DNA of 57,308 bases from Acidobacteriota bacterium. GTDB lineage: Bacteria > Acidobacteriota > Terriglobia > Terriglobales > Acidobacteriaceae. The position numbers and the translations under genes were made by a program. The notes under the pieces are model-generated. The model had not been told where the DNA came from and searched no databases. It saw nothing but the letters and a program-made list of their open reading frames with translations. Numbering within the stretch: position 1 is the first letter of the stretch; each line of letters starts with the position of its first letter. Shown one piece after another: positions 1 to 57,308 of the stretch. Location: positions 1 through 57,308 of the forward strand of contig JAJZVZ010000010.1 of assembly GCA_021846945.1 (NCBI GenBank), in the 5' to 3' direction.

Positions 1-1473
1 CAATATTCCGATTGGTCGCAGATTCACTTTCCGACAAACTCCGCCGAAGGAGGGTGGCAGCCCGCGATCAGTCTCGCTTATCGCGAGTTCTTTTCCGATT
101 CGTTCCTGAATCATCTCCGCAGACAGGCAGATATCCTTCACGCGAAAACCGAAAACCAGTTTGTCTTCACCAACTGGCCTGCTCCGACGTGGTCCGTCGA
201 TGTCTTCAAGGCCGCGGAGTTTCTGGACGCCACGGCTTGGGACAATTACGTAAGCGCCCCCGGCATAAGTCGATTTCAGCGCCAGTATACTTCCGGCTTT
301 CTGAGTGACTTTTGCCGATGCGCCGGGCCGCACCAGCGATTCCTTTGTGCGGAACAGAATGCCTACGTTCCTCCTGATGCGCTGGCTGAAGGCCTGCGCT
401 TGCAGGCCTATATGGATCTGGCGCATGGTGGACACGGGCATCTTTATTTCGAGTGGCGCAGGCCGCTGGCGGGGAACGAGCAGCATCGGCCGTCTTTCAT
501 CAAAGGATTCGATGGCGCCCTCAATCCCGCAAAGGCTACACTGCACCGGATATGCAAGGAGCTTGCAGGCCTCGGTCCGCGCCTGGCCGCGGCAACTACG
601 CATTCGGAGATCGCGGTCCTCTACGATTTTACGAATGAATGGGCACAGGGTCTCGGCGGAGTTGGAGATTCAAATCCGCGTTACAACGGAGAGGCGCAGT
701 CTTACTATGCAGGCTTCAAGGCGCTTCATCGGAATATCGATATTGTCCCTTTATCAGCGGATTTTTCGCAGTACAAGCTGATTGTCGCTTCAAACCTGCG
801 CCTCATCGACGATGCAACAGTGCAACGTCTCCATGCGTTTGCAGCAGGCGGAGGAACGCTGATCCTCAACTACCGGGCTGCAACCGAGAACATGGACAAC
901 AGCATGAGACAGACGCTCGCCCCCGGCCCATTCAGTGACATTGCAGGTGTACACTCCGAGGCGATGCTCGATTTATTTGAATACAATTCCAGCCATGGGA
1001 ATCTTGATCAGGAGCTGCAAGACCAGATCGGGATCACGTTCCCTGGGAAAGATGTTACATTCAAGCCTCTTACGATCATTGAATCGCTCGTACTTCACGG
1101 TGCCGAGCCGCTTGCAACAGTTCGCGGAGGAGGGCCAATGGCTGGGCGGCCGGCAGTTACACGAAATCAATACCAAAAAGGTTGGGTCTTCTATGTCGGC
1201 TGCGATTCTGCGGATGATGACTTCTACAGATCCATTGCGCTGATAGCAGGCGCTACGAGCAAGCTTGAGCCACTGATCGCCGCGCCATATAGCGTTGAAG
1301 TTACCAGCCGGCAAGATAACGGAACGACTTACTACTTCCTTTTGAATCTTACTGAAGCCCAGCACGATAACATTCAATTGCCTCATCCGATGGAAGACCT
1401 TATGGCCGGACGAAGTGGCGTAACGTCAATCTCACTTGCTCCGCTGGGCGTATCGGTTCTCGCATCGAAGTAG
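1..1473 (+). CDS. GH42 beta-galactosidase, C-terminal part (5' partial)
   Basis: The frame is open from the first base to a TAG at 1471-1473, so the start and most of the TIM barrel lie outside the window. The visible 490 codons cover the last part of the catalytic barrel, then a flavodoxin-like trimerisation domain (about residues 200-400, starting near SEIAVLYDFTNEWA) and a small C-terminal beta domain. GH42 enzymes are retaining beta-galactosidases; Glu118 of the fragment, in LCAEQNAYV, sits where the family nucleophile Glu is expected (MEQQPG-like). The GH92 gene follows 85 bp downstream on the same strand, which suggests one glycan operon. The N-terminal acid/base Glu and any signal peptide cannot be seen. 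Family assignment is fairly sure; substrate is inferred. Confidence 0.82.
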   Translation, partial: QYSDWSQIHFPTNSAEGGWQPAISLAYREFFSDSFLNHLRRQADILHAKTENQFVFTNWPAPTWSVDVFKAAEFLDATAWDNYVSAPGISRFQRQYTSGFLSDFCRCAGPHQRFLCAEQNAYVPPDALAEGLRLQAYMDLAHGGHGHLYFEWRRPLAGNEQHRPSFIKGFDGALNPAKATLHRICKELAGLGPRLAAATTHSEIAVLYDFTNEWAQGLGGVGDSNPRYNGEAQSYYAGFKALHRNIDIVPLSADFSQYKLIVASNLRLIDDATVQRLHAFAAGGGTLILNYRAATENMDNSMRQTLAPGPFSDIAGVHSEAMLDLFEYNSSHGNLDQELQDQIGITFPGKDVTFKPLTIIESLVLHGAEPLATVRGGGPMAGRPAVTRNQYQKGWVFYVGCDSADDDFYRSIALIAGATSKLEPLIAAPYSVEVTSRQDNGTTYYFLLNLTEAQHDNIQLPHPMEDLMAGRSGVTSISLAPLGVSVLASK

Positions 1474-1558
1474 TATCCGCAATGAAGTTGGAGGCGGGAA
1501 GAGAAGAAGCGAGCAGGCACGGCTCGTTCGCAGTTCGCAGAAGCAGATAGAGGAAACA

Positions 1559-3868
1559 ATGACAAAGTATCTGAAGATGGTGCTCATCTCGGCTGCTCTT
1601 GGCGCAGCTGCTTACACGCTTTCAGCGCAGCCGCCAAAGGATCCAGTGGACTATGTTTCTCCCAATATCGGGGGCATCGGTCAATTGCTTACGGCGACCA
1701 TTCCGTATGTGCAGTGCCCTTACGGCATGGCTCGTATTGCGCCGGTGACAACCCCCGGAATTACCGACCGATATCTGGCCGATAAGATTTACGGGTTCTC
1801 TGCGGGCCCGGCAATGCTCATGGCCTCAGTGGGTCCAACCAGCACGCAGCCTGCGGATTATGCCTCAGATTTCGACCACGACTTCGAAGTTACCACGCCC
1901 TACTATTACGAAGCCGACTTGCAAACCTGGGAAATTCGGGCGGAACTAACAGCCACCTGTCAGGCGGCTTACTACCGATTTACATTCCCTGCCAGCAACC
2001 GGGCGCATCTTGTTCTTACTCTGAATGACGATGCAAAGCTTGCGGTTGCGGGAAATGGGTCCATCTCCGGCAGTCAAACAATCCCGACCCCGGGTAAGAC
2101 CGTCACGAATTCAGCTCAGGAGACGAGGGAATATTTCTACCTTGAATTCTCACGCCCCTTCTCCTCCTATAAGACATGGCGAAATAGCGATCTCGGCTCT
2201 GACGCTACGCGGGCCGGTGACCGCATCGGATTTGTCGCAGATTTTTCTACTCCGGCTCACGAGCAGATCGAAGCCCGGCTTGGCATGTCCTACATCAGCG
2301 TGGAGCAGGCGCGACGCAACCTGCAGCGCGAAATTCCCGGCTGGGCATTTGAGCAGGTAAAATCCGCAAATCGCACTCGCTGGAACCAGGCTCTCTCCGG
2401 TATTTCCGTCACTGGCGGTACCGATCGGCAAAAAACCATCTTCTATACGGCGCTCTACCGTTCCCTTGGCCGTATGACTGACATCACGGAGGATGGCAGG
2501 TACTATAGCGGATACGATCGCACGGTTCATAACGCCGCTGGGCACGATTTTTATGTGGATGACGGCCTTTGGGACACTTTCCGCTCGCTTCATCCTCTGC
2601 AACTTCTTCTCGATCCCGGGCAGCAGCAGGACATGATTCGCTCCTACATTCGCATGTATGAGCAGAGCGGCTGGATGCCATCTTTTCCCTCCGTCGCAGG
2701 AGAGCGGGCAGTCATGATTGGCCATCACGCAGACGAGTTGATCCTCGACACTTATGCAAAGGGCTACCGTGATTTCGATGTAGAAAAAGCATATGCCGGG
2801 ATGCGCAAGAACGCCACTGAGGTGACCATGCTTCCCTGGAGCAGAGCGCCGCTGACAAGCCTGGATCATATTTACTTCGAGAAAGGCTTCTTTCCTGCGC
2901 TGGCCCTCGGCGAAAAGGAGACAGTAGAGCAGGTTACAGGTGAACGCCGTCAGGCCGTTTCGGTAACTCTCGAAAACAGCTACGACGACTGGTGTGTTTC
3001 GCAATTGGCAGCGGCATTGGGCAAACAACAGGACGCAAGCTATTTCAGGAAGCTGGCCTATAACTACAGGAATGTCTATAATCCGGCAATTGGTTTTATG
3101 GCCCCCAAAAGTGCTGATGGAAAATGGGTCGCTGATTTCAATACGAAGTTAGGCGGCGGACAGGGTGGCCGGGATTACTTTACCGAAGTCAACACATGGA
3201 TTTATACATTCAGTGTCCAGCATGATATCGCTGGACTGATTCACCTGATGGGCGGCCGTGATGCGTTTAATGCAAAGCTCGACCGCCTATTCGTTGAGCA
3301 ATATGGCACCCCGAAGTATCACTTCCTTGGCCAGTTTCCCGATGCGACGGGCCTGGTCGGAATGTATGCGCAGGGGAATGAGCCCAGCTTTCATATCCCA
3401 TACCTCTATGACTTTTCCGGACAGCCGTGGAAGGCGCAGCGGCGCGTACGCCAACTGATGGACGTATGGTACGGAGATGGGCCGCTGGGAATTCCGGGTG
3501 ACGACGACGGTGGCGAAACGTCATCGTGGTATGTCCTGAGCGCGATAGGGTTCTATCCGGTTTGTCCGGGCAGTCCGGTCTATGAAATCGGCAGCCCGAT
3601 TTTCGCACAGAGCAGAATTCGTCTCGGGAACGGCAAGATATTTACCGTAATTGCACATAACGTGTCGGCACGTAATAAATATATTCAGTCAGCGCAGCTC
3701 AACGGAGAGCCGCTCGCTAAGCCATGGTTTCCGCATTCCAGTATTGCGCATGGCGGCACGCTGATCCTGCAGATGGGAGATAAGCCAAATATGAAGTGGG
3801 GCAGCGCGCCGCAGGATGCTCCCCCTTCGATGAGCGATGGAGACAACACGGCAAGGGGGATAGAATAG
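1559..3868 (+). CDS. GH92 family exo-alpha-mannosidase, secreted
   Basis: A 769-residue protein, the usual length for GH92, a calcium-dependent inverting alpha-mannosidase family. The ATG at 1559 follows an AGAGGAAA ribosome site and opens a Sec signal peptide (hydrophobic stretch MVLISAALGAAAYTLSA) before the mature PKDPVDYVSPNIGG. Family landmarks are GNEPSFHIPYLY (Glu608, His612) and GDDDGGETSSWYVLSAIGFYP (Asp648-650, Glu653), matching the GNEP..H..YLY and DD.G..S.WY blocks that build the active site and metal site. Linkage specificity cannot be read. It lies 85 bp downstream of the GH42 gene and probably shares its transcript. An in-frame upstream start at 1436 would overlap GH42 and lose the signal peptide, so it was not chosen. 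Confidence 0.93.
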   Translation: MTKYLKMVLISAALGAAAYTLSAQPPKDPVDYVSPNIGGIGQLLTATIPYVQCPYGMARIAPVTTPGITDRYLADKIYGFSAGPAMLMASVGPTSTQPADYASDFDHDFEVTTPYYYEADLQTWEIRAELTATCQAAYYRFTFPASNRAHLVLTLNDDAKLAVAGNGSISGSQTIPTPGKTVTNSAQETREYFYLEFSRPFSSYKTWRNSDLGSDATRAGDRIGFVADFSTPAHEQIEARLGMSYISVEQARRNLQREIPGWAFEQVKSANRTRWNQALSGISVTGGTDRQKTIFYTALYRSLGRMTDITEDGRYYSGYDRTVHNAAGHDFYVDDGLWDTFRSLHPLQLLLDPGQQQDMIRSYIRMYEQSGWMPSFPSVAGERAVMIGHHADELILDTYAKGYRDFDVEKAYAGMRKNATEVTMLPWSRAPLTSLDHIYFEKGFFPALALGEKETVEQVTGERRQAVSVTLENSYDDWCVSQLAAALGKQQDASYFRKLAYNYRNVYNPAIGFMAPKSADGKWVADFNTKLGGGQGGRDYFTEVNTWIYTFSVQHDIAGLIHLMGGRDAFNAKLDRLFVEQYGTPKYHFLGQFPDATGLVGMYAQGNEPSFHIPYLYDFSGQPWKAQRRVRQLMDVWYGDGPLGIPGDDDGGETSSWYVLSAIGFYPVCPGSPVYEIGSPIFAQSRIRLGNGKIFTVIAHNVSARNKYIQSAQLNGEPLAKPWFPHSSIAHGGTLILQMGDKPNMKWGSAPQDAPPSMSDGDNTARGIE

Positions 3869-4385
3869 CGGATCTCTGAGCTTATAGTTTTGTTGCTGGC
3901 TGCTATGTGCCGTAATCGTTGTCGGCGGTCCTTCCGATGCCCCTGTTCACGAGAGGGTACAGATTCTCCGCGCTCGGCCAAAGCGGCCACTTAGGGTCAC
4001 GTGAGAAACCAGCTACTCGAAACGCATAGATGGTGTGAGCAAGAGAGCGATTTGCCTGCATTAGTCATCATGGGTGAATTCGTGGGTGGAACGATTGACC
4101 TGTTCGCGCGCTGGTTTCGAATGAGGCCGACTTAAGCACACTTCCCCCATTGAGAGTTGATATGGCCTTGCCGGTTCTCATGTCTAGCGCGCATCTTCCG
4201 GTAATCGCCACGAGGAATTAAGTCGCAGGTCTGACGGCTCGGAAGCGGTCAATGCGCTTTGAGGCGGGAGCGAAGACTGAATTGGCACCATGGCGCGGCT
4301 TGATAAGCTTTCTGCAACTGGGTAATCGGCGGCGCGGTCGCGCGATCGCATGTTCTAAAATGTTCGTGCAGCCAAAGAGAATAGC
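3869..4385. other. 517-bp intergenic region
   Basis: No convincing gene. Just upstream of the LacI-family start there is a direct repeat of ATGTTC (4350-4355 and 4360-4365) around a -10-like TAAAAT (4356-4361), but no matching -35 box at normal spacing. The rest shows no hairpin followed by a T tract and no protein-like frame. Confidence 0.3.
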
Positions 4386-5465
4386 GTGAAAAGCCAAGGA
4401 AACCCGGGCCGCGCCGGGATCAAGGAAATCGCAAAGTCACTGGGAATATCAATTGGCACAGTTGACCGTGCGCTGCACAACCGGCCCGGCATCAGCCCAA
4501 CCACTCGCGCCCAGGTTCTGAAGATGGCGGAGAGGCTCAACTACAGGCCGAATGCCGTCGCCAGGAGCCTCAAGCTCAATCGCCATCTGCGTATCGCAGT
4601 TCGCCTTCCGCGCGAGATTGCCGCATTCTTCGATCCGTTGCGCGACGGCATCCGAACGGCTGCGGAAAGTATGGTGGGAGTCAACATCGACCTGGATTTC
4701 CGCGCCTATCCTCATATCGGCAAAGGTGACGTAAAACTGCTGGACGCCGATATGGGCCGGCACTATGACGGGTTGATCCTGACACCCGGAGATCCGGCAA
4801 AGTTCGATCCCCTCATCCGGAATTTTGTTGCGCACGGCACCCCGGTGGTGTGCGTCGCTAGCGATGCGCCGCGAAGCGGCCGGATTGCTGCGGTTACAGT
4901 CGATGCCGCCATCAGTGGAAGTATCGCGGCCGAGTTGTTCGCGCGCACCTTGCCTAAACCGGGATGTGTCGCCATCATCACGGGAGATCTGAGCACCAAG
5001 GACCACTCGGACAAACTGAAGGGATTCGCAGCGACTCTGGCGATGATTGCACCGCACCTGTCGCTCCTTCCGGCAGTTGAGACGCACGACATTCCGCAGG
5101 ACGCGCGGCGTAAAACCCTGGCGCTGCTGGAGCGTAAGCCGCGCCCCGCGGCCATTTACATCAGCACCGCCAACAGTCTTCCGGTTCTTCGCGCTCTGGA
5201 TGAACAAGGCGCAATCGACCATATGCTTGTGATCGCCACCGATCTTTTTCCCGCACTCGTTCCATTTCTGGAGTCGGGCAAAGTTCTTGCGGCCCTCTAT
5301 CAGCGGCCTTCAGCGCAGGGCAGGGCCGCGGTCGAGGCTTTGGTCCGATATGCGCTGGAGGGAGTGACGCCGAAGCCAGTCACGCGCTTTGCGCCCCATA
5401 TCGTTTTGCGCAGCAACCTGCCGCTGTTTCTCGACCGTGTTCCCGGCGCTGAAGTACTCGGCTGA
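4386..5465 (+). CDS. LacI-family transcriptional regulator
   Basis: A 359-residue protein with GTG start. Residues 11-31 (GIKEIAKSLGISIGTVDRAL) form the LacI-type helix-turn-helix, followed by the hinge-helix region (TRAQVLKMAERLNYRPNAVARSL). Residues from about 67 on form a periplasmic-binding-protein-like sugar sensor (DUF4092/Peripla_BP style core with LILTPGDP and AAVTVDAAISG). Such proteins are usually cytoplasmic repressors released by a sugar ligand. It lies between the GH92 gene and the DUF5107-TPR gene, all on the plus strand; the likely targets are these neighbours. A palindrome ACGTTAACGT in the promoter region downstream (5619-5628) is a candidate operator. Family certain, ligand unknown. 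Confidence 0.93.
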   Translation: MKSQGNPGRAGIKEIAKSLGISIGTVDRALHNRPGISPTTRAQVLKMAERLNYRPNAVARSLKLNRHLRIAVRLPREIAAFFDPLRDGIRTAAESMVGVNIDLDFRAYPHIGKGDVKLLDADMGRHYDGLILTPGDPAKFDPLIRNFVAHGTPVVCVASDAPRSGRIAAVTVDAAISGSIAAELFARTLPKPGCVAIITGDLSTKDHSDKLKGFAATLAMIAPHLSLLPAVETHDIPQDARRKTLALLERKPRPAAIYISTANSLPVLRALDEQGAIDHMLVIATDLFPALVPFLESGKVLAALYQRPSAQGRAAVEALVRYALEGVTPKPVTRFAPHIVLRSNLPLFLDRVPGAEVLG

Positions 5466-5594
5466 GCTTGAGACCGGCGAGAACAGCTTGCTCCCACGCC
5501 TGCGGTGCAGCCGTTCCCTTGAAGTGAATTTAGGAGGTTTATCATCTTCGCGCTCCATGGCGAAGGCATTCACCGATTTCATGCAATACTTATG

Positions 5595-5628
5595 TTGACA
5601 CAGTTTCATCGTGCGTGTACGTTAACGT
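5595..5628 (+). promoter_or_regulatory. Candidate promoter with palindromic operator ahead of DUF5107 gene
   Basis: A perfect -35 hexamer TTGACA (5595-5600) is followed after 17 bp by a weak -10, TACGTT (5618-5623). The 10-bp palindrome ACGTTAACGT (5619-5628) covers that -10. Its AACGTT core is the type of centre seen in LacI-family operators, and a LacI-family gene ends 129 bp upstream. The link to that regulator is inference. Confidence 0.35.
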
Positions 5629-5721
5629 TGGACAGTTTCCGTGTCGTTTGCGGCGTTCCCAACAGGCCGAATGTAGCGCCATCACGGATGCTGGCCGACT
5701 TCTCTATTGGGTGAGCCTCTC

Positions 5722-8700
5722 GTGAGTAATCCTGCTACGCACCAGGCGGTAAGCTGCTTCGAACAGCAGATCGTAGTTCCTACCTATCCGGTTCAGGATG
5801 CCGACCCGAACCCCATGTTCTTCGAGAATCGTGTCTATCAGGGCAGCAGTGGAAAGGTCTATCCGAATCCCTTCACGGATCGCGTGGCTCTTGAGAAAGT
5901 TGAAAAGACTTATCGCGCCATTGTGCTGGAGAACGAATATGTCCAGTTGATGATTCTGCCCGAAATCGGCGGACGAATCCATTGCGGCCTCGACAAAACC
6001 AACGGCTACGACTTCTTCTACCGCCAGCATGTCATCAAGCCGGCGCTGGTCGGACTGCTCGGTCCGTGGATCTCCGGGGGCGTTGAATTCAACTGGCCGC
6101 AGCATCACCGCCCCTCAACGTATATGCCGGTTCACGCACAGACGGAAAAGAGCGCCGACGGCAGCTGCACGGTGTGGCTCAGCGAACACGATCCCATGCT
6201 GCGCATGAAGGGAATGGCAGGTATTCGCCTGATGCCCGGGAAAGCCCTTATCGAACTGCGGGTTCGCCTGTTTAACCGCACGCCCCTGCCGCAGACGTTC
6301 CACTGGTGGAGCAATGTTGCCGTGCGTGTGCACGAACAGTACCAGGCCTTCTTCCCGCCCGACGTTACTTTCGTCGCCGACCACGCCAAGCGGGCGATCA
6401 CTTCTTATCCCATCGCACGCGGCACTTATTACGGAGTGGATTACGCTCCGGGTACAGATATTTCCTGGTACAAGAACATTCCGGTTCCCACTTCGTACAT
6501 GGTTACCGAGTCAAAATATGACTATTTTGGTGGGTATGATCACGCGCGCGAGGCGGGGCTGGTTCACACTTCAAACCACCATGTGGCTCCCGGCAAAAAG
6601 CTCTGGACGTGGGGCAACGCGGAGTTCGGCTATGCGTGGGACCGAAATCTGACGGACGAAGATGGCCCTTACGTCGAGCTGATGGCCGGCGCCTACACGG
6701 ACAATCAGCCGGACTTCTCATGGCTGCAACCGCACGAAACCAAGATATTCAGCCAATACTGGTACCCGATTCAGAAGATCGGGCCGGCGAAGAACGCCAA
6801 CACCGAAGCCGCGGTGAATCTCAAATGCGAGGCAGAGAAGGTGCGCGTTGGTGTCTGTGTTACTTCGCCGCGTAGCGTGCGCGTGCTGCTGACACGCAAT
6901 CGCGAACCGCTGCTCGACCGCAGATGCGAGCTGGCGCCGGGTGAACCATTCACTGAGCAGCTCGATGTATCCGGCGCGACACCGGAAGAGCTTTGCCTGA
7001 CCGTCCTCGACGATGCGGGTGAGGAAATGATCGCGTACCAGCCGGAAAAGGCCGTGGAGCGGCCGTTGCCGTATCCAGCTACGGAGCCTTTGCCGCCGGC
7101 GCAGCTCGCCAGTACCGACGAACTTTATCTGACTGGGCTGCATCTGGAGCAATATCGCCACGCCACGCGATCCCCTGAGAACTACTGGCTTGAGGGCCTC
7201 AGGCGCGACCCCGGCGACGCACGGCTCAATAACTCCATGGGATTGCTCTATCTTCGTCGAGGGCAATTTGAGGAAGCGGAAAAGCACTTTGCAACCGCCA
7301 TTCAGCGACTCACCCTCAGAAATCCCAACCCCCATGACGGCGAGCCTTTTTACAACCTGGGATTGGCACGCTTCTACCAGGGAAAGATCGCCGCAGCGTA
7401 TGAAGCCTTTCACAAGTGCGTATGGAATTATGCCTGGCAAAGCTGCGGATATTATGCGCTGGCTTCGATAAGCGCAGCACGCGGCGATTTCGCAGGCGCG
7501 TTGGAGCAGGTTGAGCGGAGCCTGAGCACGAATGTCGAGAATCTCAAGGCGCGTGCGCTGAAAGCTTCGCTGCTGCGCAGGCTGGGCCGGAACGACGAGG
7601 CGCAGGATGCGATCTCAGTCACCTTGTCGCTCGACCGGCTCGATTTCCGCACCATGGCGGAACAGTTTCTCCTGATGCGCAACGCTGAGGACCTGCGCCA
7701 CTTCGTCTCGGCGCTCGAAGGCGACGTCCAATCGCTGCTCGATGTCGTCTACGACCTTGCGTGGAGCGGTCTTGGCGACGAGGCGGCCGATCTGCTGCAG
7801 GCCTGCATCCGCGAGGCGCGCTGGGACCAGCCGATGCTCTGGTACACGCTCTCCTGGCTCTGCTCCATGATCGAGCACCAGCAGGAATCAAACGAGTATG
7901 CGGCGCGTGCCGAGGCCGCTTCGCCGCGTTATTGCTTTCCGGCGCGGCTTGAAGAGATGATCGTGCTGGAGGCGGCGATCGCGCGAAATCCCGCGGCCGC
8001 CAAAGCGCACTACTATCTCGGAAATCTCTACTACGACAAGCGCCGGTATGAAGATGCCATTCGCTGCTGGCGCAAGTCGATCGAGTTAGACGCGGGGTTC
8101 TCCATACCCTGGCGCAACCTCGGCATCGCAGAGTTCAACTTTTTCCACGATGCGAAAGCCGCCGATCGCATGTACGAGCGCGCGTTTGCAGCCAATCCGG
8201 CCGATGCGCGTCTGCTGTACGAATGGGACCAGTTGAAGAAGAGAGCCGGCCTGGCGACTCCAGAAGAGCGCCTGCGTTTCCTCGAAGAGCACGGCGCGCT
8301 TGTTGCACAACGCGACGATCTTACAGTGGAGCATACAACTCTCCTGAACCAAACCCGGCAATGGCAAATAGCGCTGGAGAGCCTGGACCGGCGCCGCTTC
8401 AGCCCCTGGGAAGGCGGGGAGGGCATGGTGTCAGCGCAATATGTGAATGCGCATCGCGCGCTGGGCAAAGCGGCGCTGGAGGCCGGCGAAGGCGCCGAAG
8501 CATTGCGCCACTTTGAGGCGGCGCGGCATTATCCGGAAAATCTGGGCGAGGGCAAACACCTGCTGACGCTGGAGCGCGATCTGGATTATTTATCCGGCAT
8601 GGCCGCGCGGCAACTCGGAGATTCGAGTTCAGCCCACGGCTTTTGGACTGCTGCCGCAGCTCCGCTGCCTGAGGTGGGGATGCACTCTTACTATCAGGCG

Positions 8701-9021
8701 CTCGCCTTGCGCGCGTTGGGCGATGAGCAGCGCGCCGTTGCGGTCCTGGCACAGATGGCGGAAGTTTCTGCCGAAAGAATGATGCGTGAACCCAAGGTGG
8801 ATTACTTCGCCACATCGCTGCCGGCCATGCTTCTCTTTCACGAGGACCTGAGCAAGCGCAACCGCGTCGAGGCATTGCTGCTGAATGCTCTGGCCAGCGA
8901 AGGCCTCGGTGATCGCGCGAAGGCCGTAACACTTCTGCGCGACGCGCTCACTGAAGATCCGAACCACCTGTTCGCAGCGGAGATGCTACGACAGCTTGAA
9001 GAGCCAAGATCCACCGTCTGA
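5722..9021 (+). CDS. DUF5107 domain protein with TPR array
   Basis: About 1100 residues without signal peptide, so probably cytoplasmic. The N-terminal 300 or so residues (QQIVVPTYPVQDADPNPMFF, ILPEIGGRIHCG, GVEFNWPQHHRPSTYMP, TFHWWSNVAVRV) match DUF5107, a beta-sandwich related to the galactose mutarotase and glycosidase fold. From about residue 480 to the end it consists of tetratricopeptide repeats (NSMGLLYLRRGQFEEAEKHF, AHYYLGNLYYDKRRYEDAI). The GTG at 5722 has GGTGAG seven bases ahead; a TTG at 5707 in the same frame is the alternative. The conserved His/Asn/Trp cluster of the DUF5107 part suggests carbohydrate binding or catalysis, but no reaction is established to my knowledge. It follows a LacI regulator and glycosidase genes. 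Confidence 0.85.
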   Translation: MSNPATHQAVSCFEQQIVVPTYPVQDADPNPMFFENRVYQGSSGKVYPNPFTDRVALEKVEKTYRAIVLENEYVQLMILPEIGGRIHCGLDKTNGYDFFYRQHVIKPALVGLLGPWISGGVEFNWPQHHRPSTYMPVHAQTEKSADGSCTVWLSEHDPMLRMKGMAGIRLMPGKALIELRVRLFNRTPLPQTFHWWSNVAVRVHEQYQAFFPPDVTFVADHAKRAITSYPIARGTYYGVDYAPGTDISWYKNIPVPTSYMVTESKYDYFGGYDHAREAGLVHTSNHHVAPGKKLWTWGNAEFGYAWDRNLTDEDGPYVELMAGAYTDNQPDFSWLQPHETKIFSQYWYPIQKIGPAKNANTEAAVNLKCEAEKVRVGVCVTSPRSVRVLLTRNREPLLDRRCELAPGEPFTEQLDVSGATPEELCLTVLDDAGEEMIAYQPEKAVERPLPYPATEPLPPAQLASTDELYLTGLHLEQYRHATRSPENYWLEGLRRDPGDARLNNSMGLLYLRRGQFEEAEKHFATAIQRLTLRNPNPHDGEPFYNLGLARFYQGKIAAAYEAFHKCVWNYAWQSCGYYALASISAARGDFAGALEQVERSLSTNVENLKARALKASLLRRLGRNDEAQDAISVTLSLDRLDFRTMAEQFLLMRNAEDLRHFVSALEGDVQSLLDVVYDLAWSGLGDEAADLLQACIREARWDQPMLWYTLSWLCSMIEHQQESNEYAARAEAASPRYCFPARLEEMIVLEAAIARNPAAAKAHYYLGNLYYDKRRYEDAIRCWRKSIELDAGFSIPWRNLGIAEFNFFHDAKAADRMYERAFAANPADARLLYEWDQLKKRAGLATPEERLRFLEEHGALVAQRDDLTVEHTTLLNQTRQWQIALESLDRRRFSPWEGGEGMVSAQYVNAHRALGKAALEAGEGAEALRHFEAARHYPENLGEGKHLLTLERDLDYLSGMAARQLGDSSSAHGFWTAAAAPLPEVGMHSYYQALALRALGDEQRAVAVLAQMAEVSAERMMREPKVDYFATSLPAMLLFHEDLSKRNRVEALLLNALASEGLGDRAKAVTLLRDALTEDPNHLFAAEMLRQLEEPRSTV

Positions 9022-9242
9022 GAGTGAGACGGGAGGGGATGATGCGCCCAGGTGAGCAGTTGTTCCCTGCATCGGGGCAAGCCGTTGCAGCTACGGCATC
9101 ATCTCGCAGCGCTTCTTCAGGATTCCGCTCTTTCGCATTTGCGCTATGGCTGAGGGATTCGCCGTGTTCTCTCAGCAGCAATTTCCAGCCACCGGAAGAA
9201 TCCACGGGATACACGGTTCGAGCTTGCCCTCGTCTGGCCGCC

Positions 9243-9524
9243 CTAAGCCTTTTGCGAAAGTCCTGCCTGCTCCGCTCCCGGCGTTCCCGCCTTGCGCCGT
9301 AGAATCCGTTTGCCACAAACGGCGATGCCGCGCAGCAAGGCCAGAAGCACGAAAAGTGCGGCCGCGACAGCGAGCGTGATGTGAAAGGTAGTGAACAGCT
9401 CCGTCCAATGTGTTTTGAAGTGGACGATGGAGTAGACGTTGACGGCAAGAGCCACAAGGATGCAGACGAAAAAGATCTGCAATTCGCGGCGGATGTGTTG
9501 CTGCGAGATGACAATATCTCTCAT
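9243..9524 (-). CDS. Two-helix membrane protein coupled to Gfo/Idh/MocA gene
   Basis: A 93-residue protein whose ATG (9524-9522) overlaps the TGA of the upstream oxidoreductase (9523-9521) in an ATGA junction, a classic sign of translational coupling. It has two membrane helices, about residues 17-34 and 48-68, and a basic C-terminal tail (GKRILRRKAG). Histidines at 10, 35, 39 and 48 cluster at the helix ends around HFKTHWTELFTTFH. I do not recognise the family. The His placement would fit a heme b or quinone-contacting module, or simply a membrane anchor for the exported oxidoreductase; both ideas are inference. Third gene of the ApbE operon. Confidence 0.75.
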   Translation of the reverse strand: MRDIVISQQHIRRELQIFFVCILVALAVNVYSIVHFKTHWTELFTTFHITLAVAAALFVLLALLRGIAVCGKRILRRKAGTPGAEQAGLSQKA

Positions 9525-10810
9525 ATCCTGAATCCTTCCGGCCAGGCGATCTCCTTCTGCTGTTCCATGGCCGTTTCTCCCATAAGGACGCACACGCCGG
9601 CTCTGCAGGCCTGCTCCATCATTCCGGGAATGGGCTTGCCCTGACGAATCGAGTTTGCATAGGCGGCCAACTCGAGGGCGGTTCCGTCGTCGGTAATCTT
9701 CTCATCCACGAGCGGGTCTCCGCTGACGTCTTTCTTCAGGTCGGGCACCCAACTGGGCCCGCCGATAGGCACCGTGTCGAAGAACCCATGCTCGATTCCA
9801 TTGATGAGCTGCACGATACCGGCCGGGGGCGGAGGATTCTCGGAATAAATCCTTCCTCGTTCCGCCTCGATGGTTCCGCGCGGGCCCATGACCTGAATTT
9901 CCATGCCATAGAATTTATTGCTGATCATCGAGTCGTAGACGACGCTGGTACCGTTGGCGTAGCGGTAGACCAGATTAACGTTGTCATAGACTTCGCGTCC
10001 GTCCTTCCAGTAATTGATGCTTCCGAATCCCGCACAGGAGATGGGATAGGCGCCGAGGTACCAGTTGGCCACCTGCATGTGATGGGAGGCAAGCTCAGTC
10101 ATGAGCCCGCAGGAGTAAGCCCGGTAAAGCCGCCAATTGATCCGGCGTTCGAGGTCGGGACTGGGCACGGGCCGGCGCCAGTTGTTGTTGCGGTGCCAGT
10201 AGGCGCGGATCTGCGTGACCGGTCCGATCGTCCCGTTGCGCACAAGTTCATACGCGCGCAGGAAGACGGGACTGAACATCCGCTGATGGCCGATCTGAAA
10301 GACCTTGTTGCTGCCGCGGTGGGCGTCGGCAATCGCCTGGCACTCTTCGATCGTGTAGGCGAGGCTCTTCTCGCAAAAGACATTCTTGCCGGCGGAAAAC
10401 GCGTCGAGGCACATGCGCGCGTGGAGATAGAGCGGCGTGGCGATAAGAACGCCGTCGAGGCCGGGCATGTCGAGCATCTGGCGGTAATCGGAAAAACCCT
10501 TTGCGCCTTTCACTTTCGCCAGGCCGGCCTGCAGGTGCGGTTCGTAGTCGTCGCATAGAGCGGCGATTTCAACGCCGGGTGTGCGCAGCAAATGGGCGAG
10601 ATGAACGTTACCGCGGGAGCCGACACCGATGAGGCCAATGCGAACGCGGTCAGCCGGCGAATCGCTCACCGGCGCTGCCCGCAAGGGCGACCACCAGGGC
10701 ATTTCGGCCAGCAGTGACGAGGAGCCCACGACAAGCGCAAGACGCTTGAGAAAATCGCGCCGATGCTCGCGGCCAATGAGAACAGATGAAGAAGACAAAT
10801 CAGGATCCAT
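9521..10810 (-). CDS. Tat-exported Gfo/Idh/MocA family oxidoreductase
   Basis: A 429-residue NAD(P)-dependent oxidoreductase of the glucose-fructose oxidoreductase family. The chosen ATG at 10810 overlaps the end of the ApbE gene by 11 bp. The N-terminus carries a twin-arginine signal (HRRDFLKRLALVVGSSSLL), as expected when a folded protein is exported with bound cofactor. The Rossmann motif is GLIGVGSRGNVHLAHLL; the usual EKP loop reads CEKSLAYTIEE, so its Pro is replaced by Ser while the Lys stays. C-terminal substrate domain runs from about residue 175 (HQRMFSPVFLRAYELVRNG). Middle gene of the ApbE, oxidoreductase, two-helix protein operon. Substrate unknown, probably a sugar or sugar derivative. 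Confidence 0.9.
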   Translation of the reverse strand: MDPDLSSSSVLIGREHRRDFLKRLALVVGSSSLLAEMPWWSPLRAAPVSDSPADRVRIGLIGVGSRGNVHLAHLLRTPGVEIAALCDDYEPHLQAGLAKVKGAKGFSDYRQMLDMPGLDGVLIATPLYLHARMCLDAFSAGKNVFCEKSLAYTIEECQAIADAHRGSNKVFQIGHQRMFSPVFLRAYELVRNGTIGPVTQIRAYWHRNNNWRRPVPSPDLERRINWRLYRAYSCGLMTELASHHMQVANWYLGAYPISCAGFGSINYWKDGREVYDNVNLVYRYANGTSVVYDSMISNKFYGMEIQVMGPRGTIEAERGRIYSENPPPPAGIVQLINGIEHGFFDTVPIGGPSWVPDLKKDVSGDPLVDEKITDDGTALELAAYANSIRQGKPIPGMMEQACRAGVCVLMGETAMEQQKEIAWPEGFRI

Positions 10811-11771
10811 ATTGCCACTCAATTTCGGGAGCAAATTCTCCCGAGGTGGAATGATAAACAATTTCAACGGCCGAGGTAATGGAAAATCCAGAGAGAAGCT
10901 CGACGCGCTCGTGCCTGGGAGTCACGAGCAAGGCGGTAGAAAGCACTTCCGCTTCGACTCCGCTGGGAGACGCAACCGACATGGTGCGGTAGCCTTCAAT
11001 GGGACGGCCGGTGCGGGGGTTGATGATTTGCCCTACTGCGCGTGGACCTGCCATGCGATTGAAGGGCGCGGTGCCGGAGGAGGAAAGCGACGCATCGTGG
11101 AGATAAAACGTATGAACCGTCTGGCCGGGATTGAACATGCTGGTGATTCCTACCGGCCACGCCGGGCCGTGAGGATGAGAACCGAGAACGGTGATGGAAC
11201 TCTCGCCGAAACTCAGAAACGCCTGCTCCACACCTTGCGCGCGCAGGATGCCGGCCAGCGATTCGAGGGCGAAGCCCTTGCCGAATCCGCCCAGGTCGAT
11301 GCTCATTCCTTCGCTCTGGAAGCGGATGGATTGCGCAGTCTCATCGAAGTGGACGCGCTCGAATCCCGCAAGGCGGCGGGCCTGCGCGATGGCTTCTTCC
11401 GGAGGCTCCTCACCCCGCTCAAGATGCTCACGCCAGAGATGATTCAGGGGCCACAAAGTGATGTCGAATGCTCCACGGGTGCGGTTCCAGTAATCGCGGC
11501 ACATGGAAAGAATCTGCCAGAGTTCCTGTGCCGGCTGGACCGCGCTATTTACGGCGCGGCGATTCAAGTCTGAAACCGGGCCCTCCACATCGAAGCGGCT
11601 CATCATGCGCTCCTGGGCGCGTAGCTCATACTCCGCCTCGATGGCCAGCGCTTCAGCTCTCTCGGGATCGATCCCCACCAGGACCATTGAAAACCGCGTG
11701 TGCATGGCAAAGCAGGAGCGATGGAAGACGCTTGTCCGGGAAGACGAGCGGGATGAAAGAACTTCCTCCAC
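10800..11771 (-). CDS. apbE: ApbE-like FAD:protein FMN transferase
   Basis: A 323-residue protein with a GTG start preceded by AGGAG eight bases away. ApbE transfers FMN from FAD onto Thr/Ser of target proteins. Family blocks are present in order: RGAFDITLWPLNHLW (100-113), DLGGFGKGFALES (159-171), FLSFGESS (186-192), DASLSSSGT (226-234), NPRTGRP (251-257). The metal-site block normally ADALSTA reads AEVLSTA (274-280), so the ligand Asp is replaced by Glu275; the His before I(I/D)P is Gly-Gln here. No signal peptide or lipobox is visible, unlike many ApbE proteins that act outside the cytoplasm. First gene of a three-gene operon. No protein encoded in the window carries a clear flavinylation motif (S/T-G-A-S/T-x-x-S/T), so its target is unknown. 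Confidence 0.85.
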   Translation of the reverse strand: MEEVLSSRSSSRTSVFHRSCFAMHTRFSMVLVGIDPERAEALAIEAEYELRAQERMMSRFDVEGPVSDLNRRAVNSAVQPAQELWQILSMCRDYWNRTRGAFDITLWPLNHLWREHLERGEEPPEEAIAQARRLAGFERVHFDETAQSIRFQSEGMSIDLGGFGKGFALESLAGILRAQGVEQAFLSFGESSITVLGSHPHGPAWPVGITSMFNPGQTVHTFYLHDASLSSSGTAPFNRMAGPRAVGQIINPRTGRPIEGYRTMSVASPSGVEAEVLSTALLVTPRHERVELLSGFSITSAVEIVYHSTSGEFAPEIEWQYGS

Positions 11772-12050
11772 TTACACCACTCCTTTGATGCCCATTTACG
11801 AGGCACCGGAAGGGTACCACTTCACCGCGCAAGGGGACAACACTGACGCCGCAGTTCTACCGCAAGACCGGACATACTGGATCGCCAAGGTGCCACCTGC
11901 AATCTGGACACGCGAACCCAGGTTTTGCCGTAAGGGAGCTACCGGCAGCTACTTGTCTGCAGGCGCAGGAATCCGACCGGCCCGCGCGTTGATGAAGCAG
12001 CCTGCACTGAATTTGAAAAGGGCGTCAAGCAGCGCACAAACAATCAGATC

Positions 12051-14234
12051 CTATTTCACGTCGACCGTACGTTGCCCCTCGTAATGCTGGATGTGGTAGT
12101 AAGCCTCCCAGTTACCCAACTCCACGGGCGGCGGAACCGGTGCATCAGGATTCTTCAGGAAATTGGCAAATGTCATGAGGAGTTGGCGGGTACGATCCAC
12201 ACCGGTCAGCCAGTCGCCCCGGTACCAGTTCTTCCATCTGCCGTATTCGGCTTTCGACTCGGACTCCTTGATGGCGTCAACGGCCGCGAGTGCGGCATTC
12301 ACCTGGGAGATGGCGGTGGCATGGTCGCCCTTGTGCAGTGCAGCGATCGCCCGCGAAAGCGACAGGAGCATTTGGTTGCTGTCCCGGTTGATGGCAATCA
12401 TAGTGAGTACGCTGGCCTGGTAAAAGAGCCTTCGGTCCACGGACACATTCGGTTCCGCAGCCTCGGCCTCCTTCCAGACCGCGTCCCAGCGCGGCACAGC
12501 ACTGCCGCAGGCCGCGATTTCGCGTTCGGCTTGTGTTTCCGCCCAATTTGGATCATAGGGTACCCTCCAGGGTCTGGCCTGCGTCCATTGAGGCGCCTGG
12601 CCCGGAAGAAAGTAAGTAGGCCACTGCACCATGACGTTGCGCATAAGTTCACGAGCTATCGTGTGGTAGTAATTGTCGCCATAAGGACGGGAAACAGGAC
12701 CTGTGCGTTGGGCCGGCGCATTGAAATACGCCTTATATACATCCGCGATCTGCGTGGCAGCCTTGGGCCCATACTCCTCGGTGGCCCAGTGCCGATAGAA
12801 CTCATCACTCGATCCAATGGCTGATCCCTTCCAGCCAAAATCAAGAACAGCGCTGGCGCCCATGGTCACCGGACGAATATCGCTTGTATTGACGAGCAGA
12901 AACGAGGTAGCCTCCGCCTTTTGAAACCGGCCGAGAGAAGAGAAGATGCGGTCGACCGGTGTGAGCTCGGAAAGCTGATTGGCCACTCCGTTATACATGG
13001 CCACGTGAATGTATGCGCCTTGGCCCGCGTGCACATCCCCACCGTCCTGCATATCGCCATAGCCGGTGTCGGCCCACACGGTGATGACATCATGAGGAAT
13101 CACCAGATCACCCTGCTGCATCAGCCTGGCGCCTTCCATCCAAAGGTCTGTGATGAACACTGCATTTGGGTATTTGGCGCGTACGATTCGAATCTGGTCT
13201 GCGATGGCTTTGCTGATGAGTTTTCCCTGGGCCTTTTCGTTACCGCGAACCGCAGGATCAAGAGCCGAGTACGGCTGGTCTGACAGCCCGCGCAGACCGA
13301 TCTCCCATAAAATCTGCTGGCTCTGCGGATATGCGGCAACGGCATTCTTCCACGCGTTCTCAATGTATTGCGGATTGGTGGTGAAGTTGTAGGGAACGCC
13401 TTGCGGCCAGCGCGAGAAGTTGACGCCCAATGGCTCAGCGTGATGCTGATTCAGGAGCAGGCCGCGCTCGGCAACGACGTGGTCCTGCGGTTCACTCGGA
13501 AATGGCCAGGTTCCCGCGACGATCATGTTGCCTTTTAGCCGCAGAATTGTCTCGCAGATTTTATTCCAAACCGCCAGGGAGATCCCGGTATGATCCTTGG
13601 CTTCACCCGGGGCCCAGCCGGTCAGCAGGTCTTCGTCGTTAATGAAGAATCCGCGGTACCGGAAGACCGGAGGTCCGTATACCTCATGCAGCGAAGCAGG
13701 CAGGTGAATCACCGTACGGTGAACCGGCTGGTGGTCCGTCCAGTAATACATTGGGTCGATGCCCAGATACTGCTGAGAAAACTGATAGATGGCATAGATG
13801 GTGCCGCGCATGTCGGAACCGTCCAATCGAATTACCTTGACGGAACGGCCGCTGGGCAACGTAGCAACGCCTGTGGTAATCGAAAACGCCTCAGGCGCGG
13901 AAGCGTGATCGGGTGCGGCCCCGGATAACGCATCGCCGACGGCAATGGTAACTGGTGCGGCCTCCGTCGCGGTGCGGACGATCTTCGGCTCGACGCCGAA
14001 TACGCTGTGCATGTCCCGCGCCAGATCCGATGCTGCGAGCTGGACTGGCCCCGGCTGATCCGTGCCGACGAGGATGGTTGTATTGCCGTTCACAGTGATG
14101 CCCACGCTGGAGTTCATCGTTCGTGCCTGCCCGCGTGCCACCGCGCAACTGAAAATGAGAACAATCAGCGTGCCAACCCGGGAGATTTCTCTGCACGCGA
14201 ACTTTTCTGAAAGTTCCGTGATACGCCGCATCAT
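12051..14234 (-). CDS. GH115-type alpha-glucuronidase, secreted
   Basis: A 727-residue protein starting at ATG 14234 (a second ATG follows at once) behind a strong GGAGGA site at 14239-14244. A Sec signal peptide is visible (VGTLIVLIFSCAVARGQA). The N-terminal part resembles the auxiliary domain that precedes many glycosidases (LAASDLARDMHSVFG, FSQQYLGIDPMYYW). The catalytic region shows YRGFFINDEDLLTGWAPGEA and ILRLKGNMIVAGTWPF, which match the Y+G.FINDE and LRLKGN..WP blocks of GH115, enzymes that remove 4-O-methylglucuronic acid from xylan or arabinogalactan. It is shorter than many GH115 members (about 850-1000 residues) and seems to lack the usual C-terminal domain. Stands alone on the minus strand. 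Confidence 0.8.
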   Translation of the reverse strand: MMRRITELSEKFACREISRVGTLIVLIFSCAVARGQARTMNSSVGITVNGNTTILVGTDQPGPVQLAASDLARDMHSVFGVEPKIVRTATEAAPVTIAVGDALSGAAPDHASAPEAFSITTGVATLPSGRSVKVIRLDGSDMRGTIYAIYQFSQQYLGIDPMYYWTDHQPVHRTVIHLPASLHEVYGPPVFRYRGFFINDEDLLTGWAPGEAKDHTGISLAVWNKICETILRLKGNMIVAGTWPFPSEPQDHVVAERGLLLNQHHAEPLGVNFSRWPQGVPYNFTTNPQYIENAWKNAVAAYPQSQQILWEIGLRGLSDQPYSALDPAVRGNEKAQGKLISKAIADQIRIVRAKYPNAVFITDLWMEGARLMQQGDLVIPHDVITVWADTGYGDMQDGGDVHAGQGAYIHVAMYNGVANQLSELTPVDRIFSSLGRFQKAEATSFLLVNTSDIRPVTMGASAVLDFGWKGSAIGSSDEFYRHWATEEYGPKAATQIADVYKAYFNAPAQRTGPVSRPYGDNYYHTIARELMRNVMVQWPTYFLPGQAPQWTQARPWRVPYDPNWAETQAEREIAACGSAVPRWDAVWKEAEAAEPNVSVDRRLFYQASVLTMIAINRDSNQMLLSLSRAIAALHKGDHATAISQVNAALAAVDAIKESESKAEYGRWKNWYRGDWLTGVDRTRQLLMTFANFLKNPDAPVPPPVELGNWEAYYHIQHYEGQRTVDVK

Positions 14235-14650
14235 GATTTCCTCCGAAAGCAGGTTGAACGCATAGGCCGGTCCCCGCAACATTGGTTGAAGCGGTTTGCA
14301 CAACGATGCAAGCGTCGTGCAAGCGCAGTAATCGATCGTTGCGTCAGGGAATGTTCTGCCGAACTCATCGCATCAGGGAGAAGCGCAGGTGTCTCCCCCG
14401 CCGGTCCCAGGCGCAACAATACCCGACCGCGAATCAGTTGGTTCGCGGGGACTTCTTGCACACGAGCATATACGGATCAGCAGGATTCTGTCGCTCGTGA
14501 TGCCTGGACCTGCACCGGAGTCCATCTGCCTTGGCCGGCGCGATCCCGCTTAGGTGCTGCTGGAGCGGCGCTGCCTGAAATATTTCCGCTGGCTGTCCGG
14601 CAAAGCAAAGGGATGAATTGCGCTCCTGTCAGAAGCGATACTCGCCCGCA
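14235..14650. other. 416-bp intergenic region
   Basis: Lies between two minus-strand genes. It holds the GGAGGA ribosome site for the GH115 gene at its left edge. No protein-like frame, no clear hairpin with T tract, and no recognisable promoter hexamer pair was found. Confidence 0.3.
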
Positions 14651-15874
14651 CTACCAGACCGCGCTTGCGAGCAGAACCGGCGGGCCATCCTTATTGTCGA
14701 TGACATTGGATTTGATGACGAGTTCAATGTTCCTGCCTTCCCAGCCGGCTGGCAAGGTCTTCAGTACCCTGTCCAGGTATTGCGGCGATTCAACAAGCTC
14801 GCTGGCGGCCTCGGTCCCGTAGAATCCGAGACCGGCGACCACCATGACAGGCCCCTCGGTGGTGGAATCGTAGAACCGCGCCACAATCGCATAATCGGTT
14901 GCGATGGAAGCAAACGGTACCGAGTAATCGATCCTCCATCGGGTATCGGCCGGGTTTTGCCTGTCTTCAATACGCGCGACTTCGTCATTAAAGACAAAGC
15001 GGTACCGCAGGGAACTCACCAGATGCATCGTCCAGGCATTATTGGTGGCTCCAATCAGGATCAAAGGCCGCCCACGAATATCGATCAAACTGCTCTCGCG
15101 GGCCTCTTTCACCTCATAGGTCTTATTTCTCTTCGTCAAAACCCCCGCCACATGAGCAAGGGCAACAGCGCTTAAGAGCGAAACATGATGATACGGCTCC
15201 TCTCCGTAGTCCAGGAAGCTCAAGTTCGGCGACTCCGGCGCCAGGTGCCGAGGATGGCTCGTTCCAATGGCGATGAGTACCGGCCGGGAATCTCGATAGA
15301 AGGGTTCCCAGAACTTCTGGGACATCGAGACGGTTGGAGTGGAGATGCGATGTGCCTGAACATGCGCAAAGATTCGCCACCCAATGATCCCCAGGGCCAG
15401 AGCAAGAAGAGGCACCCAGAAGAGCCGCAATCCTTTCTCGGCCTTGAGATCCCGCTCCGGCTGCTGTTCGGTGGCTCGCGGCCGAGCACCCGCTTCATGG
15501 GGAACCAGAATAAACTCCGGCACATAGGAGCCGAGCGGTAGTTCTATACGAATCCTGGAGCTATTGCCGTTCTCGTGATAATACTGCGCGATGCGCTTGC
15601 GCACTTCTCCGGCGGTGAAGCGTACTACCGGATCCGCATTCGTGTCGTAGTTGGGGTCCCTTCCGAAGACCTCAACCCCCAGCGTACGCTCCTTGAGGTG
15701 ACTGGCGCGGCCATCCAACGCCGCATTCACAACAAACTTGAGGAAGGCCGGGTAACGCTTGCTGCCCTTGAAGTGGTAGCTGGCGAGAATTCCCTCCAGC
15801 TCCTTCAGAACCAGATCGCGCTCCTCGGGAGTTGTCGGGATCCAATGCACCGTAGAGTTCAAGGTCTCCGGCAT
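14651..15874 (-). CDS. Membrane-anchored putative regulator (paralog 1), divergent from Oar-like receptor
   Basis: A 407-residue protein in three parts. Residues 20-122 form a basic N-terminal domain with KRYPAFLKFVVNAALDG, LKERTLGVEVFGRDP, DPVVRFTAGEVRKRIAQYY and GSYVPEF, a domain common in Acidobacteria and predicted to bind DNA or act in signalling. Residues 150-170 are a single membrane helix. Residues 185-407 are a C-terminal domain, presumably periplasmic, starting FWEPFYRDSRPVLIAIG and ending GWEGRNIELVIKS. The whole architecture recurs in the gene at 39886-41148. The layout resembles ToxR/CadC one-component membrane regulators, but that role is inference. It is divergently transcribed from an Oar-like TonB receptor across a 645-bp gap. 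Confidence 0.8.
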   Translation of the reverse strand: MPETLNSTVHWIPTTPEERDLVLKELEGILASYHFKGSKRYPAFLKFVVNAALDGRASHLKERTLGVEVFGRDPNYDTNADPVVRFTAGEVRKRIAQYYHENGNSSRIRIELPLGSYVPEFILVPHEAGARPRATEQQPERDLKAEKGLRLFWVPLLALALGIIGWRIFAHVQAHRISTPTVSMSQKFWEPFYRDSRPVLIAIGTSHPRHLAPESPNLSFLDYGEEPYHHVSLLSAVALAHVAGVLTKRNKTYEVKEARESSLIDIRGRPLILIGATNNAWTMHLVSSLRYRFVFNDEVARIEDRQNPADTRWRIDYSVPFASIATDYAIVARFYDSTTEGPVMVVAGLGFYGTEAASELVESPQYLDRVLKTLPAGWEGRNIELVIKSNVIDNKDGPPVLLASAVW

Positions 15875-16519
15875 TGCTTTCGCCTTCGCGATTCAACTGA
15901 CCGTAGCATACGCTACCGCTCAAAAATTGTCATCCAGTGATTGGCAACAAATTGCCGATGGGAGGGTGGGATTTACCATCCCATTACCTAAGTCATAAAG
16001 TCTTTATTTTAAATAATATACAGAAAGTATAACAGCCTTAACCGTTTGTAACATACCGTATCACTCTTGCAATTGCTGTGTGAGCGGAAGAGCATCCAAC
16101 GACAGTCTCGCCACGTGTATTCCGACGGCATAGAAATGGAAATGAATTGGAGGAGTGAATCCCCTTGTGAAATCTATCTGAAAGCTGGAGTGAATTGGCT
16201 TTTATATCCCTGTCAAGGCAGACCGGTGTCCACTATTCTCATCGAAATGACGAGCTCCGTGGGAATACTTTCTTGTCACGAAAAGCAGCGCAACCCCAGT
16301 GGGAACATTCCCCCATCGGCCTGATTCATCGACATGATGACGGAGCCGGGGCAGAGGAATTGCCGGGCTTGCAAAGTACATAACAATGGGAACCACCCAT
16401 CTTCACGAAATGACAGCTCGCTTTGCTGTTTGATTTTGCCTTCAAGGAAGCATTGCCGGGCGGCTCCCCAACAACTTAAGGCCGAAAGGCCCATGAAAGA
16501 CATTTAGCAGGAGGAAACG
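15875..16519. other. 645-bp divergent intergenic region
   Basis: Separates the membrane regulator (minus) from the Oar-like receptor (plus). It contains a palindrome cluster at 15943-15983 close to the regulator start, an AT-rich stretch at about 15994-16035, and AGGAGGAAAC just before the receptor ATG. No gene is supported; the long leader before the receptor (about 450 bp from the AT-rich stretch) has no recognised riboswitch. Confidence 0.4.
15943..15983. promoter_or_regulatory. Two adjacent palindromes, candidate operator
   Basis: GGCAA-CAAA-TTGCC (15943-15956) is followed by TGGGAT-TTACC-ATCCCA (15967-15983), a perfect 17-bp palindrome. They lie 69-109 bp upstream of the membrane regulator start and far upstream of the Oar-like receptor. 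A 17-bp palindrome also lies between the second regulator-receptor pair. Function as an operator is inferred. Confidence 0.35.
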
Positions 16520-19500
16520 ATGTGTGATCGCAAATATTGGGGGTACATTTTAGGGCTCTTCACCGTCCTATGTGTGCTTGGGCTTTCACAGGCATTGTTC
16601 GGGCAGGCAGTCAACGGAACCCTGCTGGGAACCGTCACCGACACCACCGGTGCTGTCGTTCCCAACGCCAAAGTTACGGCAACGCTGACATCGACAGGCA
16701 CGGCCCACATCACAACTACAAACGAAAGCGGCAACTACACATTTCCGGACATGCAGCCGGGCATGTATTCAGTGACCGTATCGGCCACTGGATTCAAGGT
16801 CACTGAGCAGAGCAATATCAACGTGCTGACGAACACCTCTCCGCGCGTCGACATCACGCTACAGCCAGGCGAAGTGACCCAGACGGTGACCGTCACCGAG
16901 GCGCCTCCGCTGCTCCAGACTGACCGCGCCGACATCAGCACCAAGATCCAGTCCGCGCAGCTGGCAGAGTTGCCGATGACAACCAACAACAACTTCCAGT
17001 CGCTCCTCAACCTGGTTCCCGGCACCGCACCGGCGGTCTTCCAACACTCGCAGTTCTTCAACCCCCAGGACTCGCTGCAAACTGAAGCCAATGGTATGCC
17101 GCGCGAAGGCAACCTCTATCAGATTGAAGGTATTGACGACGACGAGCGCACCGGCCTTCTGCAGATCCTGATTCCGCCGGCGGCGGCCATTCAGTCGGTG
17201 GACATCTCGACGAACAACTTTGAAGCCGAGCTGGGCCGCGCCATCGGAGCCGTTACCAACGTGACCCTAAAGTCCGGCTCCAATAACCTTCATGGTTCGG
17301 TCTATGAGTACATCCAGAACAACGCGGTAGACGCACACTCGTACTTCCAGCGGGGTCCTCTGGGGCATCTGGCGTACAACTATTTTGGCGGCAGCGTCGG
17401 CGGCCCCATCATCAAGGACAAGCTGTTTTTCTTCGGCGATTATCTGCGCACCACCGACGGCGAGACGGTTTCGGGCACATTCACGGCGCCCGATGCTCGC
17501 TGGTACACGGCGAACAGCAGCGGCAATATTGATCTGAGCGGAGCCCTGGTGAACGGCGCCGGGCAGATCTACGATCCGGCCACCGGCGATGGCACCGCGG
17601 CCCATCCGCGCACGCCGTTCCCCAACAATCAAATCCCCATCAACAGGGTGAATCCGGTCTCGCTCACGATCTTGAAGGATCTGGTCGCCGCGGAGAACCA
17701 ATACGGGACATTGAACTCAAGCAAGCCTCTGTCGAACCCCGCGAATAACTACTTCACGAATCTTCCTTTCAGCAAGACCGGGAACAGTGTCGACCTTAAG
17801 TTTGACTACGCTCCCAGTGAAAGCAACCACCTGAGCTATCGCTGGAGCTACCAGCGGACCGGCATCTTCCAGGCGCCTGCATTCGGCCCCTTCCTGGGTG
17901 GTCCGGCGGCGGGTGGCTTTGAAGCCAATGGCACCCAAAGCACATACAGCACGGCCGGGAACTACGATCACGTCTTTTCGCCAAGATTCTTTACGGAAGT
18001 GCGCATCGGTGTCGCCCACCTGCGCAACCAGGCGAATCCGAACGACTACGGAAGCAATGATGCAACCACCATTGGCATTCCGGGCGTAAACCTCTCCGGC
18101 AACAAGTTCACCTCGGGGCAGGCGTCCATCAACATCAACGACGGTTTCTCCAATCCGCTCATGGGTTACTCGGCCTCGCTGCCCTGGATCCGGGCAGAGT
18201 CCAACATTGACATGGTGAATAACTGGACGAGGATCATCGGCAACCACACCATCAAATGGGGCGTGGACCTTCGCAGGGTGCGCGACGATCTGCTGCAGGA
18301 CCAGACCTTCGGCCCGCGCGGTGCGTTCACCTTCAGCGCTAATCAAACCTCCCAGGCCGGCGCCAAGACGAACATCGCCAATGACATGGCCAGCTTCCTG
18401 CTTGATCAGCCGAGCCAGACCGGCCGCGACGTGAACTCCATCTTCCCGGCCTACCGGCAATGGTGGTTCTTCGTCTATGGCGGTGACAAATGGCAGGCTA
18501 CGCCGAAGACGACCATTGACTATGGGTTGCGCTGGGAGTTTTATCCGCCGGCAACGCCCAAGAACTCCGGCGGCTTCTCCAACTACATCCCAAGTAACAA
18601 CACCCTGGTCATTGCCGGCATCGGCGGCAACCCGGCGAACCTCGGCATGCAGACCCGCTATCGCTACTTTGCGCCGCGCACCGGCATCTCCTACCGCGTA
18701 ACCGACGCTACCGTTCTTCGCATGGGCTTCGGCATCAGCTATACGCCGTTCCCTGACAACACCTATGCGTATAACTATCCGGTTCGCTCGAACAACAGCT
18801 ATCAGCCTGCGGGCGCCTCGGCCTTTACGCCTGCCGTGCTTTCTGACGGCGTAACGGTCGCAACCTTCCAGGCCGGCTTCCCGGCTCCGGTTCCGGTTCC
18901 GATTCCTTCCAATGGAATCATCCAGGCAACCACGGCGCAGTTGAAAAACCAGGTCTATTTCTACATTCCGCTCAACTACAAGAACCCCTACGCCATGTCC
19001 TGGAACGCGGTGTTGCAGCAGGCATTAGGCAACGACTACTCACTGCAGGTAGCCTATGTGGCCAATCATGGCGTGGACATTTCGGGATCGCAGAACATCA
19101 ACCTTCCCGGCACGTATGGCGGTGGAAATGCCTCCATGCCTGAGAACCTTCTCTTTGGACGCACGGCGGCAACCAACCAGTACTTCCTTGCCTTTTCGTC
19201 CAATTACGAGTCGCTGCAAACGCAACTGACCAAGCGCTTCTCGCACGGCTTCTCCTTCACCACCGCGTTCACGTGGGGTAAAGAGCTGGGCTACATCAAC
19301 GACGATGACGGCGGCCTGCAGTTCTTCATCGACCAGCGCCGCAATTATGGTCCTGCCGACTATGACCGGGCCAAGAACTTCGAGCAGAGCTTTACCTGGC
19401 AGCTCCCGTTCGGAAAAGGGCACGCCTTGCTCAACTCGCGCGCGGCAGACCTGATCGCTGGGGGTTGGAGGCTTACCGGGATCATTTCGGCTGTCTCCGG

Positions 19501-19966
19501 CCTGCCGTTTACCGTGTTTGCCAACGGAGGCACGCTGAACACGCCCGGAACCGCGCAGACTGCGAACATTACCGGCAGCATGCATGTGCTGCATCACATC
19601 GGATCAGGCCAACAGTGGTTTGATCCCTCCGTCTTCTCACAGCCCTCAGGCTGCCCCGGATCCACGACACCTTGTCCGAATCCAGGGTTGGGCAATACAG
19701 GCAGGAACCAGTTCCGCGGCCCCGCCTATATGCAGAACAACTTGTCTATAGCAAAGAACTTCGCGATATGGCGCGAGTCGACGCTGGCGATGCGCCTCGA
19801 TGCCTTCCAGCTCACCAACACGCCGCAGTTCAACAACCCAAACACCGGCCTTATCACAAACTCCAACTTCGGTCAGGTCACCAGCACCCTGGGCAGCGGC
19901 CAGGGCGCAGTGAACGGCATCGGTGGCGGCCGCACTTTGCAGGCGTCAGCTACGATCAACTTCTAG
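16520..19966 (+). CDS. Oar-like TonB-dependent outer-membrane receptor (1)
   Basis: An 1148-residue outer-membrane protein with ATG behind AGGAGGAAAC. Residues 1-29 are a signal peptide (LGLFTVLCVLGLSQALFGQA). A carboxypeptidase-regulatory-like beta domain follows at about 30-115 (GTVTDTTGAVVPNAKVTATL, YSVTVSATGFK), then a plug region (LQTEANGMPREGNLYQIEGID, GGSVGGPIIKDKLFFFGDY) and a large beta-barrel ending in a terminal Phe (LQASATINF), as barrel-assembly substrates do. These proteins are the Acidobacteria counterparts of SusC-type receptors and probably bind or import oligosaccharides. It is followed by an intrinsic-type hairpin at 19994-20026 and pairs divergently with the membrane regulator. 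Substrate unknown. Confidence 0.92.
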   Translation: MCDRKYWGYILGLFTVLCVLGLSQALFGQAVNGTLLGTVTDTTGAVVPNAKVTATLTSTGTAHITTTNESGNYTFPDMQPGMYSVTVSATGFKVTEQSNINVLTNTSPRVDITLQPGEVTQTVTVTEAPPLLQTDRADISTKIQSAQLAELPMTTNNNFQSLLNLVPGTAPAVFQHSQFFNPQDSLQTEANGMPREGNLYQIEGIDDDERTGLLQILIPPAAAIQSVDISTNNFEAELGRAIGAVTNVTLKSGSNNLHGSVYEYIQNNAVDAHSYFQRGPLGHLAYNYFGGSVGGPIIKDKLFFFGDYLRTTDGETVSGTFTAPDARWYTANSSGNIDLSGALVNGAGQIYDPATGDGTAAHPRTPFPNNQIPINRVNPVSLTILKDLVAAENQYGTLNSSKPLSNPANNYFTNLPFSKTGNSVDLKFDYAPSESNHLSYRWSYQRTGIFQAPAFGPFLGGPAAGGFEANGTQSTYSTAGNYDHVFSPRFFTEVRIGVAHLRNQANPNDYGSNDATTIGIPGVNLSGNKFTSGQASININDGFSNPLMGYSASLPWIRAESNIDMVNNWTRIIGNHTIKWGVDLRRVRDDLLQDQTFGPRGAFTFSANQTSQAGAKTNIANDMASFLLDQPSQTGRDVNSIFPAYRQWWFFVYGGDKWQATPKTTIDYGLRWEFYPPATPKNSGGFSNYIPSNNTLVIAGIGGNPANLGMQTRYRYFAPRTGISYRVTDATVLRMGFGISYTPFPDNTYAYNYPVRSNNSYQPAGASAFTPAVLSDGVTVATFQAGFPAPVPVPIPSNGIIQATTAQLKNQVYFYIPLNYKNPYAMSWNAVLQQALGNDYSLQVAYVANHGVDISGSQNINLPGTYGGGNASMPENLLFGRTAATNQYFLAFSSNYESLQTQLTKRFSHGFSFTTAFTWGKELGYINDDDGGLQFFIDQRRNYGPADYDRAKNFEQSFTWQLPFGKGHALLNSRAADLIAGGWRLTGIISAVSGLPFTVFANGGTLNTPGTAQTANITGSMHVLHHIGSGQQWFDPSVFSQPSGCPGSTTPCPNPGLGNTGRNQFRGPAYMQNNLSIAKNFAIWRESTLAMRLDAFQLTNTPQFNNPNTGLITNSNFGQVTSTLGSGQGAVNGIGGGRTLQASATINF

Positions 19967-19993
19967 CGTAGGCTGTCGTTAACCGCATCCCAT

Positions 19994-20040
19994 AAGCCGG
20001 CCATCGCTCCCCGCGGTGGCCGGCTTCTCCTTGGGGTTTT
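19994..20040 (+). terminator. Probable intrinsic terminator
   Basis: A perfect 10-bp stem, AAGCCGGCCA (19994-20003) with TGGCCGGCTT (20017-20026), sits 28 bp after the Oar-like receptor stop. A run of four T follows at 20037-20040 after a short spacer, so it is a somewhat loose Rho-independent terminator. Confidence 0.6.
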
Positions 20041-20098
20041 ACAATTGCACTGCTCGACGAACCCCGGCGCAATCGCCAACCGAAAGGAACTACAAACG

Positions 20099-21073
20099 AT
20101 GAGTATTTCAAGACGAAGCTTTCTCGCAGGCGCGGGAGCCCTGGGCGCCACACTTGCGGCGCGGCCGCGCTTTGCCTTCGCGGAGTTGAATTCGCCCTTC
20201 AGGGTTGCCGTCATCAACGACGAAATTACCTCGGACTTTGATCATGCCTGTTATGTTGCGGCACATGATTTCGGCATGGGCTGGATCGAGCTGCGCTCCA
20301 TGTGGCGCACAAATATTGATAGCCTGAGCCCGGCGCAGGTTGCCGAGTCGAAGAAGATCCTCGCCAAGTACAAGCTTAAAGTTACCGACATTGGAAGCCC
20401 GCTCTTCAAGACCGACTGGCCGGGAGCTCCAAAATCAAGATACGGCTCCAAGGCTGATCTGCACCTGGCCCCGGAGACAACGTTCAAGCAGCAGAACGCC
20501 ATTCTTGAGCGCTGCATTGAAATGGCCAAGGAATTCAACACCAACAAGATCCGCTGCTTTGACTTCTGGCGTCTTGACGACGTAAAGCCCTATCGGGCCG
20601 CCATCAATGACAAGCTGCTCGAGGCCGCGGAAACCTGCGGCAAGCATGGCATCAAGCTGGTGCTGGAGAATGAACCCTCCTGCAACACCGCGACCGGCCG
20701 CGAAGCTGCCGCGACTCTGAACGCCATCCAGACACCGCACCTGGGCCTGAATTGGGATCCGGGCAATGCCGTCATGCGCGGCGAACTTGATGCTTTTCCC
20801 ACTGCGTGGGAGATGCTGCCCAAGCACCGCATCTACCACTGCCACGTGAAAAACACCATTAAGAATGCCCAGGGGAAACTCGTCTGGTCACCTGTCGACA
20901 AGGGCTACGTCAACTGGACAGCACAGTTCCGCGCTCTCAAGCAGGCCGGCTACCACGACGCCGTAAGCCTGGAGACGCACTGGCATGGCGGCGGCACGCC
21001 GGAGCAGTCCACGCGCATCAGCTGGGCGGGGATGAAGAAGGACCTGGAGGCTGCAGGCTGCCTCTCGGCATAG
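20099..21073 (+). CDS. Tat-exported xylose-isomerase-like TIM-barrel protein
   Basis: A 324-residue protein of the sugar phosphate isomerase/epimerase (AP endonuclease 2) superfamily. The ATG at 20099 follows GAAAGGAAC and starts MSISRRSFLAGAGALGATLA, a twin-arginine signal; the upstream start at 20045 would bury it. Barrel landmarks with likely metal ligands are KLVLENEPSC (Glu), LGLNWDPGNAV (Asp), HCHVKNT (His) and AVSLETHW (Glu). Members isomerise, epimerise or dehydrate sugars; Tat export implies metal loading in the cytoplasm and action in the periplasm. Lies between the receptor and a set of exported Gfo/Idh/MocA genes. Exact reaction unknown. Confidence 0.88.
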   Translation: MSISRRSFLAGAGALGATLAARPRFAFAELNSPFRVAVINDEITSDFDHACYVAAHDFGMGWIELRSMWRTNIDSLSPAQVAESKKILAKYKLKVTDIGSPLFKTDWPGAPKSRYGSKADLHLAPETTFKQQNAILERCIEMAKEFNTNKIRCFDFWRLDDVKPYRAAINDKLLEAAETCGKHGIKLVLENEPSCNTATGREAAATLNAIQTPHLGLNWDPGNAVMRGELDAFPTAWEMLPKHRIYHCHVKNTIKNAQGKLVWSPVDKGYVNWTAQFRALKQAGYHDAVSLETHWHGGGTPEQSTRISWAGMKKDLEAAGCLSA

Positions 21074-21209
21074 CTCGTAAGGCAAGTATCCAGCTCTTGT
21101 TGGTCGGCGTGCATCCATGAGCGCCGGCCAACTCTAATGCTACGAAGTAAGATCGAGATTCGATCCGCGGGGAGCTTGCGCCTTGTACCGCAAATTCCCG
21201 CTGCGGACC

Positions 21210-22160
21210 CTACACCGTCGAATACTTCGTGCAAAGTTCGCGAATCTTGGCAATCTGGCCGGGCACGGCCGCGGCAGCGGTCTGTCCACCGCGCGAGTCG
21301 CCTTCATACTCCAGCGACATATAACCCTTGTGCCCCGCATCCGCAAACATCTTCCACACGCGATCCATATCAATCGGCGTGCCATCGTCGAAATGGTCGC
21401 GGATGTGCGAAACCGTTGCGTAGGGAATGCAGGCCGCGATTTGCGCATACTGGTCTTGTGTGGACGTGGGAATGAAGTGCGTAATGTCGAGGTTGATGCC
21501 CGCATAGGGCGAATTCACCCGATGCATAATCTCCAGGCAAACGTCCGCGCTCTGCGATACGCCGGAGTGATCCTCCAGGCCAAGCCGGATGCCTTTGGGC
21601 GCCGCGTAGTCGCAAGCCTCTTTCAGTCCCTCCACAACCCATCCGGTGGCTTCCTGAATGGTTGTACCAGCGGGAAGCTTACCTGCGAACACCCGCAGAT
21701 GCGAGGCGCCCAGCCGGTCTGTCACGTCGATCCATTTCTTGATGTCGCTGACCACCTGCGCCCGCTTGGCCGCATCCGCCTGCACCAGGCTCGATCCGCA
21801 GGCCGCCCCGGAAAACGGCACTGCATTCTGATAAGCCAGATAACGAAGGTTTTCGAGATACCCGGGGTCGGTGGACTTCAGGTAGTACACCGTCATATCC
21901 ACACCATCCACCCGCAGTTCCACACCCTTCCTGATGAAGTCCTCCATCGTCATCTGCCCGTGCGTGAGCATCTCGCGATACGAATACGCACAGCAGCCAA
22001 CCAGCAGCCTTGCCATCTTTGCCGGATCACCGGACTCCGCGGGAGCAGCTGCGCTTGCGTGCGGTGCTCCCATGCTCAATCCAGCGCCAGCCAGCGCGCC
22101 GGCCCCAGCCGTCTTTAGAAACTCTCTACGCCCCATCGTGTTCTTCATCTCGTTTCTCAC
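21210..22160 (-). CDS. Tat-exported xylose-isomerase-like TIM-barrel protein (second)
   Basis: A 316-residue protein of the same superfamily as the 20099 gene but only distantly alike. The start is GTG 22160 or ATG 22148; AGGAGG lies only three bases before the GTG and 15 before the ATG, so neither is ideal. The twin-arginine segment is MGRREFLKTAGAGALAGAG. Barrel landmarks: IRLGLEDHSGV (Glu), AGINLDITHF (Asp), VSHIRDHF (His) and YMSLEYEG (Glu), again the four expected metal ligands. Divergent from the Gfo/Idh/MocA gene at 22381, with 220 bp between; both probably take part in one periplasmic sugar pathway. Reaction unknown. Confidence 0.87.
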   Translation of the reverse strand: MRNEMKNTMGRREFLKTAGAGALAGAGLSMGAPHASAAAPAESGDPAKMARLLVGCCAYSYREMLTHGQMTMEDFIRKGVELRVDGVDMTVYYLKSTDPGYLENLRYLAYQNAVPFSGAACGSSLVQADAAKRAQVVSDIKKWIDVTDRLGASHLRVFAGKLPAGTTIQEATGWVVEGLKEACDYAAPKGIRLGLEDHSGVSQSADVCLEIMHRVNSPYAGINLDITHFIPTSTQDQYAQIAACIPYATVSHIRDHFDDGTPIDMDRVWKMFADAGHKGYMSLEYEGDSRGGQTAAAAVPGQIAKIRELCTKYSTV

Positions 22161-22284
22161 TCTCCTCCTGAATGCCTGTTTGCCCGCGCGCGAACAGGGG
22201 GCAAAAATCGCGCAACCAGTCTACTCCAACTTCACGGTCTGCGTCCGGGTTCTCGTGCCATGGCGTACCAAAATGTATCCATTC

Positions 22285-22312
22285 ACATCATTGGGGACAA
22301 GGTATATGATGT
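22285..22312. promoter_or_regulatory. Inverted repeat in divergent promoter region
   Basis: ACATCAT (22285-22291) and ATGATGT (22306-22312) form perfect 7-bp arms with a 14-base spacer, about 70 bp upstream of the Gfo/Idh/MocA ATG and 125 bp upstream of the divergent TIM-barrel gene. It could be an operator; chance occurrence cannot be excluded. Confidence 0.25.
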
Positions 22313-22380
22313 CGCGTGACTTGAAGGCGCCTGATTTTTCCGCTTTGTTTTTTTACCAGTATTCGCAATGAGGAGAAGGC

Positions 22381-23715
22381 ATGGCCATGAACCGAAGAGA
22401 ATTTGTCGCTAAATCCACCTGTGCGGTTTCCACTTTGGCCGCACCCGCGATCGTCCGCGCCAGTGTCCTCGGCGCCAATGCGCCCAGCAATCGTATTAAC
22501 GTCGGCTTCATCGGCACCGGCCGTCAGGCCTTTGGCGCCAATATGCCGCAGATGATGGCCGTCCCAGGCGTGCAGGTGGTCTGCGTGTGCGATGCCGATA
22601 GTTGGCGCATGGCGCAGGCCCAGGCCTTTGTCAATGCCTTCTACGCCAAGCGCGACGGTCTTGCTTCCTATAATGGATGCGCGACCAAGGCGGACTTCCG
22701 GGAGGTCATCAACGATCCCAACATCGACGCCCTGATGGTCTCCACGCCCGACCACTGGCACGTCCAGATTGGCATCGCGGCAGCCAAGGCCGGAAAGCAC
22801 TTTGCCATGGAGAAACCCATCAGCCTGAGCGTATGGCAGGGCCGCATGCTAGCCGACGCGGTCAAACGCTACGGTGTCACCGCACGCAACGACAGCGAAT
22901 TCCGCTCCCTTCGCTCGCAAAACCACGCCGTCGAATTAGTTCGCAATGGCCACATCGGCAAGATCGAGCGCATCGAGATCGTCTTTCCCTCTGACCCCAC
23001 GCCAGTCGGCGTCCAGCCCGACATGCCGGTTCCGCCGGAGCTGAACTACGATATGTGGCTCGGTCCCACCGCGGACGTCCCTTACACGCAGATGCGCGTT
23101 CACGACCCACATCAGCATCACCTCCGTCCCAACTGGATGCGTGTCTCCACCTACGCGCAGGGCATGATTGCCAACTGGGGGCCGCATTACTTCGACATGG
23201 CGCAGTGGGCGAATAACAGCGAGCACACCGGCCCTATTGAAGTTGAAGGCCACGGCGAGTTTCCCGTCAGCCTTTGGAACACGATGATCAACTTCAAGGT
23301 GCAGTACCGCTATGCCAATGGCGTCATCCTCACCTGCGAGCAGACCCCGACCAGCACACCCAGCATTTCGTACTTTGGCAGCGAAGCCTGGCTCAAGGTT
23401 GATGGCTATCCCGGCAAGATGACCAGCAACAAGCCTGAGCTGCTCACCCGCGAGCCCGCGCCCGGCGAGTTGAACTTTTCCAAAACACTTTGGGACAAGA
23501 ACGACTTCATCGCCGCTATCCGCGAGCATCGCCAGCCGCTCGAGCCCATCGAGGTCGGCCACCGCGCCATTACAATTGGCCAGATCGGGCTGATCGCATG
23601 CCAGGTGCAGGACAAGCTGCGCTGGAATCCCGAGAAGGAGATCTTCGAAGGAAATAACTGGGCGAACTCGATGCTCGCCGCGCCGTTAGCAAGGCCGCAG
23701 TGGACGTTTTCCTGA
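22381..23715 (+). CDS. Tat-exported Gfo/Idh/MocA family oxidoreductase
   Basis: A 444-residue protein starting at ATG 22381 after GAGGAGAAGGC. The N-terminus MAMNRREFVAKSTCAVSTLAAP is a twin-arginine signal. The NAD(P)-binding fold shows INVGFIGTGRQAFGANM, and the catalytic loop keeps the family EKP (HFAMEKPISLS). The C-terminal half has the family substrate domain, including NWGPHYFDMAQW and NDFIAAIREHRQP. Such exported members oxidise or rearrange glycosides with a tightly bound nicotinamide cofactor. It is divergent from one exported TIM-barrel gene and close to another, an arrangement reported for periplasmic 3-keto-sugar pathways; that reading is inference. Convergent with the gene at 23995. 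Confidence 0.92.
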   Translation: MAMNRREFVAKSTCAVSTLAAPAIVRASVLGANAPSNRINVGFIGTGRQAFGANMPQMMAVPGVQVVCVCDADSWRMAQAQAFVNAFYAKRDGLASYNGCATKADFREVINDPNIDALMVSTPDHWHVQIGIAAAKAGKHFAMEKPISLSVWQGRMLADAVKRYGVTARNDSEFRSLRSQNHAVELVRNGHIGKIERIEIVFPSDPTPVGVQPDMPVPPELNYDMWLGPTADVPYTQMRVHDPHQHHLRPNWMRVSTYAQGMIANWGPHYFDMAQWANNSEHTGPIEVEGHGEFPVSLWNTMINFKVQYRYANGVILTCEQTPTSTPSISYFGSEAWLKVDGYPGKMTSNKPELLTREPAPGELNFSKTLWDKNDFIAAIREHRQPLEPIEVGHRAITIGQIGLIACQVQDKLRWNPEKEIFEGNNWANSMLAAPLARPQWTFS

Positions 23716-23994
23716 TCGCGCCAAGTCAACCAGCCTGGGATGTTATTGCGGGAAATTCGTCATTGGTCTGTCCTGATCTTCCCTTGAAGGCGCTCTGCCG
23801 GCACGCGTTCCCTGGGGGGCGCGCCAGCTTGTAGGTCGCGCCTTCGGGATACAGCATCCCGGTATTGCTACAAGTTGCTGGTTACTGCAATCGCGCATCG
23901 CGTACTTTTTCCAGCGCCTTCTTCGATCGGGCCGCCGATACAACCAACACATCCTACTGGGAGAACGGCACGCCATCGATCTCGATTTACCAAC

Positions 23995-24972
23995 TCACTT
24001 TACTTTAATCACGACAACCTGCTCAGGGGTTCCATTATGGCGCATGCTGCGCTGAGCGGCTTCCATGAAAGCGAAGATTTCCAGAGTCTCTTGCGATGTA
24101 ACCGGCACTGCACCGCCGCGCATGAAAGCCACAACGGCATTGAGCAAGGGCGCATAGCGGATGGGGATGTTTTGCTGCACCTGGCTGTGTCCGTCGCTCT
24201 GAAAGATGGCCGAGCCAAATTCAAAGTCAGGGCGCAGCAAATTCACAACGCCTACGCGGCCATCGCGCCACACAGCGGTAATGACGTCCGCGCTCCCGCT
24301 GTGGATGCGCGCCACGCTCCGCACGCCCGGGCCCATGATGGCATAGAGCGCCTCGATGCTGTGAATGCCATACCAGGAGAGATCAAGTGGATAAGTCGAG
24401 CCCAGCGCTCCCGGTCCCCAGACTTCCGCGCCCACCACTTCCTTTCCGCTCGTCTGCGGAATTACGAACCGCATTGCCGATGAGCTGAACCACTCCACAT
24501 GGTGAATCCCGGCGAATTGCACCAGGCGCTGCGCCTCTTGCAGCGTGGGCGCAAGTGGCTTGTCGACAAAGATCGGCTTATGGCAGGCCGCCGCCGACTC
24601 AAACTCTGTCTCTCGGTCCTCGGGATCAACGCTAAGAAGAAGAATTCCATCCACTCTGGAGCAGAGATCATGAATCCGCGCAACAAAAGGAATATGCCAG
24701 CGCTGGATCAGCTTCGCCGTAATTGCGCCAATGCGATCGCGGCTGAGCGGAAATGCGGGATTTCCCCCACGATAGGCGGCCACAATCCGCGCGCCCATCA
24801 CATGGTCAGGCGCGCTTTCGTCATTGAGGATACGCGTAAACTCCACCGCATGTGTTGAGTCCGTTCCGATAATGCCAAGACGCAGATTGGCCGGACTCGC
24901 AGGCCAGAGGCAATCTGCGAACGCGAAAATAAGTACGACGAGCCAGTAATGCAATGATTTGCGGCGGGCCAT
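23995..24972 (-). CDS. Exported Gfo/Idh/MocA-like oxidoreductase, divergent
   Basis: A 325-residue protein beginning at ATG 24972 behind GAGGGAGG. Instead of a Tat signal it has a Sec-like hydrophobic N-terminus (LHYWLVVLIFAFADCLW). The dinucleotide loop is unusual, RLGIIGTDSTHAVEF, without the normal GxGxxG spacing, and the catalytic loop reads VDKPLAPTLQEAQ (DKP in place of EKP). The His of the C-terminal domain is kept in SWYGIHSIEALYAIMG. It may have lost or changed cofactor binding. Divergent from the epimerase operon across a region with a promoter and candidate IclR-type sites, so it may share that control. Confidence 0.78.
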   Translation of the reverse strand: MARRKSLHYWLVVLIFAFADCLWPASPANLRLGIIGTDSTHAVEFTRILNDESAPDHVMGARIVAAYRGGNPAFPLSRDRIGAITAKLIQRWHIPFVARIHDLCSRVDGILLLSVDPEDRETEFESAAACHKPIFVDKPLAPTLQEAQRLVQFAGIHHVEWFSSSAMRFVIPQTSGKEVVGAEVWGPGALGSTYPLDLSWYGIHSIEALYAIMGPGVRSVARIHSGSADVITAVWRDGRVGVVNLLRPDFEFGSAIFQSDGHSQVQQNIPIRYAPLLNAVVAFMRGGAVPVTSQETLEIFAFMEAAQRSMRHNGTPEQVVVIKVK

Positions 24973-25073
24973 CCGGCCTCCCTCACAGGATCGGAATCGC
25001 TGCTGAGCAATCTCTGCTCCGATACCTGGCGGCGCGCAGCCCGGCGATTCGGCTTTGCCAATGGAGTTCTCTC

Positions 25074-25108
25074 TTGACAACGAAATCCTCTGGTTCTATT
25101 GTCTAATA
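25074..25108 (+). promoter_or_regulatory. Candidate sigma-70 promoter with overlapping operator-like site
   Basis: Perfect -35 TTGACA (25074-25079), 17-bp spacer, then TATTGT (25097-25102, four of six). An imperfect copy of the palindrome TTCTA-N5-TAGAA, reading TTCTA-TTGTC-TAATA (25094-25108), covers the -10. The fuller copy of that palindrome lies 36 bp downstream. Expected to drive the epimerase-aldolase operon. Confidence 0.5.
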
Positions 25109-25128
25109 TCACGTAAAAAACAGAATTC

Positions 25129-25147
25129 ATTCTACTGGAAAGAACGG
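25129..25147. promoter_or_regulatory. Candidate IclR-type operator, site A
   Basis: The 19-mer ATTCTACTGGAAAGAACGG matches 16 of 19 bases of ATTCTACCTGATAGAACGG found upstream of the IclR gene (29691-29709). The core is a near-palindrome TTCTA-N5-AAGAA. It ends nine bases before the epimerase ATG at 25157, so a bound protein would block the leader or ribosome site. Confidence 0.55.
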
Positions 25148-25156
25148 AAGGGATGG

Positions 25157-26182
25157 ATGCAGACTTTCCCGAAGTCAGAGCCGGAACTGGAAGATGCCCT
25201 GACGCGGCCAAACGAGAAGGATATTTCTGCTGCGTCCCAGCTCAGCGGGGACGTGGTAGTACTCGGCGCGGGAGGCAAGATCGGACCCAGCCTCGTAGTG
25301 CGCATCAAGCGGGCAATTGAAGCGGCCGCCGTGCCGTACCGCGTGAAAGCTGTTGTCAGAAGAGATCGCAACGGCGATTTTGCCGCTTACGCAGACCGGG
25401 TGGATGTGATCGAAGCGGATTTGCTCGATGGCGCCAGCTATGATCTGCTGCCGGATGCGCCGAACGTGGTCTTCATGGCGGGCAGGAAGTTTGGCTCCGT
25501 GGGCGACTTGCCGTTAACCTGGGCAACGAATGTTTGGATTGCCGGGCTTGCGGCCAGCCGTTATCGTGGCTCTCGGATGGTGGCGTTTTCCACCGGCAAC
25601 GTGTATCCATTTGTTCCGGCAGAGGCCGCCGCGCCTACAGAAGCAACGCCGCCAGCTCCCGTCGGCGAGTATGCGCAATCGGCGCTGGGGCGTGAACGGA
25701 TTTTCGAACATTTCGCAAAGACGACGGCAACGCCTGTACTGATCTTCCGCCTGAACTATGCAGTCGATCTGCGTTATGGTGTGCTCGTGGACATCGGGCA
25801 GAAAGTACTGCATGGTCAGCCCATCGATCTGACCATGGGCTACTTCAATGCCATCTGGCAGGGTGATGCAAATTCCTATGTCTTGCGCTCGTTCGCGCTA
25901 TGCGATGTGCCGGCGAGGCATCTGAATGTCACAGGACCGCAAACGCTCTCTGTGCGCACGGTTGCGCGCCGCTTTGGCGAGCTCTTTGGCATTGCGCCCA
26001 TTCTGACCGGCCAAGAAGCAGCGACGGCTCTGCTAAGCGATGCGTCGCACTGCATGCGGGAACTGGGACCGGTGGAAGTAACAGAGGATGAGTTGATCGA
26101 GATGACTGCCCACTGGCTAAGTGCCGGGATGCCCACGCTCGGCAAGCCGACTGGATTCGAGAGACGCGATGGAAAGTTCTAA
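25157..26182 (+). CDS. NAD-dependent epimerase/dehydratase family protein without the catalytic lysine
   Basis: A 341-residue extended SDR-type protein; ATG 25157 follows GGAAGGG. The Rossmann glycines are in VVVLGAGGKIGPSL (Gly37-Gly43), and the substrate region includes FSTGNVYPF. The catalytic YxxxK motif is not intact: Tyr172 in GEYAQSALGRE has Ala at +4, so Lys is missing. It may be a sugar dehydrogenase or epimerase variant with another general base, or a non-redox binding protein. The aldolase gene overlaps its last 14 bp, so the two are translated together. A candidate IclR operator lies just upstream, tying it to sugar-acid catabolism. Confidence 0.85.
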   Translation: MQTFPKSEPELEDALTRPNEKDISAASQLSGDVVVLGAGGKIGPSLVVRIKRAIEAAAVPYRVKAVVRRDRNGDFAAYADRVDVIEADLLDGASYDLLPDAPNVVFMAGRKFGSVGDLPLTWATNVWIAGLAASRYRGSRMVAFSTGNVYPFVPAEAAAPTEATPPAPVGEYAQSALGRERIFEHFAKTTATPVLIFRLNYAVDLRYGVLVDIGQKVLHGQPIDLTMGYFNAIWQGDANSYVLRSFALCDVPARHLNVTGPQTLSVRTVARRFGELFGIAPILTGQEAATALLSDASHCMRELGPVEVTEDELIEMTAHWLSAGMPTLGKPTGFERRDGKF

Positions 26183-27203
26183 GGCATGGTATCGGAAGTT
26201 TCGCGATGGGACCGTGATCCCCGCGCATCCGCTTGCGCTTACGGCAGAGCGAAAGCTGGACGAGCGGGGCCAGCGCGGCCTCTCGCGCTACTATGCCGCG
26301 GTTGGAGCCGGTGGCATCGCCGTTGGGGTTCACACAACGCAATTTGCGATTCGCGAGCCGTCAATCGGACTCTATGAGCCTGTGCTCGCGCTCGCGGCAG
26401 ACACACTGGCCGGGCGTGACATGATCCTGATTGCCGGCGTTTGCGGGCGTACCCAACAGGCCGTCCGCGAAGCAGAGACGGCGCGGAAGCACGGCTATCA
26501 AATAGCGTTGCTGAGTCTGGCAGCTTATCGTGATGCATCGGACGAAGAGGTTCTTGCGCATGTGCACACGGTCGGCGACGTGATGCCGCTTATGGGTTTT
26601 TACCTCCAGCCGGCTGTGGGCGGACGCATGTTTTCGTATTCCTTCTGGCGCAGGTTTGCCGAGATTGAGAGCGTGATCGGGATCAAGGTGGCCCCGTTCA
26701 ACCGCTACGCCACACTGGATCTTCTGCGCGGAGTGATTGATTCCGGGCGCGCCGACGCCATTGCGCTGTATACCGGTAATGATGACCATATCGTGCTGGA
26801 TTTGCTCTCGCCCTTTCACCATGCCGGGAAGACGGTTCACTTTCGCGGAGGACTCCTGGGCCATTGGGCGGTGTGGACTTTGGGTGCTGTACGGCTGCAT
26901 CGCGAACTGCGCAGCCAGCCGGACTCCGCGACTTTAGTTGACAGCAGCTGGCTGGTGCGGAGTGCAGAGGTGACCGACATGAACGCTGCCGTCTTTGATG
27001 TGGTGAATGGATTTCACGGGTGTATCGCCGGCATTCACGAGGTTCTGCGCCGCCAGGGACTGATGCAGGGCCGCTGGTGCCTGAATCCGAACGAGGATCT
27101 GTCGCAGGGCCAGAGCGAGGAAATCGATCGCGTGATCGCAGCCTATCCGCACCTGATCGACGATGATTTCATCGATCAGCACCGCGATGAGTGGCTCTCA
27201 TAA
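26169..27203 (+). CDS. DHDPS/N-acetylneuraminate lyase family aldolase, probably 2-keto-3-deoxy-sugar acid aldolase
   Basis: A 344-residue class I aldolase-type TIM barrel. ATG 26169 overlaps the upstream gene by 14 bp. Landmarks: GVHTTQF (residues 53-59) at the pyruvate carboxylate site, Tyr145 in GFYLQPAVGG, and Lys173 in VIGIKVAPFNRY as the Schiff-base lysine. The family condenses or cleaves pyruvate with aldehydes. The neighbouring DgoD-like dehydratase would supply a 2-keto-3-deoxy acid, so cleavage to pyruvate plus an aldehyde is the likely job. It is longer than DapA (about 290) with an extended C-terminus. Reaction inferred from context. Confidence 0.87.
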   Translation: MESSKAWYRKFRDGTVIPAHPLALTAERKLDERGQRGLSRYYAAVGAGGIAVGVHTTQFAIREPSIGLYEPVLALAADTLAGRDMILIAGVCGRTQQAVREAETARKHGYQIALLSLAAYRDASDEEVLAHVHTVGDVMPLMGFYLQPAVGGRMFSYSFWRRFAEIESVIGIKVAPFNRYATLDLLRGVIDSGRADAIALYTGNDDHIVLDLLSPFHHAGKTVHFRGGLLGHWAVWTLGAVRLHRELRSQPDSATLVDSSWLVRSAEVTDMNAAVFDVVNGFHGCIAGIHEVLRRQGLMQGRWCLNPNEDLSQGQSEEIDRVIAAYPHLIDDDFIDQHRDEWLS

Positions 27204-27247
27204 ACATCAGTCAATCCGATGGGGGTGGAGGTCCCCCGTAGCGTCCC

Positions 27248-27412
27248 ATGAAGATAGTGCTTGGCCGGAGCGGCTTCGCGCTCGACATTCTCGCCAATCT
27301 GGTGATTGGCTTGCTTGCGTCGCGGCGTAAAGGTTCGGGCACACGGAGGTACTTTCTGACGGGTAAACATGTTGCGTGGCATGCTATTCATGGAAGCTAC
27401 GCTGTTCAGTGA
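27248..27412 (+). pseudogene. Possible remnant of a sodium:solute symporter N-terminus
   Basis: A 54-codon frame too short for the family: one hydrophobic helix (FALDILANLVIGLLASRRKG), then YFLTGKHVAWHAIHGSYAV. This resembles the start of SSS sugar symporters, where a first helix is followed by a YFLAGR...W..IG.S block. The frame ends at once in TGA. A second short frame, 27369-27488, overlaps the dehydratase GTG by four bases (GTGA). Together they could be what is left after an internal deletion of a transporter, or chance. Low confidence. Confidence 0.3.
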
Positions 27413-27484
27413 CCAGGCTGCCGAGGTCGACGTGGAGCAGCTGGTCAACACCATCAAGGAACTCTTTCAGGAGAAGATGCAACC

Positions 27485-28648
27485 GTGAAAATCACGCGCA
27501 TATCAACCCTGGTTGTCAACGCGCGCATGCGCAATTGGATTTTTGTGAAGGTAGAAACCGATCAGCCCGGTCTCTATGGATGGGGCGAGGCGACGCTGGA
27601 GTGGAAAACGCACAGCGTCGTCGGCGCCGTGCAGGATCTTTCCGTGCTGCTGATCGGTCAGGATCCGCGGCGCATTGAGCACATCTGGCAGATCATGCAC
27701 CGCCAATACTTCTGGCGCGGCGGCATAACCAATCTTTCCGCCTTGAGCGGCATCGACCAGGCCCTCTGGGATATCAAGGGAAAGATACTCGGAGAGCCGG
27801 TATGCAATCTGCTGGGCGGGCCGGTGCGTGATACCCTGCGCTTCTACGATCATCTCGGCGGAGGACTGCTGGAGAACATGTACAAGACGATCGAGCCCGC
27901 GGAGTTCGCCGAGCGCATTCTTATGAGCGCGGAAAAGGGTTTTACCGCGGTCAAGGCGATGCCCATCCCGGTCTCAGAGCTGGTTGAGAGCGCATCGACT
28001 CTGAAGCGGGCCGCGCGCTGCGTGGAAGCAATGCGCAATGCGGTGGGCGATGAGTTTGACATCATGCTTGATCTGCATGCGCGCTGCACTCCGGCGGCGG
28101 CCATTCAATTCGGACGGATGCTCGTCGACTACAACCTCTACTGGTACGAAGAGCCATGCTGGCCAGAACACATGGATGCTCTGGTAGAAGTTGCGCGCGC
28201 ACTCCCCATGCCGATCGCTACCGGGGAACGGCTGGTGGGACGCTGGGAGTTTTGCGAACTGCTTGAAAAGCGCGCCTGCGCAATTATTCAGCCGGATGTC
28301 TCCCATTGCGGCGGCATCAGCGAGGCCCGTCGAATCGCGGCGATGGCCGAGACGTATTCGATCTCGGTGGCCTGTCATAATCCGCAGGGACCGGTCTCGA
28401 CCGCGGCGTCAACTCATGTTGGATTTGCGACTCCCAACTATCTGATTCAGGAGATGGTGCGCGCCGACGTTCCGTGGCGCAACGATATCGTGAGCGAGTT
28501 TATTCCCCTTGAAGCGGGTATATGCACCGCGCCTACGCGCCCTGGACTGGGAATTGAAATCAATGAACAGGAGGCCCTGAAGCATCCCTTCCAGCCGGAG
28601 ATCATCATGGCCTACAACCACCGTGATGGTTCGGTTGCGGACTGGTAG
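27485..28648 (+). CDS. DgoD-like sugar acid dehydratase (enolase superfamily)
   Basis: A 387-residue mandelate racemase/muconate lactonizing enzyme relative, close to E. coli D-galactonate dehydratase by eye (GWGEATLEW, LSGIDQALWDIKGK, GLGIEINEQEA, HRDGSVADW at the end). Metal ligands are Asp196 (LDLHAR), Glu222 (YEEP) and Glu248 (TGER). Catalytic bases expected from DgoD are His198 and His298 (ACHNPQGP). It would dehydrate an aldonate to a 2-keto-3-deoxy acid, substrate for the aldolase gene 282 bp upstream. The GTG start is preceded by CAGGAGAAG. Exact sugar acid unknown; some close relatives act on mannonate or gluconate. Confidence 0.9.
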   Translation: MKITRISTLVVNARMRNWIFVKVETDQPGLYGWGEATLEWKTHSVVGAVQDLSVLLIGQDPRRIEHIWQIMHRQYFWRGGITNLSALSGIDQALWDIKGKILGEPVCNLLGGPVRDTLRFYDHLGGGLLENMYKTIEPAEFAERILMSAEKGFTAVKAMPIPVSELVESASTLKRAARCVEAMRNAVGDEFDIMLDLHARCTPAAAIQFGRMLVDYNLYWYEEPCWPEHMDALVEVARALPMPIATGERLVGRWEFCELLEKRACAIIQPDVSHCGGISEARRIAAMAETYSISVACHNPQGPVSTAASTHVGFATPNYLIQEMVRADVPWRNDIVSEFIPLEAGICTAPTRPGLGIEINEQEALKHPFQPEIIMAYNHRDGSVADW

Positions 28649-28807
28649 GCAGGAGGTAAAGGAATCTTCAGCGTACAGGGGATCAATGGTTACGGCGGCC
28701 GCGCGGCAGGAGGCAGGAGTGGGTTGTCAATAGTAGCTTTTTCCCGCAAGAAGATGTCGTACTTGAACCGGAATGGCGCATAACCTCAATTTTTGGCGGG
28801 CCGTTCT

Positions 28808-29605
28808 TCAAGCCTTACTGCGGATGTAGGGGGTGATATAGTTGGCGTCTCCCAGATCGTTGGAGATGCTTTTCGCAACTTTGATGACGGCGCTGAGCAG
28901 GAGGCGCTTACGCTTCTCCGGGCAGCGCGCTGTCGGAGTATTGACGCTGATTGCGCCGCAGACCGTCTGTGCCGCGTCAAAGAGGGGCGCGCCAATAATG
29001 AGCGCTCCTGAGACCGTCTCTTCGTTGTTGACGGTGTATCCTGTCCGGCGCGCCTGCGCCAATTCCGTCTTCAACTGCAGCATTCGCGTCTTCGTGCGCG
29101 GAGTAAATGGAGTGAGGGTGTTGCTTGCAAGAAGAGCGGACAGTTCTTCTGCCGAGATATAAGCGGCCACGGCCTTTCCGAGCGCGGTTGCGTGGATGGG
29201 GCAGATATCGCCGATGTGGAACGTGAGACGCAGAGGATGGGAGGTCTCCAGAACATCGACCAGCACGACCGACTGTGGTCGCCTTTCTGCCAGCGCAACA
29301 GACTCATCGAGAGCGTCGCGCAGTCGGGTAAGATGGGGCCGCGCCAGCTCGGTCAGGCCCAGCCGCACCGCGTTGCGCCGCGCCAGACCGGCGGTCCGCA
29401 GGGTCAGGCGATAAAGGCCGTTTGTCTCCGGCTGCTCGACATAACCGGCTTCCTTGAGCGTGTACAGAATGCGGAAGACTGAACTCTTCACCAGTCCGAC
29501 CTCCGCAGCGACTTCACGCAGCGCCTTGCCATGCTCGCTTGCCGACAGGGCTTCCAAGACCGCCATTGTTTTAACCACGAGTTCAATGTGGTTTTTTGCC
29601 GCCAT
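28808..29605 (-). CDS. IclR-family transcriptional regulator
   Basis: A 265-residue regulator; ATG 29605 follows GGAAAGGA. The N-terminal winged helix has ALREVAAEVGLVKSSVFRILYTL and the wing GYVEQPETNGLYRLT. The effector domain from about residue 75 includes HIGDICPIHATALGKAV and SGALIIGAPLFDAAQTVCGAISV, the usual IclR signatures. These proteins often repress or activate aromatic and sugar-acid catabolic operons. It is convergent with the dehydratase gene and divergent from the cytochrome-PQQ-MFS operon. Palindromes upstream of its own gene, one of which is nearly repeated in front of the epimerase-aldolase operon, are candidate binding sites. Confidence 0.93.
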   Translation of the reverse strand: MAAKNHIELVVKTMAVLEALSASEHGKALREVAAEVGLVKSSVFRILYTLKEAGYVEQPETNGLYRLTLRTAGLARRNAVRLGLTELARPHLTRLRDALDESVALAERRPQSVVLVDVLETSHPLRLTFHIGDICPIHATALGKAVAAYISAEELSALLASNTLTPFTPRTKTRMLQLKTELAQARRTGYTVNNEETVSGALIIGAPLFDAAQTVCGAISVNTPTARCPEKRKRLLLSAVIKVAKSISNDLGDANYITPYIRSKA

Positions 29606-29932
29606 TGACGATCCTTTCCCGTTGCCGAAAGCCGGCCGGAGATGACTCTCGACGTCAGCGTACGATAGATTATCTAGTGAATCATAATTGATTCTACCTG
29701 ATAGAACGGCGCAAAACAAACGCAGAATGTTGCCGAGGATTCTGGACAATCATCTTGCTCTTATTGCCTGGCAGTGCTGAACGGGCGATCGTGAATCCTC
29801 CGCCGAGCTTTTACCAGAGGGCGTAAAAGCGAAAAAGCTATGCGTGCTCCTCCATGTGAAAGAGCAGGAATTTGAGATGGATAGATGTAGAGGCTTGGAG
29901 CGCAATCCGCAGCTGGTAATGGCTGGAGATGA
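29606..29932. other. 327-bp divergent control region of IclR and cytochrome-PQQ operon
   Basis: Contains stacked palindromes between 29666 and 29706 (see site B), and GGAG just before the cytochrome ATG. No gene is supported. No clean -35/-10 pair was found in either direction. Confidence 0.4.
29666..29709. promoter_or_regulatory. Candidate IclR operator cluster, site B
   Basis: Three palindromes stack here: TAGAT-T-ATCTA (29666-29676), GAATCA-TAAT-TGATTC (29679-29694) and TTCTA-CCTGA-TAGAA (29692-29706). The 19-mer 29691-29709 recurs with three mismatches at 25129-25147. The site is 61-104 bp upstream of the IclR ATG, a normal place for autoregulation, and is shared with the divergent cytochrome operon. 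Confidence 0.55.
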
Positions 29933-30739
29933 ATGATGAAGCATGGAGGGCTCTTCCTTAGCCTGCCGGTAGCCGCATTGAGTGGATTTTTGGCGGTCGC
30001 TCTGCAGGCATTGGCGCCGGCAAACTCCGTGGCTGCGCATCCCGTGATGTCGGCGGAAGCGCAGCGCGGCGCGAATGTGTTCGCGTCGAATTGTGCGTTT
30101 TGTCACGGCCCAACCGCCAAGGGCACTGCCTCCGGGGTCAGCCTGATCGATTCATCACTGGTGCGTCATGACAAGGGCGGCGACCTGATCGGGGAGGTGC
30201 TTCGCGACGGCCGGTCAGATAAAGGCATGCCCCCGTTTCCCAGCCTGAACACGACGCAAGTTACCGAGCTCGCCGCCTTTCTGCACGCCCGCATTGCGAT
30301 TACAGACAGCGTGGAAACAGGAGGGCCGCGCGGCGGTTACCAGTTGCAGAAATTGCTGACCGGCTCTGTCCAGGCCGGTAAGCAGTTCTTTGACGGGCAG
30401 GGAGGCTGTACAAAGTGCCATTCGGTGACCGGAGATCTGGCGGGGATTGCAAAGAAATTCCGGCCGGTAGAGCTGGAAGCCCGCTTCCTGTATCCCAGTG
30501 CGAAGGTTGCCGTCGCTACGGTTACCTTGCCCTCCGGAAAGGTGTTCAAGGGAATCCTGCAGCACCGCGATCCGTTTTATATATCGCTGATCGATGCAAA
30601 TGGACATTATCACTCGTGGCTACAGCCCGGCCCGAAAGTCTCCGTGACCGACCCTCTTGAGGCGCATGTGAAATTGCTTAGCCGCTATACAGACAAGGAA
30701 GTCCATGATGTCTTCGCATATCTTGAAACACTGCAGTAA
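29933..30739 (+). CDS. Diheme c-type cytochrome
   Basis: A 268-residue exported protein with N-terminal signal (LFLSLPVAALSGFLAVALQ). Two heme c sites are visible: CAFCH (Cys54, Cys57, His58), with Met100 in KGMPPF as likely axial ligand, and CTKCH (Cys159, Cys162, His163). After the second heme a beta-rich stretch (VTLPSGKVFKGILQHRDPFY) is found. It overlaps the PQQ dehydrogenase gene by 35 bp, so it is very probably the electron acceptor for that enzyme. The start may be ATG 29933 or 29936; GGAG at 29925-29928 fits the second slightly better. Confidence 0.92.
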   Translation: MMKHGGLFLSLPVAALSGFLAVALQALAPANSVAAHPVMSAEAQRGANVFASNCAFCHGPTAKGTASGVSLIDSSLVRHDKGGDLIGEVLRDGRSDKGMPPFPSLNTTQVTELAAFLHARIAITDSVETGGPRGGYQLQKLLTGSVQAGKQFFDGQGGCTKCHSVTGDLAGIAKKFRPVELEARFLYPSAKVAVATVTLPSGKVFKGILQHRDPFYISLIDANGHYHSWLQPGPKVSVTDPLEAHVKLLSRYTDKEVHDVFAYLETLQ

Positions 30740-32321
30740 GCTCGCGTTGGCCGCGACAATGGTGGCTAGCATATCCGGCTTGCTCTCAGCGCAGCAGTCA
30801 TATAACACTGGCAGCGTGCCGCCCGTCGGCAAGCAGTGGCTCACCTATCTTGGCGATTCCTCTGGTAAGCGCTTTAGCGCTCTTACGCAGATCAACCGCA
30901 CTAATGTAGGCTCGCTCACGCTCAGCTGGGCCTTTCAAGCCCACAGCGTGACGATTAAGTCGACACCGCTGATGGTCAACGGAGTACTCTACTTTTCCGT
31001 CCCCGACTATGTGTGGGCAATCGATGCGTTGACCGGAACGAAGATATGGGAGTTCTCGCGCCCCGCAAACGGCGACCATGTGGGTAATCGCGGAGTGGCG
31101 TATTACAAGGATCGTATCTACTTCGGAACCACGGATGCGCATGTCATCTGCCTCGATGCCCGTACCGGCAAGGAGATCTGGGACGTCACGATGGCCGATG
31201 TAGCGTTTGGTTATTACATTAGTCTGGCGCCGCAAATCGTCAGGAACATGGTCATTGTGGGCACTTCGGGTGACTCGGCCGATGTAGCTCATGATATCTC
31301 CGCTCTCGACTGGAAAATCGGAAAGGTGATGTGGAAGACCAGAACGACGCCTGCGGCTCCGGGCGCGCCGGGTTCAGATACATGGTCGGATCCGAAGGTG
31401 ATGCTGCGGGGAGGCGGCTCCGCCTGGATGAGCGGAACGTACGATCCGGACCTCAACACGATTTACTGGGGAACCGCGAATCCTTCCCCGGTAATTGCCG
31501 GTGTTACCCGCAAAGGCGCGAACCTCTTTACAGATACCATCCTGGCCATGAATGCCGATACCGGCAAGGTGATCTGGTATTACCAGACTAATCCCCACGA
31601 TACCCGCGACTGGGATTCCGTTCAGACGCCGATTCTCTTCGATGCGCCCTTCCACGGCAGGATGCGCAAGCTGCTGGCGCAGGCGGCCGGCAATGGCTAT
31701 TACTTCCTGCTGGATCGTGTAACCGGCGAGCATCTGGTTACCACGGAGTTTGTCAAAGGAAGCTGGGCCAAGGGACTTGATGCCGATGGAAGGCCGGCTC
31801 CCGATCCAAACGAGGAACCGAAGGAGGATGGCACACTGATTGACAGTGCATCCTTCGGTGGAACAGATTGGATGCCGCCCAGCTATGATCCGCAGACCAG
31901 GGAGATTTACGTCACTGCGCGCGAGGGCTATAGCCTATGGTACCTCGCGCTCGACAAGTATGGCCTGCCGGTGGATCACCAGGGCGGCGGATCGGAGTCG
32001 CTGATCTCCAATTACTTCACGCTGGCAATTAACTATGAAACCGGCAAGGTGGTCTGGCGCCGCCCTTCGGGCGAAGGGTTTGGCTTCCCAGGTATTCTTA
32101 CCACTGCGGGCCACCTGCTGGTGACCGGCGATCTGGATGGGAACCTCCTGATTCTCGATCCTGAAAATGGGCATGTGCTATGGCACGTCAGACCCGGCGC
32201 CATCATGAACAGCGCGCCGATGACCTACGAACTTGAAGGCAGGCAGTTCATTGTCGCCACAGTGGGCAGCGTTGTATATGCATGGACTCTGCCACAGGAT
32301 CAGAAGCTATCCGTGAACTAA
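30705..32321 (+). CDS. PQQ-dependent dehydrogenase (quinoprotein)
   Basis: A 538-residue exported quinoprotein with signal peptide (LALAATMVASISGLLSAQ) and AAGGAAG ribosome site. Beta-propeller repeats of the PQQ type recur: WAIDALTGTKIWEF, CLDARTGKEIWDV, MNADTGKVIWYYQ, INYETGKVVWRR, LDPENGHVLWHV. The TNPHDTRDWDSVQTP block matches the catalytic Asp region of methanol/ethanol-type dehydrogenases. The adjacent-cysteine disulfide typical of many PQQ alcohol dehydrogenases is absent. Electrons should pass to the overlapping diheme cytochrome. Context suggests an aldose or alcohol substrate feeding the sugar-acid pathway; PQQ synthesis genes are not in the window. Confidence 0.92.
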   Translation: MMSSHILKHCSKLALAATMVASISGLLSAQQSYNTGSVPPVGKQWLTYLGDSSGKRFSALTQINRTNVGSLTLSWAFQAHSVTIKSTPLMVNGVLYFSVPDYVWAIDALTGTKIWEFSRPANGDHVGNRGVAYYKDRIYFGTTDAHVICLDARTGKEIWDVTMADVAFGYYISLAPQIVRNMVIVGTSGDSADVAHDISALDWKIGKVMWKTRTTPAAPGAPGSDTWSDPKVMLRGGGSAWMSGTYDPDLNTIYWGTANPSPVIAGVTRKGANLFTDTILAMNADTGKVIWYYQTNPHDTRDWDSVQTPILFDAPFHGRMRKLLAQAAGNGYYFLLDRVTGEHLVTTEFVKGSWAKGLDADGRPAPDPNEEPKEDGTLIDSASFGGTDWMPPSYDPQTREIYVTAREGYSLWYLALDKYGLPVDHQGGGSESLISNYFTLAINYETGKVVWRRPSGEGFGFPGILTTAGHLLVTGDLDGNLLILDPENGHVLWHVRPGAIMNSAPMTYELEGRQFIVATVGSVVYAWTLPQDQKLSVN

Positions 32322-33568
32322 TCCAGAGCGAAGCAGGTTTGACGCGAAGCCGCAGGATCTTTCGCGGCTGGTGGGTTGCAGCCGCGGCCTCGGTTACCTA
32401 CGGCATCGCCCAGGGAATTCCCTATTACAACGTCAGCTTTTTCTATGACTATTTTGAGCGCTCGTTCGGTTGGAGCAAGGCGGAGATCACGCTGGGCTTT
32501 CCCCTGGCCGCTTTGTTCATGGTCTGGGTTGGGCCGGTTTTGATTCCGCGCTTCTCGCAGCGCAAACTGATTCTGTTCGGCACCTTTTGCACGGCGCTTT
32601 CCCTTGCTGGATTTGCATGGATGGGCGGTTCGCTGGGCGTATATCTTGCGCTGTGGGCGCTTTATACCGTCGGCTATCTTACCTCCGGACCCATTCCACA
32701 TCAGATCATCATCACGCACTGGTTTGAGCGCAGACGCGGCACCGCGATGGGTATTGCCTATCTCGGCGTAGGCATCATTGGCGCGCTCGGTTCTGTCCTG
32801 GTGAACCGGGTAACCGCGGGACACGGATTTCGGACTGCGCTGTGTGCGCTGGCAGTCTGCATGTTTGCCGGATGGCCGCTGGTCTGGTTTGTTTTGCGCG
32901 ACACGCCGGCGGATTGCGGCGAATATATCGACGGCCTGGAAGCCGCCGCTGCGCCCCTGCCGGGATCCGCGCTCTCTATCCGGTCTCTGTTGCGGCTTCG
33001 CGCCTTCTGGATTCTGCTCTTCGCGAGTGTTTGCTCGCTCGCATCCATCGGCGCCATTTCGCAGCACATGAAGTTCATCTTCCTCGACGCTGGCTTCAAG
33101 CCAGGGCAGCAGCTTGACTCTACCTGGCGCACCGCTTCGGTGATTGTGCTCTGTTCCAGCACCGCCGGCCGGCTCCTGATCGGAGTGCTCGCAGACTGCA
33201 TCTCCACGCGCATCGTGATGATCGGCAGTTATCTGCTGACTGCGCTGACAGTGGCGCCCTTACTCACGCTGCATCCTTCTCACACGCCCTATGGCTTCTC
33301 GATTCTCTTTGGCATTGCGATGGGTGCAGACTATATGCTCATCCCGCTGATGTTGGCTGAGGAGTTCGGCCTGGCGACGGTAGCGCGCGCCATGGCCATC
33401 ATCCTTCCCGTGAACACGATTGCGCAGGCATGGTTTCCCTATTTCATTGCGGTGCTGCGTGACCACTCCGCCAGCTATCGCTCTCCACTCTTCACGGTGC
33501 TGGCTGTGGCTTTACTGGGCGCGCTCTCCATGCTGGCCCTGCCAGCGGGTGACCGGTCGGCTGCGTAA
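32282..33568 (+). CDS. MFS transporter, oxalate/formate-antiporter-like
   Basis: A 428-residue protein with about 12 membrane helices. Features include a cytoplasmic N-terminus RSRRIFRGWWVAAAASVTYG and the loop between helices 4 and 5, THWFERRRGTAMGIAYLGVGIG-like, typical of the OFA/monocarboxylate group. The ATG at 32282 overlaps the PQQ gene by 40 bp; a TTG at 32339 would avoid most of that and is the alternative. The position behind a periplasmic dehydrogenase suggests import of the oxidised sugar acid; this is inference. Last gene of the cytochrome-PQQ-MFS operon. Confidence 0.88.
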   Translation: MDSATGSEAIRELIQSEAGLTRSRRIFRGWWVAAAASVTYGIAQGIPYYNVSFFYDYFERSFGWSKAEITLGFPLAALFMVWVGPVLIPRFSQRKLILFGTFCTALSLAGFAWMGGSLGVYLALWALYTVGYLTSGPIPHQIIITHWFERRRGTAMGIAYLGVGIIGALGSVLVNRVTAGHGFRTALCALAVCMFAGWPLVWFVLRDTPADCGEYIDGLEAAAAPLPGSALSIRSLLRLRAFWILLFASVCSLASIGAISQHMKFIFLDAGFKPGQQLDSTWRTASVIVLCSSTAGRLLIGVLADCISTRIVMIGSYLLTALTVAPLLTLHPSHTPYGFSILFGIAMGADYMLIPLMLAEEFGLATVARAMAIILPVNTIAQAWFPYFIAVLRDHSASYRSPLFTVLAVALLGALSMLALPAGDRSAA

Positions 33569-33890
33569 TGAGCAGCGACCGCGGAATTCAGAATCTTATC
33601 ATCCAGTTGCGCCGCCTACGTGATCTCGCTCATACCACTGAACTGCGGCCAGTATCGAGAGGGTCGCGAGCGCGTTATCCGTCATCATAGCGGGCCTGTT
33701 TCCGGTGGCTGGACGACCAATAAGCCCGACTCCTTAACTACACGGGCTTATCAGAAGTTGGCGATGAAGCTCCGAAGAAGACCGAGTGCAGTATGCATTC
33801 GGTAGCGCCGCAATTACTGTGAGCCTTCAGAAACGGTGACGAGTACGGGTGAGCGGAGTTACGAATCCCACGCTTGTAGAGCCTGGACGA
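33569..33890. other. 322-bp convergent intergenic region
   Basis: Between the MFS gene and the sulfatase gene, which point toward each other. Apart from the hairpin at 33720-33751 nothing recognisable is seen. Confidence 0.3.
33720..33751. terminator. Hairpin between convergent genes
   Basis: A perfect 9-bp stem, ATAAGCCCG (33720-33728) with CGGGCTTAT (33743-33751), loop 14. It has no T tract on either side, so it is at best a weak bidirectional terminator or an mRNA 3' end stabiliser. Confidence 0.35.
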
Positions 33891-35522
33891 CTAATCCAGA
33901 ATTCGACTCGCGGTGTGCTCTGCAAAATCCGGCATGGGGACAATCTCCGCTAGACCGCGCGGATCGCGATTCATGGGCGCGATGCCGGTGGTGTTCACAT
34001 ACCAATGCATGAGCCGCTGTTCAGCGTTGTGCTGTACCGCGGCATACGCTGCTTCCCCGAAGCGGTTGTTGCGTTCTTGCGGATCATCCTTACGCAGGTA
34101 GAGCTCCGAGATTCCCTGCGGACGTGAGACAAAGGTGTAATCGGCGGTGCGAACCGCAGCCACTCGCGAGACGGTTTCAGGTTCAGCGATCTGTAAATGA
34201 AGGCGGTCGTAGTACCAGGTGTTCTTGGCCGGAACCGGCTCGAAGCACTGCGCCTCATACGTGTTGAAACCACCTTCCGTAAAGGCCCCGCGCTCGTGAT
34301 CCCCCGGCCCGCCGAGGATCTGCGGCATTAAAGATCGCGCAAAGTGCGTATGGCTGGCCTGTGTGCCTGCAAGCTCTAGTGTTGTCGCCATGAAGTCAAA
34401 GAGTTCAACCGGTTCTGCAACGCGATGACCAGCCTTGCCGCCCGGCACGCGCGCGATCAATGGCACATGCGTCAGACAGCGTTCCATACCGGAAGGCCAC
34501 TTTTCCACCAGGCCAAAATCGCCCGCGTAATCGCCGTGGTCCGATACGACAAACAGTGAGGTGTCAGCCGCATGGTTTGTACGCTCCATCGCGTCCAATA
34601 GCTCGCCAAGCAGCCAGTCTACATAGGCGGTTTTGTCGAGATAGGTTGCTCGAATTCTGCGGTAGACATCGGGCGAAACCGTGTCAAGGCCGTAGGCCTG
34701 CAGCATGCGCTCGATATGCTTTGGTCGGTTGGGCAAATTCGTCGGCAGCAGATTTTTCACATCCGCCGGGTCATGTAACCCAGCGAAGCCTTCAGGGGCG
34801 TTATAGGGCGGATGAGGCGAACCAAGCGCAAGAAAGAGAAAAAACGGCCTATCGGCTTCGCGCCGACTGAGAACGCGCTTTGCCGCTTCAATAATGTGAT
34901 AATCTCCGCTTTCGCGGCGATCACCTGGAGGAATGTCGCTGATGAAGGTGAGCGGACCGGGAGGTTTGATCGCCTGGCGGCTGGCGGCCGATCTGGCATG
35001 CGGCATACTGTCAACTTGAAACTCCTTATCCAGGCCCCACGCTGTCACCGAGTCGTCAAACGTGCGTGCAGCCAGCGCGTCGTTCTTCCCGGCCCAAAAG
35101 ACGTCGTAGTCCGCTTTACGGAGATCGCGAAAGAGATTCGGTTCATCTGGGCGCAAGAAATACATCTGCGATCGATGCCCTCGCACTGACGTTGGCCAGC
35201 CGGTCAGCATCGAGCAGCGCGACGCTCCGCAGATCGGATAAGCAACGTGGCAATCTTCAAAGAGAACGCCCTCACGTGCAAGCCGGTCGAAATTGGGCAT
35301 CTTCCCAATCTTGTTGCCATAGCATGACAGAACATCTGCCCGCAATTCGTCGGGCATGAAACACACGATATTCTGCCGCGAGCGAATTGCGGAGTCTATC
35401 TGGGCCGCTTTGCCTGCAGTCGAACTTGCCGCCGTCTGGGCGCCCGTTAACGGAGCTGTCGCGCCGGTCAGCAAAGTTGCGCTCGACCAACCGAGAAAGC
35501 GCCTTCGTGAAAGATCGCTCAT
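33891..35522 (-). CDS. Sulfatase, CxAxR type, Tat-exported
   Basis: A 543-residue S1-family sulfatase. ATG 35522 is seven bases from AGGGGG; a second ATG at 35528 is closer to it. The twin-arginine signal is SRRRFLGWSSATLL. The residue to be converted to formylglycine is Cys98 in CGASR (98-102), followed by SMLTG; the usual Pro is Ala. Further landmarks: MPDELRADVLSCYGN near the N-terminus, GSPHPPYNAP, and SDHGDYAGDFGLVEKW with the metal ligands. A CxAxR motif is acceptable to the radical-SAM maturase (anSME) but is not the CxPxR preferred by FGE. No maturase is in the window. Probable role: removing sulfate from polysaccharide; the substrate is unknown. Confidence 0.93.
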   Translation of the reverse strand: MSDLSRRRFLGWSSATLLTGATAPLTGAQTAASSTAGKAAQIDSAIRSRQNIVCFMPDELRADVLSCYGNKIGKMPNFDRLAREGVLFEDCHVAYPICGASRCSMLTGWPTSVRGHRSQMYFLRPDEPNLFRDLRKADYDVFWAGKNDALAARTFDDSVTAWGLDKEFQVDSMPHARSAASRQAIKPPGPLTFISDIPPGDRRESGDYHIIEAAKRVLSRREADRPFFLFLALGSPHPPYNAPEGFAGLHDPADVKNLLPTNLPNRPKHIERMLQAYGLDTVSPDVYRRIRATYLDKTAYVDWLLGELLDAMERTNHAADTSLFVVSDHGDYAGDFGLVEKWPSGMERCLTHVPLIARVPGGKAGHRVAEPVELFDFMATTLELAGTQASHTHFARSLMPQILGGPGDHERGAFTEGGFNTYEAQCFEPVPAKNTWYYDRLHLQIAEPETVSRVAAVRTADYTFVSRPQGISELYLRKDDPQERNNRFGEAAYAAVQHNAEQRLMHWYVNTTGIAPMNRDPRGLAEIVPMPDFAEHTASRILD

Positions 35523-35842
35523 TATCATCCCCCTGTACGTCCTCTACAGCCACGGTTATAGGTACCGGATATCAGACTTACGAGACAATTCGATCCGTAC
35601 TAAATTGCACACCCTGTTCAATCGACTCCGAAGTCAGGACTGAACACCTACCCGCCGAATGCTCGCGACTTGCGTTGTGACTGAAAAATCATCATGTTGT
35701 CAAGGCCGAGCGAATTTCTTCGTGCGTGGCATCGCCCCCTGTTCAGGTTCCCTGAGCCACGCACATGATCCGCCAAACACAACCCAATCACGAGATGCGC
35801 GGTCCGATGGAATAAGAAAGTAATCTGCATGTGCAAGTCGGA
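35523..35842. other. 320-bp intergenic region
   Basis: Between the Oar-like receptor 3' end and the sulfatase start, both on the minus strand. It should hold the sulfatase promoter, but no clear hexamer pair, hairpin or short gene was found. Confidence 0.3.
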
Positions 35843-38800
35843 TCAGAAGATATATTTCGCGGACAACTGGAAGAAGCGAGCATCGGGCATAAATGTCTGA
35901 AAGCTCCTGGAGGTAGTAATCTGACCGCCATTTGTATTGTCATTCTTCACACTGGGATTGCCGTAGGCGGGCGTATTAAGAAGATTGAATGCGTCAGCGC
36001 GAAACTCAAAATGCTGCTCATGATAAGTCGCAAAGTCTTTAAACAATGACATGTCGATACGTTCATAGCCTGGGCCGTAAATCTGATTTCGCTTTCCGCC
36101 CAGATATGTAACCACCTGAGAATAGTCTGACACTAAGGATCCCGCTCCCGACTTGGGGATTGACGATCCGGGCAAGGGGTTTGCAAAGGCGCAGGGGTTA
36201 TACCAGTTCCTCGTGTTTTTGGTGCGAGTTGGACAGGTGACACCAGGGTTTGTAGGATCAGGAGTTCCACCCGGTGCAAAGTAGTCTGTGCCTTTTACAA
36301 TTGCAAACGCACTGCCTCCGGATGCTGTGGCGATATCCGGAGTAACATTGAATGGCTGACCAGTCTCTGCGGAGAAAGTAAGGTTCGCCGCCCAATCTCC
36401 CGCTATGACATTGAGTACATTTTTGTGGTTCATATAGACGCGCCCTACTCCGAACGGTAGCTCATAAAATCCGTTAAAAGTAAATCGCTGGCGAACATCG
36501 AATTCAGAATTGCTATAGTCCTCAGAGATCGGAATTAAATTCGTGTTGCGGTAGGGACCGCCATAGCCGCCAAGGGGCTGAATCGCATCGTCCAGAGAGT
36601 GGGACCACGTGTACGTCGCAAGAAAATTCAGCCCATTCGCGTAGCGCTTCTTCAGACTCGTCTGGAAGGAGTTATAGTCAGACATACCAGCATAATGCAT
36701 AAATTGCGTTGCTCCAAAATCCGGGAACGGGCGAACAAACTGCTCGTTGTTGGCTGGATTTTGCAATGCTTCAGGGTTGTTGAAATCTACCTTTGTCTCC
36801 AAGTGGCGCGCCCCGCTCCCGACATACCCTAAGGACGCGACCATGTTACTTGATAAGCTGCGCTCTACCGTTACGTTGTAGTCCATTGCATAGGGAGTCG
36901 TTGCCAAGGCATCAGAGCCTTGCATGGTTGGAAAGCGGACGAAATTCTGCAGGCCTGCTGCTAATGCTGAAGAGAAGCCGTTTTCCAGGGTTATTCCAGT
37001 GGATGGGCAGTTATTTGCGCTACAATTTGGAGCACTGAAGTTGTCTGTAAAACTAAAGGGATAGTTATTTCCCAAATTGTCAGCGCCTCCTATGTCCACT
37101 AAGCCACCGTAAAAGACGCCGAAGCCGCCGTGTATCACGGTCTTAGGATCTACCGAATAGGCAAAGCCAATTCGGGGGGCGAAATTCGCCTTTTGGGCGT
37201 CAATCAAATATGGGTTGCCAGAATACTGCAGAGTGATGTTATCTTTCGCCAAGAGTGCGATAAAGTTCGGAGACAGGGCTACGTTCTTACTTTCTGCCGG
37301 TATCTGGTATACCGCAGATCCGGTGGCAACGCCCAAGGGTCCAGTAACATGGTACGTGGCTTGCCGGCCAGCATTCTCTTTGTATGTCTGAGTAAAGTCA
37401 TAACGGAGGCCGAGGTTCAAGGTCAACGTCCTGCTCACCCTCCAATCGTCCTGGAAATATCCAGCGTCATACCAGCGGGCATCGTTGACCTCTGATTCGT
37501 TTGACACTGATGCGGCGTGGACTTGATCTGCCAGGAAATCTGCCGCTCCAAATCCTGTAAAGCTCTTTCCTAGATTACTCGTGTACAGACCGCTAAATTG
37601 GTATTGACCTCGCGAGAAGGCTGGCTGCAAGATGGCAAAGCGAATACTTTGGAAGTTGAGTCCAAACTTTAGCGAGTGATTCCCGACAATCTTTGTGATG
37701 TTATCCAGAATCTGGTAGATGTTCTGGTGTTCAATTGACGGATCATAGGAATCTGAGCCAAGCTGATTAATTCCGCTGATCTGGGCCTGTGGCAAACCGC
37801 CATTAAAGGGGAACCCATTCCCGAAAGGAATACCGCCGAGACCAAGTGTTCCGGCGAGATTAGTGGCGTAATTTACTTGAAGGAATGAGTAAGCGCCCCA
37901 GTCGTATCCGATTCGAAATTCATTGGTAAGCGTAGGTGTGAAAATATGAGATTCGCTGAACATGAAGCTTTCACTTAGGCTGTCATCATAACCGGTCGCA
38001 TAATTATTTGCTCCGTCAAGAACAGGTCCGAGCGGCGGCGTTATATAAGCGGGGATGTGTAAGTAGCTGAAGCGCGCGTAGGACTCATCTTTCGAGCTGA
38101 GATTCCAGTCCATACGGCTATCCCATTGCCAAGTATCGCTGAGCTGTTTCAGGTTCGTAGTATAGTTATTGTAAGTTTTTCCTCCGTTGGCGTTAGGCAA
38201 AGGGTATAAATTCAGAAGAGATTGCGCTACCTTATTGATCTGCTGCGGGCAGAAGGTATTGTTTTGTCCACTGCATGAGAGCAGGGCGGTACCGCCGGAG
38301 TTCGGCTGGTAGAGTTGAATTGGCTTGCTGGATCCGGTCAAAGAAGTGTTCAACAATTCAGAGAAATTCCCCTGGCGCATGAGAGGTGTTGGGACCGTAA
38401 TGGTGGTGGGCTGACCTATGACTATGCGATTAGCCTCAGCATCCCCGAAATAGAAGAGCTTGTTCTTGACGATGGGAAGTCCCAATGTCGCGCCAAACTG
38501 GTTCTCCCGATATTCTGGAATAGTCAGAGCATTAAAGTCACGCGCATCTAAAACATCGTTTCTGAAATACTCCCACAGATCGCCGTGGACCTGATTTGTA
38601 CCAGATTTGATGCTGGCATTAATGACAGCGCCGGCAGAATGACCGAACTCGGCGCTATAGTCGGATGTGTCGACTTTGAACTCAGCCAGCGCATCCGGTG
38701 GTGGGCGGACAACGAAACTCGCGGCGCTCTGCAGATCGGGCAGAGCAGTGTTGTCGTCCACGCCATCCAGAATAAAGTTGTTTTGCGTGGCAATTTGGCC

Positions 38801-39370
38801 GTTGGCGAAGAAGTCGCCTGTACCGCTGCCGCGCGAATTCCCTGAAGACGGAGCAACGCCGTTGGCGAGTTGCGCGACGAAGACCCAGTTTCTTCCGTTT
38901 AGCGGTATATTGTTAATGGTTTCGGTGCTCATTACCTGGCCGACGGAGCCCTGCTGGGTCTGTAAGAGTGGGGGCGCTGTCGTTACCGTGACGGTCTGAG
39001 TTACTTCGCCGGGTGTTAAGGTGAGATCGACATTCAAGCGCTGCTGCAGGTTCAATTGTATGTGTTCTTGTGTCGTCGCTTTAAATCCGGCAGCGGTTGC
39101 GTTTACCCTATAGTTACCAATTTTAATAGGTGAAAATACGTAGATTCCGCTGCCATTCGATGTGGTATGAAGCACGACGCCTGTGTTGATTTCGGTGAGT
39201 GTGACTTGAGCACCGGGAATCACTGCTCCGGAACTGTCCTGGACGACGCCTGTGATTGTGCCTTGGTCAACTTGGGCAGTTGTCTGCCGAGCGGTGAAGA
39301 AAAGTAGAAACAATCCAAAACACATCCACGGAATTACTGATGCAAAGCCTCCCAAATGTTTTCTCATCAT
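35843..39370 (-). CDS. Oar-like TonB-dependent outer-membrane receptor (2)
   Basis: An 1175-residue protein; ATG 39370 follows AGGAGG by four bases, with a second ATG right after. Signal peptide IPWMCFGLFLLFFTARQTTAQ, carboxypeptidase-regulatory-like domain at about 35-115 (ITGVVQDSSGAVIPGAQVTL, YRVNATAAGFK), plug (FFANGQIATQNNFILDGVDD), then a beta-barrel ending in Phe (FQLSAKYIF). It shares domain order with the receptor at 16520 but differs in most loops. Its GC content looks lower than its neighbours: one 60-base line I counted (37201-37260) has 26 G/C and another (36301-36360) has 32. Divergent from the second membrane regulator; upstream of the sulfatase on the same strand, which suggests a sulfated glycan target. 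Confidence 0.92.
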   Translation of the reverse strand: MMRKHLGGFASVIPWMCFGLFLLFFTARQTTAQVDQGTITGVVQDSSGAVIPGAQVTLTEINTGVVLHTTSNGSGIYVFSPIKIGNYRVNATAAGFKATTQEHIQLNLQQRLNVDLTLTPGEVTQTVTVTTAPPLLQTQQGSVGQVMSTETINNIPLNGRNWVFVAQLANGVAPSSGNSRGSGTGDFFANGQIATQNNFILDGVDDNTALPDLQSAASFVVRPPPDALAEFKVDTSDYSAEFGHSAGAVINASIKSGTNQVHGDLWEYFRNDVLDARDFNALTIPEYRENQFGATLGLPIVKNKLFYFGDAEANRIVIGQPTTITVPTPLMRQGNFSELLNTSLTGSSKPIQLYQPNSGGTALLSCSGQNNTFCPQQINKVAQSLLNLYPLPNANGGKTYNNYTTNLKQLSDTWQWDSRMDWNLSSKDESYARFSYLHIPAYITPPLGPVLDGANNYATGYDDSLSESFMFSESHIFTPTLTNEFRIGYDWGAYSFLQVNYATNLAGTLGLGGIPFGNGFPFNGGLPQAQISGINQLGSDSYDPSIEHQNIYQILDNITKIVGNHSLKFGLNFQSIRFAILQPAFSRGQYQFSGLYTSNLGKSFTGFGAADFLADQVHAASVSNESEVNDARWYDAGYFQDDWRVSRTLTLNLGLRYDFTQTYKENAGRQATYHVTGPLGVATGSAVYQIPAESKNVALSPNFIALLAKDNITLQYSGNPYLIDAQKANFAPRIGFAYSVDPKTVIHGGFGVFYGGLVDIGGADNLGNNYPFSFTDNFSAPNCSANNCPSTGITLENGFSSALAAGLQNFVRFPTMQGSDALATTPYAMDYNVTVERSLSSNMVASLGYVGSGARHLETKVDFNNPEALQNPANNEQFVRPFPDFGATQFMHYAGMSDYNSFQTSLKKRYANGLNFLATYTWSHSLDDAIQPLGGYGGPYRNTNLIPISEDYSNSEFDVRQRFTFNGFYELPFGVGRVYMNHKNVLNVIAGDWAANLTFSAETGQPFNVTPDIATASGGSAFAIVKGTDYFAPGGTPDPTNPGVTCPTRTKNTRNWYNPCAFANPLPGSSIPKSGAGSLVSDYSQVVTYLGGKRNQIYGPGYERIDMSLFKDFATYHEQHFEFRADAFNLLNTPAYGNPSVKNDNTNGGQITTSRSFQTFMPDARFFQLSAKYIF

Positions 39371-39885
39371 CTATCCTCCTGTCAGATTGAGTGCGAAGCC
39401 TCGATTGGGGAATGCTCCTCGGAGTTCGTGATTACAACGGATGCCTTCGACTTCTACGCGGGCCGCATGGACGAGTTCGTAAACGTCTCCATGATGGCCA
39501 AATCTATGATTGCCACGCACACTAAGCATGCATCAGGCGCATCGCAAGTATGAAACGGTAAGGAGCGCGTCTAATGCCTGCTTACATACGGCAAGTATCA
39601 AGATTGCAATAAGATAACGTGCATTCAGTAACCTTGAGATGGCAGGTAAAATACCTGCGCGAACGTTCCAAATGAGTTTCTGGATAGTCCTTGAGGCCCA
39701 TGCTCATCGGGTAGCTGCAATGTTGGCTAGTGCGACTAAAGCGCGCTTCGCGACTGCATCTAACATGATGCAAATGAATGATTTGCGAGTCTGCAATGGA
39801 TTGGAAAACTCACTCTGTTCCAGATTTAGTGCGGTGTGATATGCTGGCCCGGCTATATGAGAGGCTCCGTTCCGGGTGATTTAAG
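39371..39885. other. 515-bp divergent intergenic region
   Basis: Separates Oar-like receptor 2 from the membrane regulator paralog. It contains the receptor's AGGAGG site and the perfect palindrome at 39642-39658. A 41-codon plus-strand frame (39431-39553) has a transposase-like ITTDAFDFY stretch but is too weak to call. Confidence 0.4.
39642..39658. promoter_or_regulatory. 17-bp palindrome, candidate operator
   Basis: GCAGGTA-AAA-TACCTGC is a perfect palindrome with 7-bp arms. It lies about 230 bp from the regulator start and 270 bp from the receptor start. The other regulator-receptor pair also has a 17-bp palindrome between its genes, with different sequence. Confidence 0.35.
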
Positions 39886-41148
39886 ATGAATTCCTCGAAT
39901 GGCGTTCAGGGTTTGGCGATGATCCCCTCATCTGGGCTAGGGGCAATGGACTCTGGTCCTCCGCTCTGCAATGATGTAGAGGCGGTACTGGCGCAGCTTG
40001 AGCGGATCGTCGAAAGTCCTGCATTTCGGAACAGCAAGCGATATCCGCGCTTCCTAAGATTCATCGTCGAACAAGCGTTGCTCGGACATGCGGACCGCCT
40101 CAAAGAACGCCTTCTGGGCATCGAGGTTTTCGATCGTCCGCCCGATTATGATCTGGCAACTGATCCGATCGTCCGCGTCGCTGCCGGAGAAGTGCGCAAG
40201 CGGCTGGCACAGTACTACGTCGAGAACAGCCATGCGAATGAACTGCGCATCCAATTGCAGCCAGGCTCGTATGTGCCCGAATTCCACTCGCCGCCTAAGG
40301 AAATTCCATCCGAAGCGACTTTGAATCCGGCGCCGATCGCAGGCCTTCCTCCTCTGGAGAACCCGACAAGTCATTTTTCGCCCTCCAGGAACAAGGTGGG
40401 CATCACCATGATTGTGGCAGGTTTCAGTCTGGCCACGATTTTGTGTCTATACGTGGTTAGCAGGCCATCCCCTATCCAGGAGTTTTGGCGGCCATTCATG
40501 GAGTCTGCCGCCCCACCGCTCCTGTGCCTGGGTGACCAAGGACACTCCCAGCCAGACGAAGGTGGTGAAGGGCCGGGGCTGCGAACGGGAATTAACAGCT
40601 TTGACTATCTGGCGCTCGGTGACGTTGAGGCTCTACACCGGATTTCAACAATCTTCGATCGCAGAGGCAAAGCAACCTCGATCTCGAACGCGCGCTCGAC
40701 AACCTTTGCCGATCTATGTCGGCAGCCCGTAGTTCTTATTGGCGGCAGTCCGAACCAATGGACGATGCGCTATATGCAACTCTTGCGCTATCAGCTCGTC
40801 GCGAATTTCACGCCCGGCGTTAATGGCATCCTTGATCGAAATGATCCTCACCGACTCCGCTGGGCTGTCGACTTCAATGCTCCATACAGCACGATTCCAA
40901 AGGAATATGCAATTGTTGCCCGGTTTTTTAACTCCGCAACTGGCCAGCCGACCGTGATTGCCGCAGGCGTTGGCGCGAACGGAGAAATTGCTGCAGCTGA
41001 GTTCTTGACTAACTCTGCCTACTTCAAGGAATTCATCCTGCATGCTCCGCGAGGCTGGGAACATAGAAATATAGAGATCATTTTGGAAACTCAGATGATC
41101 AACGGCACAAACGGACCACCGCAAGTAGTCACAACATATCTCTGGTGA
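39886..41148 (+). CDS. Membrane-anchored putative regulator (paralog 2), divergent from Oar-like receptor
   Basis: A 420-residue paralog of the protein at 14651-15874. N-terminal domain, residues 32-133: KRYPRFLRFIVEQALLGH, LKERLLGIEVFDRPP, DPIVRVAAGEVRKRLAQYY, GSYVPEF. One membrane helix at 171-191. The C-terminal domain from residue 200 shares many fixed positions with paralog 1: FW.PF, ILIG..N.WTM, YAIVARF, GWE.RNIE, GPP.V. That conservation in a probable periplasmic domain suggests binding of a common kind of ligand or partner. It is divergently transcribed from Oar-like receptor 2. The function as a sensor-regulator is inferred from layout and topology. Confidence 0.8.
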   Translation: MNSSNGVQGLAMIPSSGLGAMDSGPPLCNDVEAVLAQLERIVESPAFRNSKRYPRFLRFIVEQALLGHADRLKERLLGIEVFDRPPDYDLATDPIVRVAAGEVRKRLAQYYVENSHANELRIQLQPGSYVPEFHSPPKEIPSEATLNPAPIAGLPPLENPTSHFSPSRNKVGITMIVAGFSLATILCLYVVSRPSPIQEFWRPFMESAAPPLLCLGDQGHSQPDEGGEGPGLRTGINSFDYLALGDVEALHRISTIFDRRGKATSISNARSTTFADLCRQPVVLIGGSPNQWTMRYMQLLRYQLVANFTPGVNGILDRNDPHRLRWAVDFNAPYSTIPKEYAIVARFFNSATGQPTVIAAGVGANGEIAAAEFLTNSAYFKEFILHAPRGWEHRNIEIILETQMINGTNGPPQVVTTYLW

Positions 41149-41185
41149 TTTGCACAGCGACGTACCGAATTACCGCGTGAAGTCT

Positions 41186-41451
41186 TCAGGCGTGTGTCTT
41201 TGCCGCCCAAGCAGCGGGCGTGAGTCCGACGACGCTCTGTAGCCATCCGGGCAAAGGTCCAAACCAGCACAGCGTCGAAGCAGCCGCGACGGGCATCAGC
41301 CATCAGTTGATCGAGTCCGGTGCGCTTGGCTTTCGCCCCGGGAGATCTTTTCGGTGTATTCTTGGACGCTTTCGAAGCCGCGCTGGGCCGCCAATTGGCG
41401 CAGAGCCGGTAATTGTGTCTCCAGGCGCTGCTCGTTGCTCACGCCCCGCAT
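41186..41451 (-). pseudogene. Broken serine recombinase fragment
   Basis: Minus-strand reading gives GVSNEQRLETQLPALRQL then GFESVQEYTEKIS, the N-terminal part of a resolvase/invertase with the catalytic Ser region in GVSNEQ. At CTCCCGGGGCG an extra C shifts the frame; in the next frame the text continues KAKRTGLDQLMADARRG and FDAVLVWTFARMA. After about 41241 the match ends and a third frame reads WLQSVVGLTPAAWAAKTHA and stops, resembling an AraC-type C-terminal helix. So this is a decayed gene made of at least one frameshift and one foreign junction. Confidence 0.65.
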
Positions 41452-41467
41452 ATGCGGGGCGCCCGTT

Positions 41468-41665
41468 TCACTGGAGCCGCCCCTTCGGCTGTTTTGGCGG
41501 GTGTTTGGCAACGTAGTTCTGGATGAACTTCAGTAGCTCGTCAGTCATGTTCTGGCCCCGGGCGGCGGTCGCCGCCTTGAAGGCGTTGTGCAGTTCGATA
41601 GGCACATTCAAGTTCATGCGCTTCACCTGCTCTCCTGCGACGGTGATGATCGGACTCACCTCCAT
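41468..41665 (-). CDS. ParG-like ribbon-helix-helix protein
   Basis: A 65-residue protein. The segment VKRMNLNVPIELHNAFKAA then TDELLKFIQNYV fits the ribbon-helix-helix fold of ParG, the DNA-binding partner in plasmid partition, with the usual short flexible N-terminus (here about 14 residues). There is no ParA/ParF ATPase gene next to it, so it is an orphan, perhaps kept as a regulator or left from an integrated element together with the recombinase scar just downstream. It lies 139 bp after the metallophosphoesterase stop on the same strand. Confidence 0.75.
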   Translation of the reverse strand: MEVSPIITVAGEQVKRMNLNVPIELHNAFKAATAARGQNMTDELLKFIQNYVAKHPPKQPKGRLQ

Positions 41666-41804
41666 TTTCTCCAGAGGTGAGTCTATCCGGTTATCAGTAC
41701 TGGACGCCAGAGGCGCCCGGCCTAAGAGATCCCGGGCTTCCTGGCCAAAGGCAGTTTCCAGGCGGTCATTGCAGATCAGAACATTCCATTGAGGTAAATA
41801 ACCC

Positions 41805-42692
41805 TCATGCCGTGCGTAGCGTGTGCAGGGTAATCTCAGGCGGACAATCGAAGCGGAACGGCACGCCCACTGTGCCCAGGCCGCGGTTCACATAAAGCTG
41901 CAAACCTCCCAACCGGAACGATCCCTCCACGTATTTCCTTCCCAGACCGGGGAGAAACATGGGCCTCACGAAGGGCAGGCGGACTTGGCCACCGTGCGTA
42001 TGGCCGCTCAACATCAGGCTCACAGCTTGTCCTGAGGGTAACTTAAGCAACGTGTCGGCATAATCCGGAGCATGGCAGAGAAGCACAATCGGTTCGTGCG
42101 GGAGATTGCGAATCGAAGCGGGGATGGCTCGGTCGGGATCCGGTCCTCCGCAGACGGGATCGTCCACTCCCGCCAGCCAGATTCGGTCCGCGCCGCGCTC
42201 TATGGGCAGACTTTGGTTGTGCAGGACAGGGATTCCGTTGGCCGTAAGCGCCTCTGTAACATTCTTCTCCCCGATCATGACGTCATGGTTGCCCAGCACG
42301 GCATAGACCTGCCTGCATTTGAGCCCGGTCAGGATGTTGGCGCACCGCCAAGCGGAATCGATCGCGAACCGTTTGGTCCCGATCTCGTGCGTGACAAAGT
42401 CGCCAGTGATGCAGACCACGTTGGGGTTCAGATGGTTGATCCTGCTGACCGCCTCGCGGAGGAAGAACGGCTCAGTGAACTCGTCCAGGTGGATATCGCT
42501 GAGCTGCGCGATCGTCATGCCGTCGAAGCTGGCGGGCAATCCACGCAGGTGGACCTGGTGCCGGGTGACGTCGAGCCAATGACGTTCTACCTCGCCCGAA
42601 TAAAGCGCCAGCCCGGCCACGCCAAAGACGCCCGTCTTCAGAAAGGAGCGCCGGGTGACGGGCGGATTGGCCGGAGAGACGACAACAGCCAT
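41805..42692 (-). CDS. Tat-exported metallophosphoesterase, YaeI/YkuE-like
   Basis: A 295-residue calcineurin-like phosphoesterase. The N-terminus TRRSFLKTGVFGVAGLAL is a twin-arginine signal. All five metal motifs are present: LSDIHL (Asp66, His68), GDFV, GNHD, CHAPD and GHTHGGQ. YkuE and YaeI relatives act at the membrane, with YaeI hydrolysing UDP-diacylglucosamine-type lipid A intermediates or related substrates. The substrate here is not known. AGGA precedes the ATG at 42692. Confidence 0.92.
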   Translation of the reverse strand: MAVVVSPANPPVTRRSFLKTGVFGVAGLALYSGEVERHWLDVTRHQVHLRGLPASFDGMTIAQLSDIHLDEFTEPFFLREAVSRINHLNPNVVCITGDFVTHEIGTKRFAIDSAWRCANILTGLKCRQVYAVLGNHDVMIGEKNVTEALTANGIPVLHNQSLPIERGADRIWLAGVDDPVCGGPDPDRAIPASIRNLPHEPIVLLCHAPDYADTLLKLPSGQAVSLMLSGHTHGGQVRLPFVRPMFLPGLGRKYVEGSFRLGGLQLYVNRGLGTVGVPFRFDCPPEITLHTLRTA

Positions 42693-42748
42693 GTTCCTAT
42701 CCTACCCACTTTCCGCGCAAGCGGGGCGGCGGGGCGGCCAGACGCCTC

Positions 42749-43285
42749 TCAATCTGGGACTTGGGCGAAGTAGTCCGCGACCTCCTGCCAGTTGTTCACA
42801 CGGGTAAAGCCAATCGCCTCAAGGTTATGTGGAGCGGTGTAGAGCAGCCCCCGGCCCTCGAAATGCAGCAGGTTTTTGGGCTGGTCGTCGATCAGGTAGT
42901 TGGCACGCAGGATGGACTTGTTGCCACAGAAGACATAGTGAGATGGCGAAATAAAGGAGAAGTGGCGCTGCAGCCAGCGGTACTTGGGGCCCAGCGAGTT
43001 GGGCACTGCCATGGCCTGGCTGGCGATGAAGATCTCAAAGCGCGTGGACAGGTTCTTGAGGACTTCCTGCGCGCCGGTCATCAGAGGCAGGTCTTCGAAA
43101 AAATCTTCCGCGTCCAGAAAGGCGCGGACCTGCTCCTGGCGGTCAGGCGGCGTCGCCTGCCATATCCCCTTGCCGGCCAGGTCATCAGGCGTCATGTCTT
43201 CGTCGAAGGTCTGGTTGTAGCGGCGGAGATGCTCGGCAAGGGTATCCGCCATGACCTCATCCATATCGACACAGATGCGCTGCAC
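42749..43285 (-). CDS. 5'(3')-deoxyribonucleotidase-like HAD phosphatase
   Basis: A 178-residue HAD-fold protein of the NT5C/YorS type. It starts at GTG 43285 with AGGAGA eight bases upstream. Catalytic motif I is DMDEVMAD (nucleophile and acid Asp), motif II IASQAM, the Lys is in FCGNKSIL, and motif IV is LIDDQPKNL. Cytosolic; it dephosphorylates (deoxy)ribonucleoside monophosphates in characterised relatives. Lies 56 bp downstream of its neighbour's start on the minus strand, possibly cotranscribed with the metallophosphoesterase. Confidence 0.88.
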   Translation of the reverse strand: MQRICVDMDEVMADTLAEHLRRYNQTFDEDMTPDDLAGKGIWQATPPDRQEQVRAFLDAEDFFEDLPLMTGAQEVLKNLSTRFEIFIASQAMAVPNSLGPKYRWLQRHFSFISPSHYVFCGNKSILRANYLIDDQPKNLLHFEGRGLLYTAPHNLEAIGFTRVNNWQEVADYFAQVPD

Positions 43286-43408
43286 GGGGTCTTCTCCTGC
43301 GGACGAAGCAACGTAGCCTTCGCCGGAATTCTACAAAAATGGTAGCAGCGCGCCGCCGGCAGAAAGAACGCCTGCGTTCGAATCCGCAATTTCTTCTTCC
43401 GGCGAAGA

Positions 43409-44314
43409 CTACAGTCCGAACGGCCAAACCCGCTGTACGGTTCCGCTCAGAATCTCCCGGCGCTCCTCTGGCGTGACGAAATTGAAGTGATCGCGATACA
43501 GTTCCACGATCTTCGCGTAAGGAAGCTGCTTAAGCGAGACGGGCCAGTTGGTATCCCACATCAGCCGCTGCGCGCCGAAGCTCGCCAGCAGACGCTTCAC
43601 CTGATCCTGCGCATCGGGATAAGGATAAGGCTGCTTTGAGAGCACCCACATATCGGAGATCTTCACAAACACCTTCGGATAGCGGGCCAGGTCGAGCAGC
43701 AAGCGCAGCAGGTCCGGCCGGTCGAGCGGGCAGTCGGCCATGTGGTCGATCACCACCGTCAACTCGGGGTTGGCCTCGATGAGCGGCACAAGGTCGGGCA
43801 TCCGCGTCACCGGCGCCAGGACGGTCATCGGCACTTTAAGTTCGTTGCACCTGCGCCACAGCGGCGGCATCAGCCGGCCGCGAATCCAGTCGCCCTCCGC
43901 GGTACCCGCCGGGCTAAGCCTTACGCCGCGGAATCCCTCGGCGGTAAGACGGCTCAACTCATCCGGCGCGGCCGGGTCCTGGGGATTGACGCGGCAAACC
44001 CCCTGAAAGATCCCGGGATAGCGGCGCAGTACGCTGAGCAAGTAGCTGTTGTCCCAGCGGTAGTGGATCACCTGAATAATCACCGTGCGGGCGACGCCGT
44101 TGGCCCGCATCAGCTCCAGGAGCATCTCCGGCGAAGCATCCTCCGCGGGCGGCTGCGCTCCCGGCGCAAAGCGAAACTGTGGATTGTGCTCGAAGACGTG
44201 CACATGCGAATCGATCATCAACGGTGCTCCGCGATCTTGCGTTTTGGAGGAGAAACGAGGCAATGCGGCCAGGCCGGCAGCGGACTGAGCGAGAAATTGG
44301 CGGCGGCTGGGCAT
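43409..44314 (-). CDS. Amidohydrolase-2 family protein, Tat-exported
   Basis: A 301-residue TIM-barrel hydrolase. ATG 44314 starts the twin-arginine leader MPSRRQFLAQSAAGLAALP; upstream in-frame starts would run into the divergent kinase gene. His37 and His39 form the HxH metal motif (IDSHVHVFEH); VVIDHMADC and VKISDMWVL follow on the barrel. The C-terminal block usually reading GSDWP is WDTNWP, so the expected catalytic Asp is Asn256. Relatives hydrolyse sugar or aromatic lactones. The Asn may mean altered or lost hydrolysis. Divergent from a PfkB kinase, 71 bp apart. Confidence 0.87.
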   Translation of the reverse strand: MPSRRQFLAQSAAGLAALPRFSSKTQDRGAPLMIDSHVHVFEHNPQFRFAPGAQPPAEDASPEMLLELMRANGVARTVIIQVIHYRWDNSYLLSVLRRYPGIFQGVCRVNPQDPAAPDELSRLTAEGFRGVRLSPAGTAEGDWIRGRLMPPLWRRCNELKVPMTVLAPVTRMPDLVPLIEANPELTVVIDHMADCPLDRPDLLRLLLDLARYPKVFVKISDMWVLSKQPYPYPDAQDQVKRLLASFGAQRLMWDTNWPVSLKQLPYAKIVELYRDHFNFVTPEERREILSGTVQRVWPFGL

Positions 44315-44385
44315 GAGGCAACGGCGACGCAGGAAGTTTACCATCGCGGAAGAGGAGCAGTTCGGCTGCGAAAGGACCGGTGCGA

Positions 44386-45246
44386 ATGGTGCGCGGACTC
44401 TTTGTAGGGTTGGCGACGGTAGACCTGGTGTATGAAGTGGACGAATTTCCAGCGCCGAATACCAAGGTGGCTGCACACTCGCAGCAGCTCTTTGCCGGTG
44501 GCCCCGCCACCAATGCCTGCGTCACCTTTGCGCACCTGGGCGGCGCGGCCGCGCTGGTCACGGTGCTGGGCCGCCACGTGCTGGCCGAGGCGGCGCACGA
44601 CGAGTTGCGCCAGTACGCAATTGAAGTGCTCGACCTGAACCCGCAGTTTGCCGCAGCTCCGGCGTTATCGTCGGTAACAGTTGACCGGAAGGGTCGGCGC
44701 AATGTGGTTTCAGCCAATGCGGTGCGGCTGCCCGCTCCGCAGTTTGAGCCCGAAGCGGCGCGGATTGCGCAGGCGGAGATCGTTCTGGTTGACGGCCACC
44801 ACATGCAGGTCTGTCAGGCGTGGGCAAGCACCGCGCACGAGCTGGGCAAGCCGGTAGTGCTTGATGGTGGAAGCTGGAAGGACGGCACTGATGCTTTGCT
44901 GCGTTACGTGCACACGGCCATCTGCTCAGCGGATTTTCTCCCGCCCGGCTGCGCAACTGAAGACGATGTGATTGCCTGGCTGCGCGCCCGCGGAGTGCGC
45001 CAGATCGCCATCACCCGCGGACCGGAGCCGGTGCGCTATGCGACAGAAGAGGAAGCAGGCACAGTGCCGGTTCCGCACGTAGTGGTTATAGACACGATGG
45101 GAGCCGGCGACATCTTTCACGGCGCCTACTGCTGGTTTGCCGCGCAGGGCCGCAGTTTTGTTGAGGCGCTGAGTGAGGCCGCGCGACTAGCGGCCGAGTC
45201 CTGCCGGTGGCGCGGCCCACGGCAGTGGATGCGGAAAGCGCGCTGA
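44386..45246 (+). CDS. PfkB-family carbohydrate kinase
   Basis: A 286-residue ribokinase-fold protein. ATG 44386 lies nine bases behind AAAGGA; a GTG at 44380 is too close to it. The substrate-side motif is FAGGPATNACVTFAHLGG (signature 1), and the ATP/catalytic motif is DTMGAGDIFHGAYCWF (signature 2) with the catalytic Asp in GAGD. A sugar or nucleoside is the likely substrate. The only close gene in the same orientation is upstream of nothing; it converges with the zinc-ribbon gene 48 bp later. Confidence 0.9.
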   Translation: MVRGLFVGLATVDLVYEVDEFPAPNTKVAAHSQQLFAGGPATNACVTFAHLGGAAALVTVLGRHVLAEAAHDELRQYAIEVLDLNPQFAAAPALSSVTVDRKGRRNVVSANAVRLPAPQFEPEAARIAQAEIVLVDGHHMQVCQAWASTAHELGKPVVLDGGSWKDGTDALLRYVHTAICSADFLPPGCATEDDVIAWLRARGVRQIAITRGPEPVRYATEEEAGTVPVPHVVVIDTMGAGDIFHGAYCWFAAQGRSFVEALSEAARLAAESCRWRGPRQWMRKAR

Positions 45247-45294
45247 GAGAGCTCCGCAGAGCCTCTTGTTCAGAACATTACATCGCGACTTCCG

Positions 45295-46080
45295 CTAGGC
45301 GCCGGCAGAGCGCGGCCTGCGAACGGCGCGGCCCGCGCCGGGGATTGCCTCAGGCTGCGGAGCCTTGGGAGCGGGAGCCATGGCCGGATCCCAATAGAGC
45401 AGGCGCTGGCAACTGTCGCATGCGATCAGCTGGCCCTCACGCAGCTCATTCCAGGCCTGCGGCCGCAGTCCCATGCGGCAGCCGGTGCATTGCTGGTTTT
45501 CCGCAGGCACAATACCGGTGCCGCGCGAAGCGCAGAGGCGATCGAAGCGCGACAACCACTCCGGCGCAATCAGCTTGCGCAGCGACTCGCGTTCCACGTC
45601 CAAAGACGCAAGCTGCGCGGCGAACTCCCGACGGCGTAGTTCGATGCGCGCCTGCGTCTTTTCGAGCGCCTCGGCCAGTGATTCCACCTGCTCGCGCGCG
45701 GCCGCCAGCATCGGCTCCTGTGCCTCGGAGCGTTCCAGGCTGGCGTATTCTTCTTCCTCCAGCCGATCCGCCTCGGCGGTTTCAAAGCGGATCTCGTGCT
45801 CGATGGCCTCGGCCTGCTCCGGAGTCTTCACAGTGTCGAGCTGGGTGCGGAAGCGCGCGGCCTTCTGACGATGGCCTGCGATCTCGCGTTCGAGCCGGGT
45901 GCGCAGTGAGTCTTCGCGGCTGAGCGCGGAAGAGATATCGGCAGACTTGCCCTGCGCCGCGGCGAGTGCGGACTCCGCAAGTGCAACTTCGCCCGGCAGG
46001 GCACGCAACGCCTGGTTCAGACCGGCGCGCTCCAATTCCACTGCTTGCAGCTTCACCAGGTTGTCGATGTGCGTTTCCAT
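45295..46080 (-). CDS. Coiled-coil protein with C4 zinc ribbon
   Basis: A 261-residue cytoplasmic protein. Residues from about 1 to 175 are a long coiled coil rich in Glu, Arg and Ala heptads. The C-terminal part has CTGCRMGLRP and CDSCQRLLYW, a four-cysteine zinc ribbon of the zf-RING_7/CdsZ type. ATG 46080 was chosen; a TTG at 46089 is possible, and neither has a strong ribosome site. A Pro/Ala/Arg-rich tail follows the ribbon. Function in this group is poorly defined; nucleic-acid or ribosome association is suspected in relatives. Confidence 0.88.
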   Translation of the reverse strand: METHIDNLVKLQAVELERAGLNQALRALPGEVALAESALAAAQGKSADISSALSREDSLRTRLEREIAGHRQKAARFRTQLDTVKTPEQAEAIEHEIRFETAEADRLEEEEYASLERSEAQEPMLAAAREQVESLAEALEKTQARIELRRREFAAQLASLDVERESLRKLIAPEWLSRFDRLCASRGTGIVPAENQQCTGCRMGLRPQAWNELREGQLIACDSCQRLLYWDPAMAPAPKAPQPEAIPGAGRAVRRPRSAGA

Positions 46081-46170
46081 CCGTGCCAAGAAGTCTACGC
46101 CATCGCCCTTATCTTACGAAAATCGGGCCGGTAAACCCTGCGAAAATAAAAGGCAGGCGGAGGACGCGCT

Positions 46171-47835
46171 TTGACCGAAGAGCAAGTATCGTTCTGGCGC
46201 AGAAACCGGTGGCTGGCGTGGCTGGCTGGCAGTGTGCTGTTCTTGCTGGCGGTGGCGGCGGGAGTGGTGTCTGTGGTGCTCCACCACGCCGAGCCGTATG
46301 TGCGCGTCCGCATCGTGGCGGCTTTAGAGCAGCACTTCCATGCGCGCGTTGAGCTCGACAGCTTTCACATGTCGCTCACAAACGGACTTTGGGCTGAGGG
46401 CAAAGGCCTGCGCATCTGGCCTCCGGACAGTGCCGCGCAACCTACTCCGGGAAGCCAGCCTCTGATCCATCTGGCAGAGTTTCGCTTTCATGCTCCGCTC
46501 CACTACATGCAAGGCGGACCGATCCGCATCTCGGTTGTGCAATTGAAGGGCCTCGAAGTAGATTTGCCCCCCAGGTCGCGCTTCGCACTTGTCTCCCATG
46601 ACACGGCGAACGCAAAGGAGAGTCAATCCAGCGGCACTGGCTTGCTGCAATTCAAGATTGGCAGCATTGCATGCACGGGAGCGCGGCTCATGCTTGAGAC
46701 GGACAAGCCGGGCAAGCAGCCTCTGGTCTTCGCTATTGCGCGCCTGACGCTCACCGACGTAAGTTCCGGCGGGACCATGGGCTTCAAGGCCGAGCTGACC
46801 AATCCGCGGCCGAAAGGGACCATCCTCACCAGGGGAAGCTTTGGGCCGTGGGTGGTGGATGATCCGGGCGCAACGCCGATCAGCGGCGACTACAATTTTG
46901 AGCACGCTGATCTGGCCACCTTCAGGAGTATCGCCGGTACGCTCGACTCCGCCGGCCACTTCCAGGGTGTGTTGCGTAACCTGACGGTGGACGGCGAGAC
47001 CCGCACGCCCAACTTCCAGCTTAGCCACTTCGCCAACCCGCTGCCGCTGCGCACGCGTTTTCACGCCCGGGTAGACGCCACCAACGGCAACACGTGGCTC
47101 GATCCCGTGGAAGCTACGCTGGGGCACTCGCACTTTATTGCGCGCGGTGAGATTGTGCGTGTGGCGCCTGCGCGCAATGGCTCCGTGATCATCCGGACCG
47201 GAGGGCACGACATCGATCTCACGGTGAACGTCGATCGCGGGCACATCGAGGATTTTCTGCTGCTGGCCAGCCGCTCAACCACGCCGCTGCTCACCGGGCC
47301 CGTCACCATGAAGACATCTCTCCAGATTCCGCCCGGCTCGGCCTCGCTGCGCGAGCGGTTGAAGATGAACGGCGACTTTCTTCTGGACGAGGCACAGTTT
47401 ACCAGCGCGAAGATTCAGGACCGCATCCAGGAACTGAGCCTGCGCGCCCAGGGACGGCCCGGTGATGTGAAGACAGCGGATGCGGAGCAAACCACCTCGA
47501 CCATGCAGGGCGACTTTCAAATTGCCAACGGCGTCGTGACCCTGCCGGCGCTCCAATACACGGTGCCCGGCGCGCAGATCAACCTGAAGGGAACCTACCA
47601 CCTGGAAGGCGGAGCCATGTACTTCCTTGGCCATGCGCGCATGCAGGCGAAGGTCTCGCAGATGGTGGGCGGATGGAAGGGATTGCTGCTCAAGCCGGTC
47701 GACCGATACTTCCAAAAGAACGGCGCAGGAACTGAAGTCCCCATTCACATCGAAGGCACGCGAGAGAATCCCGACTTCGGGATCGATTTCGACCGCATGA
47801 AGACGACGTCCGCGCAGAGGCCCGGAGGACCGTAG
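46171..47835 (+). CDS. AsmA-like membrane-anchored protein
   Basis: A 554-residue protein with TTG start seven bases after GGAGG. One N-terminal helix (WLAWLAGSVLFLLAVAAGVVS) anchors it in the inner membrane. The rest is a repetitive beta-rich periplasmic domain, e.g. FHARVELDSFHMSLTNGLWA and TVPGAQINLKGTYHLEGG, typical of AsmA/DUF748 proteins that form lipid-transfer grooves between membranes. It is shorter than the large TamB-type members. Divergent from the zinc-ribbon gene; GH13 follows 122 bp downstream. Assignment is by fold and pattern, not by active residues. Confidence 0.8.
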   Translation: MTEEQVSFWRRNRWLAWLAGSVLFLLAVAAGVVSVVLHHAEPYVRVRIVAALEQHFHARVELDSFHMSLTNGLWAEGKGLRIWPPDSAAQPTPGSQPLIHLAEFRFHAPLHYMQGGPIRISVVQLKGLEVDLPPRSRFALVSHDTANAKESQSSGTGLLQFKIGSIACTGARLMLETDKPGKQPLVFAIARLTLTDVSSGGTMGFKAELTNPRPKGTILTRGSFGPWVVDDPGATPISGDYNFEHADLATFRSIAGTLDSAGHFQGVLRNLTVDGETRTPNFQLSHFANPLPLRTRFHARVDATNGNTWLDPVEATLGHSHFIARGEIVRVAPARNGSVIIRTGGHDIDLTVNVDRGHIEDFLLLASRSTTPLLTGPVTMKTSLQIPPGSASLRERLKMNGDFLLDEAQFTSAKIQDRIQELSLRAQGRPGDVKTADAEQTTSTMQGDFQIANGVVTLPALQYTVPGAQINLKGTYHLEGGAMYFLGHARMQAKVSQMVGGWKGLLLKPVDRYFQKNGAGTEVPIHIEGTRENPDFGIDFDRMKTTSAQRPGGP

Positions 47836-47891
47836 GAGAGAATGTCCTGGCAGACAGCAGCGTGCGGACGCGCAATCGAGTCACAGTTGTG

Positions 47892-47936
47892 GTAGCTTTG
47901 CTACGATTACACCGCCGCCCATAGGCCGAGCGGCGG
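47892..47936 (+). other. Two hairpins in the GH13 leader
   Basis: GTAGC-TTT-GCTAC (47892-47904) is followed by a GC-rich stem CCGCCGC (47912-47918) with GCGGCGG (47930-47936). They lie between the AsmA-like gene and GH13 and just before its TTAGGAGG site. They could end the upstream message or affect translation; no T tract is present. Confidence 0.35.
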
Positions 47937-47957
47937 AGAACGGATTAGGAGGCTGCA

Positions 47958-49766
47958 ATGCACTGGACCAACTGCGCCGCTGCCGTAGTGATTGCCACGG
48001 CGCTCGCGATGATGACGCCAACTGCCGGAGGACAAGCCACGGCCATGAAACCAGCGGAGCAGATGAGTCAAACTGCCGGAGCCAATGAGCGCAATTGGTG
48101 GAAGAATGCCGTGATCTATGAAATTTACCCGCGCAGCTTTCAGGACTCGAACGGCGATGGCATCGGCGACCTCAACGGTATTACCAAACGGCTGGATTAC
48201 CTGAAAGCGCTGGGCGTGGACGCCATCTGGCTCACGCCTATCTACCCGTCGCCACAGGTGGACTTTGGTTACGACATCTCCGACTACCGAAACATCGATC
48301 CCCGGTACGGCACGCTCCAGGACTTCAACCGTCTGGTGGCCGAGGCCGGCAAGCGCCACATCCGCGTGATCATGGACATGGTGATGAACCACACATCCGA
48401 TCAGCACCAGTGGTTCCTTGAATCGCGCTCTTCGCGCACCAATCCTTACCGCGACTGGTATGTGTGGCGCGACGGCAAAGGCGAGACAGCCACATCCAAG
48501 GGCGAGCCGCCCAACAACTGGGAATCGCTGTTTGGCCACTCGGCCTGGCAGTGGGACCCCAAAACCCGTCAGTATTACTACCACAAGTTTTATATCCAGC
48601 AGCCTGACCTGAACTGGAATAACCCTAAAGTGCACCAGGCCTTCAAGGACATCATCAGCTTCTGGCTGGAGCGTGGCGTGGCCGGCTTCCGCTTCGACGC
48701 TATCACCACGCTGTATGAAGATCCCACGTTCACCGATGAGCGCGTGATCCTCGGCAAAGACGGCAAGCCACTGCGCAATGCTTACGGCGATCCCGAACTC
48801 GACAACTCCAAGACGGACAACCTGCCCGGCGTTCACGATGTCATCCACGAGATGCGCGAGACCATCGACAAGTTCAACACCAGCGCATTTCCGGGCACGC
48901 GCGTGATGATCGGTGAAACCTACCTGCCGAATATTGCCCAGTTGGCGAAAATGTACGGAACGCCCGCGGCGCCGGAGTTTGAGCTGCCGATGGATACGCA
49001 GGTGGCCTTCATCAACAAGCTCGACGTGGCCGCATTCCGAGCCAGGCTCACCGACGTGGAGACGCGCATCGGCGATCATGTGCCGCTGCTGCTCTTTGAC
49101 AACCACGATAATCCGCGCATGGTGACGCGCTATGGCGACGGCGTGCACGACCTCGACATCCAGCGCGCGCTTGCCACTGTTCTCTTTGCCAGCCGCGGCA
49201 CGGCGATGTTTTACTACGGCGACGAAATTGGCATGGTGACCACACCGCCTAAGCGCAAGCAGGACGTGAAGGATCCCATCGGCATTACCGGCTGGCCCAA
49301 GGAAAAGGGCCGCGACGGCGAGCGCACGCCGATGCAGTGGAACGCGAGCGCAGATGCGGGCTTTACCACCGCATCCGCCAAGCCGTGGTTGCCGGTGCCG
49401 CCGAGCGCCGCGACGATCAATGTGGCCGCCGAGCAGAACAATCCTGATTCGCTGCTCACGTGGTATAGCGAGCTGATTCGTCTCAAGAAGACCAATCCGG
49501 CCTTCGAGCACGGCTCAAACATCATGCTCGACACGGAAAACGACAAAGTGCTGAGCTGGATGCGACAGGCGCCGGGCGCGCGCCAGGTGGTGGTGAGCGT
49601 AAACTTTACCGCGCAGCCGCAAACGGTGAACCTGGCGGCTGGCGGCCCGGGTTTGAAGCCCGCCCGCCTGACCACATTACTGAAAACTCCCGGCGGCGCC
49701 GATGCAACTTCGCTCGATCGCATCGCGCTTGGGCCCTTCGGGGTTTATATCGGAGAACTGCAATAG
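47958..49766 (+). CDS. GH13 alpha-glucosidase, secreted
   Basis: A 602-residue alpha-amylase-family enzyme with TTAGGAGG site and signal peptide (CAAAVVIATALAMMTPTAGGQA). The conserved GH13 regions are in order: DMVMNHTS (region I), GFRFDAI (II, nucleophile Asp), MIGETYL (III, acid/base Glu) and FDNHDNPR (IV). YEIYPRSFQDSNGDGIGDLNG and QQPDLNWNNP are typical of oligo-1,6-glucosidase and alpha-glucosidase (GH13 subfamilies 17/23/31-like). A C-terminal beta domain ends in LGPFGVYIGELQ. It probably releases glucose from maltose- or isomaltose-type oligosaccharides in the periplasm; linkage not determinable here. Confidence 0.93.
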   Translation: MHWTNCAAAVVIATALAMMTPTAGGQATAMKPAEQMSQTAGANERNWWKNAVIYEIYPRSFQDSNGDGIGDLNGITKRLDYLKALGVDAIWLTPIYPSPQVDFGYDISDYRNIDPRYGTLQDFNRLVAEAGKRHIRVIMDMVMNHTSDQHQWFLESRSSRTNPYRDWYVWRDGKGETATSKGEPPNNWESLFGHSAWQWDPKTRQYYYHKFYIQQPDLNWNNPKVHQAFKDIISFWLERGVAGFRFDAITTLYEDPTFTDERVILGKDGKPLRNAYGDPELDNSKTDNLPGVHDVIHEMRETIDKFNTSAFPGTRVMIGETYLPNIAQLAKMYGTPAAPEFELPMDTQVAFINKLDVAAFRARLTDVETRIGDHVPLLLFDNHDNPRMVTRYGDGVHDLDIQRALATVLFASRGTAMFYYGDEIGMVTTPPKRKQDVKDPIGITGWPKEKGRDGERTPMQWNASADAGFTTASAKPWLPVPPSAATINVAAEQNNPDSLLTWYSELIRLKKTNPAFEHGSNIMLDTENDKVLSWMRQAPGARQVVVSVNFTAQPQTVNLAAGGPGLKPARLTTLLKTPGGADATSLDRIALGPFGVYIGELQ

Positions 49767-49827
49767 AACTGATCTGACTGAAAAGTTCTGAATCGGCAAC
49801 GCCCCGGCGGCCATCCCTTGGCGAGGG

Positions 49828-49887
49828 AGAGAATGTGTCTTCAGCATCTGCCTGTGTGCCCCTGATTGCACAGGCAGCGTGATTCTC
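49828..49887 (+). other. Long hairpin between GH13 and DoxX-like gene
   Basis: An inner perfect stem CTGCCTGTG (49848-49856) with CACAGGCAG (49869-49877) is enclosed by GAGAAT (49828-49833) and ATTCTC (49882-49887). A C-rich run follows. It may be a terminator of the GH13 message or a structured leader of the next gene; a T tract is lacking. Confidence 0.4.
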
Positions 49888-49919
49888 CCCCGCATCTCCC
49901 ATCCCCCAAGGAGATCAGC

Positions 49920-50300
49920 ATGAAGATTGCCGCTACCATCGCCCGCTACCTGCTGGGAGCCGTGTTCCTGTTCTTCGGCTCGAACATGTTTTTGCACTTT
50001 CTGCCCATGCCGCCGTTGCCTCCCGGCCCGATGCGGCAGTTTACCGAGGCGATGGCGACTTCGCATTATGCCTACGGAGTGGCTTTCTTTCAGGTCGCCC
50101 CCGCGATTCTGCTGCTGGTGAACCGCTATGTGCCGCTGGCGCTGGCGCTGCTGGCTCCGGTCATCGTCAATATCTGCCTCTTCCACATCACGATGGCGCC
50201 GAGCGGCCTGCCGCAGGCGGTCTTGGTGGTGGTCCTGTGGTTCCTGGCAGTTCATCCGGTCCGCTCCGCCTTTGCCGGGCTGTTGAAGCAGCGGGCTTAA
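49920..50300 (+). CDS. Small DoxX-like membrane protein
   Basis: A 126-residue integral membrane protein starting at ATG 49920 after AAGGAGATCAGC. Four helices are apparent, beginning ARYLLGAVFLFFGSNMFLHFL, then GVAFFQVAPAILLLVN, LALALLAPVIVNICLFHI and AVLVVVLWFLAVHP. The RYLLG..F..FG.N.F and late His-rich helix pattern fits the DoxX family. Its role is unknown; relatives take part in redox or thiol homeostasis. Followed 57 bp later by lipB. Confidence 0.8.
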   Translation: MKIAATIARYLLGAVFLFFGSNMFLHFLPMPPLPPGPMRQFTEAMATSHYAYGVAFFQVAPAILLLVNRYVPLALALLAPVIVNICLFHITMAPSGLPQAVLVVVLWFLAVHPVRSAFAGLLKQRA

Positions 50301-50357
50301 GAGAAGTGGCGCTTGGCGGGCAGCGAGATGCCGTATCGCTACAATCTAGATAAGGCG

Positions 50358-51203
50358 ATGATCCAGTACCTCTATCTCGGACGCGTGGGCTACGAGGAAG
50401 CACTGCGGCTGCAGGCGGAGATTGCCCGGTGGCGTTACGAGGGCCGTGTCGGCAATGTACTGCTGCTGCTGGAGCATCCGCCAGTGCTTACGCTGGGGCG
50501 CAACGCCGACCGCTCGAATGTGCTGGCCTCCAACGAGTTGCTGGCCAGCCGCGGTGTGATACTGCACCAGATCAACCGCGGCGGCGACGTGACCTATCAC
50601 GGGCCGGGCCAGCTTGTCGGCTACCCCATTTTCGACCTGCGCAGCCTGCATACCGCGAGCGGCGTGCGCATGGGACCAGTGGATTTTGTCCGCAGGATGG
50701 AGGAGGCGCTGATCCGGCTCTGCGGAGTCTTCGGCGTGCAGGCCGGAAGGATCGCCTGCCTGACGGGCGTCTGGTGCGGGAGGCCCGTGGAGGGTTGCTT
50801 TCTGGACGAGAGCGGCGGGCCGGGACGCAAGATCGCCGCAATCGGCATTCACGTTTCGCGCGGCATCACTTCGCATGGCTTCGCGTTCAATGTGACGACC
50901 GACCTGCGCGACTTTGCTCTGATCAACCCCTGCGGGATCACCGATCGGCCGGTGACGAGCCTTGAGCGCGAGGTTGCTCGGCCGGAGGAATTGCCCGGCC
51001 TGGAGGCGGTGGCACACCAGGCGGCGCGGCAGTTCGGAATGGTTTTTGGCGAACAGGTACTGGCCGTGGAGAGCCTGGAGGCGCTACGCGCTCAGGCGCA
51101 AGCTGCAGAGACCCAGGAGTTTCCTGCGGAAGATACGCCGCTGCGGATTCCGGCGGAAGTCGAGCGGCTGGCGCACGGGAAGGATCGTCCGGTGCGGGCT
51201 TGA
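50358..51203 (+). CDS. lipB: Octanoyltransferase LipB
   Basis: A 281-residue enzyme that moves octanoate from acyl carrier protein onto lipoyl domains, the first step of lipoate synthesis. Signature RGGDVTYHGPGQLVGYP (74-90), the lysine Lys158 in GRKIAAIGIHVSRGITSHGF, and the catalytic cysteine Cys192 in NPCGIT are all present. It has an extra C-terminal tail of about 50 residues. The start may be ATG 50358 (best match to the family N-terminus), ATG 50328 or TTG 50313. It lies directly ahead of the lipoyl-bearing E2 gene at 51300, its likely substrate. Confidence 0.95.
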   Translation: MIQYLYLGRVGYEEALRLQAEIARWRYEGRVGNVLLLLEHPPVLTLGRNADRSNVLASNELLASRGVILHQINRGGDVTYHGPGQLVGYPIFDLRSLHTASGVRMGPVDFVRRMEEALIRLCGVFGVQAGRIACLTGVWCGRPVEGCFLDESGGPGRKIAAIGIHVSRGITSHGFAFNVTTDLRDFALINPCGITDRPVTSLEREVARPEELPGLEAVAHQAARQFGMVFGEQVLAVESLEALRAQAQAAETQEFPAEDTPLRIPAEVERLAHGKDRPVRA

Positions 51204-51217
51204 GCGCCGCCCATGAG

Positions 51218-51280
51218 TTCGGCCGCTTTGTGCGGCGAGATTTATAATCCGGCAGGGCACAGAGGGCACATATGTGTCCC
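51218..51280 (+). promoter_or_regulatory. Candidate promoter and leader hairpin of E2 gene
   Basis: A perfect -10 TATAAT lies at 51243-51248; the best -35-like match is TTCGGC (51218-51223), 19 bp away and weak. A hairpin-forming GGGCACATATGTGTCCC (51264-51280, one bulged base) comes within the first 30 bases of the expected transcript, just ahead of the GGAGAA ribosome site. Confidence 0.35.
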
Positions 51281-51299
51281 GCATCGCGGAGAAAACCCC

Positions 51300-52907
51300 A
51301 TGCCAACTGACGTGATCATGCCCCAGATGGGCGAATCGATCTTTGAGGGCACCATTACCCGGTGGCTCAAGAAAGCCGGCGACGTGGTCGAGAAGGATGA
51401 GCCGCTCTTCGAAATCTCCACCGACAAGGTCGACGCCGAGATTCCCTCGCCGGTGGCCGGCGTGCTCAGCGAGATCAAGGTTTCTGAAGGCACGACGGTC
51501 CAGGTGAATACGGTGGTAGCGGTCGTGGCCGAAGGCGGGGCGGCGGTGAAGGGTGCGCCAGCCGCGGCGGATCATGCGCAGGCCGCGGCAGCGCCAGCCG
51601 CGCAGCCGGCTGCATCAGGGTCTGCGCCTGCTGCTGCTCCATCCGCGGGGGCGGTTGAGGTCGTGATGCCGCAGATGGGCGAATCCATCTTCGAAGGCAC
51701 GATTACGAGATGGCTCAAGAAGGCCGGAGACGTGGTCGAGAAGGACGAGCCGCTCTTTGAAATCTCCACCGACAAGGTGGATGCCGAGATTCCCGCTCCG
51801 GTTGCGGGCGTGGTGAGCGAGATCAGGGTTGCTGCGGGAACGACGGTTCAGGTAAATACGGTGGTCGCGGTGATCGGCGGCGCGGCGGTTCCCGCAGCGA
51901 AGGCGGCGCCGGTTCAGGCGGCAGCCGCAGAGGTATCCGCACCGGCGGCTGCACCGGCGGTCGAGGCGCCGGCGGAGCCGGTGAGCGCAGGAGGACGCAT
52001 TCGCTCGTCGCCGCTGGTGCGGCGCATCGCCGAGGAGAACCATGTTGACCTGGCCCGGGTGCGCGGCACGGGTTCAGAGGGCCGCATTACCAAGGAAGAC
52101 ATTCTGCGCTACATTGCCGAGGGCGCGCCGCGCGGCGCTGCGGCCGCTCCCGCAGCAGCGCCCGCGGCTCCGCCGCCTGCCGCTCCGGTTGCTCCCGCGT
52201 TGCCCGGCGAGCTGGTGCCGCTTTCCAAGATGCGCGCCCTCATCGCCCAGCGCATGGTGGAAAGCATGCAGACGATGCCGCACGTTCATACCGTCTTCAA
52301 GGTGGACATGACACGCATCGTGCGGCTGCGCGAGCGCGAGAAGGCCAGCTTCGAGCAGCGCCACGGCGTCAAGCTCACCTACATGCCGTTCATTGCCACC
52401 GCGGCGATTATCGCGCTGCGGAAGTTCCCCATTGTGAACGCGGCGCTGGAATCCAATGCGATCCGCTATCACGCGAACGTCAACCTGGGGATTGCGGTGG
52501 CGCTGGAGTGGGGACTGATTGTGCCGGTGATCCGGCAGGCCGAGGAGCGGAGCTTCCTGGGTCTGGCCCGCGCCATTGCCGATCTTGCCGCGCGCGCCCG
52601 CTCCAAGAAGTTGCTGCCCAGCGAGGTGGGCGGCTCGACGTTCTCGCTGACCAACTCCGGCATCTTCGGCGAGGAGTTCGGCACGCCGATCATCAACCAC
52701 CCGGACTCGGCGATCCTGGCCATCGGAGGCCTGGGCAAGGAGCCCGTCGTGCTGACCGATGCCGAGGGCAACGATACGATTGCCATCCGGTCGGTACAGC
52801 GCTTCTGCCTGGGCTTCGATCACCGCCTCATCGACGGCGCCGACGCAGGGAAGTTCATGACGGAGTTCAAAAAGGCGCTGGAGAATTGGGACGGCGAGAT
52901 CGGGTGA
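51300..52907 (+). CDS. sucB: Dihydrolipoamide succinyltransferase (2-oxo acid dehydrogenase E2), two lipoyl domains
   Basis: A 535-residue E2 protein; ATG 51300 follows GGAGAA. Two near-identical lipoyl domains occupy residues 1-78 and 120-195, each with a STDKVDAEIP motif (Lys43 and Lys159). Alanine/proline-rich linkers join them to the E3-binding domain (about 234-270, SSPLVRRIAEENHVDLARV) and the catalytic domain (from about 300). The active site is FDHRLIDGADA with His508 and Asp512. Relatives with two lipoyl domains are the succinyl- and branched-chain-type E2s of actinobacteria and other phyla; which oxo-acid is used cannot be told without the E1 gene. Follows lipB. Confidence 0.9.
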   Translation: MPTDVIMPQMGESIFEGTITRWLKKAGDVVEKDEPLFEISTDKVDAEIPSPVAGVLSEIKVSEGTTVQVNTVVAVVAEGGAAVKGAPAAADHAQAAAAPAAQPAASGSAPAAAPSAGAVEVVMPQMGESIFEGTITRWLKKAGDVVEKDEPLFEISTDKVDAEIPAPVAGVVSEIRVAAGTTVQVNTVVAVIGGAAVPAAKAAPVQAAAAEVSAPAAAPAVEAPAEPVSAGGRIRSSPLVRRIAEENHVDLARVRGTGSEGRITKEDILRYIAEGAPRGAAAAPAAAPAAPPPAAPVAPALPGELVPLSKMRALIAQRMVESMQTMPHVHTVFKVDMTRIVRLREREKASFEQRHGVKLTYMPFIATAAIIALRKFPIVNAALESNAIRYHANVNLGIAVALEWGLIVPVIRQAEERSFLGLARAIADLAARARSKKLLPSEVGGSTFSLTNSGIFGEEFGTPIINHPDSAILAIGGLGKEPVVLTDAEGNDTIAIRSVQRFCLGFDHRLIDGADAGKFMTEFKKALENWDGEIG

Positions 52908-52913
52908 GCGAGT

Positions 52914-53918
52914 TCACTGCGCCCACGCCAGCCCGTCCGAAGCCTTGCCGGTGTCGATGGCGCGCGTCATCTTCCACGTCTCCAGATCGATTTCCGCGAC
53001 CTGGTTGCTTCTCATGCAGGAGACATAGGCGGCTTTGCCGCCGGGGCGCATCAGCACCTCCTGCGGATCGGCGCAGACCGGCACCGAGCGCGCGACCTTC
53101 ATCGTCTTCAGGTCCACTACATCCACCGCATCTTTGGCGGGGATCGCCATCAGCAGCCAGCGGCCGTCGAGGGTGGGCGCGCTGCCGTAGCCGAGCCCGT
53201 CAAGCGGCACCCAGTGTTTGACGCTCTCGGCCGCGGTATCAATGACCGCCATCCGCGGCTGGGTCTGGTCGGCGGTGAAGGCCCAGCGGTCGTCCATGGA
53301 GACAGAGATGCGCTGCGTATTGCCGGAGATGGGGATGATCTTGAGCAGCTTGTGCGCCTGCATGTCGAGCACAGAGACGGTACCGGGACCGACGTTGGCG
53401 GTGTAGCCGCGGCGGCCATCGTGCGAGATGGCCAGCATGTGGCTCTCCGGCTGGCCGGTGGGGATGGAGCCGATGATCTTGAGCGTCTTCGGATCAATGA
53501 TGGTGACTGCATGCTCGAGCTCGGTGGTGACGTAGAGCAGGCCGTCCTTCGGCCCGAAGATGGGGCAGTGGGGGCGCACGCCGCGACCGAAGTCAACCGT
53601 GTCGACGATCTTCTGCGCAGCGATGTCGATGACCACCATCTTGCGGCCGTTGGTTCCCGGCTTGCCCACGCCGGCATCGCTGTAGATGGGCACATAAGCC
53701 AGGCGGCCGTCGGGCGAGGCGGCTACCTCGTGTCCGGTAATGCCGCCCTCGGGCACGGAGGCAAGGCGCCTGCCGGCGACGGGATCGACGATGCCGAGGC
53801 TGTGGTCGCCTTTTTGCGCGACAAGAAGGCGGGCGGATTGTGCGAAAGCGGCGGGCATCATGGAAGACGCAAGGACAAGGGAGGCAAACAGGGGAAGCTG
53901 CTTCAAAGCGGACCTCAC
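52914..53918 (-). CDS. Exported YVTN/NHL-like beta-propeller protein
   Basis: A 334-residue protein with Sec signal peptide (LPLFASLVLASSMMPAAFAQ) from GTG 53918. It is built from about seven propeller blades with recurring motifs such as VVIDIAAQKIVDTVDFG, TIIDPKTLKIIGSIPTG, SVLDMQAHKLLKIIPIS and DVVDLKTMKVARSVPVC. These YVTN-type propellers are often extracytoplasmic with unknown ligands. It converges with the E2 gene, six bp between stop codons. No catalytic residues are recognisable. Confidence 0.87.
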   Translation of the reverse strand: MRSALKQLPLFASLVLASSMMPAAFAQSARLLVAQKGDHSLGIVDPVAGRRLASVPEGGITGHEVAASPDGRLAYVPIYSDAGVGKPGTNGRKMVVIDIAAQKIVDTVDFGRGVRPHCPIFGPKDGLLYVTTELEHAVTIIDPKTLKIIGSIPTGQPESHMLAISHDGRRGYTANVGPGTVSVLDMQAHKLLKIIPISGNTQRISVSMDDRWAFTADQTQPRMAVIDTAAESVKHWVPLDGLGYGSAPTLDGRWLLMAIPAKDAVDVVDLKTMKVARSVPVCADPQEVLMRPGGKAAYVSCMRSNQVAEIDLETWKMTRAIDTGKASDGLAWAQ

Positions 53919-54047
53919 TTGGACTACGGAATGACTATACTCCAGCGGGTCATGGGGATCGTAGTGAAATCGGCAGGTATCGACATTACCGCCTGGATGT
54001 ATTCCGACTGAACGGGTTGAGCAGCGGTACGACAGGCGGCTCCGCCA

Positions 54048-54260
54048 TTACAGAAGCTTCCGAAAATCTTCTACACTGAGCCCGGCATCCCGCACGATGC
54101 CGCCCATGGTGATTGCGTTCACGGGGTTGTGGCGTGGAATCGTGAGGATGCGCATTCCATCCGTCATTACGATGTGAGCGCCCTGACGAAGGATCCGAAA
54201 GCCGGCCTTTTGCAACGCTGCAACAGCCCTGAGATGATGGATCCCGGCGATCTTTGGCAA
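54048..54260 (-). CDS. hicA: HicA-family toxin
   Basis: A 70-residue protein with TTG start, the earliest possible since a stop precedes it. The fold fits HicA mRNA interferases: LQKAGFRILRQGAHIVMTDG with the conserved catalytic His (usual motif GSH, here GAH), then TIPRHNPVNAITMGGIV and AGLSVEDFRKLL. HicA cleaves mRNA when not held by HicB. The gene follows hicB by 34 bp. Order antitoxin first, toxin second, is the less common but known arrangement. Confidence 0.85.
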   Translation of the reverse strand: MPKIAGIHHLRAVAALQKAGFRILRQGAHIVMTDGMRILTIPRHNPVNAITMGGIVRDAGLSVEDFRKLL

Positions 54261-54294
54261 TGCTTATGGCCTTCCGATAACCAAACGCGGACTT

Positions 54295-54498
54295 CTACGC
54301 GACTGCGACTTCAACTACGCGGCCATCCTCATTTCGGGCAAGTTCCTCAGCCGCGTCAATATACTCGCGGATGGCCACACGAATATTGGCCAGAGCCTCT
54401 TCTTCCGTCTTGCCTTGGGACCAACAGCCCGGCAAACCTGGACAAGACACACTAAAGCCTTCGTCGGATTGGTAGAGGACGACGCGATAAGTGGCCAT
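54295..54498 (-). CDS. hicB: HicB-family antitoxin
   Basis: A 67-residue protein from ATG 54498. The segment YRVVLYQSDEGFSVSCPGLPG then CWSQGKTEEEALANIRVAIREYI is the degenerate RNase-H-like HicB fold that blocks HicA. No C-terminal DNA-binding helix-turn-helix or ribbon domain is visible, so this is the short HicB type and autoregulation may need another factor. Pairs with hicA downstream. Confidence 0.87.
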   Translation of the reverse strand: MATYRVVLYQSDEGFSVSCPGLPGCWSQGKTEEEALANIRVAIREYIDAAEELARNEDGRVVEVAVA

Positions 54499-54648
54499 GC
54501 AGGTATCGTACACCGATTAAGGACCGGACATGAACCGACTGGTTAGACCGCGCTGATCCGGCAGGGCCGCCGAGGTACGGCTACCAATGCGCTGTACGGT
54601 GCACAACCTTCCCCGGTACCGCTCAGCACGAATGCCGTAAACTGATGC

Positions 54649-55848
54649 ATGGAAAATCCCATGCCAATGCGCCCGTGCCGGGTTGAGATCCGTACTCAAG
54701 CCTTCGAAGAAAATTACCGATTTCTGCGCAGCCTGGTGGCTCCGCCGACGGAGCTGCTGGCGATCGTCAAGGCCGATGCCTACGGTCACTCGCTGGCGCT
54801 GTGCGCGCCGGCGGCGGTACGCGCGGGAGCGCAGTGGCTGGGCGTCACCAGCGTCGAAGAGGGCATAGCCGCGCGGGCGCTGTGCCCTGAGGCGCACGTG
54901 CTGGTGATTGGCGGCGTCTTTCCGGGACAGGGCGCGGCGGTAATCGAGCATGGCCTGACCGTGGTGGCGTGGGAGCTGTGGCAGTTGAATGAGCTGGAGT
55001 GCGCAGCGCGCGCCGCCGGAGCGTTGCCGGCTTCGCTGCCGGTTCATCTGGAGATCGACACGGGCATGAGCCGCCAGGGCGCCAGCCCGCATGGACTGGA
55101 GCCGGTACTGGCGCGGTTTGCGCCGGGGTCGCGGCTGCGGCTGGAAGGCGTGATGACGCACCTCTTCGCCGCCGACGAGGCCGGCGGCATGGTGACGGCC
55201 TCGCAGCTTGCCCAGCTCAATGAAGCCGTGGAGCGGATCGAAGCGGCGGGGCTCTATGCCGATTGGCTGAGCGTGGGCAACTCGGCCGCTTTGCTCGCGG
55301 GACAGGAGCGGGAGATCACGGCTTTGGCCGCCCGGCACGGCATGAAGCCGATGCTGCGGCCCGGCCTGGCGCTCTATGGGCTAGTTCCGCGCTTTGATCC
55401 CACCTTCGAGGAAAACATTCCGCCCTCGATTGCCGCGGCGCGCCAACGGCTGCGGCCGGTGCTTAGCTGGAAGGCCGAAGTCGTGGGTGTGCGCTCGGTT
55501 CCGGCCGGCTCCGTGGTGGGCTATAACGGCACCTTTGTGGCTACCGAGCCGATGCGGCTGGCGCTGGTGGCGGCGGGCTATGCCGACGGCCTCGACCGCC
55601 AGCTCGGCAATCGCTTCAGCCTGCTGGTGCGCGGCGAGCAGGCGCCGCTGGTGGGCCGCATCAGCATGGACCAGTCCGTGCTGGACGTAACCGGGATTCC
55701 CCGCGTCGAGGCCGGCGATGAAGTGGTGATCCTGGGAACACAGGGAACAGAGACAATCACCGCCTTCGATTATGCCGACGCCACTGGGACCATTCCCTGG
55801 GAGGTCTTTACGCGCATCGGGCCGCGGGTGCGGCGGATTGCAGTTTAG
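54649..55848 (+). CDS. alr: Alanine racemase
   Basis: A 399-residue PLP enzyme that makes D-alanine for peptidoglycan. Lys41 in AIVKADAYGHS binds PLP, and the opposite catalytic Tyr292 is in VVGYNGTFVA. The barrel has HLEIDTGMSRQG and LSVGNSAALL; the C-terminal beta domain has VGRISMDQSVLDVTG. The start is ATG 54649 or the in-frame ATG 54661; no strong ribosome site separates them. Length is normal. Lies divergent from hicB. Confidence 0.95.
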   Translation: MENPMPMRPCRVEIRTQAFEENYRFLRSLVAPPTELLAIVKADAYGHSLALCAPAAVRAGAQWLGVTSVEEGIAARALCPEAHVLVIGGVFPGQGAAVIEHGLTVVAWELWQLNELECAARAAGALPASLPVHLEIDTGMSRQGASPHGLEPVLARFAPGSRLRLEGVMTHLFAADEAGGMVTASQLAQLNEAVERIEAAGLYADWLSVGNSAALLAGQEREITALAARHGMKPMLRPGLALYGLVPRFDPTFEENIPPSIAAARQRLRPVLSWKAEVVGVRSVPAGSVVGYNGTFVATEPMRLALVAAGYADGLDRQLGNRFSLLVRGEQAPLVGRISMDQSVLDVTGIPRVEAGDEVVILGTQGTETITAFDYADATGTIPWEVFTRIGPRVRRIAV

Positions 55849-55863
55849 AGCCTGTGCGCTCGG

Positions 55864-56526
55864 CTACCTCGCCATGGCCTCATGCGCGGCGGCAAGGTCG
55901 GTTGCCCCCCGCACCGCGGAAATCATGGCTTCCATTCCGATGTTGGAGTTCAGCAGCATGTGGTAAAGGCTGCGGCAGCACCAGTCCTGCTGGTAGTAGG
56001 TACGGATGACGGCGGCGCGGCGCTTGTCCATGGCGGCAATCTGGGCGGCAATTTGCTGGTCGGACTGGTGAGCCTTCTCAGGAAAGGCATGTGCGAACCA
56101 GTCGCGCTTGGCGCTGGCGGTGGCATAGACAAAGATGTGAAAGCAGCCCGGATGGCCAGCCAGCGCGCAGGCTGATCCCCGACCCACCAGCACGCAGTTG
56201 CCTTGCCGGGCCGCGTCAAGAATCTCCTGGTGGACGAGCGAGAGCATGCGGTTCGAGTCGAAGACCTGCTCCTCGCCAATGCTGGTGGTGGAATAGACCG
56301 AATCGAGCCAGAAGACCTTGCCGTAGCGGTAGTACCAGGGGTCGAGCCGCTCATCGAAGCGGGCCGCCATCTTGGGATCCACCCCGGCCATGCGTGCCGC
56401 GCCAGTCACAAGCTCTGAGTCCAGCAGCCGCCATCCCAGCCGGGCTGCCAGATCGTGCGCAAACTCGCCGCCACGGGAGCCGTACTCGCGTTCGACGGTG
56501 ATGACCTTGATGGGTCCATGGAGCAT
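55864..56526 (-). CDS. Cytidylate-kinase-like family protein
   Basis: A 220-residue protein; ATG 56526 follows GGGGAAAT. It opens IKVITVEREYGSRGGEFAHDLAARLGW, the P-loop variant of the cytidylate_kin2 group (REYGSGG in place of GxGSGKS), followed by DSELVTGAARMAGV. Arg-rich SAKRDWFAHAF and DKRRAAVIRTYYQ fit the LID and NMP regions. Related to Cmk but a separate family whose substrate is not established. Converges with alr. Confidence 0.85.
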   Translation of the reverse strand: MLHGPIKVITVEREYGSRGGEFAHDLAARLGWRLLDSELVTGAARMAGVDPKMAARFDERLDPWYYRYGKVFWLDSVYSTTSIGEEQVFDSNRMLSLVHQEILDAARQGNCVLVGRGSACALAGHPGCFHIFVYATASAKRDWFAHAFPEKAHQSDQQIAAQIAAMDKRRAAVIRTYYQQDWCCRSLYHMLLNSNIGMEAMISAVRGATDLAAAHEAMAR

Positions 56527-56644
56527 GGCGATCAATTTCCCCTGCGACTGAGAGGATACAACGGATGGCAGCGCAAATGAAAACCGGCACGGGAGAAATC
56601 TGTCCCGCGCCGGCATGTCCGGTTGCCTCGGAGATCGGCCCGAT

Positions 56645-57308
56645 TTACTGCGTAACCATCTGCACAGGCTGGTTTGCAGGTGGCGACAGATGGCGTGCGT
56701 TGGGCGCGGATGGGGCGGTTGGCACAGCCGGAGCCGGAGGTTGCGGCGGAAAGGCCGGCCCCTTCTTGATGCGCAGATCGCCGTTCTTCGCGCTGAGCGT
56801 GAACTTCGGCCCGCCGGAGCCGATGCGGCCGGTGACGGTCTTGTTTTCGTCTCCGCTGATGGTCAACTGAAAGTCGGAGACGATGTCGCCGTTGTGCGTG
56901 CTGCCGTCCACTGTAGCCGAGCCGTTCTCAGGCACAGTCACTTCTACGTCGCCTCTGCCGTTTCTGGCCTCAACACCGAACCCGGCAGCAGGTTCCACAG
57001 AGATTTGGCCATTCCGGTCTTCCACATAGCTGTCGCCATAAATTTGGCTCAGGTCAACGTCTTTGGCATGGGTGACCACGCGCACCGCACCTTTCGCCTC
57101 TGTGACGTGAAGGTTATCCGAGTCGAGAGACAAATCGCCGGGCAGGCTGGCGACTTGCAAATCGGTCACGGAGGTATGCAGGCTGGTCGGCCCGGTGATG
57201 TTTTCCATGTGTACATCGCCGAAGATTTCGCCGTTCACATTGATCTTGCCCTTGATCGCAGAGAAGGTCATGTCGCCGTAGTTGCCGTCGGCGGCCAGGT
57301 CGCCGGTC
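56645..57308 (-). CDS. DUF4097 beta-strand repeat protein (5' partial)
   Basis: The frame is open to the right edge, so the N-terminus lies outside. The visible 220 codons are a right-handed beta-helix-like repeat, e.g. KINVNGEIFGDVHMENITG, GDVEVTVPENGSATVDG and GPKFTLSAKNGDLRIKKG, the DUF4097 pattern. A Pro/Ala-rich tail (PPQPPAPAVPTAPSAPNA) ends the protein. Usually extracytoplasmic, sometimes linked to anti-sigma or adhesin-like proteins; function unknown. Confidence 0.8.
   Translation of the reverse strand, partial: TGDLAADGNYGDMTFSAIKGKINVNGEIFGDVHMENITGPTSLHTSVTDLQVASLPGDLSLDSDNLHVTEAKGAVRVVTHAKDVDLSQIYGDSYVEDRNGQISVEPAAGFGVEARNGRGDVEVTVPENGSATVDGSTHNGDIVSDFQLTISGDENKTVTGRIGSGGPKFTLSAKNGDLRIKKGPAFPPQPPAPAVPTAPSAPNARHLSPPANQPVQMVTQ

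Follow-up and report, generated by a model that had tools for sequence, protein, structure and literature searches.

Gene organization of the locus

The analysed stretch of DNA (the window, 57,308 nucleotides from an Acidobacteriota bacterium) carries two divergent gene pairs, each comprising an Oar-like TonB-dependent receptor and a membrane-anchored regulator (r1 and r2); the open reading frames lie exactly where a sequence-only reading of this DNA had placed them (Table 1). According to the Pfam scan, both receptors contain a CarboxypepD_reg domain (PF13620) followed by a large OMP_b-brl_4 barrel (PF25183), i.e. the Oar-like layout, and neither has an STN signalling domain match at E ≤ 1. 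Oar-type matches occur in 76 stretches of the organism's own genome, some of them sharing one gene, which corresponds to dozens of receptors. An Rfam search returned no match in the window or in eight leader-bearing loci.

Table 1. Features of the two regulator-receptor pairs
Feature	Position	Strand	Evidence
r1, membrane-anchored regulator, 407 aa	14651..15874	-	ORF; paralog of r2
r1 C-terminal outer domain, residues 180-407	14654..15337	-	
r1 membrane segment, residues 151-169	15368..15424	-	hydropathy maximum
r1 N-terminal domain, residues 13-122, winged-helix-like	15509..15838	-	
Putative r1 promoter ATGACA-N17-TATGCT	15905..15933	-	one hit in the promoter scan (chance expectation 0.7)
Direct-repeat box GTAACATACCGTATCA	16048..16063	+ (receptor strand)	block conserved across the r1, L045-L053 and own L031 intergenics
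TTGCAA, -35-like, adjoining the box	16067..16072	+	CTTG belongs to the conserved core
Oar-like TonB-dependent receptor 1, 1148 aa	16520..19966	+	PF25183, E 2e-207; PF13620, E 4e-22
Oar-like TonB-dependent receptor 2, 1175 aa	35843..39370	-	PF25183, E 3.7e-222; PF13620, E 2.9e-20
Box core ACCGTTTCATACTTG	39545..39559	- (strand of receptor 2)	core scan
r2, membrane-anchored regulator, 420 aa	39886..41148	+	ORF; homolog search
r2 N-terminal domain, residues 30-134, winged-helix-like	39973..40287	+	profile and structure model
r2 membrane segment, residues 173-191	40402..40458	+	hydropathy
r2 outer domain as modelled stretch, residues 186-420	40441..41145	+	structure model

The two regulators align over their full length (36% identity over 410 columns, E 4e-86, far above chance), and thus are paralogs in the N-terminal domain, the membrane segment and the C-terminal domain alike, as had been suggested from the sequence. 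Each has one main hydrophobic segment in the hydropathy profile; the charge bias toward an N-inside topology is slight (41 vs 32 Lys/Arg, summed). r1 matches no Pfam family above the cut-off and no NCBIfam model; neither protein shows histidine kinase, receiver or AraC domains in Pfam or NCBIfam, or a sigma or anti-sigma domain in Pfam. A search with r2 retrieved at least 1,916 homologs at E ≤ 1e-3, and none of the 120 listed has a precomputed Pfam domain; 84 of these 120 were used in the alignments for structure modelling.

Predicted folds of the inner and outer domains

A confident AF2 model of the N-terminal (inner) domain shows a core of three helices with a beta-hairpin wing after it, and its best structural matches are OmpR/PhoB-type winged-helix DNA-binding domains: all of the best 17 listed belong to this one family, the DNA-binding domain of ToxR among them. 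The Z-scores are below 8, values so low that they may reflect only a common arrangement. Foldseek returned no significant match (best E 0.99), and a sequence search of the PDB with the domain profile also gave none. Comparison with the Trans_reg_C profile (PF00486) by hhalign yielded an in-register match with a probability of 19% (E 0.0012) for a diverse alignment and 1.1% for a narrow one, the reversed controls scoring about 1%. The OmpR/PhoB family is characterized by an N-terminal antiparallel beta-sheet; our model begins instead with a helix (residues 7-22) and lacks the N-terminal strands. Neither r1 nor r2 matches PF00486 at E ≤ 1, nor do they appear in a PF00486 search of their own genome, and with both the profile match and the beta-sheet missing we reject their membership in PF00486. 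The inner domain, which also contains a conserved Arg/Lys-rich helix, is probably a divergent winged-helix DNA-binding domain, judging from the model.

The modelled fold of the C-terminal (outer) domain resembles the cellulose-synthase protein BcsB and the accessory domain of GH67, GH84 and GH115 glycosidases, with about 7-16% identity in the structural alignments; a PDB sequence search with its profile found no match. Based on this model, the ligand of the outer domain is most likely a glycan or an oligosaccharide in the periplasm. A GH115 gene adjoins r1, which makes glucuronoxylan fragments the first candidates for that regulator. The outer domain had been proposed to sense either a ligand or the receptor itself: the fold points to glycans, and we found nothing in favour of the receptor. 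We also found the same inner domain fused to malectin (including double malectin) and GH16-type domains; in congeners, 15 proteins have the inner domain without the C-terminal domain described here, and ten of them were scanned for domains.

Genomic context of the regulator family

In the organism's own genome 16 proteins possess the inner domain, and the C-terminal domain profile matches all of them. Among 15 of these paralogs, 13 have a divergent Oar gene 146-836 bp away (in one case truncated by the contig end), one has a tandem upstream Oar and one has none; the 16th has a 277-codon ORF between it and a divergent Oar some 1.5 kb upstream. The external homologs (the best 80 of 478 relatives) present a different picture: only 30 of the 80 face an Oar gene, counting L118 and L122 as divergent, and 38 have one no farther than 1.5 kb away, whatever its orientation. 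According to Pfam, many of those without a facing Oar adjoin GH2, GH3, GH30 (e.g. GH2 at L085) or sugar-transporter genes; 30 upstream genes from the 50 loci of this kind were scanned, a small ORF sometimes lying between the gene and the regulator, and ten neighbour genes were scanned at the congener loci. Orthologs of r2 itself (E ≤ 1e-85) were found in three genomes, including its own, in a search of 119 relatives.

The expected association of the regulator with Oar genes therefore holds within this genome but not in the wider family, and we reject a receptor-only system. The ToxR-like one-component layout proposed from the sequence survives at the level of prediction, with a winged-helix-type inner domain, a membrane segment and an outer domain, while its specificity for receptors does not: the regulator family acts at glycan loci and is not limited to receptors.

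A direct-repeat box ahead of the receptor genes

On the receptor strand, ahead of both receptors of the window, we found a box of the form GTANCA-N4-GTANCA with the core CNGT-N6-CTTG. The core is present in 11 of the 12 discovery intergenics and in 16 of 20 further intergenics from other genomes, a fraction that overstates independence, as the external loci are related and some are nearly identical. It occurs in only 2 of 36 control Oar genes, a chosen subset from the own genome with no family regulator beside them, the tested loci coming from other genomes; on this count we reject a general Oar-promoter element. Of the 13 intergenics in the own genome that separate a regulator from a directly divergent Oar, three carry the box (r1, r2 and own L031); the ten others lack it on the receptor strand (1 of 11 counting r2). 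A site near-identical to ACCGTTTCATACTTG precedes a tandem Oar in L083. Allowing up to one mismatch, the literal pattern turned up in 1 of 31 cases beyond the r1 group, against 0.44 expected; the shorter core was needed there.

The box is not confined to receptor genes, as it occurs also at some regulator-linked GH2 and sugar-transporter genes. Most of the 50 loci without a facing Oar are nevertheless boxless: in 15 the core occurs on the strand that points away from the regulator, and in 5 on the regulator strand; downstream, there are 11 matches on the plus strand and 2 on the minus strand, and 8 of these 11 are not in the gap directly ahead of an Oar. The class of the box tracks the class of the regulator, the link between box class and Thr94 being confounded by shared ancestry. 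As to promoters, a TGACA...TATG-type block of the putative r1 promoter region recurs in L045, L046, L049 and L050, while the r2 intergenic region gave no sigma-70-like match in the promoter scan, and the promoter on its receptor side is poor, with a weak -10. The conserved direct repeat, on the receptor strand and ahead of the receptor gene, supports the earlier suggestion that the inner domain may control this gene.

Proposed mechanism and alternatives

We propose, with a probability of about 0.7, that r1 and r2 are membrane-anchored one-component activators. The winged-helix domain would bind the tandem repeat GTANCA-N4-GTANCA abutting a -35-like TTG ahead of the target gene, here the neighbouring Oar-like receptor, and a single membrane helix would connect this domain with an alpha/beta domain of the BcsB/GH67-N type in the periplasm. 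The latter would detect a glycan or oligosaccharide imported into the periplasm by the receptor, and ligand binding would activate the DNA-bound dimer and raise receptor expression, creating a positive feedback. At homologous loci, the target would be a GH2, GH3, GH30 or sugar-transporter gene instead.

The same arrangement could be read as repression relieved upon occupation of the outer domain, with the box abutting the -35-like element, where a bound protein could block the polymerase. PhoB-type boxes provide the model for the opposite reading, in which a direct repeat just upstream of a poor promoter, as on the r2 side, would better suit an activator; we therefore consider repression unlikely. 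It seems likewise rather unlikely that the box is the site of another factor, or that Oar and sugar genes commonly have it in their promoters, with the regulator as a mere neighbour. The ten boxless Oar-facing paralogs would agree with this, and binding of the box by the regulator is itself putative; however, the scarcity of the core at the regulator-free Oar genes of the own genome (2 of 36), its presence at regulator-adjoining GH2 and transporter genes, and the correspondence of box and regulator classes argue against it.

A further alternative, that the outer domain senses the receptor or the state of its plug, in a FecR/FecA-like manner, rather than a soluble glycan, would suit two envelope proteins encoded in tight divergent linkage in the own genome. 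We regard it as improbable, given that many external homologs face hydrolases or transporters, that both receptors lack STN, and that the outer fold is similar to accessory domains of glycan enzymes. Least probable of all is an inner domain with no DNA-binding role in a protein of different envelope function: the uniform structural matches, the weak in-register profile match, the conserved basic helix and the linked operator-like box all speak against it.

Relationship to known systems

Assuming the activator reading, r1 and r2 share with the ToxR/CadC-type transmembrane transcription regulators an inner winged-helix-like domain, one membrane helix, an outer sensor domain and a membrane-bound mode of regulating neighbouring genes (here by prediction). 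They differ in that the inner domain has no Trans_reg_C match and no N-terminal beta-sheet in the model, in the BcsB/GH67-N type of the outer domain, and in the large set of paralogs that mostly face receptor genes in their own genome. As for BcsB and the GH67/GH84/GH115 accessory domains, their counterpart in r1 and r2 sits on a membrane-anchored regulator. In the FecA/FecR/FecI system, too, a membrane protein controls a TonB-receptor gene, but neither a sigma nor an anti-sigma domain was found in r1 or r2, and the absence of STN from both receptors led us to reject FecIR-type signalling.

Bacteroidota polysaccharide-utilisation loci carry hybrid two-component systems or SusR, presumed sensors of periplasmic oligosaccharides, beside TonB-receptor and glycoside-hydrolase genes. 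r1 and r2 resemble these as local regulators at such loci, but are one-component proteins without kinase, receiver or AraC domains. ChiS and TfoS of Vibrio cholerae are described as membrane-bound transcription regulators responding to chitin oligosaccharides, ChiS being activated via a chitin-binding protein and direct chitin sensing by TfoS being left open in that account (PMC11856585). By description, the likeness to r1 and r2 would lie in their being membrane-bound, sugar-responsive regulators.

Implications

A full-text search of open-licence PMC papers revealed no description of this regulator family, in agreement with the sequence-only reading, which knew of no system of such make-up; neither did the literature searched yield substrates or regulation for the Oar-type receptors of this genome. 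A census of membrane-bound regulators is described as identifying DNA-binding domains via Pfam profiles (PMC10269533), and, lacking a Pfam model for its inner domain, the family was probably missed by that census. r1 and r2 belong to a large family of such membrane-anchored switches, apparently undescribed, with at least 1,916 members.

Acidobacteriota are abundant in soil. It appears to us an even bet that their glycan loci are run by a modular one-component system of their own, in which one winged-helix and membrane-helix chassis would carry exchangeable domains for sensing glycans in the periplasm (BcsB/GH67-N-like, double malectin, GH16-like and others) and act on a class-specific direct-repeat box by the local receptor, hydrolase or transporter, filling the role that hybrid two-component systems and SusR have in Bacteroidota. 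A sugar-type sensor and a candidate operator beside each receptor would let receptors be assigned to substrates, and the regulator family would become open to direct test.

Regulators and receptors of the window and its genome

Analysis of the window confirms the coordinates and orientations that the sequence-only reading had assigned to the four genes, namely two receptors and two membrane-anchored regulators (r1 and r2). Both receptors, 29% identical to each other, are of the Oar-like type, with a CarboxypepD_reg domain followed by a PF25183 barrel (Pfam). The regulators are indeed paralogs (36% identity over 410 columns); they match no Pfam family above cut-off and no NCBIfam family. In both, a single main hydrophobic segment separates a predicted winged-helix-like inner domain (N-domain) from a predicted BcsB/GH67-N-like outer domain (C-domain). 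Exactly one hydrophobic peak is seen in 85 of the 120 homologs among the matches listed, while the other 35 comprise two with no peak above threshold and proteins with a split peak, an extra weaker peak, or both. A GH115-type gene adjoins the r1 pair, and in solved GH115 enzymes an accessory domain has the same fold as that predicted for the regulator outer domain.

The N-domain profile finds 16 proteins in the 5.3-Mb genome, all of which, the 15 examined first and the 16th, also match the C-domain profile. Of the first 15, 13 are divergent from an Oar gene and separated from it by 146-836 bp (in one case the Oar gene is cut off by the contig end), another follows an Oar gene in tandem, and the last lacks an Oar neighbor; between the 16th and its divergent Oar gene there is a possible ORF. 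The genome contains 76 PF25183 stretches, some belonging to the same gene, and by a rough estimate a gene picked at random would have a chance of about 1 in 100 of facing the start of an Oar gene no more than 1 kb away. The pairing of regulator and Oar is a real, repeated system.

Genomic neighborhoods in other genomes

A scan of genome contigs yielded 478 relatives, the best 80 of which, 77 filed under acidobacterial groups, form the external set. The ToxR-like mechanism suggested earlier is broadly correct but sets the target too narrowly, as an Oar gene faces the regulator in 30 of these 80 loci (28 identified automatically, 112-602 bp apart, and two more, L118 and L122, by inspection) and lies within 1.5 kb in any orientation in 38. 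A Pfam scan of 30 upstream genes from the 50 loci without a facing Oar revealed 24 divergent from the regulator: glycoside hydrolases (six GH3, four GH2, two GH30, one GH141-like), a sugar MFS transporter, an SSF symporter, a Gfo/Idh/MocA oxidoreductase, and eight others (ceramidase-type hydrolase, amidohydrolase, GntR regulator, cytochrome, TPR/multihaem protein, PSD3-domain protein, and two without family). Six congeners possess 31 N-domain proteins, 16 with the r1/r2-type C-domain; Oar is faced directly by 6/16 of these versus 2/15 of those lacking it, with a 92-codon ORF between in one of the latter two. Four of ten congener neighbor genes scanned are divergent GH3 genes. The family is thus linked to glycan loci and, in the genome of the window, strongly biased toward Oar genes.

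Three external loci have a gene for a TPR protein (about 800-830 codons) situated between the regulator, whose strand it shares, and the divergent Oar. The family is otherwise acidobacterial, but regulators belonging to it also occur on contigs labelled Methanoregulaceae, Formivibrio and Nevskia (L049, L083, L119), in two cases adjoining Oar genes; these labels are probably binning or naming errors.

The same N-domain, with its membrane segment, is joined in congeners to other outer domains: among ten proteins scanned, malectin in six (L133, L143, L138, L151, L148, L149; two malectin stretches in 5/6), beta-propeller PD40 in two, TPR/TolB in one and GH16 in one. A malectin-type query has 1,521 relatives at E <= 1e-10, with PF11721 on 119 of the 120 listed, and where names are given these are hypothetical or malectin-domain proteins; a TPR-type query has 359. 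In L157 the predicted winged-helix-like domain is fused to a GH16-type domain; this protein looks like a regulator with a glucanase-like sensor.

A candidate operator

Alignment of the r1 intergenic region with ten relatives shows one clear block conserved in all, within poorly alignable DNA: on the receptor strand, GTANCA-N4-GTANCA, a few bases, then CTTG. The repeat occurs at <=1 mismatch in 8 of 12 r1-group sequences (0.18 expected), a count that represents discovery and not a test, because the pattern was derived from those sequences. The test set comprised 31 intergenic regions outside this group, in which unbiased dyad counting recovered the same core, as ACCG-N7-CTTG in 11 and CAAG-N6-ACGG in 10 (0.33 expected for each; no dyad exceeded 6 in 12 shuffles). 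On the receptor strand the core CNGT-N6-CTTG is present in 11/12 discovery regions (not L054), in 16/20 from other genomes (12 distinct 14-mers; absent from L064, L114, L122 and L123), in 1/11 other own-genome loci (r2 alone), and in 2/36 controls, which are 600-bp stretches upstream of own-genome Oar genes that have no regulator of the family next to them (16/20 versus 2/36, Fisher 1.5e-8). Opposite-strand counts are 2/12, 0/20, 1/11 and 2/36, respectively. The stricter AC[CG]GT-N6-CTTG[CT] is found in 12/20 other-genome regions versus 0/36 controls. Single matches mean little, because ACNGT-N6-CTTG has four matches across the whole window versus 1.2 expected. The logo prefers CCA 3' of TTG (TTGCCA), with a weak AT-rich hexamer about 17 bp further.

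Coordinates of features in the window and in other loci
Feature	Location	Strand
r1 regulator	14651-15874	-
r2 regulator	39886-41148	+
GH115-type gene	12051-14303	-
r1 box	16048-16069	receptor strand
r2 box core	39545-39559	-
TPR-protein gene	L069:4412-6856	+
TPR-protein gene	L100:4432-6843	+
TPR-protein gene	L107:4330-6825	+
N-domain/GH16-type fusion	L157:1426-3246	+
Leader-like stretch	L088:6454-6663	-
Leader-like stretch	L094:2624-2833	-
Leader-like stretch	L105:6424-6635	-

The box goes with the presumed target gene, be it Oar or, in some loci, another gene. In the 50 external loci without a directly facing Oar, 15 carry an upstream core that reads away from the regulator (including those with GH2 genes, L066, L073, L085 and L093, and a sugar transporter, L065) and 5 an upstream core on the regulator strand; downstream, 11 have it on the plus and 2 on the minus strand. 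Where a tandem Oar lies just downstream, the core is in the gap before it in 3/5 loci (L061, L083, L110); the gap in L077 has none, and in L101 a match lies inside the Oar gene. The box class AAACNGT[GA]AGTCACTTG precedes Oar or GH2 genes alike, and Thr at r2 position 94 is found in 12/12 regulators of this class versus 1/26 of the other, the exception being own-genome L031, whose box is class-B-like. Some of this link may reflect common descent. L090 has a class-B-type helix, yet no box in the stretch searched. Neither the box nor an alternative was found in 10 of the 13 directly divergent own-genome intergenic regions; the N-domains of these ten regulators differ in the recognition-helix region, and therefore they may read other DNA sequences.

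Beside family regulators, 18 loci (15 distinct places) share a strongly conserved leader-like stretch, about 210 nt long, that terminates in a hairpin followed by a T-run; in the eight loci searched there is no Rfam match. It precedes a GH3 gene in L088, L094, L098, L105, L109, L116, L175 and L181, but does not do so in L092, L112 and L171. An RNA structure is weakly supported, because two-sided changes affect 4 of 35 predicted pairs; a new leader RNA, attenuator or small RNA is possible.

Relation to known systems

In the open-licence PMC literature we found no description of these regulators or of any regulator of Acidobacteriota Oar genes. Many membrane-bound regulators are reported in Acidobacteriae, their DNA-binding domains identified by Pfam profiles (PMC10269533, in part), and the available part of PMC3174227 does not mention the family. 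The nearest functional parallel found is with ChiS and TfoS, as described in the portion of PMC11856585 consulted. Binding to the candidate box, the direction of control and the ligand are proposals for the r1/r2 family, the members of which are, by predicted architecture, a variant of the transmembrane type of one-component regulator and probably serve glycan loci.
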